64,000 nt of DNA from the NCBI GenBank assembly GCA_031763025.1, contig JASSKH010000038.1:1467001-1531000 (forward strand), read 5' to 3'. The translations under genes and the position numbers were made by a program. Of this stretch, positions 1 through 64,000 are shown piece after piece (position 1 is the stretch's first letter; each line of letters begins with the position of its first letter). The notes beneath the pieces are model-generated. The model was not told where the DNA came from. It searched no databases and worked only from the letters and a program-made list of their open reading frames with translations. This DNA is from Macrocystis pyrifera. Taxonomy: Eukaryota; Sar; Phaeophyceae; Laminariales; Laminariaceae.

Positions 1-1
1 A

Positions 2-372
2 GAATGCGCCGATGAGGCCGCCATCGAAGCGTCTCAGGTTTGGGCGACAGTGGAGCACCGGGAGGACGTCATCGAAGCTATGCGGTTGGATGCGGTGGAC
101 GAAATGACGAGCAGTTGGAGGGCTCTGGCGTTGGGGGCGTGGAGTTCAATGATGACGAAAAGGAGGGCGGCGACGACGAGATGAGGGGGTGCGAGGGCAC
201 CGTGCCGCCGCCTTACGCTGAAATTTCCTCGAGCTTTGGCCTCCTGGAGAGGGCAGAGGAGGAGGGCGGCAATGACAACGCCGCCTTCTACCTGCAGAAG
301 GCCAGGATGGCGTTCGTCGAAGCGCATGCGTGCAAGCCAGTGCGGCAGGCGGACATGAGGGTTTTTTTCTAG
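2..372 (+). CDS. 3' end of an unrecognised acidic-protein gene (partial)
   Basis: An open frame enters from the left edge, and a second plus-strand frame runs to a TAG at 370-372. Bases 2 to about 120 read as a charged helical-looking stretch (CADEAAIEASQ, then EHREDVIEAMRLDAVDEM). From about 130 the good frame is another one (DDEKEGGDDEM, PPPYAEISSSFGLLERAEEE, NDNAAFYLQKARMAFVEA). The switch between frames implies a short intron or an indel near 110-140 that I could not place. The composition (Glu/Asp rich, Ala rich, ordinary codons, no microsatellite) is unlike the surrounding DNA. The 5' part lies outside the window. I do not recognise the family. The opposite strand is also open here, so the strand call is not certain. 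Confidence 0.4.
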
Positions 373-2620
373 ACCCAAGGAGGGGACAGGGGGTAGCGCC
401 GCAGAAATGTGGTGCATGGTTCCGATGTGGTGTTCCTGATCTTGTTAAAGTACAGTAGTGCTGCACTGTTATGGATTGGTGCACCTACAACAGCAAGGTG
501 TGGGTAGTAGGCGGTGCTAAGAGTAGTTTCAGTACGGCACCAGAGTCAGTTGTTTTCAATCACGTCGAAACATATATTCTATCAACTCTGCTGTGAAAAT
601 AATTCTAAATTTCCAACAGGTCTTCAATCTTATCAGGTACCAGGTACCAGGTATGCATCTACGCTCTCGTTACCCGCCGTAGAGCCCATTTCCGTCCCTG
701 TTCATTGTCGCTCGCAGCACTCAGCGCTCTGTTAGGTTGACAGACATTATACTGTACAGTACCACACTCGTAGACAAGGTGTTTCCTTCATTAAGGCGGT
801 AACCGCTTTAATGAGGTAATCCCACACCATCAACAAGGCTGTAACCGCCCTATTCGCTAGTAAGGCGGCTGCCCGCAATAAAGCGGTCATAGTATTTGGG
901 CACACCACCGCCTTATCGAAGGACCCCCATTGTGGTAGCAAACGCTTGCGCGTAATTCCGCGGTGACTTCGGTACGTCGCGGAGGCTACACCCTTGTTTG
1001 CTTCACAGCTCCAGCGCGAACTGAACAGCGATACGTCCAAAGTAGCTTCAGCATTGTCAGGCATACCCCATGTATACGATTGTAACTGCCGTACGTTTGC
1101 TGGGGCTCCTCGCTCGAAGGCTATACTATGAGTAAGCCATTTTGGACTATTAATATGTCACACAGATTCGGACTTGAGAAAACAGGAAAGCACGACCCAA
1201 CGGCCTACTGTAGGTATTAAACGAGCGTGAAAAACACCAAGGGTTTTCCCGACAATATTCGGCATTTCCTGAGTCAAGGAGACACGGCAATCAGAAATGT
1301 TTCGGCCAAGAACTGCTACTACCGCCATTGCATCGCGCGACCAAAGCACATGAACTCAACATTTACACGCAATCCGCATTTGTTGCACCATGCCCACGGT
1401 GCCCCATTTAAACCCAAACTGCACTACAGTAGCACACACGTACAGCACGCTATGGAACAAAATAGTCGTCAATATTTATATATCGGGAGTTCCTCCAGGG
1501 ATGCAGGCCGGACACACGAGGGATCTACTGTGTCTAACCCACAATGGAGCACATGCGCTCGCAGAGCCCGATTTTGGCTCCTATTCTCACCCTGTTTGGG
1601 GAGATAGCTGGCAACTCTCAGCTACGGTATTACTACATATCAGGCATCCTACATAACCACACGACGATGGTTGGTGCAATGCTATCCTCACATGGTGCGC
1701 TTATTTCTCAAGTCGTGATCGATATTTATCGTCAAATTTTGTTTCACGACCGAAGATTAAAGAAACTGGGTCATTTTCCCCAGTAAGCCAACCCTCCTGT
1801 AGATATTTCTCCCTTGCTCCGTGTCTTCTTGGGTGTATACATGTGTACCCCCACAGCGTCTGCTGCCGACGTTTCCTCGGATGGTGCGGTAGTGCGCGGC
1901 AGCGGGCATTGTGCTGGCAATCCTCTTTCGCTTTCGTGCAGTCGCGGTTGGCCGCAGTCTCAAGGACATGCATGTGCCACCCACTCAAACGCTGTATGAA
2001 CATGTACCTTGCTAAAAATAGAACTCACGACCAAACACGTCAACAGCCGACGTGATCACTCATATATGCCAAACTTGGCAACTGCTACGGGTGCAGATGT
2101 AGCCACATAGCAGGAGAAACTACGCTATCAGGGGAATTTTTCAATCGTGCCGTCGCGATTCCGGGAGACGACACATGTCGACCAAGGACTTGCCCACTGA
2201 AAACAAATTCCAACCAAAAGAATTGACCAATCAAACAATCAAGCAACCGCGGGCACAAAACGCATTTCTCTCGACAGTACATCACCTGTCTGCATCATCC
2301 CAGAATACTCTTGTCCTATGCTTTCGAACGCAACTGCGCGGACAAGCCCGACCTACACGTCTTCCAGTCAGCTATCCACGGAGGTGTATCTCCTGCGTAA
2401 GTCATGCTCCGATGGCTCATAGGCAAGGCCGAGGTCGTCTTTATCTTTGTCCTCGAGATCCAAATGCGCGTTCTACCCCACTTCACGACAAGAATGCGCC
2501 CTGTCCCACCCCCATAACATGGTAAAATCCAGTACAAAGGGTATCACACATGCCTGTGAAGATTGTATAGGTCGCGGTCCTAGTGCTGCCTAGTGGTCAG
2601 ACGTATACCGGATATGCCTG
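373..2620. other. Intergenic stretch without a supported gene
   Basis: Only short open frames of random appearance are present on both strands. The stretch contains two overlapping copies of the 9-mer TACCWGGTA at 638-653. I see no domain, no splice-consistent exon series and no recognised repeat. It separates the plus-strand gene end at 372 from the stop codon of gene A at 2621-2623, so it should hold both 3' ends. Confidence 0.5.
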
Positions 2621-2900
2621 TTACTTGCTCTTCTCCTCATGTTCTTCAATTTCTTCAGTTTCTTTGAATTCTTCTTCTAATTCTTCTTCCTGATCAGTCT
2701 CCACGTCGTCTGCCTCCCATTCCACTACGTCGTCATCGTCCAGCTCGATGTCCACTTCATAATTGAAGTCCGCTTCACAATGGGTGTATGAGTGATCACT
2801 GTCTTGCTCGGCCGCAGATTCTGAACATCTGTAGTCGAGCTCGCCCTTCCACTTCAGCCCGCCCTTGGGGCTATTCTTCAGCTTTAGCTCGGAGCTGTCA
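2621..2900 (-). CDS. Gene A last exon: GGLKW block and acidic tail
   Basis: Acceptor GCGCAG before 2900; one base completes the split Gly codon, then 92 residues run to TAA. The peptide starts DSSELKLKNSPKGGLKWKGE, then LDYRCSES, followed by Asp/Glu-dense sequence ending EEHEEKSK. The matching exon of gene B (28020-28317) shares the split codon, the GGLKW core and a Ser/Asp segment, but its tail became a Gly-Glu microsatellite. The exon is below the size usually reported by frame tracks. Confidence 0.75.
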
Positions 2901-5900
2901 CTGCGCGTAGACGTACAGTTACATCATTAAAAGAACAGCGCCGGAGAGACGACGCGAGCCGGAGCGGGGGGTGGACACCGAACGGTTTCCGAATATTTCG
3001 GATACCGCGAAAGAAGTTCAGGTGAGGATGGGCCACAACAGCAGTCGGGTGATTTTTATGGATTTGTGCTGAAAAATTCGGTACGCTATGTATTGCGCGC
3101 CTTTCTTATGCGTCTATGCCAGACAGTGTGTTTAATCTCTACCGTACATTTAACACGAATTACCGGTGCTGGGGGTGATGCAAGAGGCCATTGCTTACGT
3201 CCAACATCACATGACTTTAAACTTGGTCCGGCGCGATGCACTGCCATGCGTCAGTGGTCGCGTCCATTTACCGTCGAGCGCAATGCAAGGACGTTCCGAG
3301 ACTACGTAAATATTTGCTGAGCGAGAACGCCAGATGGTTTAAGATGCCGGCTGGAAGTCGGTCAAGGACCTTATTTCCGCAAGCACAACAACTCTAAGCG
3401 CTATGACCCCGCACATCCCTGTTCTTCGTAACTTAGAAGAGGTTCTCACCCAACGCCAGCCATATCGAGGCCCGAACCAATCTCGCCGTTGACAATTTTG
3501 GTGGCAGTACCCGCCATTTGCTCAATCACGTCGCTGCCAGAAGGCATCTTCAGCTTAGGCGTCAAGTCCCCCGCAGAACCTTCTCCGGGGATAGGAAACC
3601 CATCCCCCGTCATACCGATAAACCCTTGGGGCGGCGGTTTCACTTTCGGGGCTGTTGCTATTTTCTTCATGAAATTTCCCATGCCTTCGCCTAGGCCAGC
3701 CGCAGGTTTTGCTGGCTCTAGGTTAACCCCGTCAGATAGGGACGGCGCGAAGGTACCCGGCGGGTTTGTGGCATGAAGGTCTTGTTGCTGCGCCATTACA
3801 TACTGCGATATCTCGGGATGGTCCTTTTCCAGATCTTGCTGGGGCTCGGCCGGAACCCCCGGGCTCCCGGGCATACCGAATAGAGAGGGGTCCAATACGG
3901 GCAACTCTGGCATTGACGAGGCCTGTAAATATTATGTTTCGTAGATGAGCACGTGTTGGTGTTAGGGTGAGTGGATCATTCGAGGGTAGGGAGCTGTGTA
4001 CCAGCACCCTTGAAAAACAAAACGAGTCAAGTCGAGGTGTAAAGGGAGAAGGACCTTCAGACACGGTTAATCTGGAACACAACAACAACAAAAAGTGTTG
4101 GAATCAAGTGATTGAATTTTTCACGGGGTGATGTGTACCGCGCGACCACTACAATAGCATGTGGGATGTTTTAGTCCGGAGGATTGGAGCCCGTCAAAGC
4201 CGGATAACAGTTCGATGACGCAAAAGGCAAACGAAAATAATCGAGGTAGCTTCGGCGATAATTTTGGGATGACTTCGACGGGGACGATATCCTACATCGG
4301 TATTCGGGGGCCTGCTGCCCTACAGGTATACACCGCGTGCGGGAATACCAGGTAAAAAATGTATATACGCTTCTTGGCCGACTATTGTAATTGAAACACG
4401 CCACGAAGGCAGCGAAAACCTACAATCGAGCTGGAACTTACTTCGATGCTGGCATCACTTGAGACGGTTTCCGTCGCCTGGCCTGTTGCGCTTTTAGCGC
4501 TCTGGCCGCTATGCGTTGCGCGACCGCCTCGGGCAGATTTCGCCGGATCGATTTCAGCTCTTGAGTGTGGTGGCGGCACGACGGGTCTGCGGCCTTTCTC
4601 CTCGGAGACATCGTGGTCGCCTCGCGACTTGACGCCGAAGTTCGAAGCAGTTCGAGAGTTTGACGGACTTGGTGCTGATGCCCCCAGAGGATGTCGCGTG
4701 CGGTCTTCTCGCGACTTGCTGCCGCTGCTTTTCGAAGCTGTTCGGGCGTCGGATGGTGTCGATGGTGACTTGCTCGGAGATTGTTCTGTTCGGTCGTCTA
4801 GCAACTTGCTGCCGTTGGTGTTCGAGGCGTTGCGGACGTCTGACGATTCCGATACGGAACCCGCCCGCGGATTCCCTGTGCGGTCGGTTTGCTCCTTGCT
4901 GTCGCTGCCGCTGCTGTTCGAAGGGTTGCGGGCGCCTGGCGAGTTCGATGCTGACCCCTCCCGAGAATGTCCTGTGTGGTCATCACGCGCCTTGCTGACG
5001 CTAGTATTCGAAGCAGTATGGGCATCTGACGAAATCGATGCTGATCGCCCCAGAGGATTCTCTGTGCGCTCGTCTAGCGACTTGCTGCCGCTGTTGTTCG
5101 AAGCGGCACGGGTACCTGACGAACTCGATGCTAACCCCTCCCGAGAATGCGCTGTGCGGTCACATCGCGCTTTGCTGTCGCTGGTGTGGGAAGCTGTGCC
5201 GGATTCTGACGAACTCGACGCTGCCCCCTCCCGAGAATATCCTGTGCGGTCATCTCGCGAATTACTGCCACTGCTGCTCGAAGCAGCACGGGCGTCTGAC
5301 AAGCTCGATGGTCCCTTTGGAGGATGTCCCGCGCTAAGAGAAGCGCGAGCAGGGTGATACAGTGGAGAACGAGGCGCGTCCCCACGGCCATCGGCCTTAG
5401 CGACTAGACTCTTTCGAGAAGGTGCCAGTCCGGCGTCGTTCTTACTATGTGTCACCTCCGTCGACGTTCTCGCCCTCTTGCCAGCATCTTCAGATCCTTT
5501 GGGGCGTGCTCGTTTGTCGGCGGGGCTATCTCGAACGCTGGTGGGGGGGAAAGGCGAGCTGTGGACACGTGTTGACCCGCTGGATCCTGCTGCTCGCGCT
5601 CGTGCTGCTGTATGTCGCATGTGCAAGGTAACACGGCAGCAACGAAGATAGAGACGAGAACAAACAAGGATGGCATTTCGTTGGATTCTCAGTCCGTCGC
5701 TACCCTTGTGCTTGGCGGACAATTTACCGCAAGGTGACATCACTTGAACCAGAGGCCAGGAATATCAGGCTAATATAGGGGTGCACCCACGTTTGTATGG
5801 GGTTTCACTCTTTTGTTTTACTTGCAAATTTACAAGTGCTGTAGTTAGGAAAAAATGGTCTCGAAAAAAAGTTGATAAGTTTGGAGAAATTGGAAACGTT

Positions 5901-8900
5901 GGAAAACAACAGGAACAGCTAACAAGGTTACACCACTACAGCATCAAGTCACCCAAAGACCGAGTATGAATCGACAAGCAACAATGCAAGCAGATGGTCT
6001 ACAGTAGAGAGAAAACATAGTGGAAGGAAGGAAGGAAGGAACATCGTTAGAACGTGGTGGCACGCTGGAAAGTCGAGTACAGCACCCACCGCTCGTCGCC
6101 GGGCCTCTGGGCTTCTCCCATCTTGTGGTCTTGTCTATTTCGTTCACGTAGTATCGCCGCCCGCTCTTGGAGAGTGCAACACTCCATCCTGCCGAAATGA
6201 TCAGCACGTTAGCAGCAGAGGGAGGAGCGAAAGGAGGCGATCAGGGCAACTGCTTCGGCGCCGGAAATACTGTAGTGACTCTATTACGGGCCATGTGCGG
6301 AGATAGCACCGATCTCCGCTGGGGACGCAGTTTAACTTTTTGTCAAGGTCAATGAAAAAGGATTCACCACCAACACAGCTACGGTACAGCGACGGACGGG
6401 ACACCTTGAGGTTCCCGCTATTTTGCACACGGGTAATTTTTCGGAATTAGTTATCTTCTCCCGTTTTCTTGTTGTTCTTGGTTTAGTTTTCTAGAAGAAG
6501 AAAATGAGACTCTCACACATTCTACCCGGTTGTGTGCTCGAGGAACGATGTATGCCCCATAAGAAACGTATGTGTGTTTACAGTACGGTAGTGTGTGCGG
6601 TAAAGACAGTTCAAGGGTGAAGCACCCCAGTCTACGAATACATAAAATACCCTTGAAACAATAAAAGCCTCCCCACTCTAACCTTCCGGAACCTGCACAC
6701 CAGGTCCCTCGGTGCCCACAGCTGGTTGGTCTCTCTCGTTCTCGCGAGCTAAGGACGGCGCAAGACCCTTCGGTGCGATGCTTGTCGCGCTTGACCTCAC
6801 ATTGCCGCCGCTGCTGCTGCTGCTGCTGCTGCTGTTCTCGCCGCTGCTCGTTTTGGTAGCGCCCTTACTTATCGTGGTGGCGACTGCTACGGGAGCTGTC
6901 CTAGCAGGTCTGGGATTCCCAGAGACCATTCCAGAGATCGTTCCACCTGTTGGTGCACGAAACAAGATTATAGGCTCTGTCACCCCACGGTAGGGGTTGC
7001 ACTGTTCGGGCCAAAGGTTTCTGACTGATTGAGTTCCCTAAGTGAGGAACCAGCAGTTCAGATAAAAATTTTACTCCTACATTCGTTTTAGGATAATCAC
7101 ATGCAAGCGCTGGTCGGGTGGCGCGAACAAGTTTCTTCCAAGTATTGTATCGGGTGAGATAATGAGCTCCTAATGTGAGGGGCTCAGGAACTTCTTGTGC
7201 ACCCCTACCGTGGGATGGCTAGGGTATGTATACGAGTGAAGTTGTCCTGCATTAGGAATATGCCTGACATAAATCGTACTTCAGTACTGTAAATTAATGT
7301 AAGCGCACGATGGTCGCACACAACGGTGGGCATCGAGACAATGCACTCCAGGGGGGGGGGGGGGGGGGGGATCGCACCGTGCGGAAGCTGCGCGGTGGAC
7401 TGCTTAGCGCCGACTGAAGACGGCTCGCCCACGTGTCGGCGACCTGACGTCGGTGCACCGCCGGTGCTGATGTCGCCCCTGCTCGTTTGTGTGACCCCCT
7501 TGCTTTTTGCGATCGTGACTGATACGAGAGCTGTGCCGGTGGGTCTAGGATTTCCAGAGCCTGTTCCAGAGACCGTTTCACCTGTTGGCGCGCGAAAACA
7601 AATTGGAGAAGAGGGCATGCAAGCCGAGAGCTAAAGCCGATCATGCAAAAAGTGACGTTGTCCTGCAAAAGAAATCCTAGTCTAACATAGATTATACTAA
7701 CGTTCGGTTCTATACAGATATGTGAGCACACGATAGCCGCACACAATGGCGGGCATCTACACAATGCACTCCAAGGGGGGGGGGGGAGTCGCACCATGCG
7801 GAAGCTGTACCGTGGGCTGCTTAGTGCCGACAAAAGACGGCTCGTCCAGTCGTCGTCGACCTGAAGTCGGTACGCCGCCGTTGTCGCCGCCGCTCGTTTG
7901 TCTGGTGTCCTTGCTGGTTTTAGGCGTGACTGTTACGGGAGCTGTGCTCGTGGGTCTAGGATTCCCAGAGACCGTTCGAGGGACCATTCCACCTGTTCGT
8001 GCACGAAAAAAGGTTGGCGAAGAGGGCATGTATACCAAGACAAAAGCCGATGAAAAAAAAGTGAAGTTATCCTGCATTAGGAATCCTCCTCTTACAACAT
8101 AGATTGTACTACTGTATTGTACATCAAGGTAAGCACACGATAGTTGCACACAACCGTGGACATCGAAAGCAATGATTTCCAAGGTGGTGGGGGGGGTCGT
8201 ACCTTGCGGAAGCTGCGGGGTGGGCTGCTTAGCGCCGACTGAAGACGGCTCGTCCACGCGTCGGCGACCTGAAGTCAGTGCAGTTTCCCTCGTTGTATCG
8301 GTTGTCGGGGTTGATTTCCTAGGAGTGCTGCCACTGCCTTCGCCGCTGCTTGTTCTTTTGCTGCCTGTGCTTGTTGTGGTGGTCACCGCTGCCGTGGAAG
8401 GACTCGTGTGTCTCGGTTTATCTGGGCTCAACTCACCTGGAGGCGCGTGAAATACCAAATACCGGAGAAGGTATTACACATGGCGCACAGTAGGTGTCCA
8501 CCATGAGCACCTTTTGCTAATCCACACAATATCCCGCAATAACCCCACGTGCTCACCTGAACAGTACAGCGCAGTGTAGTACAGTACTGTACAGTACTAT
8601 ACAGTAGTTTGTCCACAAAAAGTAGGTGCAAACCTAAAGCGGTTACATAAAACAATGAGTAGATCGCACTGCAGTACACTCAGCGCACGCAACAATCTGT
8701 CAATACTGTAAAACGTCATCCCTCGACTTGTAAGGGGAGCAGGAGGGGAGCTATTCAATTCGCACCAATCGGACGCTGCGAGGTCGACTCCCCAGTGCCG
8801 GTGGACGAGCGGTCTTTGTCGCGGTGGCGACCTGAGGACGGCGCCGTTTCCTTCGTTCTCGTGCTTGTCGACGTTGACTCCTTAATGCCGTTGCTGCTAC

Positions 8901-10434
8901 TGCTGCCATTGCTGCTGTTATTTCCGGTGCCGGCACCGGTGTTGCTACCGTCTGTGGAACGGCGCCCAGTGCGTTCCGGTTTCCCTGATATCGACCCACC
9001 TGTTGGCGCACGAAAACGCGATTATTTGTTATAGAACCCTGTCGTCACGGGAAGATGGACGACGACAACAACCACAAATAAAGTACAGCAACAGATGTCC
9101 TCCTTCGACAAAGATCGCCTCAGGCGAACAAACAACAGATACTACTCGTACTGTACTGTAGTCGCCAACACAATGCGAATCAAGTTCCAAGTCGCGGGCG
9201 GGGGGCGCACCGTCCGGAATCTGCGCGCTTGGCTCCTCAGCGACGACGGAAGACCGGTTGTCCACACGCCCGCGACCTGATGTCGGCGCAGCTTCAGTCG
9301 TTCTGACGGTCGACAAGGCCGGCCTTTTGTCCTTGCTGCTGCTGCTGCTGCCTTTGTCATTGCTGGTGCTGCTGCCTTTGGTGTTGGTGTTGGTGTTGTC
9401 CATGGTGCCACCCCTCCATGCGAATCTATCTACGTGAGAGCGGCTGGTGATTTTAGGTGGCCCTGAGATCAACCCATCTGTTTGGAGCGCGGGATAATAG
9501 TTGGCGGAAACAAAATGTCAAGAACAGATCGACAACGAAAGTATTATTAATAGCATTACAATGGCATACGTACCAATATACAATGTTTCCTCCTCCAACC
9601 TAGACGGCGCCGAGTGCATAGTACATGTACACGAACCACTTCCATGGAGGGAAGGGGGCGTACCGTGTGAAAGCTTCAAAGAAGATTCCAGAGCGCTGAT
9701 GGGTGACCGGTCCTCCACACGTCGGCGAAATGAGAAAGCAGCAGCTTCCTTCGTTCTAGCGCTCGTCGAGCTTGACTTCCTATAGCTGCTGCTGCTGCTG
9801 CTGAGGTCAGTGGTGCCAGTGCTCGTTGGGATTCTGACTGGAGAAGTGGGACTGGCGTGTCTCGCATTCCCTGAGATTAAAATCACATGTGTTGACGGAC
9901 GAATAAAGGGTTAACAAAGCAGTGCCGTTAAGAGCTGCAGGCCGATGGCAATGAAAATACATACGTGACCCAGGGGTACACGAAAAACAACTCTCCCGAC
10001 ACCCCACTACGCATTAGCGAGAACTAGAAAGGGAGAGACGGGGAGAAGGGTATACCGCAGTAAACTCACGTACGATACACATATGAAAAAACACTTCGTT
10101 TTCTCTTTTTGGTCGTGCATCCCTGAGTGTCTTGCGATCGGATATACTTCGAAAGACAAACCGCGACCTCAATAGTACAGCAGTACCGAAAACCTATTAC
10201 GGGGGTCCATAGTTAATGGGACCAAATATTGTCAGTAAAAATAGTTCAATATATAGGTTTTTATGTATACCATAGGTCCTATTTACTATGGACCCCCGTA
10301 ATAATAAGAGACGAGAGGTTTTGTCTAGACTGGATTTCTTTTTCGAGAATGGATGAGTTCTGCACTAGCTTCAGTACAACGACTCCCGAATTATCATTTT
10401 CCTGTATATCTCAGCCTGCTTTTCTAGTTGCCCG

Positions 10435-10486
<52 letters not shown>

Positions 10487-13400
10487 TATAGGTGTCCTGT
10501 ACTCTGAAAAAGGCTTGCATTCGGACATCTCTTTTTGACATAGATCGTGCGCAATACACGCACACCGTTAATCGGTACCGAAAATATGAGATCCAAGGAG
10601 AGGGGAGGTCGCACCATCCTCAAGCTTCGAGGTTGACTCCTCAGCGCGGACGGAGAGCTTGTCCGGTACACGTCGGCGGCCTGAAGACGGCCCGGCTGCT
10701 TTTGTTTTGACGCTTGTCGATGTTGACCTCCCGTGGTCGATGTTGCTGCTGCTGCCGCTGTTGCTGTTGCTGTTGCTGCCGCTGCCGCTGTTGCTGTTGC
10801 TCTTGCTGCTGCTGCCGCTGTTGCTCTTGCTCTTGCTGCTGCTGTTGCTTGCGGTGCTGGGGCTTGTTGTATCGCTGCCTCCGGGCGAGCGACTGGTGCC
10901 TTTCGTTTTCCCTGTGGTCGAGCCATCAGCAGCGGCTGCGAGAAAACGCGATTAGCAACGACAACGTGTCAAGAGCGGGCCGATGACGATACCAGTACCA
11001 CATTTTTTCCCTCCCTACTTTTGCGACCACTGTGTACGAGTTTCGACGTTACACGGCCAAACAATATGAACCCCTTCGAGGTTCTCGTTCAAGATACGGT
11101 ACCCGTTTCAGGTACTGTGCCCCTTGCGAGCGCCTGAAGCCGAGTATACCGATCACCGACGGCTATTCATATACGCGTACCAGGTACAAGGTTTCCCTAG
11201 TTTTCTTAAGCAACCGACGCACACAAGTTCTCTACAGATGTACTTTAATATCCTGCTGCGTGAGTTCTGAACGAGAGCTATACTACCGTGTCTTGTACCT
11301 GGTCTACGGTGGGGTAGGTCGCATTACGCGCACACTACATGGGCACAGCTCTGTTAGTGTACACCAACACGATGGATTTCCAGGTGGGGGGGGGGGGGGG
11401 GAGTTCGCACCGACCGCAACCTGCGAGGTCGACCCCTTAGCGCCGACGGTTGTGTGGCCCTCCGCCCTCCAGCGATCCGATGACAGTGCATCATCCTTCT
11501 TTCTAGCGTGTGTCGATGTCGACCTCCTATGGCTTTTGCTGTTGTTGGTGCTGCTGCTGCTTGTGGTGCCGGCTGTGGGTGCGGCGCTGACTGTGGGAGA
11601 CCCACTGGCGGTGCGCATTGGTTTGACTGAGGCCATGCCACCTGTTGCTGGACGAAATGGAGGGGTTAGACCACAGTACATCAAGAGCCAACCCGTGATG
11701 ATAGCAGCAGTGCAGTGACTTCCAATTTATATTTCACCTGTTCCACGGCCGAACTCCTATAGACACAACACCACCACAGGGAGGGACATAGGCATATTTC
11801 GACGCACTATCCTGGTAAAGTTCAACAGGCCTCCCACGTGCGTCAACGGTGACACGTTTCACACGACCAGAACAAGCATAGTTAGCAGCCGCCAAAATAA
11901 TGGTCAGAGCAGGTACCAACGTGCTACAGCAGTATTCCAGTATAGGTTACGGCCGGGAAAGACGTGGAACTTAAATCTACTGTACAGTAAAAAACAGTTC
12001 GTCCCCGTGGAATCCGTGTACCCCGGGAACGTAAATACCCGACGCGGCCTGGCCAGGGTCGCGATATATTATAACACCACCCGCGCACGATGCGACACCG
12101 CTTGCGGTGCCAGAAGCAATATTGTAGCACAGGCATTCACTTTGAAAAAGTGATAAACGTTTGCAGCTCTCCTACCGGTATCCCGCCGGCACAGCAGTGT
12201 ATCACCACGTGGAATTTAGTTTTCCACCGCAACGTTTTGCGTGGCCTATTTTGTGACCCCAAGCTACTACGTACTGCAGAGCGGCAGGGCATTGAACGGA
12301 TGTGGGAACAACCAGGGTCATAATCACGATCATCATACAACTCGCATCCGTTATGAAATCCACGCCCATAGCGGACGAGCAAATGTACGCGCGATTAAAT
12401 CGAACAGGCACAGCAGTACTCTCACCGACTCCATGAGATGATGTAGATTGGTCGGAGGCATGGGACGGGGCCGCGACGGGAAGTTCCCACGCTGTGGTCA
12501 TCTCGATGTGGTTGACGTAGAAAGTCTCTCCGTCTTTCGTTTTCGTCGCACTCCAGCCTTCGCGGTCAAGGAAAATATGGTACAGGAGTAACACATGGAA
12601 ACCCCGAGTTTACAACGCAGCGTATGATTGAAAAGGGGGGGTGTATTCGATATCATGCATCGTTTGAATTAAGGAGGGGGGGGGGGGGGGGGGGGGTACT
12701 TATTGTCATGCATCGCCGTAGTCGTATGATCATTGACCCCCGCATCCCTACAATGCCGGGATGGCGCATTAGAGAGGGGGGGGGCGTACTCATTTGTTGC
12801 TTGCCTTAAGTCATTTGTCCATTGACCATGCATCCCTTGCGACACGGAGCACCAGAGGGGGGGGGGGAGTATTGTGAAAATAGTTTGATATCGTTGCCCC
12901 CAATAATTTTGTGAGCACCATAATATAAAACAGCGTGTCAAACACGAAGCACAGTAAAAGACTGAAAAAAAACAGTAAAAAACAGTTTTTTGGATGACAC
13001 ACGATAGGGGCGCGCGACACTTTTGGGCCGAAATATTCCTGCCTGATGGGACTTCTGAAGTATGTAACGAACTACCCAATATCGAGTGCTTGTACGTACA
13101 CTACAGTCAGTATTTTTCGTTACAGATCGAGGCTACCCATAGGATTGCTCGTCGGGCTAAGTCACGTTCTACGATAGAGCGTTTTACATATTGGTGGGTG
13201 TGCTTCTTGACGCCCAGGAGTTTTTGAAGAAAATAAACGTAAACCATTGGGTGCACAGCCGACGCCCCCCGGTGGTCTAGAGCTTGAAAGTCCAAAGCAA
13301 TAAAACCAGCATCGTGCCTTTGAACCCCGCCGAGGATAAATCGTCTTTTGTGCAAAGAATATTTACAGAAAGTGGCTACGAGTAGCGTGGCAATGCACAA

Positions 13401-16400
13401 TTTGACGGGAATCGACCAGGGAAGAACCTGTCGAACATTTCCCAGGATACCCGGTATGAATTAAGGCGTGCACCGTGGTTTAGAGGAGGAGGGGACGGGG
13501 GCCTCTACGTGACCGTACTAATGAATATGACCAACGAAAGGGAGGGGGCCGGAGAATTAAGGTAAATATTATACTGTAGATTGGAGCGGGGGAGGGAAGG
13601 TTTAAGCGGATATGGACGCGATACCATGATAATGTTCACCTCTTGGAAGCCTTGGGGCATCCGTACGCGGCTTGTTCAAGCCCGGCGCTGGACTGCCGCG
13701 CTCTTTCTCCTTCATAGTACTGGCAGTAGAACTTGACCTTGCGTGGGGTGCCTCGAGAATGTCGTTGCGAGCAGCAGTAGCAGTAGCAGCAGATGCCCGC
13801 CCCCGCTGCGCTCTCTGTGCTCGCTGCGCTCTCTGCGGGTCGTACGTTAATACCAACAAGGTATAGGGATACATGTTATTTGAAACAATCGTACCAGGTA
13901 CATATTGGGCAATTCGCGGCAAAGGTGTACTGTAGTCGTGGCGATTGGCTTGCTCTCGGGTGTTGACTGAGTGGATCAGTCGTTTCAACCTCGGCAATCA
14001 AACAGCGTTGCTTGCTTCAAGTGGGGGGTAGTATTTGGGTTAACTGTGGAGGTAGGAACTACGGAGTTGTCTCCCTTATTTTCTTTGCATGATGCTTCGC
14101 TTCTTCAACGTTTTCTCCGCCCTCCCCCTCTATTTTATATAGGTTGGGTTTGCGTTGGTTGGCAACTACTCTGTAAAACATGCCGCTCACTACTTGAGCT
14201 ACAGAACCAGGGTACCGTTTTTTGTTTTTTTTTGCGGTCGGTCGGTCACAGCTGGTGGTCGAGTTCGATCATTTGTGGGAGATGAAGAATATGTACTCCG
14301 CACAAGGGGAATTATCGTATCGCGTAATGTTTATGGTAAGGCACCCAAGAGGCAATCACATAGTACTCCCATCGTTGTCTCTGCCAGAAGCTACACCGGG
14401 AATTAATTCAACTCATTGAAGTTGTAATACTTTTGCAAGTCCGCCTCACAAGCGGTTCTTAGTAGGATGCAGCTCACCCTTCATACGACTCGCCGGACAC
14501 CTCACGGCGCTTTGCGCTTGGTGCAAGCAATGCCTACCTGGTCGCTGAAAACCCGACGGACTTCGTTCCGGCGTTTTAGGGAAGCGATCGGAAGTTCTAT
14601 GGCTAAATACATATACCAGGTATATCTATATGACTACGGCCATGCATGATATCTAGTACATCTCTTCTGTCAAGTACACCCCCCCCCCCCCCACCGACCC
14701 CCCCAATAATGGCGTTACTTGTGGTCGTAGCGAAGGCCTTACCTTCGCCTTGTGAACTTCATACATCGATTGCTGGTTTTCTCCGCCACCCCTCCCTCTA
14801 TCAATGATGCCAGTTGTGGTCGTACCGAAGGCCTCACCTTTGAGTTGTGACCTCCATACAACGATCGCCCGACGCCCTCCGCTCTCCAGCCTACGCGACA
14901 GACGGAAGTAGACCCAGGAGGCGCCGCGTGGCAGAGAGTAAGAGGGAGTGTTCGAGCGAGCCCGCTTGCCGCCAGGAGACGATTTTCGCACTCGTCGCAA
15001 GCGCGGTACGTACGTGATAGCTCTTACTTCTCAACAAGAAATTCTGTAGTACTGTACTACAGCAGTACCTTACGGTGGACGATGCGCGAGCGAGTAAGCA
15101 GAACTTGCGGGCACTACGGTGATACCGCAGGAGAAATGGTACAGCATAGTTTCTCCGAAAAAGTTGAGGCGGAACAGGAGTAGTAATTGTTACCAAGCAA
15201 CACCCAACCACGAACCTCCACGAAAAACACAAAATCCAACGAACCTTGCAATTCAAGGTTGTTGGTTGCACTTCGGCCTGTTATCAATAATAACATTTTT
15301 TTACATATTTTGTGACTGGCGGGAGCGCCTCAACTGAAGATCTGACTGGTACACTACAAATATTACTGCACCCGCTCTCTTTGGGACACTGTTAATATAT
15401 CAATATGTGTGTTTACATGTTATTCGACGTATACTTAGGCTACCGTGCTGCGTTTTCGCTTTTTCTCGAGATCAAGGTTTGGGTGAGATGTACAGCGGTT
15501 GGTAGAGCTCCTCGGGCGACGAGCCCCGAAAGGAAGTAGGCGTACCGCTATCATGCCATGGGTCCAACCCTACTACTGTACATACCGTCTACTAATAATA
15601 ATGGCGGATAATTGCACCCACCCAGATGCTCTGGGGTCAAAGTACCTGGAATCATATCTTGATTGCGGTATGTGTTCGGAGAACAGAGGGGGGTGCGCAA
15701 CTGCATGCGGCTTGCATGGAGCGCGTGCAACTTGCACGGGTCGCATGGGTTGCATGGGGAGCCTGCAACGTGCTTGCAACAGCACGCAATTGCATGCAAG
15801 CTTGTAACTTCCTAAATTAACAAGTTGTGTTTTGATTGAACAGGTGCGCTATTGATAGACTTCGGGGTGGGGGAGGACAGCGCCGGGTGGGATCGAAGCG
15901 AGAGTAACTTCCATTTACCATTCCCATGAAGACTATTGAAGTACCATACTCATTCCATACCACTGGAGAGCCTTATCCATGGTTGAAAGTTCCACGACAG
16001 CAAAAGGGCGAGAGGTCTATGTAGCAGCGTTGATTTTCTTTGTGGCGCCATAGTCGCCAGTGAATCGCGTCTCACACCCAGCTTGCGAAGATGCTTTTCG
16101 AGGAAATTTTCTATCTCACTACAAACTGCTGAGTGAGGTGTCTTCCACAGCAGTAGATTAGTACGGTACGATCTTACAGCAGTACGGCAATATCGCTTTC
16201 GACGGGACTAAAAGGACCACTTGCTATTCATACTACTATAGTATGCAATGACATAACGCCTCTTGCATTTTCGTTTAGACACTACTAATCCTACACCTAT
16301 AGTAAGAGATGGGAACAGCAAGATGTGGTTAGATATTGATCGGGACGAGTATGGTTGTTTCTGAGAAGCTGTAATTCTGAAAACAAAAAATAAAAAGTGA

Positions 16401-17098
16401 GAAACTTATGGTCATATGTACCTGGTATGTGGTTAGGCGAGGGTCTGGTGTTTTTGATGTGTATTCCGCTACTAAAAAAGAAAAATCCGGTATGGGTCGC
16501 TATTCCTCTATTATTATTAGTCTAGGCATAGCGTTGTGATCACGGTGCTGTGAAGTAGTATGCGTACGCAGCACATAGATACAACATGATGGCAAAAAAG
16601 AAAACGATCAATCAGAAGGCCAGGCTGAAATTTACAGCGAAATAATGGATTCAGCCGTCGACATGCTGAAGTTACTGCTGCTGTGTTGTGAAAATCGCAC
16701 CCGTTTTCAAACAAGAAAACCAGGCTGGAGCAGGTTTCCTGTTTCATATAATAGGGTGTCCTGCACTGCAGCAGTAGTAGTAGCCGTTGCGAGCCTCGTG
16801 AGCGTAAACACGGCAAGTTCCCCGCATGAATTTTCGCCAGCGTATTGCTAGTAACTCATAAAAATAGTACACTAATCAGTGTAAACAACAACTTCTAATA
16901 AGAGCAGCAGTAACAGTTAGTGGTCGAACTCACCATCATTAAGGCCGGATGGCAGACCCGATCCGCTTTGGTTGTCCCTGAACATGGTGTCTGATATATA
17001 TTTATCTCGGCCTTTCTCTGCCCTCTGCTCTCTCCCGCCTTTCGTGGGACTTGCACCGTCTGAATGAAGTACTGCTGCCCCGCTCAGCCTGCCCGAAC
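2621..17098 (-). CDS. Gene A: two-WW-domain, Ser/Thr-rich scaffold-like protein (multi-exon, 5' end unresolved)
   Basis: Model on the minus strand with sixteen exons: 17098-16934, 13828-13640, 12557-12426 (WW), 11641-11411, 10935-10615, 9870-9664, 9462-9211, 8999-8766, 8436-8203, 7992-7795, 7581-7378, 6946-6683, 6188-6090 (WW), 5607-4442, 3922-3450, 2900-2621. Each acceptor is AG and each donor GT. All exons from 17098 to 6090 are phase 1-1 with lengths divisible by three, and the last junctions are phase 1, 0 and 2, so one frame runs through to TAA. The total is about 1,550 residues. WW domains bind proline-rich or phospho-Ser/Pro ligands; the rest is low-complexity Ser/Thr/Gly/Arg sequence, probably disordered, then a conserved block and an acidic tail. 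The first exon is unknown. Gene B at 28.0-33.6 kb is a paralog. The family is unrecognised, so function, ligand and location in the cell are not inferable beyond the WW domains. Confidence 0.75.
3450..3922 (-). CDS. Gene A 'GMTG' exon (conserved block shared with gene B)
   Basis: The exon is 473 nt, phase 0 in (acceptor TTTACAG) and phase 2 out (donor GTGAGAA). The peptide opens ASSMPELPVLDPSLFGMPG, continues Gln-rich (AQQQDLHA) and has an amphipathic stretch AGLGEGMGNFMKKIATAP. It leads into the best conserved block, KVKPPPQGFIGMTGDGFPIPG, and ends TKIVNGEIGSGLDMAGVG. Gene B's exon at 29518-30137 aligns along its length (DPALFGM, KGIGKLMTKLGTAP, then a GYVGMTGGGFTIPG block). I do not recognise the block. 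The conservation against a fast-evolving Ser-rich background suggests it is the functional module. Confidence 0.8.
4442..5607 (-). CDS. Gene A large Ser-rich exon with internal 30-residue repeats
   Basis: The 1,166-nt exon enters in phase 1 (acceptor ACATACAG) and leaves in phase 0 (donor GTAAGT after ..SSDASIE). It starts with an Arg/Ala/Ser-rich part and a basic region (ADKRARPKGSEDAGKRART, a possible nuclear signal). Then follow about seven copies of a 30-residue unit of the type SKxRDDRT-GxSREGSAS-xSSxARTASNxSG, and a tail with KSARGGRATHSGQ and ATGQATE. The corresponding exon of gene B has the tail but not the expanded repeat. Arg/Ser-dense composition could make it a phosphorylated disordered region. 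The plus-strand frame over it is a shadow. Confidence 0.75.
4600..5265 (-). repeat. 90-bp coding tandem repeat (about 7 copies)
   Basis: Diverged in-frame repeats of 30 codons lie within the large Ser-rich exon of gene A. Each unit has a charged 'DDRT' or 'DERT' core, a Pro/Ser or 'SREG' segment and a Ser/Asn-rich end. The units keep the frame, so expansion has been selected for or tolerated at the protein level. Confidence 0.75.
6090..6188 (-). CDS. Gene A exon encoding the second WW domain
   Basis: A 99-nt exon, phase 1-1, that is almost exactly one WW domain: it starts W-S-V-A-L-S-K-S-G-R-R, has YYVNEIDKTT in the middle and R-W-E-K-P near the end. The acceptor is CGGCAG and the donor GTGGGTG. 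It has the same length, phases and splice context as the WW exon of gene B at 31565-31663, with about two thirds of residues identical. A domain-sized exon with symmetrical phase-1 flanks can be duplicated or moved without breaking the frame. Confidence 0.85.
6683..6946 (-). CDS. Gene A array exon, last before second WW
   Basis: The 264-nt phase 1-1 exon starts TISGMVSGNPRPARTAP and contains a run of eight Ser (CAG/CTG microsatellite on the DNA level). It ends GPGVQVPEG at donor GTTAGAG. The donor is the one array donor that does not follow the GTGCGN/GTACGN type. It ends in a charged segment (ARENERDQPAVG) not seen in the other members. Confidence 0.7.
7378..8436 (-). CDS. Gene A array exons 8436-8203, 7992-7795 and 7581-7378
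   Basis: These three exons (78, 66 and 68 codons) are the closest members of the array. Shared segments are NPRPT in two of them, then TSGRR(R/H), EPS(S/F)VG(A/T)KQ(P/S)T and QLP(H/Q)G. Exon 8436-8203 has an additional STPRKSTPTTDTT segment. Donors are GTACGA, GTGCGA and GTGCGA, each followed within a few bases by a C run on the sense strand. Intron sequence downstream of the C runs is also conserved between copies (for example the GGAGTGCATTGT stretch), so the duplication unit included exon plus intron of about 420 bp. Confidence 0.75.
8766..9870 (-). CDS. Gene A array exons 9870-9664, 9462-9211 and 8999-8766
   Basis: Three phase 1-1 exons of 69, 84 and 78 codons. Exon 9870-9664 has a Ser run then a basic Arg-rich stretch and ends LKLSHG. 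Exon 9462-9211 has an Asn/Thr run (NTNTNTKGSS) and ends SAQIPDG. Exon 8999-8766 has Asn/Ser runs and ends TSQRPIG. Donors are GTACGCC, GTGCGCC and GTGCGAA. They keep the start and end motifs of the array but the middles have diverged by microsatellite-like expansion. Confidence 0.65.
10197..10301. mobile_element. MITE family M1, copy 1 (inside a gene A intron)
   Basis: About 105 bp, nearly a perfect inverted repeat: it starts TTACGGGGGTCCATAGTTAA and ends ACTATGGACCCCCGTAA, with AAATATTGTCAGTAAAAATAG and ATATAGGTTTTTATGTATA in the centre. TA lies on both sides. No coding capacity. A TA target and short size fit a Tc1/mariner-type MITE, though superfamily assignment is inference. Confidence 0.8.
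10440..10490. repeat. (ATT)n microsatellite
   Basis: About 16 ATT units inside a gene A intron. Confidence 0.95.
10615..11641 (-). CDS. Gene A array exons 11641-11411 and 10935-10615
   Basis: Exon 11641-11411 (77 codons) starts GGMASVKPMRTASGSP and ends TSQVAVG before donor GTGCGAA, with a long C run right behind it. Exon 10935-10615 (107 codons) is the longest member because of an (Asn/Ser/Gly)n tract encoded by CTG/GCN-type repeats on the plus strand, and ends STSKLEDG before donor GTGCGAC. Both are phase 1-1. Large plus-strand Leu-rich frames over the same DNA are antisense shadows of the Ser codons. Confidence 0.65.
12426..12557 (-). CDS. Gene A exon encoding the first WW domain
   Basis: The 132-nt exon is phase 1-1. 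The peptide begins GWSATKTKDGETFYVNHIEM and continues TTAWELP, giving the WW hallmarks: first Trp, central aromatic pair (FY), His/Asn turn, second Trp and Pro. A 17-residue Ser-rich tail (ASDQSTSSHGVG) leads to donor GTGAGAG. The acceptor is AAG, weaker than the CAG of other exons. WW domains bind short proline-rich motifs. The loop differs from the second WW of the gene at 6090-6188, so ligand preference may differ. Confidence 0.75.
13640..13828 (-). CDS. Gene A exon, Ala/Gln/Arg then Ser-rich (array-type end)
   Basis: The exon is 189 nt, phase 1-1. It opens with a QRAQRAQRG repeat, then Ala/Thr-rich and Ser-rich stretches, and ends TDAPRLPRG at donor GTGAAC, matching the 'LPxG' end of the array exons downstream. 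The acceptor is less certain: AG before 13828 keeps phase 1, and an AG seven bases upstream (GCAG) would break the phase. It lies 5' of the first WW exon. Confidence 0.5.
14690..14890 (-). repeat. Tandem duplication of about 105 bp with paired donor-like sites; possible relic WW exon
   Basis: Two related segments (around 14710-14770 and 14815-14875) each carry, on the minus strand, AAG followed by GTRAGGCCTTCG, that is a donor-like site. Upstream of the inner copy a pyrimidine tract and TAG acceptor at 14891 precede a GC-TGG start like that of the first WW exon (peptide GWRAEGVGRSLYGGHNSK). It may be a decayed half-WW exon inside the intron of gene A. No second Trp follows. Confidence 0.25.
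14900..16930. other. Gene A intron or intergenic DNA without supported exon
   Basis: I find only short frames with no splice-consistent Ser-rich exon. The sequence contains CAG/GTAC-type motifs, a small GC-rich tract of GCATGC/TTGCA repeats around 15700-15800 and one TACCWGGTA at 16419. It is probably intron between the exons at 17098 and 13828. Confidence 0.35.
16934..17098 (-). CDS. Gene A, most upstream modelled exon (Ser/Gly-rich)
   Basis: Acceptor CTTGGCAG before 17098 and donor GTGAGT after 16934 give a 165-nt, phase 1-1 exon. The peptide starts GSGRLSGAAVLHSDGASP, has a basic middle (GGREQRAEKGRDK) and ends GSGLPSGLNDG, like the 'LPxG' ends of the array exons. About 3.1 kb of intron separates it from the next exon. 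Assignment to gene A rests on matching phase, strand and end motif. Confidence 0.5.
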
Positions 17099-17208
17099 CT
17101 GCCAAGTATCATAGAAGAGTTGTAAATGGCATTAATCAGTGCAGCGAAGCAAAAGATCTCATGGCCTTTTCGACTGCTAATCGCGATCGCGAAAGGGAAA
17201 AACTATTA

Positions 17209-17313
17209 TCACGGGGGACCATAGTAAATAGGACCTAATAGTGTTAGTAAAAATAGCGATATATATAGGTTTTTAATTGTGCCATAGGTCCTATTTACTA
17301 TGGCCCCCCGTAA
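17209..17313. mobile_element. MITE family M1, copy 2
   Basis: Same architecture as copy 1: CACGGGGGACCATAGTAAAT at the left and TTTACTATGGCCCCCCGTAA at the right. It sits 35 bp upstream of a SINE head. Confidence 0.8.
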
Positions 17314-17348
17314 TAGTAGCGCCGCTGTAACTGGATGACTCTATACCC

Positions 17349-17668
17349 CCGGTGGCTTGGTAGGTGGTCCGCGTGCCTGTCGAGATCAATTTCGTGGGTT
17401 CAAGTCCCACCGAGTGCATGCTCATAGGGACTTTTTCTTGCATAAAGAATTGATAAGCGGAAAGCGCGAAAGCGTGAGTTGGCTACATTCGATGAAAATC
17501 GACGAGCAGTGGGAATGCTGAACCCTATGCGCGACAAAAAATAAAGGCACGTACCGGGGGGGGGGAGAAGGGACGACACCTGTGACCACGGCTTGTCCAG
17601 AAGATCGTCGAGGGTAAAACCTCCTACGAGTGGGCTGGGAAGTAAAAGTGATGGATAAAAAAAAAAAA
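17349..17668 (+). mobile_element. tRNA-derived SINE family S1, copy 1 (full length)
   Basis: The head has an A-box-like TGGCTTGGTAGGTGG and a B-box-like GGGTTCAAGTCCC, 43 bp apart, as in a tRNA-related pol III promoter. A roughly 240-bp body follows (landmarks GGAAAGCGCGAAAGCGTGAG, CCCTATGCGCGA, GGCACGTACCGGGGG, CACGGCTTGTCCAGAAG) and the element ends in GTGATGGAT plus an A run. It is not a working tRNA, as no acceptor stem can be formed. Three other copies lie within 5 kb. Confidence 0.8.
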
Positions 17669-18131
17669 TGAAAAACGAAACTGGCTGCTGAATACAACTG
17701 AGGTGCTAAAGCAGTACATTTTACTTCGAAGTATACGCAGTATCAGACACAGATTGCAAACGGGCAATTTTTTAGTAGTGGGGCCTGGGGGAGGCGAAAA
17801 AAAGAAGAGAGGGAAACATTTCCAAGGCTTGCGCAGGCATTCTCGATACGGGTCGCTCAAGTTTTCGAGTTTTGTGTTGTTGCTCGTGCCATGTATGTGC
17901 TCTCTGCTGCGACGCCAGCTCGAGCGCATTAATTGGAACCTCGCCGTGAAAATAGCCGCATTCGAACGATCTTGTGTAGAGCTACATCATAGTCATTTAT
18001 TAAATCACCTCAATTCGTCCGAGCATGCGGGATATTTATGAATGGCCCCAGCCATCCACGACGCCGAATGATACGTACGTGCCATTCTGGGCAATAATGT
18101 AACGGCCGTTTGGTCTCCATATTTATGCCTC

Positions 18132-18320
18132 AACGGTCCTTACAATTCCGCCACGCTCTTCCCAAAGCCCCCCCCTCGTCTCTTCTCGCCAATAGACGTT
18201 CGGATCTGGGGGAGTAGGCGCTCTCTCTCTACGACAATAACACACAGCAGCTATACACTGCAATAACAGCAGTAACGACATAACTAATCCCCGTGATCGT
18301 ACGAGTTCCAACATATGCAT
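18132..18320 (-). CDS. Candidate first exon with signal-peptide-like N terminus
   Basis: The frame starts with ATG at 18320 and has a hydrophobic core (MSLLLLLQCIAAVCYC) followed by a polar Pro-rich stretch. A possible donor GTAAGG follows codon GGA-ATT near 18132 and would leave a phase-0 end. The next modelled exon of gene A (17098) needs a phase-1 donor, so a further exon would have to lie between. That gap contains a SINE and a MITE. It could be the secretory start of gene A, a separate small gene, or chance. Confidence 0.25.
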
Positions 18321-18377
18321 AATATATGCTTGCTGTCGGGGTGTCGAGGTGGCTCTGCCTCTGGTTTTTATACGTTT

Positions 18378-18880
18378 CGGAGTTTTTGGTTCTCGCTCTC
18401 AACCGCTTGACAATTTGTCAAGTTTGCCATCGTACCCTTCTTCCTCTACTGCTGCTGCTGTGATCTGTGCCTCCAGTCTTGGGGTTGTATGGTGGCATCA
18501 CACGAACGATTGGGCGACGTGCTTGCTGCGCGGTCGTCAGATGTGTTTCCTCCATCGAGAGCTTTCTATCTGGCGTGAGGTGCTTCTGCTGCAGGCGCTA
18601 TGCCGTGCTGCGGATGGGCGGCGGAATTGACAAGCTAGGTTCTTCAAGTCATCATCCAATCAGCGTACGAATTCTGTCACAATTTGGTTGGTTTTAGTGT
18701 GTGTGATTGGCCTACGTCACACAGGTTTCAGGCCCCAACACTGCGAAATTGCCCGCAAACGTGACTTTGTGACACGAAACCCTCAATCAAAAAGCCAGCT
18801 GTTGTCTTTTTAAGTTTATTTTTCTTAAATACGTATAAATTTGAATGAATTCATAAATGGGGATGGGGTGCTATTATCGG
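18378..18880. other. Non-coding stretch, nothing recognised
   Basis: I see no domain or repeat family here. A plus-strand frame 18349-18630 is open but has no recognisable features. Confidence 0.3.
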
Positions 18881-18901
18881 ATATGTTGTTGTTGTTGTTG
18901 C

Positions 18902-18936
<35 letters not shown>
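18881..18936. repeat. (TTG)n microsatellite
   Basis: Roughly 17 TTG units, one interrupted by CTG. It abuts the left end of an R2 repeat copy, as TG- or TTG-type microsatellites also do at other R2 copies. Confidence 0.9.
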
Positions 18937-19145
18937 TCTTCACATTAAACCGTTCTTTCTACCCGTCGACATCCAGCACAACCAGTGTCCGTGCCGATTC
19001 TTCAATCCTAGAGAGCAGGAGAGATACAAGTTCTGTGGTCACAAAGCTACGCCACAGAGATACTACCTTGCCACGTATGCAATCCAATGAAATGCCATGT
19101 CATCATACTGCGTACGACAGGCACGACGTACCCATTCCATGACCT
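18937..19145 (+). repeat. R2 repeat, diverged copy
   Basis: It starts TTCTTCACATTAAACCGTTC, then has CCGTCGACATCCAGCA, CAGTGTCCGTGCCGATTCTT and TGTGGTCACAAAGCTACG. This matches the copies at 36386, 39490, 40900 and 45649. Similarity fades towards the A-rich end. Confidence 0.7.
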
Positions 19146-19258
19146 AGAGAAACAAAACGAAACAAAGAGAAATAAACAAAAACAAAAACAAAAACAAAGA
19201 CAATTCGAAGGAGAAAAGAAACAAAAAAAGAAACAAAAATATACGTGGTATATTTATA

Positions 19259-19581
19259 TTTTTTATTTTTTTTTTCATCACTTTTACTTTCCAGCCCACT
19301 CGTAGGAGGTTTTACCCTCGACGATCTTCTGGACAAGCCGTGGTCACAGGTGTCGTCCCTTCTCCCCCCCGGTACGTGCCTTTTTAGTTTTTATCGCGCA
19401 TAGGGTTCAGCATTCCCACTGCTCGTCGATTTTCATCGAATGTAGCCAACTCACGCTTTCGCGCTTTCCGCTTGTCAATTTTTTATGCAAGAAAAAGTCC
19501 CTATGAGCATGCACTCTGTGAGACTCGAACTCACGAAATTGATCTTGACAGGCTCGCGGACCACCTACCAAGCCACCGGGG
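19259..19581 (-). mobile_element. SINE S1, copy 2 (full length, minus)
   Basis: A T run at the left (the A tail), the body in reverse complement and the tRNA-like head (GAGACTCGAACTCACG, CCACCTACCAAGCCACC) at the right. It lies directly beside the diverged R2 copy. Confidence 0.8.
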
Positions 19582-19584
19582 ACG

Positions 19585-20545
19585 GTATACTTCAGTATAA
19601 CAAGAAAATATCGTACCCCCACGCAGGGGATCTGGCAGACACTTGAAAAGAAGGAGCCAGGAAAAAATAAATAAATATATATATACGTATATGTGCTATA
19701 TATATATATTTGTGCTTGCTTTTGTTGTCCTTCAAAAGTGCTCGTGCGAAGAGAAAAGTTGGCAAAAGTACGAAAATTTGACAAATATACGGATACATAT
19801 ATCTTTCTGAAATAATTTCCAACCAACTTTAAAAGTGTATTAATTTCTAGATTTAACTTCCCTGACATTTCGCCCTCTGTTTGTTGGATTTCATAAAAAA
19901 TATTTGGAAACTATTTGACAAACAAACATGGAAATCTTGTGGCTCTCGGATACACCTGGCTGGCAACAACGGCCCGATCGTTCTATCCACCTACAGCAAC
20001 GATACTACTTTGTACCATCCTCAGTTCACCCAGACACAGTATTAGTAGTAGTAGTAGTGTCCAGATCCTGATTAACTATCCACGAGAGATTCGTGCCAAT
20101 TCTGAAGTCACAGCCTTATGAGACAGAGAACCCCTCTCCCCCCAAGAAAAAAAAAAAAGCAAGAAAAAAAAGCGCAAACGAATCAAGGTACAGCAGTGTA
20201 CGTACGTAAAACGCAAGTGAAAGGCCAACTTACCGGGTGAAATTGATTATTTTCGCAGTTATTAATTGAGCTGTGCTACAACAGTCATTATTACTCCACG
20301 AGGAGTACGGTAACAATATGTATTGTATTCTCACGCAGTGTGCATGATCACTGCACAGCAGTCCCTTTCCACCTCCTGTGGGAAGCACAAGATAATACTG
20401 CTGCTGCTGCTGTAGTATTACAGTTTGTAGCAGTATCAAAAGAAAAATACAACGAGGTTGATCTCACATTACAAGTAAAAAAAAATATAATCTATTTATT
20501 GCTGTGTAGCTCAGTGTAGGGGTGGAATAAATAACGTGATAATTT
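19585..20545. other. AT-rich intergenic DNA, nothing recognised
   Basis: The stretch contains TATA/ATAT runs near 19675-19710 and A-rich tracts near 20140-20180. No exon or element end could be supported. Confidence 0.3.
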
Positions 20546-20553
20546 TTATTTAT

Positions 20554-20698
20554 TTATTTTTTTCTCATCACTTAAATCTTTCACTTTCCAGCCTAATTCG
20601 TGAGAGGTTTTACCCTCGACGACCTTCTGGACAAGCCGTGGTCACAGGTGTCTTCCCTTCTCCCCCCCGGTACGTGCCTTTATTTTTTATCGCGCATG
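20554..20698 (-). mobile_element. SINE S1, copy 3 (5' truncated, no tRNA head)
   Basis: Only the 3' half is present: tail, GGCTTGTCCAGAAGG in reverse complement, GGGGGGGAGAAGGGAAG and GGCACGTACC, ending near CATGCGCGATA. Loss of the 5' end fits incomplete reverse transcription. Confidence 0.75.
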
Positions 20699-20863
20699 GA
20701 TTGAGTTAGCTATTATTAATAGAGCCAATGAATAATTACATCATTTTTTATTCAGTCAGGTAAGTTTAAAAGACGCCTTATCCAGTTTTCACCTACCACG
20801 ATTATTAATAATAGGTATGCAACACAAAAAAAAAACGGGAAACTTCCGCGGACCTACACCAGT

Positions 20864-20975
20864 ATTATATGGGAGGCCATAGTAAACAGGACCAAATATA
20901 GTTGGAAAAAAAAAAAGGAAAATATAAAGGTTTTTGTCTATACCGTAGGTCCTTTTTACTATGGTCCCCTGCAAT
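20864..20975. mobile_element. MITE M1, copy 3 (diverged)
   Basis: Left GGGAGGCCATAGTAAACAGG and right GTCCTTTTTACTATGGTCCC keep the inverted-repeat design. The centre has an A run insertion. Confidence 0.7.
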
Positions 20976-22410
20976 ATTGAGGCATCACACTGCTGTTGTA
21001 AAAAGCGCCGCTCGTAAATCAGATCCATGCTTTCATATACCTGGTATCAGCGTACCACGTATCAACCTTATTGACTTGGCTCTCTTGCGGCCGGGCGTTG
21101 ATCCTCGCACGTCAATCGCACACGCGTGCGTGTAACCCACCACATTTCGCTTTACACGAATGCAGAGAGAAGCCAATCATGCGCTGATCGATCACACTAA
21201 CTCTGCTGCTTATCCATGGTTAAAAATGTATGTACGAGCACCGTAACGGTTACACGTACGTACGTATGTATCCGACCGATATGGCGCAATATCTTGAAAA
21301 TCTAGATCTAAAGCAGCAAGCAGCAGTGAGCACAGCAGTAGAACTGCTGTATGTACCACACACACCAGTATACTCTTACGACATCACAGCAGCAAAATAG
21401 AAGTACTCTACAGCAAGCAGTGTGGTACATCGCAAAGCGTAGCTGCTGCTTGGTGCCTCACGCCTCTGGTCCAGAGCTCTAGACTGCGGGTACAATGTGA
21501 CTCCCTGTCCTATCGACGGGTAGCATGTATGACTGCCGGGCAATCAAAGTAGAGATCATAAGGCTCTTACGCTGCGTTCCACTCTGCTGTAGACTCCTCT
21601 ATTTCAGCGATGATACCGAGGACTGCTGTTGTAAGAACTGTTTCAGTCTACCTCTGCTATTAACAGGTCATACTTGGGTCATAGCGGTGTATGTACCGGT
21701 ATACGATTTGGACAGCAGCAGTACAAAGCAGTCAACGAACGCAACGACGCCGATATGTACAGCGTACACCCGCTTCCACCAAAAAGAAATAAACGCTGCG
21801 CACTGCTGGGTTGCGTGATGCAGCCGGCAGTTCTGTTTTCACGGACCCATGGCCCGAATCGACCCGGATGTACATGCTCAATCACTCGACCCATCAGAAC
21901 TGCAACAACGTGACCCTTTGTTTCGTCGTAAGTACACACCAAGGTATCATCTATCTGCAAAAAAAGTTTGAACACAATCCTGACCGAAACATGGCGACCG
22001 CTGAATGGAGCTTACCTGCAGTGTAGAGACAGACACGAACAGGAGACACGGCAGTAGTGCTACTGCAGTGGATGCGCCTTCGCCTGATCCGACCTTGGCT
22101 GCGTTGCGCTTTATTTCGCTGTGTGTATATAAATAAATGTGGTGGCTTGCAACAAATAATGTATTCTCTGCGCTGGCGCGTTGACAAATCACAAAGAGTG
22201 GACCTGAGCGGACGAATTTAAAATGAATTCATATAACTTTCTGCGCATTATCTTGTGACGTCGAAAAAAAAAATCCATTGACGATTCATCGTTTTGCACC
22301 CATCGAACCAGAAAATTTCTCAATTGCACACGACGATTCCGATGTGCAGACCGCGCCAACCAATTTTCAAGTCGAAAACACTCCTAAAGATCCCTTCTCC
22401 CATCTTGCCG
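20976..22410. other. Intergenic DNA, CAG/GTAC-rich, no gene supported
   Basis: The stretch contains many CAGCAG, CTGCTG and GTACGTAC words and one TACCWGGTA at 21038. Short frames on both strands lack features. Confidence 0.3.
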
Positions 22411-22413
22411 GCG

Positions 22414-22748
22414 TCCCCGGTGGCTTGGTAGGTGGTCCGCGTGCCTGTCAAGATCAATTTCGTGGGTTCGAGTCTCACCGAGTGCATGCCGAGTGCATGC
22501 TCGTAGGGGCTGTTTCTTGCATTAAAGAGATTGATTAGCGGAAAGCGCGAGAGCGTGAGTTAGCTACATTCGATGAAAATCGACGAGCAGTGGGAATGCT
22601 GAACCCTATGCGCGATAAAAAATAAAGGCACGTACCGGGGGGGAGAAGGGAAGACACCTGTGACCACGGCTTGTCCAGAAGGTCGTCGAGGGTAACACCT
22701 CTTACGAATTAGGCTGGAAAGTGAATGTGATGAGTAAAAAAAAAAAAT
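22414..22748 (+). mobile_element. SINE S1, copy 4 (full length)
   Basis: Head TGGCTTGGTAGGTGG and GGGTTCGAGTCTC, then a 12-bp internal duplication of CGAGTGCATGC, then the S1 body and an A-run tail. In the body it is closer to copy 3 than to copy 1 (GAATTAGGCTGGAAAGTGAA). Confidence 0.8.
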
Positions 22749-22749
22749 G

Positions 22750-24230
22750 CTAAACCTACTTTCCCCTTGCAAACGTTTTTAAAGGTTTCAGGTTCGTGTT
22801 ACCGAAATGTTGGTTGATGAGAGTGAGTAATCGAATCGGGGTATGTATATAAATAAGCTTCCGACGCATCCTCACCAGGTGCAGGTACCAAGTACTACTG
22901 TGACCTGTATCGTGCATACAGGCCCACACCAAGATAGAGGACCTGTATCATGCTTGCATGCCTACAGCAAGATATAGAGGGTCCCCCGAACATCGGAGCA
23001 TAGACAACAGAGAGTATGATAGCAAATACCAACCTACTTGGAGTGCTACAGGAGGGGTTGAACCAACAATATCAGTACCTACCTCCACGTATCACCACAT
23101 CATAGAGCAGTGAGTATCTCTCTCGTGGCGTAGTTTTCTGACAACAAAAACTCTCTACAGGATTGAGGCACGGACACTGGTTGTTTGTGCTGGATCAGTG
23201 GATGGATGCCGACGGGCAGCAAGAACGGTGAAGAAGGCACACACATAAGTTGTGCCAGGTATAAGGGTATACATACATACGTGGTTATTATGGTATGTAC
23301 TATCAATACATACGTACGAGTACATGTATGTTCAAGCTGATATATCCTGATGGATGGGCTAGCTGGGTGCAGGCGTCACAAAAATCTATTATTATTATTT
23401 AATAATACGTTCGACGCTGCAGGAATAAAAAACCCAATCAATAACGAAATCTGGACAAAAACTACGTCGTATTAATTTTGCTAAAAATATTAGTATTCCG
23501 GTGGGGCACCCTTTCTTTGGAGTCAAGGATCGGACGTACGTACGTGTGGAACTAACAGCGGTACGTATATGACATGTACGACACGATACCACGTATGTAT
23601 ATATGGGGATATCGCATTCATTGATGTCAGTGTCAGGTGGGTCATATATAATACCTGGTATAATACTCACTTTTGATTAGAACAATCGTCGCACAGCAGT
23701 TCAGTACGACCCCCGCGGGATTGTTTTATTTCGTATTTTCCACATCCTTTAGCTGTTAGATGAATGATGAACGACGTCACGAATAAACCAAACGTAACCA
23801 GGAGAGGGAGCTCAGGAGAAACCAGTTCACACTTCTTACTCTTGCATGCTTGGGTGCTTGGGTGGGAACAGGGCGCCACAAGGGTGTCAAAAGGGACGAG
23901 GGCCCGGCGAGGTGAAGGTACCAAGTGGGAGGAGGGCAGTAAGGTGCCAAGCGGGGCTTGTTTGCTGTTCCAAAGAAAAATACTTTCATAAAATACTGTA
24001 TTTAGTCACGGAAAATATAACCATTCATAGTTAGTTGTGGACTCCACCGAAAGCAAAAAAGGAAGGCCTGCGTACACAAACGAATTCGAAAATGAGTAAC
24101 GAAGCGATTGACACAAGAAGCGCACGAGAATACAAGCAGAACGTTTTTCTTTTCAAGAGGGGGTCCGGAGGGGTCGATCCACGAACGACGCATCACCAAG
24201 AAAAAGTGAAGCACTACCACTATTAACCAC
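22750..24230. other. Intergenic DNA, nothing recognised
   Basis: No exon series found. One TACCWGGTA at 23652. A minus-strand frame at 23667-23924 contains a hydrophobic stretch but has no supporting splice sites. Confidence 0.3.
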
Positions 24231-24240
24231 TGGATAATAT

Positions 24241-24316
24241 CACTCTGTCCCGAAATATAATCACCTTTTTGTTTAACACTTAGTGTAAAAAGTTTCTTAT
24301 ATAATGGGACAGAGTG
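24241..24316. mobile_element. MITE family M2, copy 1 (Stowaway-like ends)
   Basis: A 76-bp inverted repeat: CACTCTGTCCCGAAATATAA at the left and TTATATAATGGGACAGAGTG at the right. A second copy is at 54687. The CTCTGTCCC-type end resembles Stowaway MITE termini. The relation is inferred by eye only. Confidence 0.65.
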
Positions 24317-24352
24317 GTACCTGGTCTGGAGAATGGCCATGAAGAAGAAAAC

Positions 24353-24470
24353 AACGGGGGACCATACATAGCAAATAGGACCAGATAGTGTCGATAAAAT
24401 AGGGAAATATATAGGTTTTTGTGTGTACCGTACGTCCCCCATTTATTACTATTAATATGATCCCCCGTAC
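24353..24470. mobile_element. MITE M1, copy 4 (with small insertions)
   Basis: ACGGGGGACCATACATAGCA at the left and ATATGATCCCCCGTA at the right, with the family centre ATATATAGGTTTTTGTGTGT. The right arm has an extra TTATTACTAT. Confidence 0.7.
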
Positions 24471-25019
24471 CGTTGGAGAATGGCGGGGGGGAGGAAAAGA
24501 ACGCCAGCCAGAACGATGAGGAGAAACGAGAGTAAGAGAACAAGAAAAGGCCAAGCAAGAACGAACGTAGTTGTACGGAGGTCACCAAACAATAACATAC
24601 TGTAGGTTTACGTATCTGCCACGTGGATCGTGTAGTCGAGCCGGAAACCGTTGTCACACGGTATGCCATGGCCTTCCTACGCTCCTTGAAAATAGTGTGA
24701 AGTGTCAGTAATACTGCTCTGTCGCGCTATCCCTAGGATTAACTACATAGTAATAGGAGACAACACCTACCTAAGTGTACACGTCTCACTTTCGTCCTGT
24801 TCGGTATGGAACTTGGACAACCATGCCACACGATCTGCCTTTCTTTCTTTTTGGCTTTCTTGGGCGGCGATATCAGTACGGCTACTGCTGTACCCGCCTG
24901 TCCTTCCGCCCTTCAACTACCCCCCTACTCTGCTTGAATAGTGCTTTGCGTAGAATGGGATGCGCCGTGGTCAGTGCTGTGATGACCAAGGCAAGAGCAA
25001 ACGAGCACCCCCCCCCCCC

Positions 25020-25240
25020 GCCTCGGCCCTCCCATTGGCGCCACTCTAAGCGTCCTTTGCTGCATGGCGTAGCAGGCTCTTCCCCGCCACGTCCCTTCTT
25101 CCTCGACATGAATTAGTCAGCCGCGTCGACGACTCCCCCGGGTGATGCCGTTTGCCACATCTCCTCAGCCTTGGTAGGTCACAACACTGCCTCCACTCTG
25201 AGCGACGAATGTTTCCTCCCCGTGGAACCCTTGATAGCTT
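25020..25240 (-). mobile_element. Short LINE 3'-end relic
   Basis: On the minus strand the stretch GTCGTCGACGCGGCTGAC through GCTACGCCATGCAGCAAAGG aligns with the C-terminal region of the LINE at 46342-48604 (GTCGTCGAAGCGACGGAC, CTGCGCCACGCAGCTGAGG). The frame is broken by stops. It is a very small, old copy. Confidence 0.55.
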
Positions 25241-25499
25241 GAAATACCTGTGATGTAGTGTTCTCCTGCGCCTTCACCAATCATAGAAAAAGCTGAGCAT
25301 TGGATAAGATGGGGCCTGCTTCCCCGGCCGGTTGGCCTACCTCCTTGCATTTTCTGTCTCCGTTATCGTCGATCCCGATTGTGCTTGAGGTCGTCATCCT
25401 CGCAAAATTATGTTGTCCTTTTTCCCCCCCATTTTTTGTCCCCCGCCCTTCTTTTCTCTCTCCCTCCTACTGTAGATATATAGTCAGTCGTAACTCGGA

Positions 25500-25620
25500 T
25501 CCTTCTTCACACAGCAGGCTATCCTCTCCCCTCCCCATGACGGTACGTGTCTTTCAATTTCATCTGTAGAAGGGTTCAGCACTTTCTTCCCTCATCGAGT
25601 CGCGTCGAAGTGTCTAGAAG
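25500..25620 (-). mobile_element. Possible diverged SINE S1 relic
   Basis: The order of words (GGTACGTGTCTTT, AGGGTTCAGCA, TCGAGTCGCGTCGA) parallels the reverse complement of the S1 body, but similarity is low. Confidence 0.25.
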
Positions 25621-26310
25621 CAGTGGTGGTGTGGTAAGTGGTATGTGGTATTTGGTATCTGCTTCACGAACGCCAGACAGCATTTGATTCTGCTTCTTCT
25701 ACCCCGGTGAAGGAAAGGAGACGGGAGAGTGCGTACGTTTGATCTCCGTCTCCGTTGCTCCGCGCCGCCTCGAGTTTTCAATAAACATTCGAAATGACCA
25801 CTTATCAACATACATACACAACATATACACAACATCCAGCAGCATCCAACAGAAGGGCCAATCTCCTATTGGGGCTAAGGCATATGTGGCTCATTGTTAT
25901 GGCAACGTTGAGCATAGATGGGCTCTTCGAAGACTGGTACAAAATATTTGGAGCGTTCTTCGCTGGGCACAAGTTATCAGCTGTAATTATTTTATCAATA
26001 CCTCAGCCTAAATTGTTTATTGAATCTACAGCTGTATATGGCGGTTTTGTTACGGCTCGTGGTACGTCTGGACGCTTTCCTTCGCTGGGCCAAATTCGGC
26101 ACCCCTGCGAAGTTGCAGAACTGGTTCGACGATTGTTGGCCCAGCTGTGAAGTGGAGTGCATTTTGGCGCACAACAGCAGTACTTAAGTCACCAGCGCAG
26201 CTTTTTCCGGTAGGTCAGCTATGGACGGGGTATCCGCTATAGATTCACCTGCACAGACGTCTCGATTTTGGAGGTGTTGTTGAAAGGAGGCATGCTGGGT
26301 TTCGTATGAA

Positions 26311-26509
26311 AGATGGAGGCCGCTCCGGCTTATATTGCTGAGGTATGGCCGTGCCCGGTAGCGGGGGTTAAAGGCCGCACAAACCCTTGCGTCGAGGTGT
26401 GGCAGTCTCAGATGGAGGCCGCACAGGCTTTTATTGTTGAGGCATGGCTGTGCCCGGTAGCGGGGGGTGGAGGCCGCACAAACCCTTGCATCGAGGTGTG
26501 GCAGTCCCC
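26311..26509. repeat. 99-bp tandem duplication
   Basis: Two units start GATGGAGGCCGC at 26311 and 26410 and share TGCCCGGTAGCGGGGG, GGCCGCACAAACCCTTGC and TCGAGGTGTGGCAGT. The unit is 33 codons long, so both strands stay open across it. I see no other sign that it is coding. Confidence 0.85.
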
Positions 26510-26825
26510 GGATCTGATGTACAACCCCTGAGGATGCAGCAAGTTCCAAGTCCCTTAAGATATGGGCCGACAAGATCTCCCGGGCCAAGCTATCACTCAG
26601 ACGAGCGCAACATCGGGTACCACAATGACGCAAACCGCCGCTAACACGACTCCCCGATCATATCAAAATATATATATATATAATTTTGTTCTATATAGTA
26701 TTTTGCGGCTTCGGTCGTTCTCATCCCCTACACACTGGTATATCAGATGGTGTACAGTGCTGCTAGAGCCGGCACCGCATCGTACTGGCACTGGAAATGT
26801 GCCCCTGCCTCAATTCCAGCGTCTG

Positions 26826-26945
26826 TTTAGTTTGACATTCAACCCTGATTTCTACCCAACAACATCAGCACACCCAGTGCCGGTCCTGATTACCGATATT
26901 CACCGCATAGAGATACTACAGAGATACTACGGTAGCCATGGTGTC
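26826..26945 (+). repeat. R2 repeat, old partial copy
   Basis: TTGACATTCAACCCTGATTT, CATCAGCACACCCAGTGCCG and AGAGATACTACAGAGATACT follow the order of R2, closest to the copy at 45649. Confidence 0.45.
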
Positions 26946-26949
26946 ACAG

Positions 26950-28019
26950 TAGTCATGATACTGACAAGCCTAAACCCTCGCAATTTAACCCCGGGTTGAG
27001 CAAACAAAAGAAAAGTGTCAACGTATCGGGAATACGAACCAAACCACCGTAAAACAAGCCAAACAAGAGAACAGTTCGTACAACAGACAATACAACAACA
27101 TGAACGAAATAATGCTGCAATATGTATGATAAACGACAGTGCACTTACTCTTAACTACGTTTGCCAGGACAATTCAAGGCATGCGGTTCCTACATGTGAT
27201 AGGAAACACACATACACCACAATGAAAATCTAAAAACAATACCACCGTGGTATGTACCAAACACATCTACATTGTGATCATTCGTCCAAGCTCTACTAAT
27301 AGGTGAACATGCCCTCTAGAAACTACAGTATATGCTGATGCATTTGAAAACAACTTCCACCCGCAGTCACTGTCTTCACGAAGGTTGCAGTCAACGAGCC
27401 CGGGCCACTTGGAAACCAAGTCATGATATCCGCCAGTTAAGTCTTACTCCAATTACCAACTACAAAATATAATGCACCCTCTTCTCTCCTTCGCTGCAGA
27501 CAGCCCCGGCACAGCAACGAAGGAGGCAGCAACATTTACACGCGGTCCGACTACCTCCTCCCCCCCCCCCCCCCCCGACCCTCCTAGATGCCTTTCTTGC
27601 TTACTGTGCTCGCGCGCTTGACACACAAGCACGCCCTGCTACCCGTCCGCACGCACCACCTTAACTCCGATCACACGTGTACCATAGATGAAAAGGGCGT
27701 AGCGCAGCGCTTCTGAAGCTGAACGCTCATACTTCGGGGCACAGGCACGCCACATTCTTGCTTCCTAGAAGACAAAGGCCGGCAGTATATTTCCTCCCTC
27801 AGCGCACAGACATGCCGGCAAGTTTCCTCTCTCAGGGCACAGGCCCGCCGGGTACAGACACGCCGGGTATTTTTTCCCCTCTGACCTCTCCAATTTTCAC
27901 CCATTCTTCCCCCGCCTTCCGCTCCTTCGAGATCCCCCCCCGCTTATTCCCCTTCTTCTTTGTTCTTCTTCTTCTCCTTCTCCTTCTCCTTCTCCTTCTC
28001 CTTCTACTCCATCTCCTCC
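26950..28019. other. 3' flank of gene B, no gene supported
   Basis: The stretch contains a C run near 27560-27577. From 27960 to 28019 it already carries the CTTCTC-type low-complexity DNA continuous with the gene B terminal exon. No frame is supported. Confidence 0.35.
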
Positions 28020-28317
28020 TTATCCTTGTCCTTGTCCTTGTCCTTGTCCTGCTCCTTTTCCTTGTCCTTGTCCTTGTCCTTGTCCTTGTCCTTCTTCTCC
28101 TTCTCCTTCTCCTTCTCCTTCTCCTTCTCCTTCTCCTTCTCCTTCCCCTTCTCCTTCTCCCTCTCCTTCTCCTTCGTCTACCCCCTCCCCCACCTCGACG
28201 ACTATTCCTTCGCACTGTCCGTCCGGGTCCTCGCTATCGGAACCCCTGAGATCGACGTTGGCGTTCCACTTCAGTCCGCCCTTCTTCTTCTTTGTCAGTG
28301 TCACCTTGCAGTGGTCC
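28020..28317 (-). CDS. Gene B last exon: GGLKW block and Gly-Glu/Gly-Gln repeat tail
   Basis: Acceptor GCTCGCAG before 28317, split Gly codon, then DHCKVTLTKKKKGGLKWNAN and VDLRGSDSED. The tail starts EVGEGVDEGEGEGEGEG and switches to GQGQGQ before TAA at 28020-28022. The repeat is CTTCTC/CCTTGT on the plus strand, where it produces long Leu or Phe/Ser frames that are shadows. Confidence 0.75.
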
Positions 28318-31300
28318 CTGCGAGCAACAAACACAGTGCGTTGACGCGTTCAGATGAACGTAGGACGAAGAATAAGACCCAACGTGAGCACGCACGGTAC
28401 CAACCCATCCATTTTGGAACATGTCGCGTTTCACATTGGAGGGGGGTGCATGGCCGTAATCGTATGGCCACGGACCCTCGCATCGCTACAACACCGGGAC
28501 GGAGCACGTCGGGTTTTCATCGACCAGGCAGGCATTGCTTACACCAAGCGCGAAGCGCCGTGAGGTGTTCGGCGAGTCGCGTGATGGCTGAGCCGTATCT
28601 TACTAAGAACCACTTGTGAGGCGGACTTGTATATGGATGGCAGCTTCGATGCGTTGATGGGGGGGGGGTACTCGTTTGTTATCTTCCTTGGTAATTTGAC
28701 CGTTGACACGCATCCCTTCCGAGAGGGAGGAGAGGAGGGAGGGGTGACTGAGGGAACATCACCAACCAGCTGGAAAGGGTTAGCCAACGACTGAAATGTG
28801 CGCGATGGGAACCTTGCCTTGCAATATTCTCCCATGTCACGACATCCTCGCGTGTGGTGACAAGGAAGCACACATAAAAAGTGCATGCTTTCTACTATCC
28901 GTAAACTCCCTTTATGGACGACATGTACAATGGAGCGTTGAATTCTTAACGTCAGAGCCCGCGCAATGATGCTAAATGAGTACGGTAGTCTCGGTGTTCG
29001 TGGAAGAAAAACTGTGCGAAAATACTCCGTTGGATTTTGATCAGACCACACAACAGACTGCACCCGTCTGCTCGCCCCCCAGGCTTTCTTCGGTTTTCTT
29101 GAACATTCGAGCTGTGAGCTAGCTGGCGATAGGCCACCCACTCCAGGTAACGGCTAGGAAATAATGTCTGTTGCGTGAGGTAGTTCACGGTGTTCTGTTT
29201 GTTTTGATCTTGATTGGTGTATTTTATAGCGTGGTAATGAAGACGAAACGCAGTATTTTTGCTTTGTTCCCCACCCAACCTGTAACCAGCCGCCAAGCAG
29301 AGGCAATAAGGCAAGCCTTGGTCACAGCTCCGCACGGTTGAAGATCCGAGTGAACACATTTGATCGAGATCCCACTGCAAGGTCTTATCGTGATTTGAAC
29401 TCGACCAAACGCTACAATAGACGCAAGCGACGAATCCTTATCCCCGCGAGTGCCAGTATCATCGGTGCACTCGCACTTAACCAGCCTCCCAACGTACGCC
29501 CCTGCCGTAAATCTCACCCAAGGCCGACCACATTTAAGCTCGACTTCACGATGCCGTTGAACAACTTGACTGTCGTGTCGTGCCTATCCCCCTTGCTGTC
29601 GTCGCCGCTGCTGGAGCTGGATGGCTTTTTCTTCTTTTTGGGCTTCAGATCCTTTGCAGAAAAGCCTCCAGGGATAGTGAACCCGCCGCCGGTCATACCG
29701 ACGTAACCTTTAGGAGGCGATTTCACGTTCGGGGCGGTGCCCAGTTTCGTCATGAGCTTGCCAATGCCCTTGGATACCTCTCCCGCAAGTCCTGATGGGT
29801 GTGTCATACCTGTAGGCTCGTAACCCCCCGGATTCCCCCGGTACAAGGACGGCTGCGCTGCACTCGGCACAGCAGCAGCGGCGGGCATGCCTGGCCCCCC
29901 GGGTGCGACATGAAGGTCTCGATGCTGCGTCGTCGCTTGCTGCGTCGTCGCTTGCTGCCTCGCCATCGCCTGCTGCTGCATCATCATCTGCTGCTGCATC
30001 ATCATCTGCTGGTGCTGCTTGGGCATCGCCCGAAATTGCTTCATCATCTGTTCCTGGACGTTCGCCGGGAGTTGCATCCCAGCAGCCATGCCGAAGAGGG
30101 CAGGGTCGAACGTGGCCGCCTCCAGCTGTGACGGGGCCTGGAATTGTCGGGTTCAGACAAGAACGGGGTCGAACAAAAAAAGCAGTTGTTACTCTGTTGA
30201 TTAGTCTGATAGAAATCGTGCAAACCAATAGGGTACGCTAAGAGACTCTGAGTAGAAGACATTGCCACAGCAGCGCCGAAAGCGAAAAATCACTAGCCTG
30301 GGACCTCCAAGCCTGGTGCTCATTCTGCTACTGTACTATAGAGCCCGGAGTGATACAACACACCCAACGTTTGAGCGAATTGGCGTTTAGGTATGTGGCG
30401 GTACGAGTGTTAGACGAGAAATACGATCGGCCTTGGTGTCCGCCCCTCAAAAGTTCGGGTCCCACATTCTTCACCTAACTCAGGGTACCGTCGACTGCCG
30501 ATATAGAGTATACCACGAGAGCACAACATGGTCGAGGTCGGTATATACCCTAGGTCCAGTCTGCCTGTAACTCATGGTCGCGCTCACATCCTTCGAAGCC
30601 GCCCCCGTCGTCTGCCCCGTTGCACCCCCCGCGCCCCGACTGCTGCTCTTGGTAACGATATCACTCCGGGCAGCTTCCCGTGACTCATTTCCAGTGCCCG
30701 GGCCCGGTGGCTGCCCAGCCGCTCTGCTCCCTTTCTCGGTGGAGATGTGGCGGTCGTGTCCTCGCGGCTTGCTGCTGCTGCTGCTGCCGCCACCGCCGCT
30801 GTTAATAGCGGCGCGACCATCTGATGAACGCGATGCTGGCCTCCCCGATGAGGTTCTCGTCTTAGCGTCGTCACGAGGTCGATCCGGTAAAGCAGGTGGT
30901 GCGCCCCCGCGGGTAGCGACCATAGCAGCGTCCCGTCTCTTGCGTTGTCCCCTGTCGGCGTTGCTGTCACGGCCGCTGGAGGAGGAGGAGAGCGAACTTT
31001 CGGGTCGTGCCGATCCGTTAGACTCTGTCACCGATTCGGGGTTTTGAGGAAGGGAGAGATGAAAGAGGGAAAGCACCAGAAGCGCGGAAATTTTACTCGA
31101 TAAAGTTAATCTCGTAGCTGACGCCGCGGCGATGCTAGAGGTGCAGATGCGCCGTTCATGCCACTGAGTGGAAGCCTTCCCCTAGGTAAACTCTTCACGA
31201 AATAGAAACCTTCACAAAGTAGCAACTTTCGCCACGGGCCTCACGGGGTTTTCCGAGCTGACGCTCTCATTTCAGCACAGTCGTTACGCTCTCATTCCAT

Positions 31301-33629
31301 TGGGTGTTAGCTGGAAGGGGGCACCACGACCCCTAGCGCCAGCTCTCGTGGCAGGAACCGAGTGCCCGTATGTTCATCTTGAATGCTAGCTGGCATCAAC
31401 GGCCTACCACAACCCTCCATGCGATATCCAAAATTAGCACTCCACATTTCCGAGCAGAGTAATACGTGCTTGGGGTTCAGACCCTGTCGGCACAATCTAC
31501 CCCTCTCACAACACGCGTAACCGCTTTGGTCGACGCGGCAAGAGTAGAAAGAGAGGCAACCCACCATTCGGCCTCTCGCACGTCGGCTTCTCCCATTTGT
31601 TGGTCCCGTCGATGTCGTTGTGATAGTACTTCCTTCCGCTCTTCGAGAACGCCACACTCCATCCTGCAGGTCAGAGGAAGAGAGAGAAACGGAGGGATCA
31701 CTGGCGAGTGGTGAGGGTATACTGTACAGCACGGTAGGGTTTCGACAAAATACGACAACCCGACTCACGCCTCCTTACGATGCTGCTGCCGCAATTCTTC
31801 CGTCTCTAGTCGACTTCAGGCCCCGAAGAATTTCCGGCGGGTGGGACAACAGTTCGCCGCAAGTTACTGTATTGTCAGGTCTAACGAGACAACGATTCCA
31901 ACTTGAAGGATTGTGGGATCGTGCATTCGAGGGGCTTAACTGGTGTCAAGGGGTATGAGTCATGCAAAGTTGTCCCCACGTCTCGAATACTTGCTGTGTT
32001 AAGGCCAAAATTACTCCGACAAGCACGCTCCACAAAACGACATCACTCTGGGGCTTTCGGACAATCTACCCACAGCCACCGTCAAAGTTCACGGTGGATA
32101 GAAGGACCAACGCAACCACTAACGTATTCCAAATTTTACTGAACTTTCTATGCATGCATGTACCATCTGCCATGCACCATGTGCCGATCCTGGAAACAAG
32201 GCGGACCGCATTTTTCGTACCATGCGGAAGAGGTGAGGTCGGTTCCTTCATGCCGACGGATGACATCTCCCCCCCCTCCTTCTCCTCGAGGCGGCGGCTC
32301 GAAGATGGTGCGCTATCTTTCGGTTTGCTCTTAGTCGAGCTCGACTTCCTGCGGCTGCTGTCTGCGGTCCTGCTGTTGCTTCCGCTTCTACTGCTGCTGC
32401 TGTTGCTGTTGCTGTTGCGACTGGTGCTTGTCGAAATTCCTGACATCGGGCGACACGGTAACGGACCAACGGGTGACAGCAAAAAGGTTCCTTAAACACG
32501 TTATGACCTTTGTACCCAAACTTCTTGGAACTCGAGATTGGGATATTTTTAATGCAATGGGGGGAAAGGGGGTAGGTTATACCATAGTAAGAGCGCCGAG
32601 CTTGCAGAGGGGTACGATCGATGAGTTTTCAGAGTTCGTTTTCTCGGCAAAGGTGAAGGCACTAACATCGAGCGTTACCTTTTCGGAAGGCTCTCCACCA
32701 GATCTCTCCGAAAACACCTCGTTCCGTACTGGCAACCTTTCCGTTTTTAAAAAACCGAGCGCCTAATATTGATTGTACCCCTGCGAGGTCTTGATTTACA
32801 TTATTACAGTACGAGATTAAGGGGAAATCGCGAAGCAAAATTACTATTAATAACTACAGCACCGACCATAAGGAGTTTGACCTTGGGCTGTGGGCTGGGG
32901 GGTGGACGGGTGCGTCCTTTGATGGATATAAATTACATACACCGCACTTCTATATATAGGTGTTTTGTGATCGTAATGCCATCATACCTGACTCCAAAGG
33001 GTTAATGAGCAGGTCGGGTATCAAAAAGCAAGATTAATGATGAGCATTATTTCACGATACTGTTCCTCCTTCTCCACAGGTTTTATCGACATATCCATGT
33101 ACAACAATCACCAAACCGACGGGCTAAATGTGGCGCTTATGATAGGAGCAAAACAAATGCACCGACAAATGTGACAACAGCAAGACTGGAACGCGGCAGA
33201 GAAAAAAGAGCGATGAAGCTGGGCGTCTCCAGCCGTATGCTCCAAAATTGGGTATCGATTAGTTTAACTCTTGAATTAGGCAGCCGAGAGTGTCTGAGAG
33301 TGTCAGGTACGCTTGGGAGAGATCCGCCAAAATATCGCCACAGAGCTTGGTTTGTACGAGCTGGCTATATAATATGGCCGTGCTGCGCACACATACATGG
33401 ACGCACTACCAACGCTACCCCTCGGATCCGTCGCACTACTAAATAGGCAAAATACTGAGGGTATTGTTTGCATTGCGGTAAACACGATATCGACATACGC
33501 ATATGTAAAGGAAACATGTGGAAGCCTTGAGGCAGTCTCACCTTCAGGGACGCTTGACGATTCGGTGTAGGGCTTGGACGACCGGTGCGTTGAGCTCTCC
33601 GGCGCTCTCTCGCTCGAATCAGCGCTCGA
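28020..33629 (-). CDS. Gene B: WW-domain, Ser/Gln-rich paralog of gene A (5' end unresolved)
   Basis: Minus-strand model: 33629-33542 (tentative), 32439-32221, 31663-31565 (WW), 31024-30588, 30137-29518, 28317-28020. GT-AG junctions and phases 1, 1, 1, 0, 2 give one frame of 586 codons to TAA. The last four exons correspond one-to-one to the last four of gene A with identical phases. Differences from A: one WW domain instead of two, one or two Ser-rich exons instead of about eleven, no 30-residue repeat, a Gln/Met-rich stretch in the GMTG exon, and a Gly-Glu/Gly-Gln repeat tail in place of the plain acidic tail. The two genes lie in the same orientation about 11 kb apart, so a tandem gene duplication is the simplest origin. 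The function is not recognised. Confidence 0.75.
28330..29510. other. Intron between the last two exons of gene B
   Basis: About 1.2 kb between donor 29517 and acceptor 28318. Minus-strand frames at 28539-29141 and 28952-29380 are open, but splicing them in would break the phase match shared with gene A. A poly-G tract is at 28660-28670. Confidence 0.5.
29518..30137 (-). CDS. Gene B 'GMTG' exon with Gln/Met-rich insert
   Basis: The 620-nt exon is phase 0 in (acceptor TTCCAG) and phase 2 out (donor GTGAGAT). It begins APSQLEAATFDPALFGMAAG and continues with QEQMMKQFRAMPKQHQQ and a Gln/Met repeat (CAG-type microsatellite, absent in gene A). It then has EVSKGIGKLMTKLGTAP and the conserved block (core GYVGMTGGGF, TIPG), a Lys/Ser run and the end FNGIVKSSLNVVGLG. 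Confidence 0.8.
30588..31024 (-). CDS. Gene B Ser-rich exon
   Basis: The 437-nt exon is phase 1 in (long pyrimidine tract, then GGTGACAG) and phase 0 out (donor GTGAGCG). The peptide has Ser runs, a basic part (GQRKRRDAA), Gly and Ser runs (GGGGSSSSSKPRG), and ends RGAGGATGQTTGAASKD, aligning with the ATGQATE end of the gene A exon. Confidence 0.75.
31565..31663 (-). CDS. Gene B WW-domain exon
   Basis: A 99-nt, phase 1-1 exon: W-S-V-A-F-S-K-S-G-R-K, YYHNDIDGTN and K-W-E-K-P, then a short Cys/Arg/Pro tail. The acceptor is CCTGCAG with a good pyrimidine tract and the donor GTGGGTT. It is the direct counterpart of 6090-6188 in gene A. Confidence 0.85.
32221..32439 (-). CDS. Gene B Ser-rich exon (array type)
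   Basis: The 219-nt phase 1-1 exon starts GISTSTSRNSNSNSSSS and has SSRRKSSSTKSKPKDSAPS. It ends SSVGMKEPTSPLPHG at donor GTACGAA. The ending is the array signature of gene A (SSVGAKQPTxQLPHG), which shows that the ancestor already had this exon type. Confidence 0.75.
33542..33629 (-). CDS. Gene B, tentative upstream Ser-rich exon
   Basis: Acceptor CACGTGCAG before 33629 and donor GTGAGAC give an 88-nt phase 0-to-1 exon: SSADSSERAPESS, then HRSSKPYTESSSVPEG. The end 'VPEG' at a phase-1 donor matches the array exons of gene A. A 0-to-1 exon would need another exon upstream. Confidence 0.45.
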
Positions 33630-33649
33630 CTGCACGTGGGCATGGACAT

Positions 33650-35640
33650 ATGGGCACATAAATGGGTTTCACTGGGGGCCGCGTCGCGAAAAACGAACTG
33701 ATTACGAACACGTCCCGGCTATTGGCTCGCCGCACCACATCGTGGCTTCAGGCATACTGATATAGCCGGGCCGCGTCAAGGGTGATCTGGAGGTCATGTT
33801 TCACTCTACCCACGGACACCTTACATGTGATGTGTCATACCTGGTATCAATGCGGCCCTTGCGCTTGGCCCCTATCTTTCGATTATCGGTCGAGCATTGC
33901 ACTACATGCATCATGTACCTACGTATGTATGTATCCGCACTGCTGTATCCGAAACGTGTGGGTCTCACCTTTGAATGGCGAGCTTCTTGGATACTTTTCC
34001 CGCCGGCCTGTTCCGCCTCGCCACCTTAAACAGGTTCGGGAAGTCACGTCGGGCAATAAATAGGGGGAAGCAAAGGGTAGCGTAGTGTGTGCGCTTGCTT
34101 TGAGAAAATGATCAAAAACTCACAGGAGTTCATACCTGGTTGAACATAATGCTGACTGAGCCTCAGCCAATATTTAGCTCATCAACGGATCGTCCATTCA
34201 TTAACGAATATACTTTCAATCATTGACGGATCTTTCATGCATGAATCATACAACGCAAAACTAAAAGTGTATCGTAGGCCAAGGGGAAACCGAAGCTCCT
34301 TCCGACCAGATATCAGTCGATATTGATCGCGCTCATGCCTATCCTAAGCTAAAGCGCCGGGGCGTTCTGGACGAATAGCAGAAACCCATGAAAACTTGCA
34401 GACCGAACAGAGACCGAAACTCTCTCCGGCGCGATATCTTGTTGACCTAATCACGTCATTCCTCCATAGATAGTATGTACGCAAAATCGTCGAGAGGTTG
34501 CGGACGAAAAATGGTGTAAATCTGGGCCGGCTTCTGTCGCGACAAGGCTTGACGACAGCAGCATAAGGTTTGGGCCCACAGCTTCGAGGTGTATGGTATG
34601 GTTCCGCGCGTCATACTGTTGTGTACCAGGTAGGAAGTACTACTGTGCGTGCATATATAAATGCAATTTAGTACTAATAGTGGGTTGTGAAGTCTGTGAT
34701 TGGTTGAAGTCTCACCGGTTCTTACAGAACTGTCCTCAGGTGTACCTGATACTCGTGGGGGGTGTACGTCGTTGCTGGGGTTGGAGATGCCTAGGCTCAG
34801 CCATAGCATGCGACATGGTGGGATTGGGACGAGGTGGAATGCGTCTTGCATACCAGGTACCTTGGTACCAGATATCGTCTACAGCCTCTGGTTCCAGCGA
34901 CACCCCAACGATTGCATGTTCGCAACAAAGCGCGCTGGCTTCTAGGAGTTGGAGAATGAAACTTGGCAACGTTGTTCGTCAGGACAAGAAGAAAAAACCA
35001 ACAAGGGATATTTTTTATATATATACGTATGTTACCTCACTTCCGTCGGTAGTTTTAGTCATTTGTTTTGGAGTTGTGGTTAGCTTCGACCCGAAATATC
35101 TGACGATTTTTCTAAATAAAAGGTTCTTCATTCAAATATTTGTGCTTTCATGAAGGACGGCATGAAGTTTCGTCTTCTAACCCTCTAAAACCAGCGCGCT
35201 AAAGGGAAGAGGGTAATTAGGAAGTACACACACTCGGACTAGAAGAGGTTTTCCGCGTGGACATACATACGTAGGTATAGTACTTGATGACCGCAGTGTA
35301 GGCCCGCCAACAAGAAATACATGTGTATTGCTTGATTATATAGCGTGATCAAGCCTTGCTACTGTAGAACCTTGTTGTGAGGATGTTGTGACACCCCATC
35401 TCCTTGAACAACCCTGCCCGTACTCGTACAACGTACCGGTAGCCTATCTTATTCCGGCAGGATTTAGTGAAACGTTCGCGGCTCAGCACGATTTCTCAAT
35501 CTATAGGTTTCTTAACGACTCCCTAAAAAGTAAGCCTAATGTTCTTACCATTATCATTTTTGTAAGGTTACTTCGTATTCGTGGGCCTACAATATATTCA
35601 CCTCGCAAAAGCACCAACCATAGCGTTTGACCTCGTGAGA
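33650..35640. other. Upstream flank of gene B, no gene supported
   Basis: It probably contains the promoter and missing first exon of gene B, which I could not identify. TACCWGGTA copies are at 33838, 34624 and 34851. Confidence 0.3.
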
Positions 35641-36113
35641 CCGTCCGTAATTAATTGATAATGGTTGATCTCTCAGGGGAAGACTGACTGAAGTTGGCAA
35701 AAAAGGCTTTCGATATTGCGCTGTTCAAATTGGTGCATATATACCGTCGATGCTCGCAGCGGACTTGAGACTCGATGTCGATCTCTGAATGATACCATGC
35801 ATTGCATCGGAAACATTTACTACCGCATCGCAATTTGATCTCACCGCGATAAGCTGGACGAGTGTATTGCAGCCCCGATTCGTTTGTCTGGAACATGATG
35901 CCGTGCCTTGGATTATGATGCACTGCCGGCGCGTCAAGCCTGCCTGACCAAAGCAGCAGCAACATGGTACAAGCACACCGCAGTGCAGTAACAGTGCAGT
36001 AACAGTGCAGTAGTGGTAGCAGTCGGTACATCGGTCAGGGCAGCTGCATGTACTACTTTTACTTGAACTACCGTAATATACGCAACTACTGGAATATGTA
36101 TGTACTGGAATAT

Positions 36114-36220
36114 GTATGCATGTATGTATGTATGTATGTATGTATGTATGTATGTATGTATGTATGTATGTATGTATGTATGTATGTATGTATGTATGTA
36201 TGTATGTATGTATGTATGTG
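36114..36220. repeat. (ATGT)n microsatellite
   Basis: More than 20 uninterrupted ATGT units. Both strands are open in all four-base registers (Met-Tyr-Val-Cys or Ile-His-Thr-Tyr frames), which are not genes. Confidence 0.95.
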
Positions 36221-36385
36221 CACCGTCTCGGCCGCCATTCGCGATGGTTTTGGCGAAGCACACTACTCTAATCTACCTGGTATACGGTATAAACATCATC
36301 GCAGTGTATCTATATAAGGAGGAGAGTAAAACACCAAATTAGATCAACAGGAGGAGTCGCATTTTTACGTACGAGTATGTACAGT

Positions 36386-36780
36386 ATGTGTGTGTGTGTT
36401 CTTCACATTAAACCGTTCTTCTACTCGTCGACATCCAGCAAGCCCAGTGTCCGTGCTGATTCTTCACCCTAGAAAGATACGAGCTCTGTGGTCACAGACT
36501 ACGACACAGAGATAACACACCGTGATGCATTAATAGCCTACGTAATACCATGCATTCGCACTAGGTGCGGCCGACACAACATACATACATACGCCAGCAA
36601 CCAAAATACACCATAAAGAAAGAGAAGCAACGAAAAAACCAAACCGAAAAAGAACAAGAAAAAGAAAAAGAAAAGGGGAAGAATCCCAAATAAATAAATA
36701 TAATGGGAAGCCAAAGCTCAGACACATACATACTTACCCCGAGCATGAGCCAAAAGGGACGTGCAAGGAGAAAGATACGT
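36386..36780 (+). repeat. R2 repeat, long copy
   Basis: About 395 bp from a TG run and TTCTTCACATTAAACCGTTC to GTGCAAGGAGAAAGATACG. The copy at 40900-41316 is nearly the same over the whole length in inverted orientation. Landmarks are GCACTAGGTGCGGCCGACAC and ACGCCAGCAACCAAAATACA. No coding capacity, no tRNA-like boxes and no clear inverted ends, so its class is unknown. Confidence 0.8.
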
Positions 36781-37163
36781 ACAAGCTGCTGTTGTGCGAA
36801 AAATCTTATTGTTTGCCCTCTTTGTAGTAAGACAAAACATCGCACACCTACAGTAGTAGTACACATTATACCCCGCGTTAAATGTGAAAAAATGATCGGC
36901 AAAATAATATAAATATTTGAACGTCCCGAATCCTCAACTTATTAGGGGGGGACTGGTATCTACCATCCCCGGGTAAAAAGTGCTTCCTACATATGTATCA
37001 CAAAACTAACTCACCCTTTTCCCCCCGGCGCAGCGCACTAGTTTTCTGCTGGGTGTGCACGAGACGCAAAAAAAGCTGTGCTACGATGATAAGAGGTACT
37101 ACCGTATCGGTACTATACTTTAGTATCAATACATACAGGTACAGTAATGTACCAGAGTATGAT

Positions 37164-37277
37164 ATTACGGGGGACAACAACAGTAAATAGGACCAAATAT
37201 TGTTACTAAAAATATATTAATATGTACCTGGTAGGTTTTTATGTATATCATGGGTCCTATTGACTGGACCCCCATAA
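37164..37277. mobile_element. MITE M1, copy 5 (with TACCTGGTA inside)
   Basis: TTACGGGGGACAACAACAGT at the left, GACTGGACCCCCATAA at the right. The centre carries a GTACCTGGTAGG interruption of the family sequence ATATAGGTTTTTATG. Confidence 0.75.
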
Positions 37278-38424
37278 CATAGTATTAATACTAACCTTTC
37301 TGACTGACGGGGCACTGAGGAACTAACTGCTGTATTACCCAATATCGTTGGAACACCGTTCGTGTCCACAATTACTACTGCTAATAATACTACTATATTA
37401 TTAATAGCAGCAGTAGTAGATTCATTGTATATATACCTGCAAGCAGTTTACCGGTATAATATAGGACAAGAGGTCGTTATTCTTTGAAAGAATCTGTGTC
37501 AGCTATTAATATCTATCGGGTACGATAGAGACCTTCTTCCCAAGTGAGGATCCTTTGCAAAGTGACAGGAATGATCTCCTTCCTTGGTTCCCCGTTCGAT
37601 AAAGAGGTGAGCACGCGGGTCATGGGTCAAAAGAGGGTTCCTACTCGGTCGCTTCGCTCCCACTCTCGGCTTTAAATTACATACATCCTCCTCCTCTTCT
37701 CGTGTTTGTAGGTAATATTGTCACATATTTATGTGTATATGTGTATATGTGTGTATATATATATATGTGTGTGTGTGTACCAGGTATTCATATCGATTGA
37801 TTTCGTAGATTCTCTCCATAATACCATCGATATATTCAAAGGTTCGTATCGCTGATCGATACGGTACCGTAGGCGTTTGTTTATAGAGATCAATTGAGAA
37901 CAACGTTTAGGCGTTTGTTTATAGAGATCAATTGAGACCAACGTAGAAACGTTTGTTGCGTTGCCACAGCGCAATTGGACGCGAGTCGAAGAGGGAAGAA
38001 ACGCTGAAAAGTCTGCTCGCGATAGACAAGAAGCAAGGCACGAACCTCACTCAGTGGGATGGGGGGGGGGGAGGCTGCTGATGACCCCAGATTACGTCAT
38101 TAATGTTATTAACAGCTTACTTGTACGCATTTTAGGGGTGAATGCAGTCTCTTTATTAATAATAGATTAGTTTTGGGCACAAACTACTTACATTTCGATT
38201 GGTTTGTCCCCAATAATATTGGACTGCACAGCAGTTATTCAAAAAGGGATGTAAAAGAGAGGGAGAAAAAGGATTTTGGCGCAGATAGATATATTACTTA
38301 CCAGAGGTACAGTACTTACACACTAATTACCGCACACCGCAGTATAGCTTTACCGTATACTACTGTCTGTAAACGGAATAGAAAAACGAAAACAAAAAAA
38401 GTCGTGGCCAAGAATATTCCGGGG

Positions 38425-38520
38425 ATTTCTTGTTTCAAGAATGTTTGATCGATTAACGGTGAAGCTCAAAGATCATGCTGCACAAATGTCATGGTCGGAT
38501 GGCAAGCAAGCCTAATAATG
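38425..38520 (-). repeat. Inverted-repeat end, family T2 (short variant)
   Basis: In reverse complement GCTTGCCATCCGACCATG, GCAGCATGA and CGATCAAACATTC parallel the stretch at 38857-38935. The pair flanks about 340 bp that includes half an M1 MITE. Confidence 0.5.
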
Positions 38521-38713
38521 ATACCATTACCAGGTATATGTTATGACAGGACAGCGTACGACTATTAATACTACACAGCAGTTGTATACAGCAGCAGCAG
38601 CAACACGCGGATATATATATATCATCACTATTGAGATATTGATATTAATGTTAATATTATAATAGTCGTCACCACATCGCTCAAAATAAGAAGACACTTT
38701 ACAATATGTGCTG

Positions 38714-38766
38714 TTACAGGGGACCATACATCGTAAATAGGACCCAATATTGTTAGTAAAAATAGG
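38714..38766. mobile_element. MITE M1, copy 6 (left half only)
   Basis: TTACAGGGGACCATACATCG, AATAGGACCCAATATTGTTA and GTAAAAATAGG, then the similarity stops. Confidence 0.65.
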
Positions 38767-38856
38767 TAAGTGTTGTATAATTATTACAATTGATAATTAT
38801 TTTAGTACGAGTGAAAATACGTACCACACAGGTACAGTATTAATACCATTTTATTA

Positions 38857-38935
38857 TTATGCTTTTGCCATCCGACAATAGGCAGCATGAGATTCAACAT
38901 TGATCGCTCAAGACATTCCTGAAAGAAAAAAACAC
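38857..38935 (+). repeat. Inverted-repeat end, family T2 (short variant, second arm)
   Basis: TATGCTTTTGCCATCCGACA, GGCAGCATGAGATTCAAC and GATCGCTCAAGACATTCCTG. It resembles the outer end of the longer T2 arms at 39005 and 42185 (GCTTGCCTTCCGACAAT). Confidence 0.5.
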
Positions 38936-39004
38936 GGAGACAAAAAGGAAACCTACGTTCATATGCACAAGGTCTAGCTATACTATTATCATGAAATTAC
39001 CGTT

Positions 39005-39195
39005 CTTATATGCTTGCCTTCCGACAATTTAGCGTAGCCGTTCCTATACTTGTATAAACCTAACATCCTTCCGTAAATATCCCTCATACACTTCTTCTCT
39101 GCCAGTCGTTTCCAATTTCCATTCCCCATTTCATTTTAGCTACCAGTATAATATATCCTATTCCTCATCAACGTTCCATCCCCAGGTTATCATAC
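39005..39195 (+). repeat. Long inverted repeat T2, left arm
   Basis: About 190 bp matching the reverse complement of 41978-42190: TATGCTTGCCTTCCGACAAT, CTTCCGTAAATATCCCTCAT, CTCTGCCAGTCGTTTCCAAT and ATCAACGTTCCATCCCCAGG. The arms enclose about 2.8 kb. Confidence 0.75.
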
Positions 39196-39329
39196 TACTG
39201 CTACTGCTGAAAAAAAAGTTTGCCTATTATTGTGTTGGATCGAACAAAAGATCGTAAGGAAAGACACGAGACAGGCGTCTCTTTCAGGTGTCATGTGTTT
39301 TTATTCAGATAATCTATTAGTAATAATAG

Positions 39330-39415
39330 TATTTAGTAGGATAAGGAATCAGGACGGACACTGGGTGTACTGATGTAGCTGGGTAGAAAGGAAGACAACA
39401 ACAACAACAACAACA
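39330..39415 (-). repeat. R2 repeat, short diverged copy
   Basis: GGAATCAGGACGGACACTGG and GCTGGGTAGAAAGGAAGAC, then CAA units, in the same order as the 45649 copy in reverse complement. Confidence 0.5.
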
Positions 39416-39489
39416 GTGGATTTCGTGCTCGTGTTATTTCTACGTACCTGGTACCAGGTATGAACTATGATGCTGTTGCTTCAGGTCCA

Positions 39490-39765
39490 CTTGTTCTTTT
39501 TCGGTTTGGTTTTTTCGTTGCTTCTCTTTCTTTATGGTGTATTTTGGTTGCTGGCGTATGTATGTATGTTGTGTCGGCCGCACCTAGTGCGAAGGCATGG
39601 TATTACGTAGGGTATTAATGCATTACGGTGTGTTTTCTCTGTGTCGTAGTCTGTGACCACAGAGCTCGTATCTTTCTAGGGTGAAGAATCAGCACGGACA
39701 CTGGGCTTGCTGGATGTCGACGAGTAGAAGAACGGTTTAATGTGAAGAACATACACACACATCAC
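39490..39765 (-). repeat. R2 repeat, partial copy left of the LINE fragment
   Basis: It starts at GTTCTTTTTCGGTTTGG and runs through GTCGGCCGCACCTAGTGCGA to GTTTAATGTGAAGAACATAC. It has the same orientation as the copy at 40900-41316. Confidence 0.75.
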
Positions 39766-39808
39766 GGCAACATGTATGCATGTACTATTTTATACCTGGT
39801 ATATTATT

Positions 39809-40702
39809 AAGTATAAACAGACGACCCAGTTTTTGTACCTAGGAGGCATTATCCACGAGAACGCTGACCTCTCCTTCGAAATCGAGCGACGAATCCGTCT
39901 GATGCGGGCATGCCTCAAACGGTATGGTCCGGAACTGTACGATAGGACGAACGCACCGCTTAGTCTGAAAGTCCGGATGATGAAGGCCGAGGTGATTGAG
40001 ACCTTGCTGTACGGTTGCGTGACGTGGACCCTCAATGCGGACCACTTCGCCAAGCTTCGATCAGCCCACCACGAAGTCCTTCTGCGAGTCATTGGTTTCC
40101 AGCGCCGACTACGCACCGACCACACCACCCTCTCGTATGCGAAGGCGCTCAGGATAACACGATGCGAAAGTATCGAATCGACCATCCGTAAACGGCGACT
40201 CTTCTTTGCGGGGGCTGTGGTGCGGCAACACGAGAGGCGATTGCCCAGTCGGTTGATGTTCGGGACGATCGCTGGTGGGGGGAGCCCGAAACCAGGCGGG
40301 CAGCCCAAGACTCGGCCTAGGGCAATTGCTGAGGACCTTAGAGTGTTCAAAGCCACCGAGGGATCAACGGAAAACTCCCCCTTAGTCTTTGGAGTTGGGA
40401 CCGCACTGTGGCCCACTGCAGCAAAACAGACGGGAAAGTGGTACCGGGGAATCCTCGAAGCAGCTGAACACTTCATGGGCAGGTGGCACGAGGCTGAGGC
40501 AAAGCTGAGTAGACAGCGCCGTGCATCCGCTGCAGGTAGTGTTAGAGGGAATGGGGGGAGGGGTAACAGCAGGAGGGGTAGAGGGAACACCGTACAAGTG
40601 TATGGGGGCAGGGGGGGGAACAGGAGGAGTAGAAGGGAAACCGCGGTAGAAGAGAGTAGCAGAGAGACCGCAGATAGGGTAGCAAGGTACCAGGCCGACT
40701 AA
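39809..40702 (+). CDS. LINE fragment: C-terminal part of a non-LTR reverse transcriptase ORF
   Basis: The frame is open from about 39809 to TAA at 40700-40702. It begins TTQFLYLGGIIHENADLSFE, continues ERRIRLMRACLKRYGPELYD and AEVIETLLYGCVTWTL, then FAGAVVRQHERR. This is the region after the RT catalytic core in LINE ORF2-type proteins, where the YLG and LLYG-TW blocks are usual. The catalytic RT motifs are missing, so the copy is 5' truncated, as expected for target-primed reverse transcription. The frame is uninterrupted, so the insertion is younger than that at 46342-48604. The end (Gly/Arg/Asn repeat, then DRVARYQAD) is shared with the other copy. Confidence 0.8.
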   Translation, partial: KYKQTTQFLYLGGIIHENADLSFEIERRIRLMRACLKRYGPELYDRTNAPLSLKVRMMKAEVIETLLYGCVTWTLNADHFAKLRSAHHEVLLRVIGFQRRLRTDHTTLSYAKALRITRCESIESTIRKRRLFFAGAVVRQHERRLPSRLMFGTIAGGGSPKPGGQPKTRPRAIAEDLRVFKATEGSTENSPLVFGVGTALWPTAAKQTGKWYRGILEAAEHFMGRWHEAEAKLSRQRRASAAGSVRGNGGRGNSRRGRGNTVQVYGGRGGNRRSRRETAVEESSRETADRVARYQAD

Positions 40703-40899
40703 TAAGTTGGGCGTTTCTTTGCTACTCGTACCGCCAACTGCTGCGGCCGTTCGGTATGCATTTTGATTTTTTTTTCCCTTATTATCCTTATGAAAGAAGT
40801 ACTACATAGTGGGTGGGTGACGAGCGTATTTTGACCCACTCACTATATTGCTATTTTTACTTAGTCAAGTGTTCACCGGGATGCATAGTCCCCCTTTTT

Positions 40900-41316
40900 C
40901 CTTCTCGTATCTTTCCCCTTGCACGTCCCTTTTGGCTCATGCTCGGGGTAAGTATGTATGTGTCTGAGCTTTGGCTTCCCATTTTATTTATTTATTTGGG
41001 ATTCTTCCCCTTTTCTTTCTTTCTTTCTTTCTTTTTCTTTTTCTTGTTCTTTTTCGGTTTGGTTTTTTCGTTGCTTCTCTTTCTTTATGGTGTATTTTGG
41101 TTGCTGGCGTATGTATGTATGTTGTGTCGGCCGCACCTAGTGCGAAGGCATGGTATTACGTAGGCTATTAATGCATTACGGTGTGTTATCTCTGTGTCGT
41201 AGGCTGTGACCACAGAGCTCGTATCTTTCTAGGGTGAAGAATCAGCACGGACACTGGGCTTGCTGGATGTCGACGAGTAGAAGAACGGTTTAATGTGAAG
41301 AACACACACACACACT
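40900..41316 (-). repeat. R2 repeat, long copy
   Basis: Nearly identical to 36386-36780 in reverse complement, with an additional TTTC microsatellite (41015-41050). It ends in GAAGAACACACACACAC. The very high similarity implies a recent copy or gene conversion. Confidence 0.8.
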
Positions 41317-41977
41317 GGTCATGATAAATTATTGTCATGTATGTATGGTTGTTTGTATATACCCCCACTCCGGGAGGTCGTGGGCACGTGGGCACACATC
41401 GAACAACACCCAGACTTGCGAACACGCGAGCAACTTTTACACCTGGTACATTCGTCCGCCGCAAGCAACAGTCTTCAAATAAAGGAAAACGTGAAACAAA
41501 TACGTAAGTAAGCACACCTTTTTGCCCACCTGTCGTTTACGGGCTGCGGGGTCATATTCTTATCGGAGGGCTTATTCCACATATTTTCCGTGTTTTTTTC
41601 GCGCAATTTTTTTATCTTCTAGATTTTGCTGATGTTTTCCAAATGTGAAATTTAACAAAAGCCTGTACCTGGTATATCACCTGCTCAACAGTTCAGTTAT
41701 TAATATTAAGAGTTGTATATCATCACCAAAATGGCAAATATTTACAACAATAATAGTGAGCATAATAGTATAGTATTATTAGTAGTATAAACGCCCCACC
41801 TAACAAGGATCAGTATTGCCATCGAGCTACGATCCAGCTACCCCTCACTAGTACATATCATCTCGGTGACCACACAGGTCGCGATTTCGCGCAGAGTACA
41901 CATGTATAAACTAGCCCTGAGGGACCGCCAGGCGGCTATAAGGGAAGGGAGGAAGAAGCCGGAGGAATGCGGCCAAT

Positions 41978-42190
41978 GACCTGGGGATGGAACGTTGATG
42001 AGGAATAGGATATGCCTGGTATATATATTCGTACTGGCAGCTAAAGTGAAATGATGTGGGGAATGGAAATTGGGAAACGACTGGCAGAGAAGTGTATGAG
42101 GGATACTACTGATTTACGGAAGGATATCTGGCTTATATAGGAACGGCATCTACGCTATATATTGTCGGAAGGCAAGCATATATAACAATC
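41978..42190 (-). repeat. Long inverted repeat T2, right arm
   Basis: The counterpart of 39005-39195, with a TGCCTGGTATATATAT interruption not in the left arm. The outer flanks (TATACTATTAT type) also look related. Confidence 0.75.
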
Positions 42191-42367
42191 ATTATAATAA
42201 ATAGTATTATATCGTACCTGGTAGTAGTGAGTGGTAGTGTACGTAGTCTATCTATATGCAGCCAGTCGTAGCAGATATCACTTGATATTATAGAGCAGTA
42301 GTACAACAAGTATAGTACATCAAATGTCCTCTGCTTTTGGGTGGTCGGCCCGCTCGGTTCTCGGCAA

Positions 42368-42376
42368 AGCAGCAGC

Positions 42377-42438
<62 letters not shown>
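42368..42438. repeat. (CAA)n microsatellite
   Basis: Over 20 CAA/CAG units. The Gln, Val, Leu and Cys frames here are shadows. Confidence 0.95.
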
Positions 42439-42439
42439 C

Positions 42440-45400
42440 TACCGATACCCCTGAATACCCGAGCGAGAGTACGTGCGCATGATATACATGGAACGATGCA
42501 CGGACGCACTTTTTCCTCGTACGAGTATTATTTTTGCAATGTTGCGCGGGGGTTCGGCTGCCCACAGCAGCAGTGAAGTGTATCATCAAGAACAAAACAG
42601 CAGTAGTAGTAGTAGTAGTATTGCTGTCACAGCTTACATACCAACTCAATCCTCACATCGTCAGTCGTCTGATGTCCCTGTTGCTCTGCTAACTGTTGCT
42701 GGGATGTTCAATCTCGCCAAGCAGCGATACGCGAACTAACTCCGTTGAAATTGTCCGTCAAGGTTCAAGATGCTGTACTTAGTGCGGACTGGGCCGCGGG
42801 GGAGGGGGGGGGGGGGGGCTGCTCTGTGTGCCCCCTACTATTACTAAAGGGATCTTAGCCACGGCAGGGAGAGGGGAGCCGGAGAACTACGAGGGCGAAG
42901 ATATAGTAGACGGGATGGAAACAAAGAACAAAAACGGTGCCCTGATGAGAGCGCGTTGCTATTATGGTACACTGGCGCGCCACCGGCTGGGATGCATGCA
43001 TGACACCGCTACTTATTACTTACTTACTGATTCACCGCCAAAGATACTAAAACCGCACCACGAGCTAACCCAGCAATTCCCATTCTAAAGCAGCACTACG
43101 AGAGTCCTACGGCAACCAGTAGCAGTGACCGTGACGTGGTTTGTACCTCTACCATTAATACTGCGTTGCACCAGCTCCTCGCCTGAAGTATTATTATCGT
43201 CGAGAAGTTCAACACCACCGTATGAACATCTCACACTGCTGTGGTGTTGGTGGGTCAAGGTTTGATTGGCAAACGTCACAGCCCTCCACACCAATTCAGC
43301 ACGCAAGAACAAAGTAACAAACACCGCCATTAAATTACTACTCTTGTCTGCTGGAAGAAAAAACCAACAACCGCCAAGGGGATTGCCATGCACCGAAATC
43401 ACGCTGCGGACATCTCACCTACGCGCAGACGTGCAGCAGCAGTAGTACTACAGCAGTATCTACTGCTGTGTCGCAAAATGTATGTGCGGAGAAGAAGCCC
43501 TATAGAGAGTCCAGCCACAGCAGTAAGTAGCAGAGAGAGGCTTGGGCACTTTGACGAGTCGTGTCTTGTTGTGAGATGCCAGGGATTGTGTGATTGTGCG
43601 TGCACTGCTACTGTTGTGCCACGGGCGCCGGCGGTGTTGCTCACGGCTGGGGTGCGAAGCGGGGGGGCGGGGTATGTCATACCAGGTATCTGCTTGTTCC
43701 AGGAACGATGCCGTCCATAAACCATCGTGACTTTCGACCACCGGGCTGTTCGAATCTCGCTCGGGTCGCAAGAGAATGTTCTCAGCTAAATATTTTGAGA
43801 GGCCAGAACACCACCTCTGTGTCCACAAAAGTACTTTTTGTACATACATGAGGTACGAGACACACTGAGAGAGTCGAAGAACACAACACAACACGCGCGT
43901 GCCACACGTTGCTGTCGTTGCTGTTGATGTTGCTGTCGTTGCTGCTGATGTTGTTGCTGTTATATTATGTTGTTGTTGGTGCTATATTATGTTGTTGTTG
44001 TTGGTGCTATATTATTATGTTGTTGTTGCTGTTATATGTTTGTTGTTGTTGTTGATCTCACATCATTCGCCCGTGGTCAGAACCTACAACATATATATAT
44101 ACGATATACTGCTGCTGTAAACAGGCAACAACTGCTGTGGTAAGTGTACAGTAGTATTAATAAATAGTACTGCTTTGTACACCTTGAAGCTTCTCGTACG
44201 GAACGAGGTACCCTCCCTGACTAGTGGCTGGTGTGCCTGGTATTATTATTAAACTGCGGTGATTGAGTTGCAACCAGCCTCTGGGGACAAATTACTTGGA
44301 ATGGTTTTGATATATATTTAACACTCTCCTCGTAAGACTGCAACAACAGGTAATATTCACTATACATACATACAGTAGGTACTCCGTACAATGATATATT
44401 GTGTCTAAGCTTGGCTTGGGTATTTCATGTACCGGACATGTGTACAAATATGGAATATAAACGAGACGTATTACGACGTACGCAGCTTGCAAAGGCAAAG
44501 TTGAGTATCAACTATTTAATCAGTCGAACTCACAGCTGACGTATTTCAAAATTTATATAATATGATACATGTTTCCAATATGTGAGTACCTGTACGGATT
44601 TTTTACTAATAATATGTGATCAAATTAGTCTTCTTGTATTCCCGTACAAAGCGGAATTCAACAAATACCTGGTATAATATGATAATAGTACCTATCTATA
44701 CGAGCCTTTCGAGCGAATGTAAATGGCGTGTGCGACAGAATGGCGGTCGAAAACGAACACACGCACTTCTCTCCTCCCTGCCCCGCGCTGTGCCCTATGC
44801 CCTAAACACAGCCCCCCACCTTTGGTTGGAGAAAGCTTCTTACAACACGCGGACGTCAGTCAGCGGACAATCCTGAGAGCGGCAAAAAGGGTAAACATGT
44901 GTGTATTTACACGAACTCGGAAACGGTTGCTTCGCCTGTAAAGCTCTCTGTACGAAAGTATATATTACCTGGTACCTGGTACCAAGTATACCTCTGGTAT
45001 TGGCACAGTTATTTTGCGTTTTGCCAAAGAGAGGAGGAGAACGCAGCTGCTGCAGCAGTCGGTTTAGTTGGAGGTATGCATACCTGGTGGTACTGCTGTA
45101 TTATTGTACACTGACTGCTGTCGAACGTTTCATGAATAGAATACTCGTTGCAATATGTGCAGGAACAGTCTTTTATGCACAGCTAAAGTATGTATTTTTT
45201 TATCATCCGGAGCAACTTGTACTTGTTGCATGAAGCTAAAATATACCGGTATAGCACTATTAGTAGTATGATATTTATTAAGAGTACCGGGCACATTGCG
45301 CTGCTACAGGTTATAGTAATTGCTGTAGTGCAAGGGGAATGAATGATGATTTATATTTGACCCGCCGAAAACTGATGTACAACACAATCGATGCGGTGAA

Positions 45401-45640
45401 TTGGTTTATTTCAGTCGAGTGTGTAGGTGTTGAGTCCACGAGGAAATATTGAGAAACTGCCGCCGGTTGGCTATCGGCCCCCTGCGGACCAGTCCGAGAG
45501 TCTCAGTATTGTTGTTATTACTGTATTTGCCGCCTGATGACGGATACCGGGTACCTCCTGCTGTAATGCTTCTTCTGCCGATGAAAGGGAATCCAGATTC
45601 CAGCGTGACTTCAGACATGTACGAAGATATCACCAATCAG
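42440..45640. other. Intergenic DNA with triplet repeats, no gene supported
   Basis: The stretch holds TTG/CTG clusters (43910-44060), many GCAGTAGTAC-type words and TACCWGGTA at 43680, 44666, 44966 and 44973. Several frames of 60-110 codons exist on both strands but none has a domain or splice support. Confidence 0.3.
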
Positions 45641-45648
45641 ACCTCAGT

Positions 45649-45790
45649 GTGTGTGTTGTCTTCACATTAAATCGTCCTTTCTGCCCAGCTTCGTCAGCAC
45701 ACCCAGAGTCCGTCCTGGTTCCTTATCCTAGAGAGGTACTAATTATATGGTCCACAGACTGCGAGACAGAGAAAGCCTAAAAGCAAAAAA
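45649..45790 (+). repeat. R2 repeat, diverged copy
   Basis: TTGTCTTCACATTAAATCGT, CACCCAGAGTCCGTCCTGGT, ATCCTAGAGAGGTACTA and CACAGACTGCGAGACAGAGA. Confidence 0.65.
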
Positions 45791-46341
45791 AAACGCAAAT
45801 CCATGAGTAAAGTACGTGAAATGCCAGCGTAGTGTACCGGGTGCGAGAACACAGCAACACAAGCAAGAACAGGAAATAAGAACATAATATAAAACAAAAC
45901 AGAAAAAATTGAAATGAAAGATTATACAAATGGCGCCCAAGGAGATCAGAAAGGCTACTATAAATATAAGAAAAGTATAAGTACTCAAGAAGGACAGATT
46001 TCTGCACGGACGAAGCAACACGACGGAGAGGAAGATACCGGCCTCAGGACGGCGGGAGGGGGGGGAAGGAAACAAAGGAGGAGAAAAGAAAAAAAAAAAA
46101 AAAAAAGCAAGAAGGAGAAGAGAGGAGAGAAAAAAGAAGAGAGAAAAATCACACTCCAGGCGGTGATAGGAGCATGAGTGCCCGTCTCTGCTAGAAAACC
46201 GATTCGGGAACCTGCACACACTTTCTGCCGACTCCTTCCTACTATCATCCATAGGTGTCAAATGTCCGTACTGCCGATGTCGCGCCCCTCCTCAAATGAC
46301 CAAATCAACAAGAACAAACAAAGTCTGCTCGAATTCGAGGG

Positions 46342-48604
46342 CTAGTCGAACCGATACCTAGCCACCCGATCTGTCATTTCGTTTCTGCATTCGTCGACAG
46401 CAATACCAGTACGACTGCCCCCCCCCCCCCCGCCCCCCCCCTTATCGCCGCTCATAGCGTCCTCAGCTGCGTGGCGCAGCCGACTTCCCTGCGCCGTGCC
46501 CCTGTGCCCCTCGCCATGAAACAGTCCGTCGCTTCGACGACCTTCTGGTACCACTTCCCGCTCTTCGTAGCGGCCCTCGGCCATGACAATATCTCTACTC
46601 CAAACCGTAAAGAGGAGCTTTCCATGGACCCCTCGGTGGTGGCTTGAAAAACCTTGAGATCGTCAGCTAGACAGTGGGCTCAGTTATTTTCTGGTCGGTC
46701 TGCTCTCGGTTTCTCCCCTCCAGCCACCGTCCCAAGCACTACCTTACGGGTCGCTCGCTCATTGGTCGTCCGCTGTACGGCCCCGGCAAAGAGGAGGCGT
46801 CGTTTGTGGATGGTCGCCTCAACGCTTTCGCCTTGTGCCTTTTTGAGGGCTTTGGCGTACGACATGAGGTGGTCGGTGCGTTGTTGGCGCTGGAAACCAT
46901 GTGATCCGTAGGAGGAGCTTGTGGTGTGCCGTTCGGAGCTCAGCGAAGTGCTTCTGGCCAAGAGTCCACGTCACACACCCGTACAGCAGGGTCTCCATCA
47001 CCTCGGCCTATAGCATGCGCATTTTAGAAGGAGCATCTTCCTTATCGTACAGCTCCCGTTTGAACCGCTTGTAGCATGCCCATGCTCGGATCCGTCGTGT
47101 GGTCTCTGGCATGCTGTTAGCACATGCGACGACAAGACCGCCCATGTACAAAAACTGCATCGTCTGTCTATACCTCTGTCCCGCTGCTTCGATGACGAGC
47201 GATGAGGTCTGGGGTGCCTGATTCGTTGTCCGCAGCAGCGTGGTCTCCGTTTTGTTTTCGGAGACGGTGAGGCCTGCTGCTTCAAAAACGGTCACAATGA
47301 CGGTCATCACCTTTGCAAGGCCCTCCGCCGATTTAGACACAATGCTTGCATTGTCCGCGTACAGCATACCCCATACTGCCTTCCGTACGCATGTTAGTGG
47401 GTTAACCTTCACCTCGTCTTCTCCGAGGCCCTCCTCGAGGTAAACCAAGTGCCTCAAAATACTTGGGTCTTCACTGAAGCGTATCAGCACGGCATGTATC
47501 ACAGCAACGAAGAAGACATTGAACAGAAGCGGTGGCAGCATACATCCTTGCCGCAGCCCCTGAGTGACATCAAACCATTCCGAGTGCTCACTGGCATCCG
47601 TACGCAAGCGAGCTCGCATGCGTTCGTGGAACTGGTGAATAACGGTGAGCATCTTCTCTGGTACGCCAAAGCGTGCGAGCACCACCCACAACGGCTCTCG
47701 GTCGACGGGGTCATATGCTTTCTGCAGGTCGATGAAGCATACCAGTATGTGCAGGGGACTTTTTCTAGCTCGTCCGAGTTCTTGCAGTCGGCACACTATG
47801 AACAGCATGTTGACTGTTGATCGTGCTGGGCGAAAGCTGCACTGTTCCTCGGGGAGTATCCCTTTAGCCTCGCAGTAGTTTCTGAGGCGGGACGCGACCA
47901 TTTTGAGCAGTACTTTGCCTGAACGAGCAACAAGCGAAACCCCTCGGTAGTTGTTGCAATCAGAGCGATCCTTCTTTTTATGAAAGATCATATTGGCCGC
48001 ATATTTATATAATTGAGGGACGTCACCCGTTCTCCACACGTCGACAGGTAGGTTGTGAAAGTACCGGATGAATTCGGGGTGGTCGAGTTTCAGTGACTCG
48101 GCCGGGAGGGAGTCTGGTCCCACCGCTTCCCAGCTTGACATACCCCGGATTACCGCCGTCATGTCATCCATGGTCGGTTCATCTCCAAGCGATGGCACCA
48201 ACAGCCGTTCTGGAAATAGAGCGCTGATGGTTGGATCAAGCTCAGACAATTTCGTGGTCAGGAGGGTACCGAAAAATCCCGCCCACCGTTCAAGAATGCG
48301 TACCTTGTCCCTGAGTAGGGTGCCCTCCTCGTCCCTTATGACCTGCTCGCTTCTCGCATTTCGACCGTCCAACCCCAACGTACCCTTTAAGTGCTTGTAG
48401 AAGCCCCGCTGGTCGTTGTTGGCGAGGAGTATCTCCGTTTCCACAAGGTACTCTTAGAAGTGAGCATGCAACGCTGCGTCAATCGCCTTTCGCAGGTTTG
48501 CCCAGGCCGTCCTCAGCGTCTTCCACGCGGTGTTGTCCTTCTCAATGCGCATGACTCGTCGGGCATCCTCCCTCGCCTTCCATGCTGATTCTATGGTGGC
48601 TTAT
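46342..48604 (-). pseudogene. 5'-truncated, inactivated LINE (non-LTR reverse transcriptase)
   Basis: The minus strand reads a linker (WKTLRTAWANLRKAIDAA) and then the [109 protein letters not shown] and FLYMGG. The C-terminal half is paralogous to 39809-40702. Breaks: TAA at 48454-48456, TAG at 47008-47010 where the other copy has Lys, a one-base frameshift near 46905, TGA at 46680-46682, and a further frame change before the end DRVARYRFD. The catalytic box reads YADN at 47350-47361 instead of the family's YADD. No endonuclease domain remains, so it is 5' truncated near 48604. Confidence 0.85.
47353..48453 (-). CDS. Open part of the LINE reverse transcriptase (fingers and palm)
   Basis: This is the uninterrupted segment downstream of the TAA at 48454-48456; the same frame stays open to the TAG at 47008. 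It holds the RT motifs in usual order: template-binding [19 protein letters not shown], first catalytic Asp in [24 protein letters not shown] and LYAD. Enzymes of this family need two adjacent Asp in the last motif, and here the second is Asn. Confidence 0.8.
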
Positions 48605-49148
48605 AACATTCACATGAATGATCTCTATACTACTACTAGTAGTGGTGTATCCCCCCCAAACTGATCTTGAGAACCAAACCAGACGCTTGACAAATTTAGA
48701 ACCGCTGTCTCGTTTTGAGGACAAACTACTTAAACTTAGAGTGGTCTGTCTCCAGAACCGGACTGCAGTCCTAACAGTTCTAAAAGGGTTAACCTCGGCC
48801 TATCGTAGGCGCAAGCATTGTTCGAATTATACTGTGAAAAAATGGCAGGGTCAACGGTGTCGGGTGGTTCCTTAGTTCAGGAACTCCGTCAGCGAAAACG
48901 TCGCTGACCAAAAATGCTACTCCAAACGGAAACCCCTATCGCATCATGCGTCGTCTCTACCACACCAGGACCACACCAGCAACGTGATGATCGCGGTGAT
49001 AATTCGGTGAAAGTAAAGCAAACGAAGATAAATGACAGCTGTGCTGTGTGGATATCCCTCTGGGCTTTCTTCATCCTGTTGACAATACGAGGGATCGGGA
49101 ATTGAGCTGCATAGTGTCTCAGGGCAAGCGTGATACTAGGTGATACTA
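48605..49148. other. Flank of the LINE, nothing recognised
   Basis: No frame or repeat is supported. The LINE breakpoint is near 48600-48605, after the GCCACCATAG that begins the linker. Confidence 0.3.
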
Positions 49149-49227
49149 TTACGGGGGGGCATAGTAAATAGGACCAAATATTGTTAGTAAAAATGGGTAA
49201 ATATATAGGCTTTTATGTATACCATAA
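49149..49227. mobile_element. MITE M1, copy 7 (right end lost)
   Basis: TTACGGGGGGGCATAGTAAA, AGGACCAAATATTGTTAGTA and ATATATAGGCTTTTATGTAT, then broken after ACCATAATAG. Confidence 0.75.
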
Positions 49228-49239
49228 TAGTAAAAAGAG

Positions 49240-50230
49240 CGCAGCTGTCGCAGGGAAACCGCGTGCAGGAGGATCTTTTTTACTCGTCAAATTGCACGCG
49301 CATCGCGGTCGGGTATCACAGCGACATTGAAAGGGGACCCTATTGTTTGGGTTGTTCCGAAAATGAAACTCAAATTCGATCGTAAACACACCGCCGAAGG
49401 GGCGACGCCAAACTGTTACTGTACAGGCAGTAACCGAGCGACCCAAGGAGACAGCTCGAGATTATATATTGGTGTTCGGCGTTCATACCGCAGCACCACT
49501 TTGATTTAGCTCGATGGGTACGGAGAAGCGGGAAAAGTGGCATGCGGTTTACATCAACAAGCACAGACAGGTCGACGTAAACTCCCTGATATGTGTGTCG
49601 TGATGGAGCAGTGTGGAACTTGAGGATGGACGAAATGCACACGATAAATGTACGCTATGGAACAACAGCCGATCGATTTCTTAATTGCGAATCGCCTTTT
49701 CGATGAGACTGACAGCCAAAAATGTTTTTTTTTTCGTTTTTGGAGAGATGCATTTCCCCTACTGTCAAAACTTACAACCTAAAAGAGAGTGATTTATAAT
49801 TGGCGACAGGTGTCCACAGCACCAAGAAGAACCAAAATCAACATTGGCGGTCCCGAGATGTCGAAGATCTCCCAATAGATGGAGGGGTATTTACGGGGGG
49901 GTCGCCTCCCCCTGTAACATTTTTTAGAGTATCCTCAGTTTTACGAGCCTGTTAAGATAGGTTTCCTGTTTGACCGTAGTGGAATGAATCGATACACCTG
50001 TCATCGATACATAATATTTGTCCTACGCACAGTAAGTAGATTAAACTTTGACCGCGAGGGAAACACATATATCTCACATAAAGAGGGTAAATCGGAAAGG
50101 CAATTCTCAATTAGGAAAATCGGCTGTTATATTCCTGGTATGGTATCAGTTATGGATGTGTCTTCCGTGCGGTATGTACAATTTTCTATAAAAAATATAT
50201 ATGAAATATTGTAGTAGGTACTATTTCGAG
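49240..50230. other. Intergenic DNA, nothing recognised
   Basis: No gene or repeat family is supported. A frame at 49984-50214 is open without features. Confidence 0.3.
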
Positions 50231-50324
50231 TAGGATTTCAAAAATTCTTCAACGGTTGACAAACGGTTTCACGAAGACGCTGCCTCTTTCCTCTCTCTGC
50301 GCCGTGTTGCGAACCGCAACCCAA

Positions 50325-50580
50325 AATCGGGTTGGTTGGTTTTGTTCGGTTGTTCACCGAAAAGTCGGCGGGTTTCGGTCGGGTTTTCTTCAGCAAACCG
50401 AAACAAAAAAAACGAGAAACCCGAGGAAACCGAGAAAAAACGAACACGTCGGTCGGTCTCGGTCGGCGTCTTGCAAATACACCGAAAAAAAACAAATATC
50501 GGTTCTCGGTCGGGAAAAACCGAAACAAGCCGACCGGAAAAAACGACTTTCGGTTTTCGGTTCACAACAAACACTGGTGG
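50325..50580. repeat. Cryptically simple CGGTT/AACCG-rich tract
   Basis: Interspersed CGGTCGG, TTCGGT, ACCGA and CCGAAA words over about 250 bp. Four overlapping frames on both strands stay open because of this bias; none looks like a protein. Confidence 0.7.
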
Positions 50581-50729
50581 TCATCGTCATAGACACCTTG
50601 GCACTGAGCCCAACATCAACGTTTCAACATGTGGGCACGAACAAATTGGACTTCCAGCAACAGTAGTAGATTCGGGCTAACTTCAACTTCCGGATTGTCC
50701 GCACGACCCAACACCTCGACATTACCCTA

Positions 50730-50826
50730 TTACGGAGGGCCATAGTTAATAGAACCTACGGTACTCACAAAAACCTATACATTTCCCTGTTTTTACTAAC
50801 GATATTTGGTCCTATTTACTATGGAA
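50730..50826. mobile_element. MITE M1, copy 8 (opposite orientation)
   Basis: TTACGGAGGGCCATAGTTAA at the left, with the centre in reverse (TTTTTACTAACGATATTTGG) and TCCTATTTACTATGG at the right. The outermost right bases are lost. Confidence 0.75.
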
Positions 50827-51339
50827 TAGAGGGTGCGAATATTCATGCCACTACAAGACAGCAGTGCGGCATAGGCCACTACAGTGCAGCAGGCTGCTAT
50901 AGTGCGGTAGGGCAGATACGTTTGGGCCCAATTTAGCTAGAAAATACTACATATTTGGAATCCCGTTCACAAGTTCTTCAATTTCGACGTCGTATACCCA
51001 CCCCGCGTGCGGGTCAAGAGCCCATGTTGGTTCAAAGACGGTTATACTGCCAGACAAAATGGCCACTGCGCGTGAGGAACGTCAGACAACTGTTAGAAGT
51101 GCTATGTATGGCACCCCTCCCTGCCGATGCACCCCTCCCTGCTGGCATGGATATGCGTCGGCACGATCTCCACAACCTTGGAGAAAGCGTGGCATCGCCT
51201 TTCGATGCTCTTGAAGGAAAACCCCGCGGGTAGACTTTAAAAATGACCCCTTACATACATATGGGCAGCGCCCCTGGGTAGTATGGAGAATAGCAATAAA
51301 CGTAAGACCTGGTTGTAGCATTGTTTTTGCCAGGGCTGT

Positions 51340-51500
51340 TCACGGATCGGGTAGAAATCTCGCGGGTCAGGTAGGGTTGGGTCGGGTCTGGGTGACCCAA
51401 CCCGACCCGATCCGTGAGAGTTTGAAAACTTCCTGACCCGACCCGACCCGACTCGTGGGATTTGGACAAGTTTCTGAACCGACCCGCGGTTTGGGGTCAT
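51340..51500. repeat. GGGTCGGGT/ACCCGACCC palindromic tract
   Basis: Runs of GGGTCGGGTCTGGGT are followed by ACCCAACCCGACCCGA and later CCTGACCCGACCCGACCCGA, so the single strand can fold into GC-rich hairpins. No function is inferred. Confidence 0.7.
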
Positions 51501-51639
51501 GGTCCGTGAAGAACCCTGGTTTTCGCAAGCTTTCCGCGGTAGGAGTGATATTGTTAGGCCTAAAAAGCATAGGGCACTGAACCACTAAACAAAAAGGCAG
51601 AGGCCTTATCCTTGATCCCATATTGTTTTACAGCACACT

Positions 51640-52760
51640 TCCAACAATTGTTAAGGCATTAGCCGGTTGGGCTACTGGTAAAAGGTGAGCCAACCAATTC
51701 ACCTACCCGGTGTAAGCCTTGCAAAACACTGCCCCCCCCCCCTCAGAATAGCGGGGTCCTTAGTCTTTGTACAGTGCGGGTCCCACTTAAGTACGGTGGG
51801 CCGCCAGACGACAATATGCGCATGCATATAAGTGAGACCCCTCCAGTGGTGTGGTGGAGTGCGGTCCGGAAAATATGAGACAACACCAGAATACAAAAGC
51901 TACTCTCAATAGTGCGGGGGCTAACAATGTATACTGGTACATGAGGGCTATTCCAGCTACAGCAGTCATGATGCAGTTTTCACGGCCATTAAGGCCCCTG
52001 AGCGATACCATCTTGTTGACGCATTAGTCTGTTGGGTCACCGGTACAAAAATAGTCATTTACGTTTCAATCTAAGCCTTCTGTCACGGCGAGCAGGGGGC
52101 ATTTCACCATTTTATTTGTGAACCCGGAGTTGTAGTACCTCGGAGGGATAGTATAGAAGGGGGTCGACTAAACGTGCGTGGGGCTCTGGGGGAGCTGGGT
52201 ATGTTGATCACTGGAAAGCACGGACTTGAACCAAACTGAGAACATGTGATGAACTTGTGCATCCCTGGCACGAAACGCTTGCTCTGAACACACGGAACAC
52301 TCGCCCTGAATGCTTGGAACGTTATCTGCACGCTCGTGAGTCACCCGCCTGACCTACCCCTCCGACTTGCCATGATCTCCGGGAACCCACACAGGTCAGA
52401 CCGTAGAATGAAATGCATGCTGCCTCACGCAATAACAGGACAGCAATACACAGGTGTACAAAATCGTGATGCGCATAGGGTCGCTTCCCGTAACACTTCT
52501 GACACTCTCCCTCCCCTCAGAACAGCAGGGTCCTTGGTCTTCGTGTGGGGCAGTACGTGCCGAATCCGAATTTCTTCACAATGCCTGGTGACCCAGGAAG
52601 AGTGTTTCATCATATCCTTGGCATGGCGAAACTCGTTTTTTTTTCTCCAAACGCGTATTCCTAGTGGGCGTGAGATTCGAAAGCACGACCGCTACAACCT
52701 ACGATACGCTCATGACGCCGCTCGTTACGGTATTAGCCCGTTGGGTTACTGGTGACAGGT
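51640..52760. repeat. Diverged repeat with tRNA-like A-box words (three sites)
   Basis: GCATTAGCCGGTTGGGCTAC (51658), GCATTAGTCTGTTGGGTCAC (52021) and GTATTAGCCCGTTGGGTTAC (52729) share an A-box-like core. Two of them lie near CAGAATAGCGGGGTCCTTAG (about 51745) or CAGAACAGCAGGGTCCTTGG (about 52518). No B box at tRNA spacing is evident, so these look like relics of a SINE-like element. Confidence 0.4.
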
Positions 52761-53112
52761 AACCAAACATTTAAAGTACATACGCACCTAGTCTAAAAAT
52801 AACACAACCATACGTACTATGGGCCGAGGTTGAGCGTTCTTTTTTTTTTCTGGAAGACAGTTTTAGTTGTGCAGGGACATGTGGAGCTCAAGATCAGGTG
52901 AGGGCAAGGTGCATCCCAATCATGTAGGACGCCTCTGAACCTTGGTGGCGTTTTTGGTTGCCAATTTTTTCTGCTGGGTACATTACAGAACACCTGTTGG
53001 GCCAGTTTCGTTCCTTGGTGGAAAATGCGGACGGGCATGCACACCTGGTGATTGTGGTACTGTACACAAACCAAGCAAAGAAAAGCGCACACGGACCCTG
53101 CCTGTGCGGGGC

Positions 53113-53310
53113 AGCGCTGATTGCAACCCTTGAGTACAACCCTTTGGGTAAACTTGAGGTCCGAGCTTAACAGCCGGGTGGAGATTGTGTTTTTTATGTT
53201 AGATGTGCGCCATAACCAACGAGCTAGCGGTCAGCGCTGACTGCTAGTGCCGTGGTTGCGGTTTATGTCGAACACGGCAAGTCGACGAAGGTTCGAATCG
53301 CTGAGCTCAT
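53113..53310 (+). repeat. tRNA-like SINE debris
   Basis: GATTGCAACCCTTGAGTACA and GAGGTCCGAGCTTAACAGC recur at 54600 (plus) and 54856-54910 (minus). A following segment has GAGCTAGCGGTCAGCG and GAAGGTTCGAATCGCTGAG, resembling A and B boxes about 65 bp apart. It does not fold into a tRNA that I can recognise. Confidence 0.4.
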
Positions 53311-53319
53311 TGTCCGATT

Positions 53320-54590
53320 GAATTAGTAGTAGTTAAAGAGGTGGTAACGGTGGCAGATCAGTGAGAAGGGGGGATCCTCTACGACTCCAAGATATGTAAA
53401 CATGGTGATGATCTACATCCCTATTGTGGAGAAAATTCATACAAACATACTGGCCCCACCCCCCTCCCGCCCCCTACCCTTCCCCCTGTTATTCATTCGC
53501 CTAGTCTGCTGTCACAGTTTAGATTTTCTGACGGTCCACCAACGTACATCTCAAACGCCAACCAACCCTGCTTCGATCGACAGAATACATATCAACTATT
53601 AATAACAAACCTGATCATGGAACAGTGACAAAGCATTGTCTCGCGGAAAGGCAACGGACACACCACGCCGACACCCTTTGCCGCCCTCCCCCCCCCCCCC
53701 CCCCCCACCGCCGCCCCCCCCGACAATATTCTGCTCGTTCGTGACGCGTTCTACGATAGAGGAAACACATTTCCGCTAAAATGTTTTCTGAATGACGGGG
53801 TTCCTTAACCCAAAATCGTCGGAACGTCAGTCGTGTTTCGAAAATGTCGTACTGGTATACTTGGGCCATGAAATTGTTCATCGGGACACAATTTAATTTC
53901 GCTGAATACAATTTTCGGGTGCACTATGGAGCTCCTTAAGGTCAACTGAGGAGCCTCAGAAAATCCAGGGTGAACGCCTATCATAGATCGCCTCTCTCGT
54001 GAAGTTTTCTGGGCGGTGGTCATCGAAGAAGATTGCCGACAGCGTGCCACGATCGTGGTTGCAAGTGTTCGGCCAAAATTTGTCGCACTACAATTTGTGT
54101 TGTATACTCGATAGTTCGTTTTTTTCCCTACGAATTGTAAACTTTGGAATATTTCATCTGCCATTCCTCTTCTGCATTTTCTCTAAATCATGTATTGGCT
54201 ATTGTGGGCTACAGAGCTGCACTCAAATAGGCCTCAGATAACACTATCAATAGGTGCTCCCCCTATAAGGCAGATACTCGCCTGTCTGTCCCGCGCTGAG
54301 GCAGTTCTATCCCCTCCTACCACCACCGCCTCCGCGAAGTGAAGCCGCCGATGTTGCGAATGGCGTCTCGTGCTCGTACACTGTTTTCTATCGTGTCTGC
54401 ATTCGAAAGTATCCCGTGCAGAGACTTCAGAGGACAAAACAATATGTCGGGAAAAGCTTTCGACGGCGACCGATTACGGCATAGGACCCACACCAGGCAA
54501 CCCGGGCTACTGCTGTAAGTGGGGTGGTAGAGGGATGAGTCCGAACCGCAAAATGGTGTACTATTAATAGTAGAGATACACGCTAACCCT
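53320..54590. other. Intergenic DNA, nothing recognised
   Basis: The stretch includes a C run at 53690-53720. Minus-strand frames at 53615-53911 and 53805-54164 are open without features. Confidence 0.3.
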
Positions 54591-54599
54591 AACCCTTAA

Positions 54600-55130
54600 G
54601 GGATTGCAACCCTTGAGTAAACCCGAGGTCCCCGCTTCACAGCGAATGGGCGCAGGATTGTGCTCCAATTTTTTATTTACGACATACCGCTCTGGCCCGA
54701 AATATAGGGAACTTGAGAATATAATTATTTATTCTAAACGATCGTTATATTTTGGGTCGGAGTGGTACCAGGTACACCCTAACCACTGAATTGGCAGCCA
54801 GCAACTCAGTGGTTCGGGAGTATCTCTAACAAACGCACAGTCAATCCTACGGCCACTGGCTGTTAAATCGAGACCCCGGATTTACTCAGGGGGTACAATC
54901 CCTTTGGTCGGCCCTGCGCTGAACAGGAGGGATTATGGCAGTTCTTCTTGCCTGGAAGCGTGTGCTGCAGTATGACTTCCAGGTGGAAACTTTCGAAATT
55001 TCCATCGAACAAGCGAAATGGCAAGAAGTACGTCGGAGAGATTCGAACCCCGGATTGTGCTTTATCAGAGATACACCCTGACCACTGAGCTAATAGTCAG
55101 CGCTGATTGTGCTTGCATTCGAGATAAATC
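54600..55130. repeat. Mosaic of tRNA-like SINE debris in both orientations
   Basis: Plus copy GATTGCAACCCTTGAGTAAA at 54604 and minus copy at 54856-54910 (TGAGTAAATCCGGGGTC in reverse). On the minus strand at 55030-55100, TAGCTCAGTGGTCAGGGTGT and GGGGTTCGAATCTCTCC look like A and B boxes. An M2 MITE lies between them. Confidence 0.45.
54687..54767. mobile_element. MITE M2, copy 2
   Basis: CCGCTCTGGCCCGAAATATA at the left and TATATTTTGGGTCGGAGTGG at the right, the same end design as the copy at 24241. Confidence 0.65.
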
Positions 55131-55204
55131 GTTTTTTTTTTTTTCCGGCTACATTCGGCTCCCACAACAAAAACAAAAAACATGAACAAAAAAAACGGCA
55201 CCAG

Positions 55205-55480
55205 TGTTAGCCGGTTCGCTTCGGTGGTCCAGTGGGTACCCTCGAATGCTGCTATTACGGGGGACCAAAGCAACTAGGACCAAATATTGTTGGTAAAAAT
55301 AAGTCAACATATAGGTTTTTGTGTGTGCCGTAGGTCCTATTTACTTTGGTCTCCCGTATTAGCGTTGTTTGCGTGAGTTCGGATCCCACCGTGATGGGGT
55401 AATCATTGTGATTTGTTTTGCAAGAATGCACAGGAATAAACTGCTGAGAGCGAGTAGCGTGCGGGGGGACGCAATTCGAC
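55205..55480 (+). mobile_element. tRNA-derived SINE split by an M1 MITE
   Basis: The head TTCGGTGGTCCAGTGGGTAC (A-box-like) precedes the MITE at 55255-55359. GCGTGAGTTCGGATCCC (B-box-like) and the tail follow it. With the MITE removed, the two boxes come to tRNA-like spacing. Confidence 0.65.
55255..55359. mobile_element. MITE M1, copy 9 (nested in a SINE)
   Basis: TTACGGGGGACCAAAGCAAC at the left and TTTACTTTGGTCTCCCGTA at the right, the arms carrying matching substitutions (CCAAAG/CTTTGG). TA precedes it and TTA follows. Confidence 0.85.
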
Positions 55481-55489
55481 GCGAGTCGA

Positions 55490-56730
55490 CGCGGGGAGAA
55501 TAGGATGAAGACACGAATCGTAGTGAGGTGGGGCGGGAGGATTGCCTGCTGTGTGACCCCGGCTCTGAGTTAGCAGAGTAGCAGGGAGGGCGAAAAGAAG
55601 GGCGGCGATATGAAACGGGTATACAACAACGCCTCCTATCTCACTGCAACTACAACTGGGCGTGTGCCGCTTGCCGTGTGCCGTGTGTATGCGGTGTGTG
55701 ATGTGATGCAAGCAGGGCTTAATATTTTCTTCGGGAGAGTTTTTTTTTTCAGAGGTAGGCGCAAGAATCCTATTTTTTAGATGTTGGTGTGTGTGCTGTG
55801 TGGGATGCGAGGCCAACACAGGCACAAGGTTCAGGTTGTGTGTTCGATTCTCGATGTGTTTGCGCTGAAATCGGTCGAAACACAGTTGGTCTACGTAGGC
55901 GATCTCGTCCGGCATCTCCCCCACCTCTACCAATTTGCCAGAAGGATATTCTCGGCATGACCGACCGGGCTTTCCTCTGGCAGAGGCTGATTCTACTGTG
56001 TTATTGTTGCAGCACTTCACTACGTATACACCAATAGTTTTTACAGAAGAACAAACCGTGTAGGGGAGGTTAGCGCTATTGATACAGTAGCTTGTTAATA
56101 GCGGCGCGTGCTAGGATAGGGAGACTGTCTCATAAGTATTTTGGCCCAAACAGGCACCGGGACTGGCCGGGCTCCTTGTTCCAACATCGTTAAAATACCA
56201 CTGAGTGTGTTTTATTGTAGGGCAGGGCAAGGGTTGCCCCGCTGTTCCCTAGGGTTTTACCATAAAACAAAAGGTTGGCCGGCGGTATGACAATTCTCTC
56301 GCGACGTCGATATTTGCCACGTAGAATATTACTTGTTTGCAGATGCTGATGTTGCCGCTATTTCGAAGCAAACACATAAAACAAAACGTCACAGTCGAGC
56401 ATCGCACAGATTGCGATGACCTCGACGTATCGCGAACACACCCACACAAAATAAAACGCTGCCGTGAAGTCAAAGATGACAAAAGGCATACAAGTAGACT
56501 TTTCGCCGATGATCGTCACGTACATGCACCCCGTAAGCAACACTCTGTCGACCGAACAATTAATATAAATGTAGCCGCGCAGAACTCGAAAGGCTGGACG
56601 CGCCGTGCAACATTTCTACAAAATTCGTTCTAGCAAAAAGAGGGAAACAAGAAGGCAGGCAGTCCTAATCGAGAAGCAATATCACATCAAAAATCAAAAC
56701 GTTTCAACACACATGTGAAGAACACGGGAG
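55490..56730. other. Intergenic DNA, no gene supported
   Basis: A minus-strand frame of 205 codons at 55403-56020 crosses SINE tail sequence and has no features. I treat it as chance. Confidence 0.3.
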
Positions 56731-56734
56731 ACGC

Positions 56735-58089
56735 TCACGGCGGCGGTACGTCGGAGTCGAGTCGGCAAGGCACAGCTGCGCTCCCCACGTCGTAGTGACC
56801 AGGACTTCGGTAAGGCGGAGGCATGATGGGTCCTTGTCTAGTCGCCTCGATTATCTTCACGCGTTCTTGGCTTGCGCGCTCATGGTAGCTAGCACTACGG
56901 TAGGGTGTCGTTTGTGCCTGGAGAACAGGCAAGATCATAGACTTTCGAAGGTAGACATACATATGCTGGAAACCATGATACCAGTCATAGTCGAAATCGT
57001 CGCAAGACGTGGCACTCCCCCCGAGTATGCAATCGTACTTCAACCACCGCCCTCTCGAACGCAACTGGGTCACGAAATTGTTCAGAAGGGAGTAGATGAC
57101 AGCTACGAGGCAGTACTCAACGCCTATCATCAAAATTGGTGACGGTGCTGCGGCTCTCCGGTGTCCTCGTAGATGTCTGCACGTGCAGACGCGAAGAAAA
57201 CGCGATCTGGGGCGTTGTCCGCACTCCCAGGAAGAATCGACCATGTGGATGTGCTGATGTGCCGGGCGCAGCTCTCGTCGCAGGGGGGGCACGGAGCAGG
57301 TCCAGGAAATGGGAAGTCGGAGGCGGCTCCGGCTAGGAACAAGGCATTGACTGCAATGGAGTGACTGGGGCGGTCCATGCGGAATCAAGACTGGTGCGGG
57401 ATCTCGCCATCGTGCACATTGGGATGCGGTTATCTCGATATGGCCATGGTCTTCGATATGGTAATCGGTAGTGTAGTGCCAGTTGAATCCGAGAGCCGTC
57501 TGAGTGTACATGATACGAGCATGCCGTTCCACGACGTCATCTGGCCACCCGCTGTTGGGGTGGAGTTGATATTCAGGTCGAAGGGTGATCGCTTCGTATA
57601 TGGAGCCTGGCGTTCCCATTACGGATCCTGCGCCCGGTAGGTCGCTAATACCAAGGATCTTGTTACGTGCTTGAGCCAAAGAATCCTGCGTTCCGCCAAA
57701 GAATGCGACGCATGCCGAACGAAATGATACAATACGTTTAGAAGACACATGAAAGCACAACGTAGTATTTATGTATATATGGGTACTTGCGGGCGCCGGT
57801 AAGTATTGGGGGGTATGATTACGACGAGATGTGGATAGCAGAACAAGCAAAAACTTACCAAGAGGGTGCGTTGGAGAGGCTCGCCGTCGAACATGCAGGC
57901 ACGCACAGCCGCAAGAGTGGAGAAGAAGATGGCTCCAGCTGGTGTTGCCATGGTTGGGTTGGGGAGAGGGCGTCCTTCCCAAGCAGCTATGGCGGAAGCG
58001 ATGGCGATGTTGAAGAAGCAATTGTTGTTCTCATTGGGCGGCAGAAAAGGTGAAGGGCGGATGGAGCCGGTGTCTGTGTTGATTGATCT
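56735..58089 (-). CDS. Unrecognised membrane-type protein gene (partial exon model)
   Basis: Exon 58089-57859 (phase 0-0, acceptor CCTTTAG, donor GTAAGT) encodes NNNCFFNIAIASAIAAW and GAIFFSTLAAVRACMF, two hydrophobic segments. An acceptor at 57687 (AACGCAG) opens a long frame, starting DSLAQARNKILGISDL, that runs to TGA at 56735-56737. Its end includes a hydrophobic stretch (GVEYCLVAVIYSLLNNFV) and a Tyr/Arg/Pro-rich tail (MPPPYRSPGHYD). Between 57131 and 57378 another minus frame looks better (NALFLAGAASDFPFPGPAP, CPPCDESCAR), so an intron or two compensating indels may exist. The upstream part, if any, meets the copia 3' end. The family is not recognised. Confidence 0.45.
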
Positions 58090-58219
58090 CTAAAGGTATA
58101 GGCGCAGCTGGCACGGGAACGCGTGGTTGACTCCAGACAGTAACACGGAACTCCTCTTGTATTATATCCGAGCTGTCGAGTGACAGCTCATGCATCGTAT
58201 GCAGGTTATTATCCAACAT

Positions 58220-58980
58220 GACGCGGGAATAAACCTCCCGTTTATCCCCCCGAATATCCGACTAAATATCCCTCTCCTATAATCCTATGTCAACATATGG
58301 AACTCCCTAATATTAGATGTAACGTCTCCGTCGTGTTTCTGAGCACAATCAATATCCCCCCTGCTCATTATACACGACCATTCTTTAATATCCCCTCAGC
58401 TCTGTAGACTACAATGTACGACTCCGCTGGGTGGAAACATCTCAATATTTTGAACAACTCATGCGAAATTCAGAAACATAATTTCACTCAGAACCAAAAA
58501 TCAAACGCTCAATTTCCAAAATACTATCCAAACTCTCAACTCAGAAAACATTTTATATGGACCGCACACGCCCCCAGGCGCTTCATAGTCTCTCTTCAAC
58601 CTTATCCAAAAAATCTCCCTCTATTTCATGAGGAATTAATGCAAATCATATAAAATATCACAGTAGTCATACTCATCAAAATAAAAATTAAGCCAAGAAA
58701 ATAAATGCCCGAGATCGCAAGGAACCCCGTTCCCCCGGACAAGAGCCTCCCCTTGTCCCCTACTCCCGCCATAGATACACAGATCGCGACGGTAATGCGA
58801 GATAGCACACATTCCTTCACTTGAATTTTATTCGACGTTGGGACTACTCGAAAACACCAAAAACTCTCGAAATCCATCACCAGGAACGAAATGGTATCAT
58901 CCTCGGAATTAGCCAGGGAAAAACGGTAGCATCTTCGGATTTATACGTAGTTCAGACAAATCCTTCACTCAAAAATAACA
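58220..58980 (-). repeat. Probable 3' LTR zone of the copia element
   Basis: Just after the RNase H stop the minus strand has GAGGTGGAAGG (polypurine tract), TTTTA and then TGTTATTTTTGAG, a typical TG start of an LTR at 58980. The left limit cannot be set, because the partner LTR lies beyond the window. The zone is non-coding and A/C-rich on the plus strand. Confidence 0.45.
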
Positions 58981-59008
58981 TAAAACCTTCCACCTCGGAA
59001 AAACCGCG

Positions 59009-60001
59009 TCAAATATTCATCACAAAATCCCGGTGGTAACGAAACACCGTGTTGTTGAGCGGCTTTGTCAAGAAGTCTGCATGCTGTTTCTCCGACTCTA
59101 CATGGGTAATAACAAACTCCCCCTTAAAAATAAGCTCGCGCAAAAAGTGGTGTCGTACGTCGATGTGCTTCGAATTCGACGTGCACACTGGATTTTGTGC
59201 CAGGTGCCTTGCCCCCTCGTTATCCTCGAAAACCGTAATGCATCTCTCCCCAAACCCCGGAAAAATAAAACTCCATACATAGCGCATGAACATTGCCTCC
59301 TTGATAGTGTCTGCCAGTGCTACATATTCGGCCTCAGTGGTTGAGAGTGTGGCGCATTTCTGCGTCCTAGAAAACCAGCACACACACGCCCCAGCACACA
59401 TGATGGCCCCACCGGAAACTGACCTCCTGTCAGTGGCTTTGTTGGCATAGTCTGCATCTGCAAACGCTACCAGCTCAAGCCCGCTACCCTTCTGGAACGT
59501 AATGCCGAAATCACTCGTAGAAAAAACATACTCTAAAATACCGACTGCTGTCTTCCAGTGTACTTCCATCGGCCTATTCGTGTACCTCGCTACCGCCCTC
59601 ACCGCGTTCGCAATATCCGGTCGTGTTTGGTTCGCAAGCCACATCAAGCACCCCACCAACTCGCGGAAAGGCCAATCACCCACGGGTTCATTCTCGTCAA
59701 ACTCCTCGAGCTTCACACCAGTCGAAAGCGGGTTATTCCTCCCAGAACTAACACCAAACCTCGCCGCGGTGTTTTCAGCGAACGCCTGCTGCGAAATCGT
59801 CAAAGTACCAGCATCTCAATCCCTCGAAAAACAACAACCAGCATACCACCGCAACTCGCCCAGATTGTTGATCGGAACAAGGTTGTTCAGGTCGTCACAG
59901 AACTGATCGCATCTAGCCTTGAGTCCTACAGCAAAAATATCATCCACATGAACTACCGTACAATGGAGACAGAGCCCGACTCGACCAACCTCATGACACA
60001 C
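59009..60001 (-). CDS. copia RT end (VDD box) and RNase H
   Basis: The new frame carries VVHVDDIFAVGLK (the x-V-D-D catalytic box, His in place of the usual Tyr) and NNLGELRWYAGC, then a TGA at about 59814. It continues through LVGCLMWLANQTRPDIANAV and the RNase H signatures AFADADYANKATDRRSVSGG, STTEAEYVALAD and EDNEGARHLAQNP. It ends HADFLTKPL and stops at about 59009. Confidence 0.85.
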
Positions 60002-60866
60002 GCGTCAGCGGGGCTCTGCTCAAATCCTAGACTCTTCAAGTGAGTGAGAAGGTGGTTGTGCCACGACCTCGACGCTTGCTTCAAGCCGTAGAGACTGCGA
60101 TTCAACCTGACCACCTTACCAGACATTTCGCCGCAGCCGGGAGGTAGTTGCATGAATACATCCTCATCCAAACTCGACTGCACGAACGCTTGCTCAGCAT
60201 CAAAATGACACAAATCCAAACCCAACTCGCACGCAATAGCACCCAACAAACGGAAACAAGACGCCGCAGGCGTCGCAGCAAAAGTCTCAAAGAAATCAAT
60301 ACCCTCACGCTGCTTGAAACCTCGTGCCACCAGCCTTGTTTTCGCCCGCACCACGTCACCATGCTCGTTGGACTTCCAGGCGAACACCCACTTCGCCGAG
60401 ATGACGTTGAGCCCCTCTGGTTGCTACGTCGCTCCAAACGTCCCCGCGTCCGCCAGCCCATGGTACTCCTTGTCCATCGCCTGTCTCCAGATGGCCGAAT
60501 ACTCGTCCGCACACGCTTCAGCATACGAGTTCGGCGTCGAAATCTCGCTCGCCGGGCGTGTGGGAAGGGGAGGGTTCTCGCGCGGTGGGGCTTGGTGGAA
60601 AAGTACATGGCCTATACCTTCCCGCGCTGCCATCAACGACAGCAGCCCATGCCCCATAGCCTCGCGGTTCCGCGCAGTCTCCCCTCTTGTCCGCCCCCTC
60701 AGCACATCTCCACCTTCCGGGTGTCGCCCAGTTTCCCCCCTGGCCCGATCACCCTGCACACCGCCACCACCCTCCTGGTGTCGTGCGGTCTCCCCCCTAG
60801 TCCGCCCTCTCTGCACAGCGCCACCGCTCTCCTGGTGTCGTGCAGTCTCCCCCCTTGTCCGCCCCC
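59953..60866 (-). CDS. copia reverse transcriptase, N-terminal part
   Basis: AEACADEYSAIWRQAMDKEY and DAGTFGA precede an in-frame TAG at about 60422, then NVISAKWVFAWKSNEHGD, KTRLVARGFKQREGIDFFET, LDLCHFDAEQAFVQSSLDED and LYGLKQASRSWHNHL. These are hallmark blocks of copia RT. The frame is lost near 59955, just before the VDD box. Confidence 0.85.
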
Positions 60867-60982
60867 TCAGCACATCGCCATCCCCGGGTCCGGGATATAA
60901 TAACCCAGTGCCCGGGCAGCACGCTGCGAAAGCTGTGGCTGCGGTGACTGCTGCGGCGGCGACGGCGATAATAACGGCGGCG

Positions 60983-61015
<33 letters not shown>

Positions 61016-62800
61016 GCGACGGCGGCGGCGGTGACGGTGGCTGTAGCGGCGGCGGTGACGATGACGGCGGCAGCGACGGCGACGGTGACGGCGATGGCGG
61101 CGGCGACGGCGACGGCGGGGAGCTCTCCTCCTCCGAAGGCAGTAACCCCACAAACGGTTTCCTCGGGTGTTCCCAAGTGACGTCACGGGAGAACGACCTT
61201 CGGCCAGACATCAGCAGGATCTTGCTGCAGTCAGCTGCGTGGTGGTTGCCGCCGTTGAGGTAGAAGCAAGCCTCCGCCTTCGGCTCGGTCGTCAGGGTCC
61301 TCCTGACGTGGTGGAAGCCCGGCTTCAGAAACGGGAGCAGCCGCGCAAACGGTGGTCTCCCGTAGAATTTTCGGTACGGCGAGTGCATTTCCGGCTTGTC
61401 CCTTACCCTCTCCGTCATGTCGATCACATCGCTCGCGTACACGCATGACTCAGCCCAGAGGGGCTGCGTCGCCGGCATCCTTGCATCGCCGAACAGGCGG
61501 GTGGCTTCTAGGCTGGACGCCAATGCAAGCTCCAGCGTCATGGTGATCCGTCGCTCGACCACCCCGTCATGCTTCGGAGAATCGACGGGCGTGTACTCGC
61601 GGCGGATGCCGTGGTGGTTGAGCAACTCCACGAACTCCGCCTTGGTGAACTCGGTGCCGTTGTCCGAGCGAAGGCACTCCACGAAGGACGGCACACCCTT
61701 CGCGTTGATGTCGGCCAGGAAACCAGCGAAGACCTTCGGGACGTCGGACTTCCGCTTCAAGAAATACGGCCACCCCAGTCGCGAGTAGTCGTCGACGATC
61801 ATCATCAAGTACTGCGCATCGCCAGCAGACGTAGGCTATTGTCCCGACAGATCCACGAACAGACGCTCCAGAGGCCTGGTAGAACGGCACTCGGTCGTCC
61901 ACGGCACCGCCATCCTCCTCCCTTTCGCCTCAGAACACCCACCACACGGAACCAACTCCCCAAAAACCTTAATGCCCATCTGGCGTGCCGTCTCACGGAG
62001 AGTGTCAGCATGGGAGTGGGCAAGGGCGACGTGAAGGTCGTTAATATCGACCCTCCTCATTTTTCCAGGAGCCAAAACAGCGGCAGCAATCGGGGTCTCT
62101 ACAATCCGCGTGGCGTCTACGTATGAGCCCGCGTCCCTACGCACGAAAGACAGCTGTCCATTCAACGTGTGAGCTCCCTGAGCATCAAGTGTCGCCGGGC
62201 ATTTCAACATTACTGCATGAAGCGAAAATAAGTTGAAGCGAACACCGGGTACGTATGCTACGTCTATCAGCCTAACTTGAACGTCACCCTGAGAGCTGTG
62301 CATCATAATTGGAATCTGGCCGAAGTACTCTATCCTCAGTGACCTCATGTCACCGACCACCAAACGGCTCTTACCAGGGGGAGGGGGAGTACAGTTTACC
62401 ATACCAAAAGGGTTACCAGTCACATGAAAAGTTGCTCCCGAATCCGCTACCCACTCTTCTCTCCCATTAACCCAAAACAAATCATCATTCGCCTTGCCTT
62501 GGTGCGCAAACTGCGCGGTGAGGTGCGGATCGAACGTAGGCGTAGGGTTGCCGTTGTTCGCTGGCCCAGGGGAGGGGGAAGTGCTGAAGGAGGGTTGTTG
62601 TGGCGGGGAAGCTCCGGCCGAGGTATACCCACTACTGCCGTAGGGCGTCTCCTGCAGCCAGCCACCTCCGTAGTATGGTTGTTGGGCGGGTTGAGGAGAA
62701 GCGGCACCCGGGAAAGCGACATTCATTTGCGCGGGAGCTGCCTGGCATTCCGCTGCGTGGTGGCCCGGTCTGCCGCACCGGAAGCAGGGCCCCTTGCGTC
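60867..62800 (-). CDS. copia protease and integrase
   Basis: The aspartic protease motif is WVADSGATFHVTG. Then comes the pre-integrase His-Cys region (HVALAHSHAD to VPCGGC), an in-frame TAG at about 61836 right after FVDLSGQ, and the integrase core VDDYSRLGWPYFLKRKSDV, RSDNGTEFTKAEF, SPKHDGVVERR. The Asp and Glu of the D-D-E core are visible. The C-terminal linker is a Pro/Ser repeat that ends out of frame at 60867. Confidence 0.8.
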
Positions 62801-62809
62801 TCCATGTGT

Positions 62810-64000
62810 TATTCGTGTGGGGAACCCCAGCCTGCCGGAGTCGCTGCGGGCGGCGGGGGCATCGGCGACAACGTCCCTGGTGGTGGGTCGGTAGGTACCC
62901 AACCCATGGGGGGGACTACTCCACCCGTACCGAAGGGGTCTGGGGCTGAGTTATCCCAACGGTACCTGCAGGCCACGGTATCCCAACGCCATTTGGGGCC
63001 GGTTATCCCCCCCGACGAAGCTCCTCCCCGGTTGCCACGTTGCTGATGGGGACGGTGCTGCTGCTGCTGTTGGTGGGGGCTGCTGCTGCTGCCGTTGGTG
63101 CTGCTGCTGCTGCTGCTGGGGCTGCTGCTGCTGATACTGCTGCTGCTGCTGCTGCTGATACTGTCGCTGGAGCTGCTGCTGCTGCTGCTGCTGGGGCTGC
63201 TGCTGCTGCTGCTGCTGATACTGCCGCTGCTGCTGCTGCTGCTGCTGTTGCCCATCCTTGAGCCTCCCGCCTCTCCTGTTCCTCCTTCCCCCTCCTGGAC
63301 CCGCACCTCCGCCACCGGCAGGCTGCGCACCTCCGGCGTACAAGGCATGCTGATCTACCACTCCCTGCACGCCCAACGCCCTAGAAACCATCTCCTTCTC
63401 TACCTTGTCGTTAGCATACGCGTCACGGATGATCTCATCGATCTCGGAACGGGGGATGGAAGGGCGGGAAAGAATGGACTTGCTTTGAATAGTATACAAA
63501 GATGAGAGGTTGGTAACAATGTGGCGGTTTACTTCCTCTGTACTCTTACCACATCCTAGCATCGCCAGCTCATCTGCTACCTTGTCCACCCTTCCTAGGA
63601 ACAGCAAGGGGTTTTCATCCTCGGCCATTCGGATTGTATCAAATTCCCTCCTCAATCTATGAGTTGCGGCTATCGTATTCGGCATGTAATAGTCTTCCAA
63701 CTCCTTCCAAGCACCACTCGGAGACATTGCCTTTTGCATTCGTAACTCAGCCATATCGTATCCTGTCATGGCCTCCATCATCAATCCATACACCAATCTC
63801 GCGTCCCTAATCTCCTGGGGGGAATGTCTGGAGGCTAATTCCTCCGGCGAAACCCTCATGTCACCCACCATAACTGGGTTTGCTGTGCTACTGAGTACAT
63901 GCACGCACCCAAACGATGATAGGTATGCCAAAAACTTACTACGCCACATGCTAAAGTGGGCCTCTACATTGTCAAACTTCGGGGGTCTCGACTGGGACAA
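62810..64000 (-). CDS. copia gag, 3' part
   Basis: The helical gag domain is open from the window edge (PPKFDNVEAHFSMWRSKFLA, EELASRHSPQEIRDARLVYG, EKEMVSRALGVQG). A long Gln-rich tract encoded by CAG/CTG units (63050-63255) comes next, where the frame changes. Then a Gly/Pro-rich linker (RWDTVACRYRWDNSAPDPF) leads to a CCHC zinc knuckle around 62760-62800 (CFRCGRPGHHAAEC) after a second frame change. Gag coats the RNA inside the particle. Confidence 0.75.
63050..63255 (-). repeat. CAG/CTG tract in copia gag
   Basis: Interrupted (CTG)n on the plus strand. Length change in this tract explains the shift from the gag N-terminal frame to the next one. Confidence 0.9.

Follow-up and report, generated by a model that had tools for sequence, protein, structure and literature searches.

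A tandem pair of putative WW-domain adaptor genes in Macrocystis pyrifera

Two neighbouring genes of Macrocystis pyrifera, here called A and B, are probably old tandem paralogs encoding WW-domain adaptor proteins, a reading that forms part of the joint explanation we judge best. Both are carried on the minus strand of the window (the whole stretch of 64,000 nucleotides that was analysed), A at ~13.8–2.6 kb and B at ~33.6–28.0 kb in window coordinates, and they have four exons in common. Of these four, the WW exon of 99 nt (phase 1-1) comes first in both genes; the Ser-rich exon (1-0) and the GMTG exon (0-2) follow in turn, and the gene ends on the GGLKW/acidic exon (2-end). The succession of exons, their phases and their homologous blocks are thus all shared, as is expected of tandem paralogs.

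Exon models of the two genes

The first-pass annotation of this DNA had assigned four exons to each gene, and we re-derived their order, lengths and phases from the sequence in both A and B. Our models extend beyond these exons to WW1 and S1–S9 in A and to S1 in B. Once joined, A has 14 exons and 1430 codons including the last and B has 5 exons and 558 codons including the last, both without internal stop and with GT-AG at all internal junctions, the splice sites and exon joins being inferred from sequence. The parts of the two genes are as follows.

Gene A
13640–13832, minus strand: possible 5′ exon (0-1), Ser-rich; a weak candidate read by eye, with uncertain boundaries
12426–12557, minus strand: WW1 exon, 132 nt, 1-1, WW domain GWSATKTKDGETFYVNHIEMTTAWELP; Pfam WW 31.6 bits against a cut-off of 26.9
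11411–11641, minus strand: S1, symmetric Ser-rich exon, 231 nt, 1-1; other acceptors possible
10615–10935, minus strand: S2, symmetric Ser-rich exon, 321 nt, 1-1, with internal 30-nt and 6-nt repeats; other acceptor possible
9664–9870, minus strand: S3, symmetric Ser-rich exon, 207 nt, 1-1; other acceptor possible
9211–9477, minus strand: S4, symmetric Ser-rich exon, 267 nt, 1-1; tail like B S1 (0/2000 shuffles)
8766–8999, minus strand: S5, symmetric Ser-rich exon, 234 nt, 1-1, bounded by eye; tail like B S1 (1/2000 shuffles)
8203–8436, minus strand: S6, symmetric Ser-rich exon, 234 nt, 1-1; tail like B S1 (0/2000 shuffles)
7795–7992, minus strand: S7, symmetric Ser-rich exon, 198 nt, 1-1; inside the 411-bp tandem unit (7235–8276)
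7378–7581, minus strand: S8, symmetric Ser-rich exon, 204 nt, 1-1; inside the same 411-bp tandem unit (7235–8276)
6683–6946, minus strand: S9, symmetric Ser-rich exon, 264 nt, 1-1, bounded by eye; against B S1, tail 212/2000 and whole exon 0/2000 shuffles
6090–6188, minus strand: WW2 exon, 99 nt, 1-1, the WW exon of the first-pass annotation; Pfam WW 39.8 bits
4442–5586, minus strand: Ser-rich exon, 1145 nt, 1-0, with 7.4 copies of a 90-nt repeat; 5′ acceptor one of several candidates
3450–3922, minus strand: GMTG exon, 473 nt, 0-2; from exon model, homologs and shuffles
2621–2900, minus strand: GGLKW/acidic last exon, 280 nt, 2-end, TAA stop; from exon model and shuffles

Gene B
33542–33629, minus strand: possible 5′ exon (0-1), Ser-rich; a weak candidate read by eye, no clear A counterpart found
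32221–32439, minus strand: S1, Ser-rich exon of the kind of A S1–S9, 219 nt, 1-1, preceding WW; from exon model, shuffles and ORF comparison
31565–31663, minus strand: WW exon, 99 nt, 1-1; Pfam WW 34.1 bits
30588–31024, minus strand: Ser-rich exon, 437 nt, 1-0; from exon model and shuffles
29518–30137, minus strand: GMTG exon, 620 nt, 0-2; from exon model, homologs and shuffles
28020–28317, minus strand: GGLKW last exon, 298 nt, 2-end, with a hexamer-array Gly-Glu tail and TAA stop; from exon model and shuffles

Elsewhere in the window, a 99-nt unit occurs twice in tandem (89% matches) at 26311–26506, inside a 157-aa open frame without Pfam match. A LINE-like reverse transcriptase frame (PF00078) occupies 47008–48453 (minus strand), and copia-like retroelement frames occupy 59009–62915 (minus strand), where zinc knuckle, Pol_BBD and integrase core scored over the Pfam cut-off in 60867–62915 and no Pfam match was obtained for 59009–59815. 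A 180-bp match (83% identity, opposite orientation) between 28478–28657, in the last intron of B, and 14408–14587, upstream of A, is likely a dispersed repeat.

Likeness, copy number and age of the pair

The likeness of A and B was judged against composition shuffles, scored relative to the A/B alignment score. For the WW, GMTG and GGLKW exons this score was reached by 0/2000 shuffles each, with 19 of 26 aligned residues identical between A WW2 and B WW. The GGLKW exons have a 28-residue block in common, and a 27-residue stretch (0/20000 shuffles) scored 56 against the frame of B and at most 37 elsewhere in the window. The whole Ser exon was not above composition (86/1000), in contrast to its last 60, 80 and 100 aa (0/5000 each). 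Hence the aligned blocks described in the first-pass annotation hold for WW, GMTG, GGLKW and the 3′ part of Ser, but not for the Ser exon as a whole. In an unfiltered comparison of open reading frames (2.5–27.9 kb versus 27.9–45 kb; 218 rows at E ≤ 0.05), GMTG ranked 1 (9.6e-26), WW 2 (3.1e-14), a dispersed-repeat-like frame 3, B S1 versus the S exons of A 4 (2.3e-9), Ser 5 (1.2e-8) and GGLKW 37 (2.0e-4). In a version of the comparison that hid rows dominated by one residue, the upstream flanks of A and B gave no 5′ exon pair among the best 41 of the 218 rows, only dispersed-repeat-like frames.

All three WW exons scored above the curated Pfam cut-off for WW (PF00397, 26.9 bits), two having been found in gene A and one in gene B. 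Genome-wide there are at least 71 WW matches (150 of 184 candidates scored). Exon phases were surveyed in the WW clusters on contigs C208, C219, C203, C191, C223 and C128, excluding WW matches with E > 0.05 and loci repeating the window. On C208 the nearest AG is two bases before the Trp codon (phase 1) in 12/12 scored WW domains, with Gly split in 11, and the first donor candidate is in phase 1, 40–55 nt past the domain, in 11/12, the twelfth being cut by the locus end. The nearest AG has the same phase in all five WW domains on C219 (Gly split in 4), where the first donor candidate is in phase 1 in three; C203, C191, C223 and C128 have few WW domains and do not follow this pattern throughout. 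Symmetric WW exons are therefore arrayed elsewhere in the genome, and the phase of the WW exon, taken on its own, is a weak argument for the pair: the matching phase pointed out earlier is indeed 1-1 in both genes, but 1-1 WW exons are a wider class. On C208 the phase 1-1 WW exons are arrayed in tandem at 3.94–4.10 Mb, and one locus (L021) has three identical WW domains (GWSRRTTTTGEVYYANDADRTTTWTRP) and a fourth that differs from them at one position, at a spacing of 0.8–1.0 kb, apparently copied recently. Six WW matches on one strand over ~11 kb of C219 (17.90–17.91 Mb) probably belong to a WW-rich gene.

We searched the genome (537,376,219 bases, 223 contigs) with the GMTG exons, whose copies in A and B are on the same strand ~26 kb apart. 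A GMTG retrieved itself and B (2.2e-12) and nothing more at E ≤ 1; B GMTG retrieved itself, A (3.1e-12) and two chance-level matches (E ~0.8), and no convincing third copy was found in the 537 Mb. What had been termed a gene family is, within the searched genome, two genes. A profile of both GMTG sequences detected eight relatives (E ≤ 0.01) in 5.8 billion proteins, with candidates limited to 0.55–1.75 times the query length (160 residues). In the tree of the ten GMTG sequences a 100/100 branch parts an A-like group (A, P0003, P0007, P0008) from a B-like group (B, P0001, P0002, P0004, P0005, P0006). Since the eight relatives fall into both groups, the duplication appears to be old, and it would predate the splits within each group if the root, a midpoint drawn by the program, is on the 100/100 branch. 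P0001 and P0003 (96%) possibly derive from the same species or a very close one, and some B-like rows, all the relatives coming without genomic context, may be further copies from one genome. The same profile gave 77 pattern matches in viral contigs and 177 in bacterial and archaeal genomes, of which none was confirmed; the pair is apparently lineage-restricted. The longer spliced protein was not found in the protein database (query: B protein, 520 aa, region 253–485), nor was a GGLKW homolog (query: B GGLKW residues 1–42). Adjacent GMTG copies, no convincing third copy and separate A-like and B-like forms support the earlier proposal of a tandem duplication followed by unequal repeat growth.

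With symmetric WW exons arrayed elsewhere in the genome, A and B could resemble each other through exon shuffling into two unrelated genes rather than through whole-gene duplication. This we consider highly improbable, given that the GMTG (0-2) and GGLKW (2-end) exons are asymmetric and come after WW in an order common to the two genes, and that GMTG is without a convincing third copy. It is just as improbable that A, B or both are undergoing decay: low-complexity expansion would be compatible with it, but the 14 exons of A and 5 of B are free of internal stops, and in other sources the GMTG frames of the remoter A-like and B-like relatives are still open, although the two 96% relatives say little here. 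Tandem duplication of a whole gene hence remains our preferred origin for the pair.

Growth of the Ser-rich arrays and the last junction

S1–S9 of A and S1 of B are all in phase 1-1, with lengths divisible by three, the phase being partly a selection since the exons were picked by a search for phase 1-1 candidates, and each S exon of A has an open frame and GT-AG sites. In a Pfam scan of all ten, no family, LRR and TPR among them, passed its cut-off; LCE, AdfA and MDFI (E 0.13–0.48) in S1, S3 and S5 were rejected as below the cut-offs and in low-complexity sequence. Compared with whole S exons of A, the score of B S1 was reached by 0/2000 shuffles for S5, S6, S8 and S9 and by 2–47/2000 for the other five; with tails alone, the counts were 0/2000 for S4, S6, S7 and S8, 1/2000 for S5 and 52–217/2000 for S1, S2, S3 and S9. 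Over the 21 pairs among S4–S9 and B S1, exons and flanks are about equally alike (global alignment inflates the values), and therefore exon and intron were seemingly copied together and constraint on the S exons seems weak. Between S4–S9 and B S1, changes at codon positions 1, 2 and 3 amounted to 76/308, 106/310 and 138/308 (non-independent pairs), lowest at the first and highest at the third, which counts in favour of the preferred reading. Within A, the 15 pairs among S4–S9 have 224, 243 and 286 changes, respectively, and this small third-position excess, together with the similar flanks, points to weak selection on the S exons.

Repeats in A comprise a 411-bp unit present 2.5 times (7235–8276) and a 90-nt unit present 7.4 times in the Ser exon, and those in B a hexamer present 35.7 times (27965–28175) in the last exon and 15–21-nt repeats in GMTG. 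As far as can be read from sequence, these features show that in A symmetric 1-1 exons were copied, introns included, in the stretch bounded by its two WW exons, in-exon repeats adding to the growth, and that B grew through hexamer and short GMTG repeats; being symmetric, the copied exons would have left the frame unshifted. Compatible with the best explanation, and deserving appreciable though less than even credence, is the possibility that the S exons of A are alternative or skipped and that the full 1430-codon protein is never made. All nine are 1-1 and multiples of three and so freely skippable, they are weakly constrained, and PMC11378527 describes alternative splicing of arrayed LRR exons in brown-algal ROCO genes; against this, every S exon has an open frame and GT-AG sites.

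Both GMTG exons end in GG followed by GTGAGA, and the next exon provides T (A) or G (B) to complete a Gly codon, in agreement with the common split Gly codon reported in the first-pass annotation. Reading through the donor GTGAGA meets a TGA stop, and a phase-matched AG acceptor lies 549 nt (A) and 1200 nt (B) downstream of the GMTG end. The GGLKW block common to both genes behind a matching acceptor favours a splice donor over a true stop. Were the GMTG frame truly to stop at this TGA, GGLKW would be unjoined, or joined in part of the transcripts, and this would fit the ends of the GMTG proteins, which share one alignment column in 10/10, and the protein database, which yields no GGLKW homolog and none joined to GMTG. 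We nevertheless regard a true stop as improbable in view of GTGAGA in both genes, the matching-phase acceptor and the common 28-residue block, 27 residues of which gave the 0/20000 shuffles above. With a splice donor at this position, keeping the last intron would place the TGA at the junction and give a form without the acidic tail. No ATG, GTG or TTG precedes GGLKW in its frame in A (by eye), which would therefore be missed by gene callers.

Proposed function and comparison with known systems

The genes had been called unrecognised, and this still stands: in neither gene does the Ser, GMTG or GGLKW exon reach the cut-off of any Pfam family, GMTG has no convincing relative among solved structures, and no description of such a gene was found in the literature searched. 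TFIIA (E 0.028) in B GMTG and TrAA12 (E 1.7e-4) in the Gly-Glu tail were rejected as below the Pfam cut-off and in low-complexity sequence, and the sole match of the 10-row GMTG alignment to solved structures (E 0.8) was not accepted. An AF2 model of GMTG from the same alignment had a mean pLDDT of 50.9, a pTM of 0.11 and no residue at ≥70, and GMTG is predicted to be disordered. A holds a bipartite-NLS-like stretch, KRARPKGSEDAGKRAR, and B two KKKK runs; these may be nuclear signals, NLS-like runs being common in low-complexity protein.

Judging from sequence, A and B most likely encode disordered WW adaptors that are restricted to one lineage and perhaps nuclear. WW domains are binders of proline-rich peptides. 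The plan of the proteins would be a WW domain flanked by long Ser-rich disordered stretches, a conserved disordered GMTG block and, last, a short KGGLKW motif plus acidic tail. They could act as flexible scaffolds, probably nuclear, in which WW would hold one proline-rich partner and the conserved C-terminal motifs another, with the Ser arrays serving as spacers and phosphorylation sites; such a role as flexible adaptors we put forward tentatively, at less than even odds. A bolder and rather unlikely proposal is that the pair founds an undescribed family, whose S-exon array would be a length-tunable, alternatively spliced disordered linker spacing WW-bound and tail-bound partners, with A and B forms long kept apart.

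Among solved structures, the best matches of B WW are WBP4 (5.3e-7) and then PRP40, and its sequence ends, like theirs, in WEKP, as if A and B were divergent members of a spliceosomal WW family (WBP4/FBP21 or PRP40). We find this quite improbable, as no Pfam family scores above its cut-off in the S, Ser, GMTG or GGLKW exons and the best matches of A WW2 are NEDD4-like and YAP WW domains; with the two WW exons nearest to different proteins, WW likeness does not place the pair. WBP4/FBP21 combines an N-terminal zinc finger with two WW domains next to each other. The two WW exons of A are ~6.2 kb apart with nine S exons between, and one WW was found in B. In PRP40, FF domains follow the WW domains; the Pfam scan of the Ser, GMTG and GGLKW exons, A S1–S9 and B S1 gave no FF match over cut-off. 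In YAP, the His of ‘NHND’ reads the Tyr of PPxY, and this residue is Asp in B WW (alignment) and Glu in A WW2 (by eye), and is kept as His in A WW1. A and B as lineage-restricted WW adaptors thus remain the preferred reading.

The pair adds a conserved, apparently undescribed WW gene pair, and is also a case for gene finding, in which a 99-nt exon and low-complexity exons conceal what is probably a real gene. Brown-algal ROCO (LRR) and NB-TPR genes have arrayed, shuffled exons (PMC11378527), and the likeness to A and B is in one repeat per exon, constant phase and tandem exon copies. The LRR exons of ROCO are 72 bp and in phase 2, unlike the 198–321-nt, phase 1-1, Ser-rich and WW-flanked exons here, which have no known domain, and in place of arrayed LRR or TPR exons the pair has ten S exons without LRR or TPR match. 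The pair has the growth mode of the ROCO/NB-TPR exon arrays with another module (PMC11378527), symmetric-exon growth yielding Ser-rich linkers here as against the LRR/TPR repeats reported there in brown algae.
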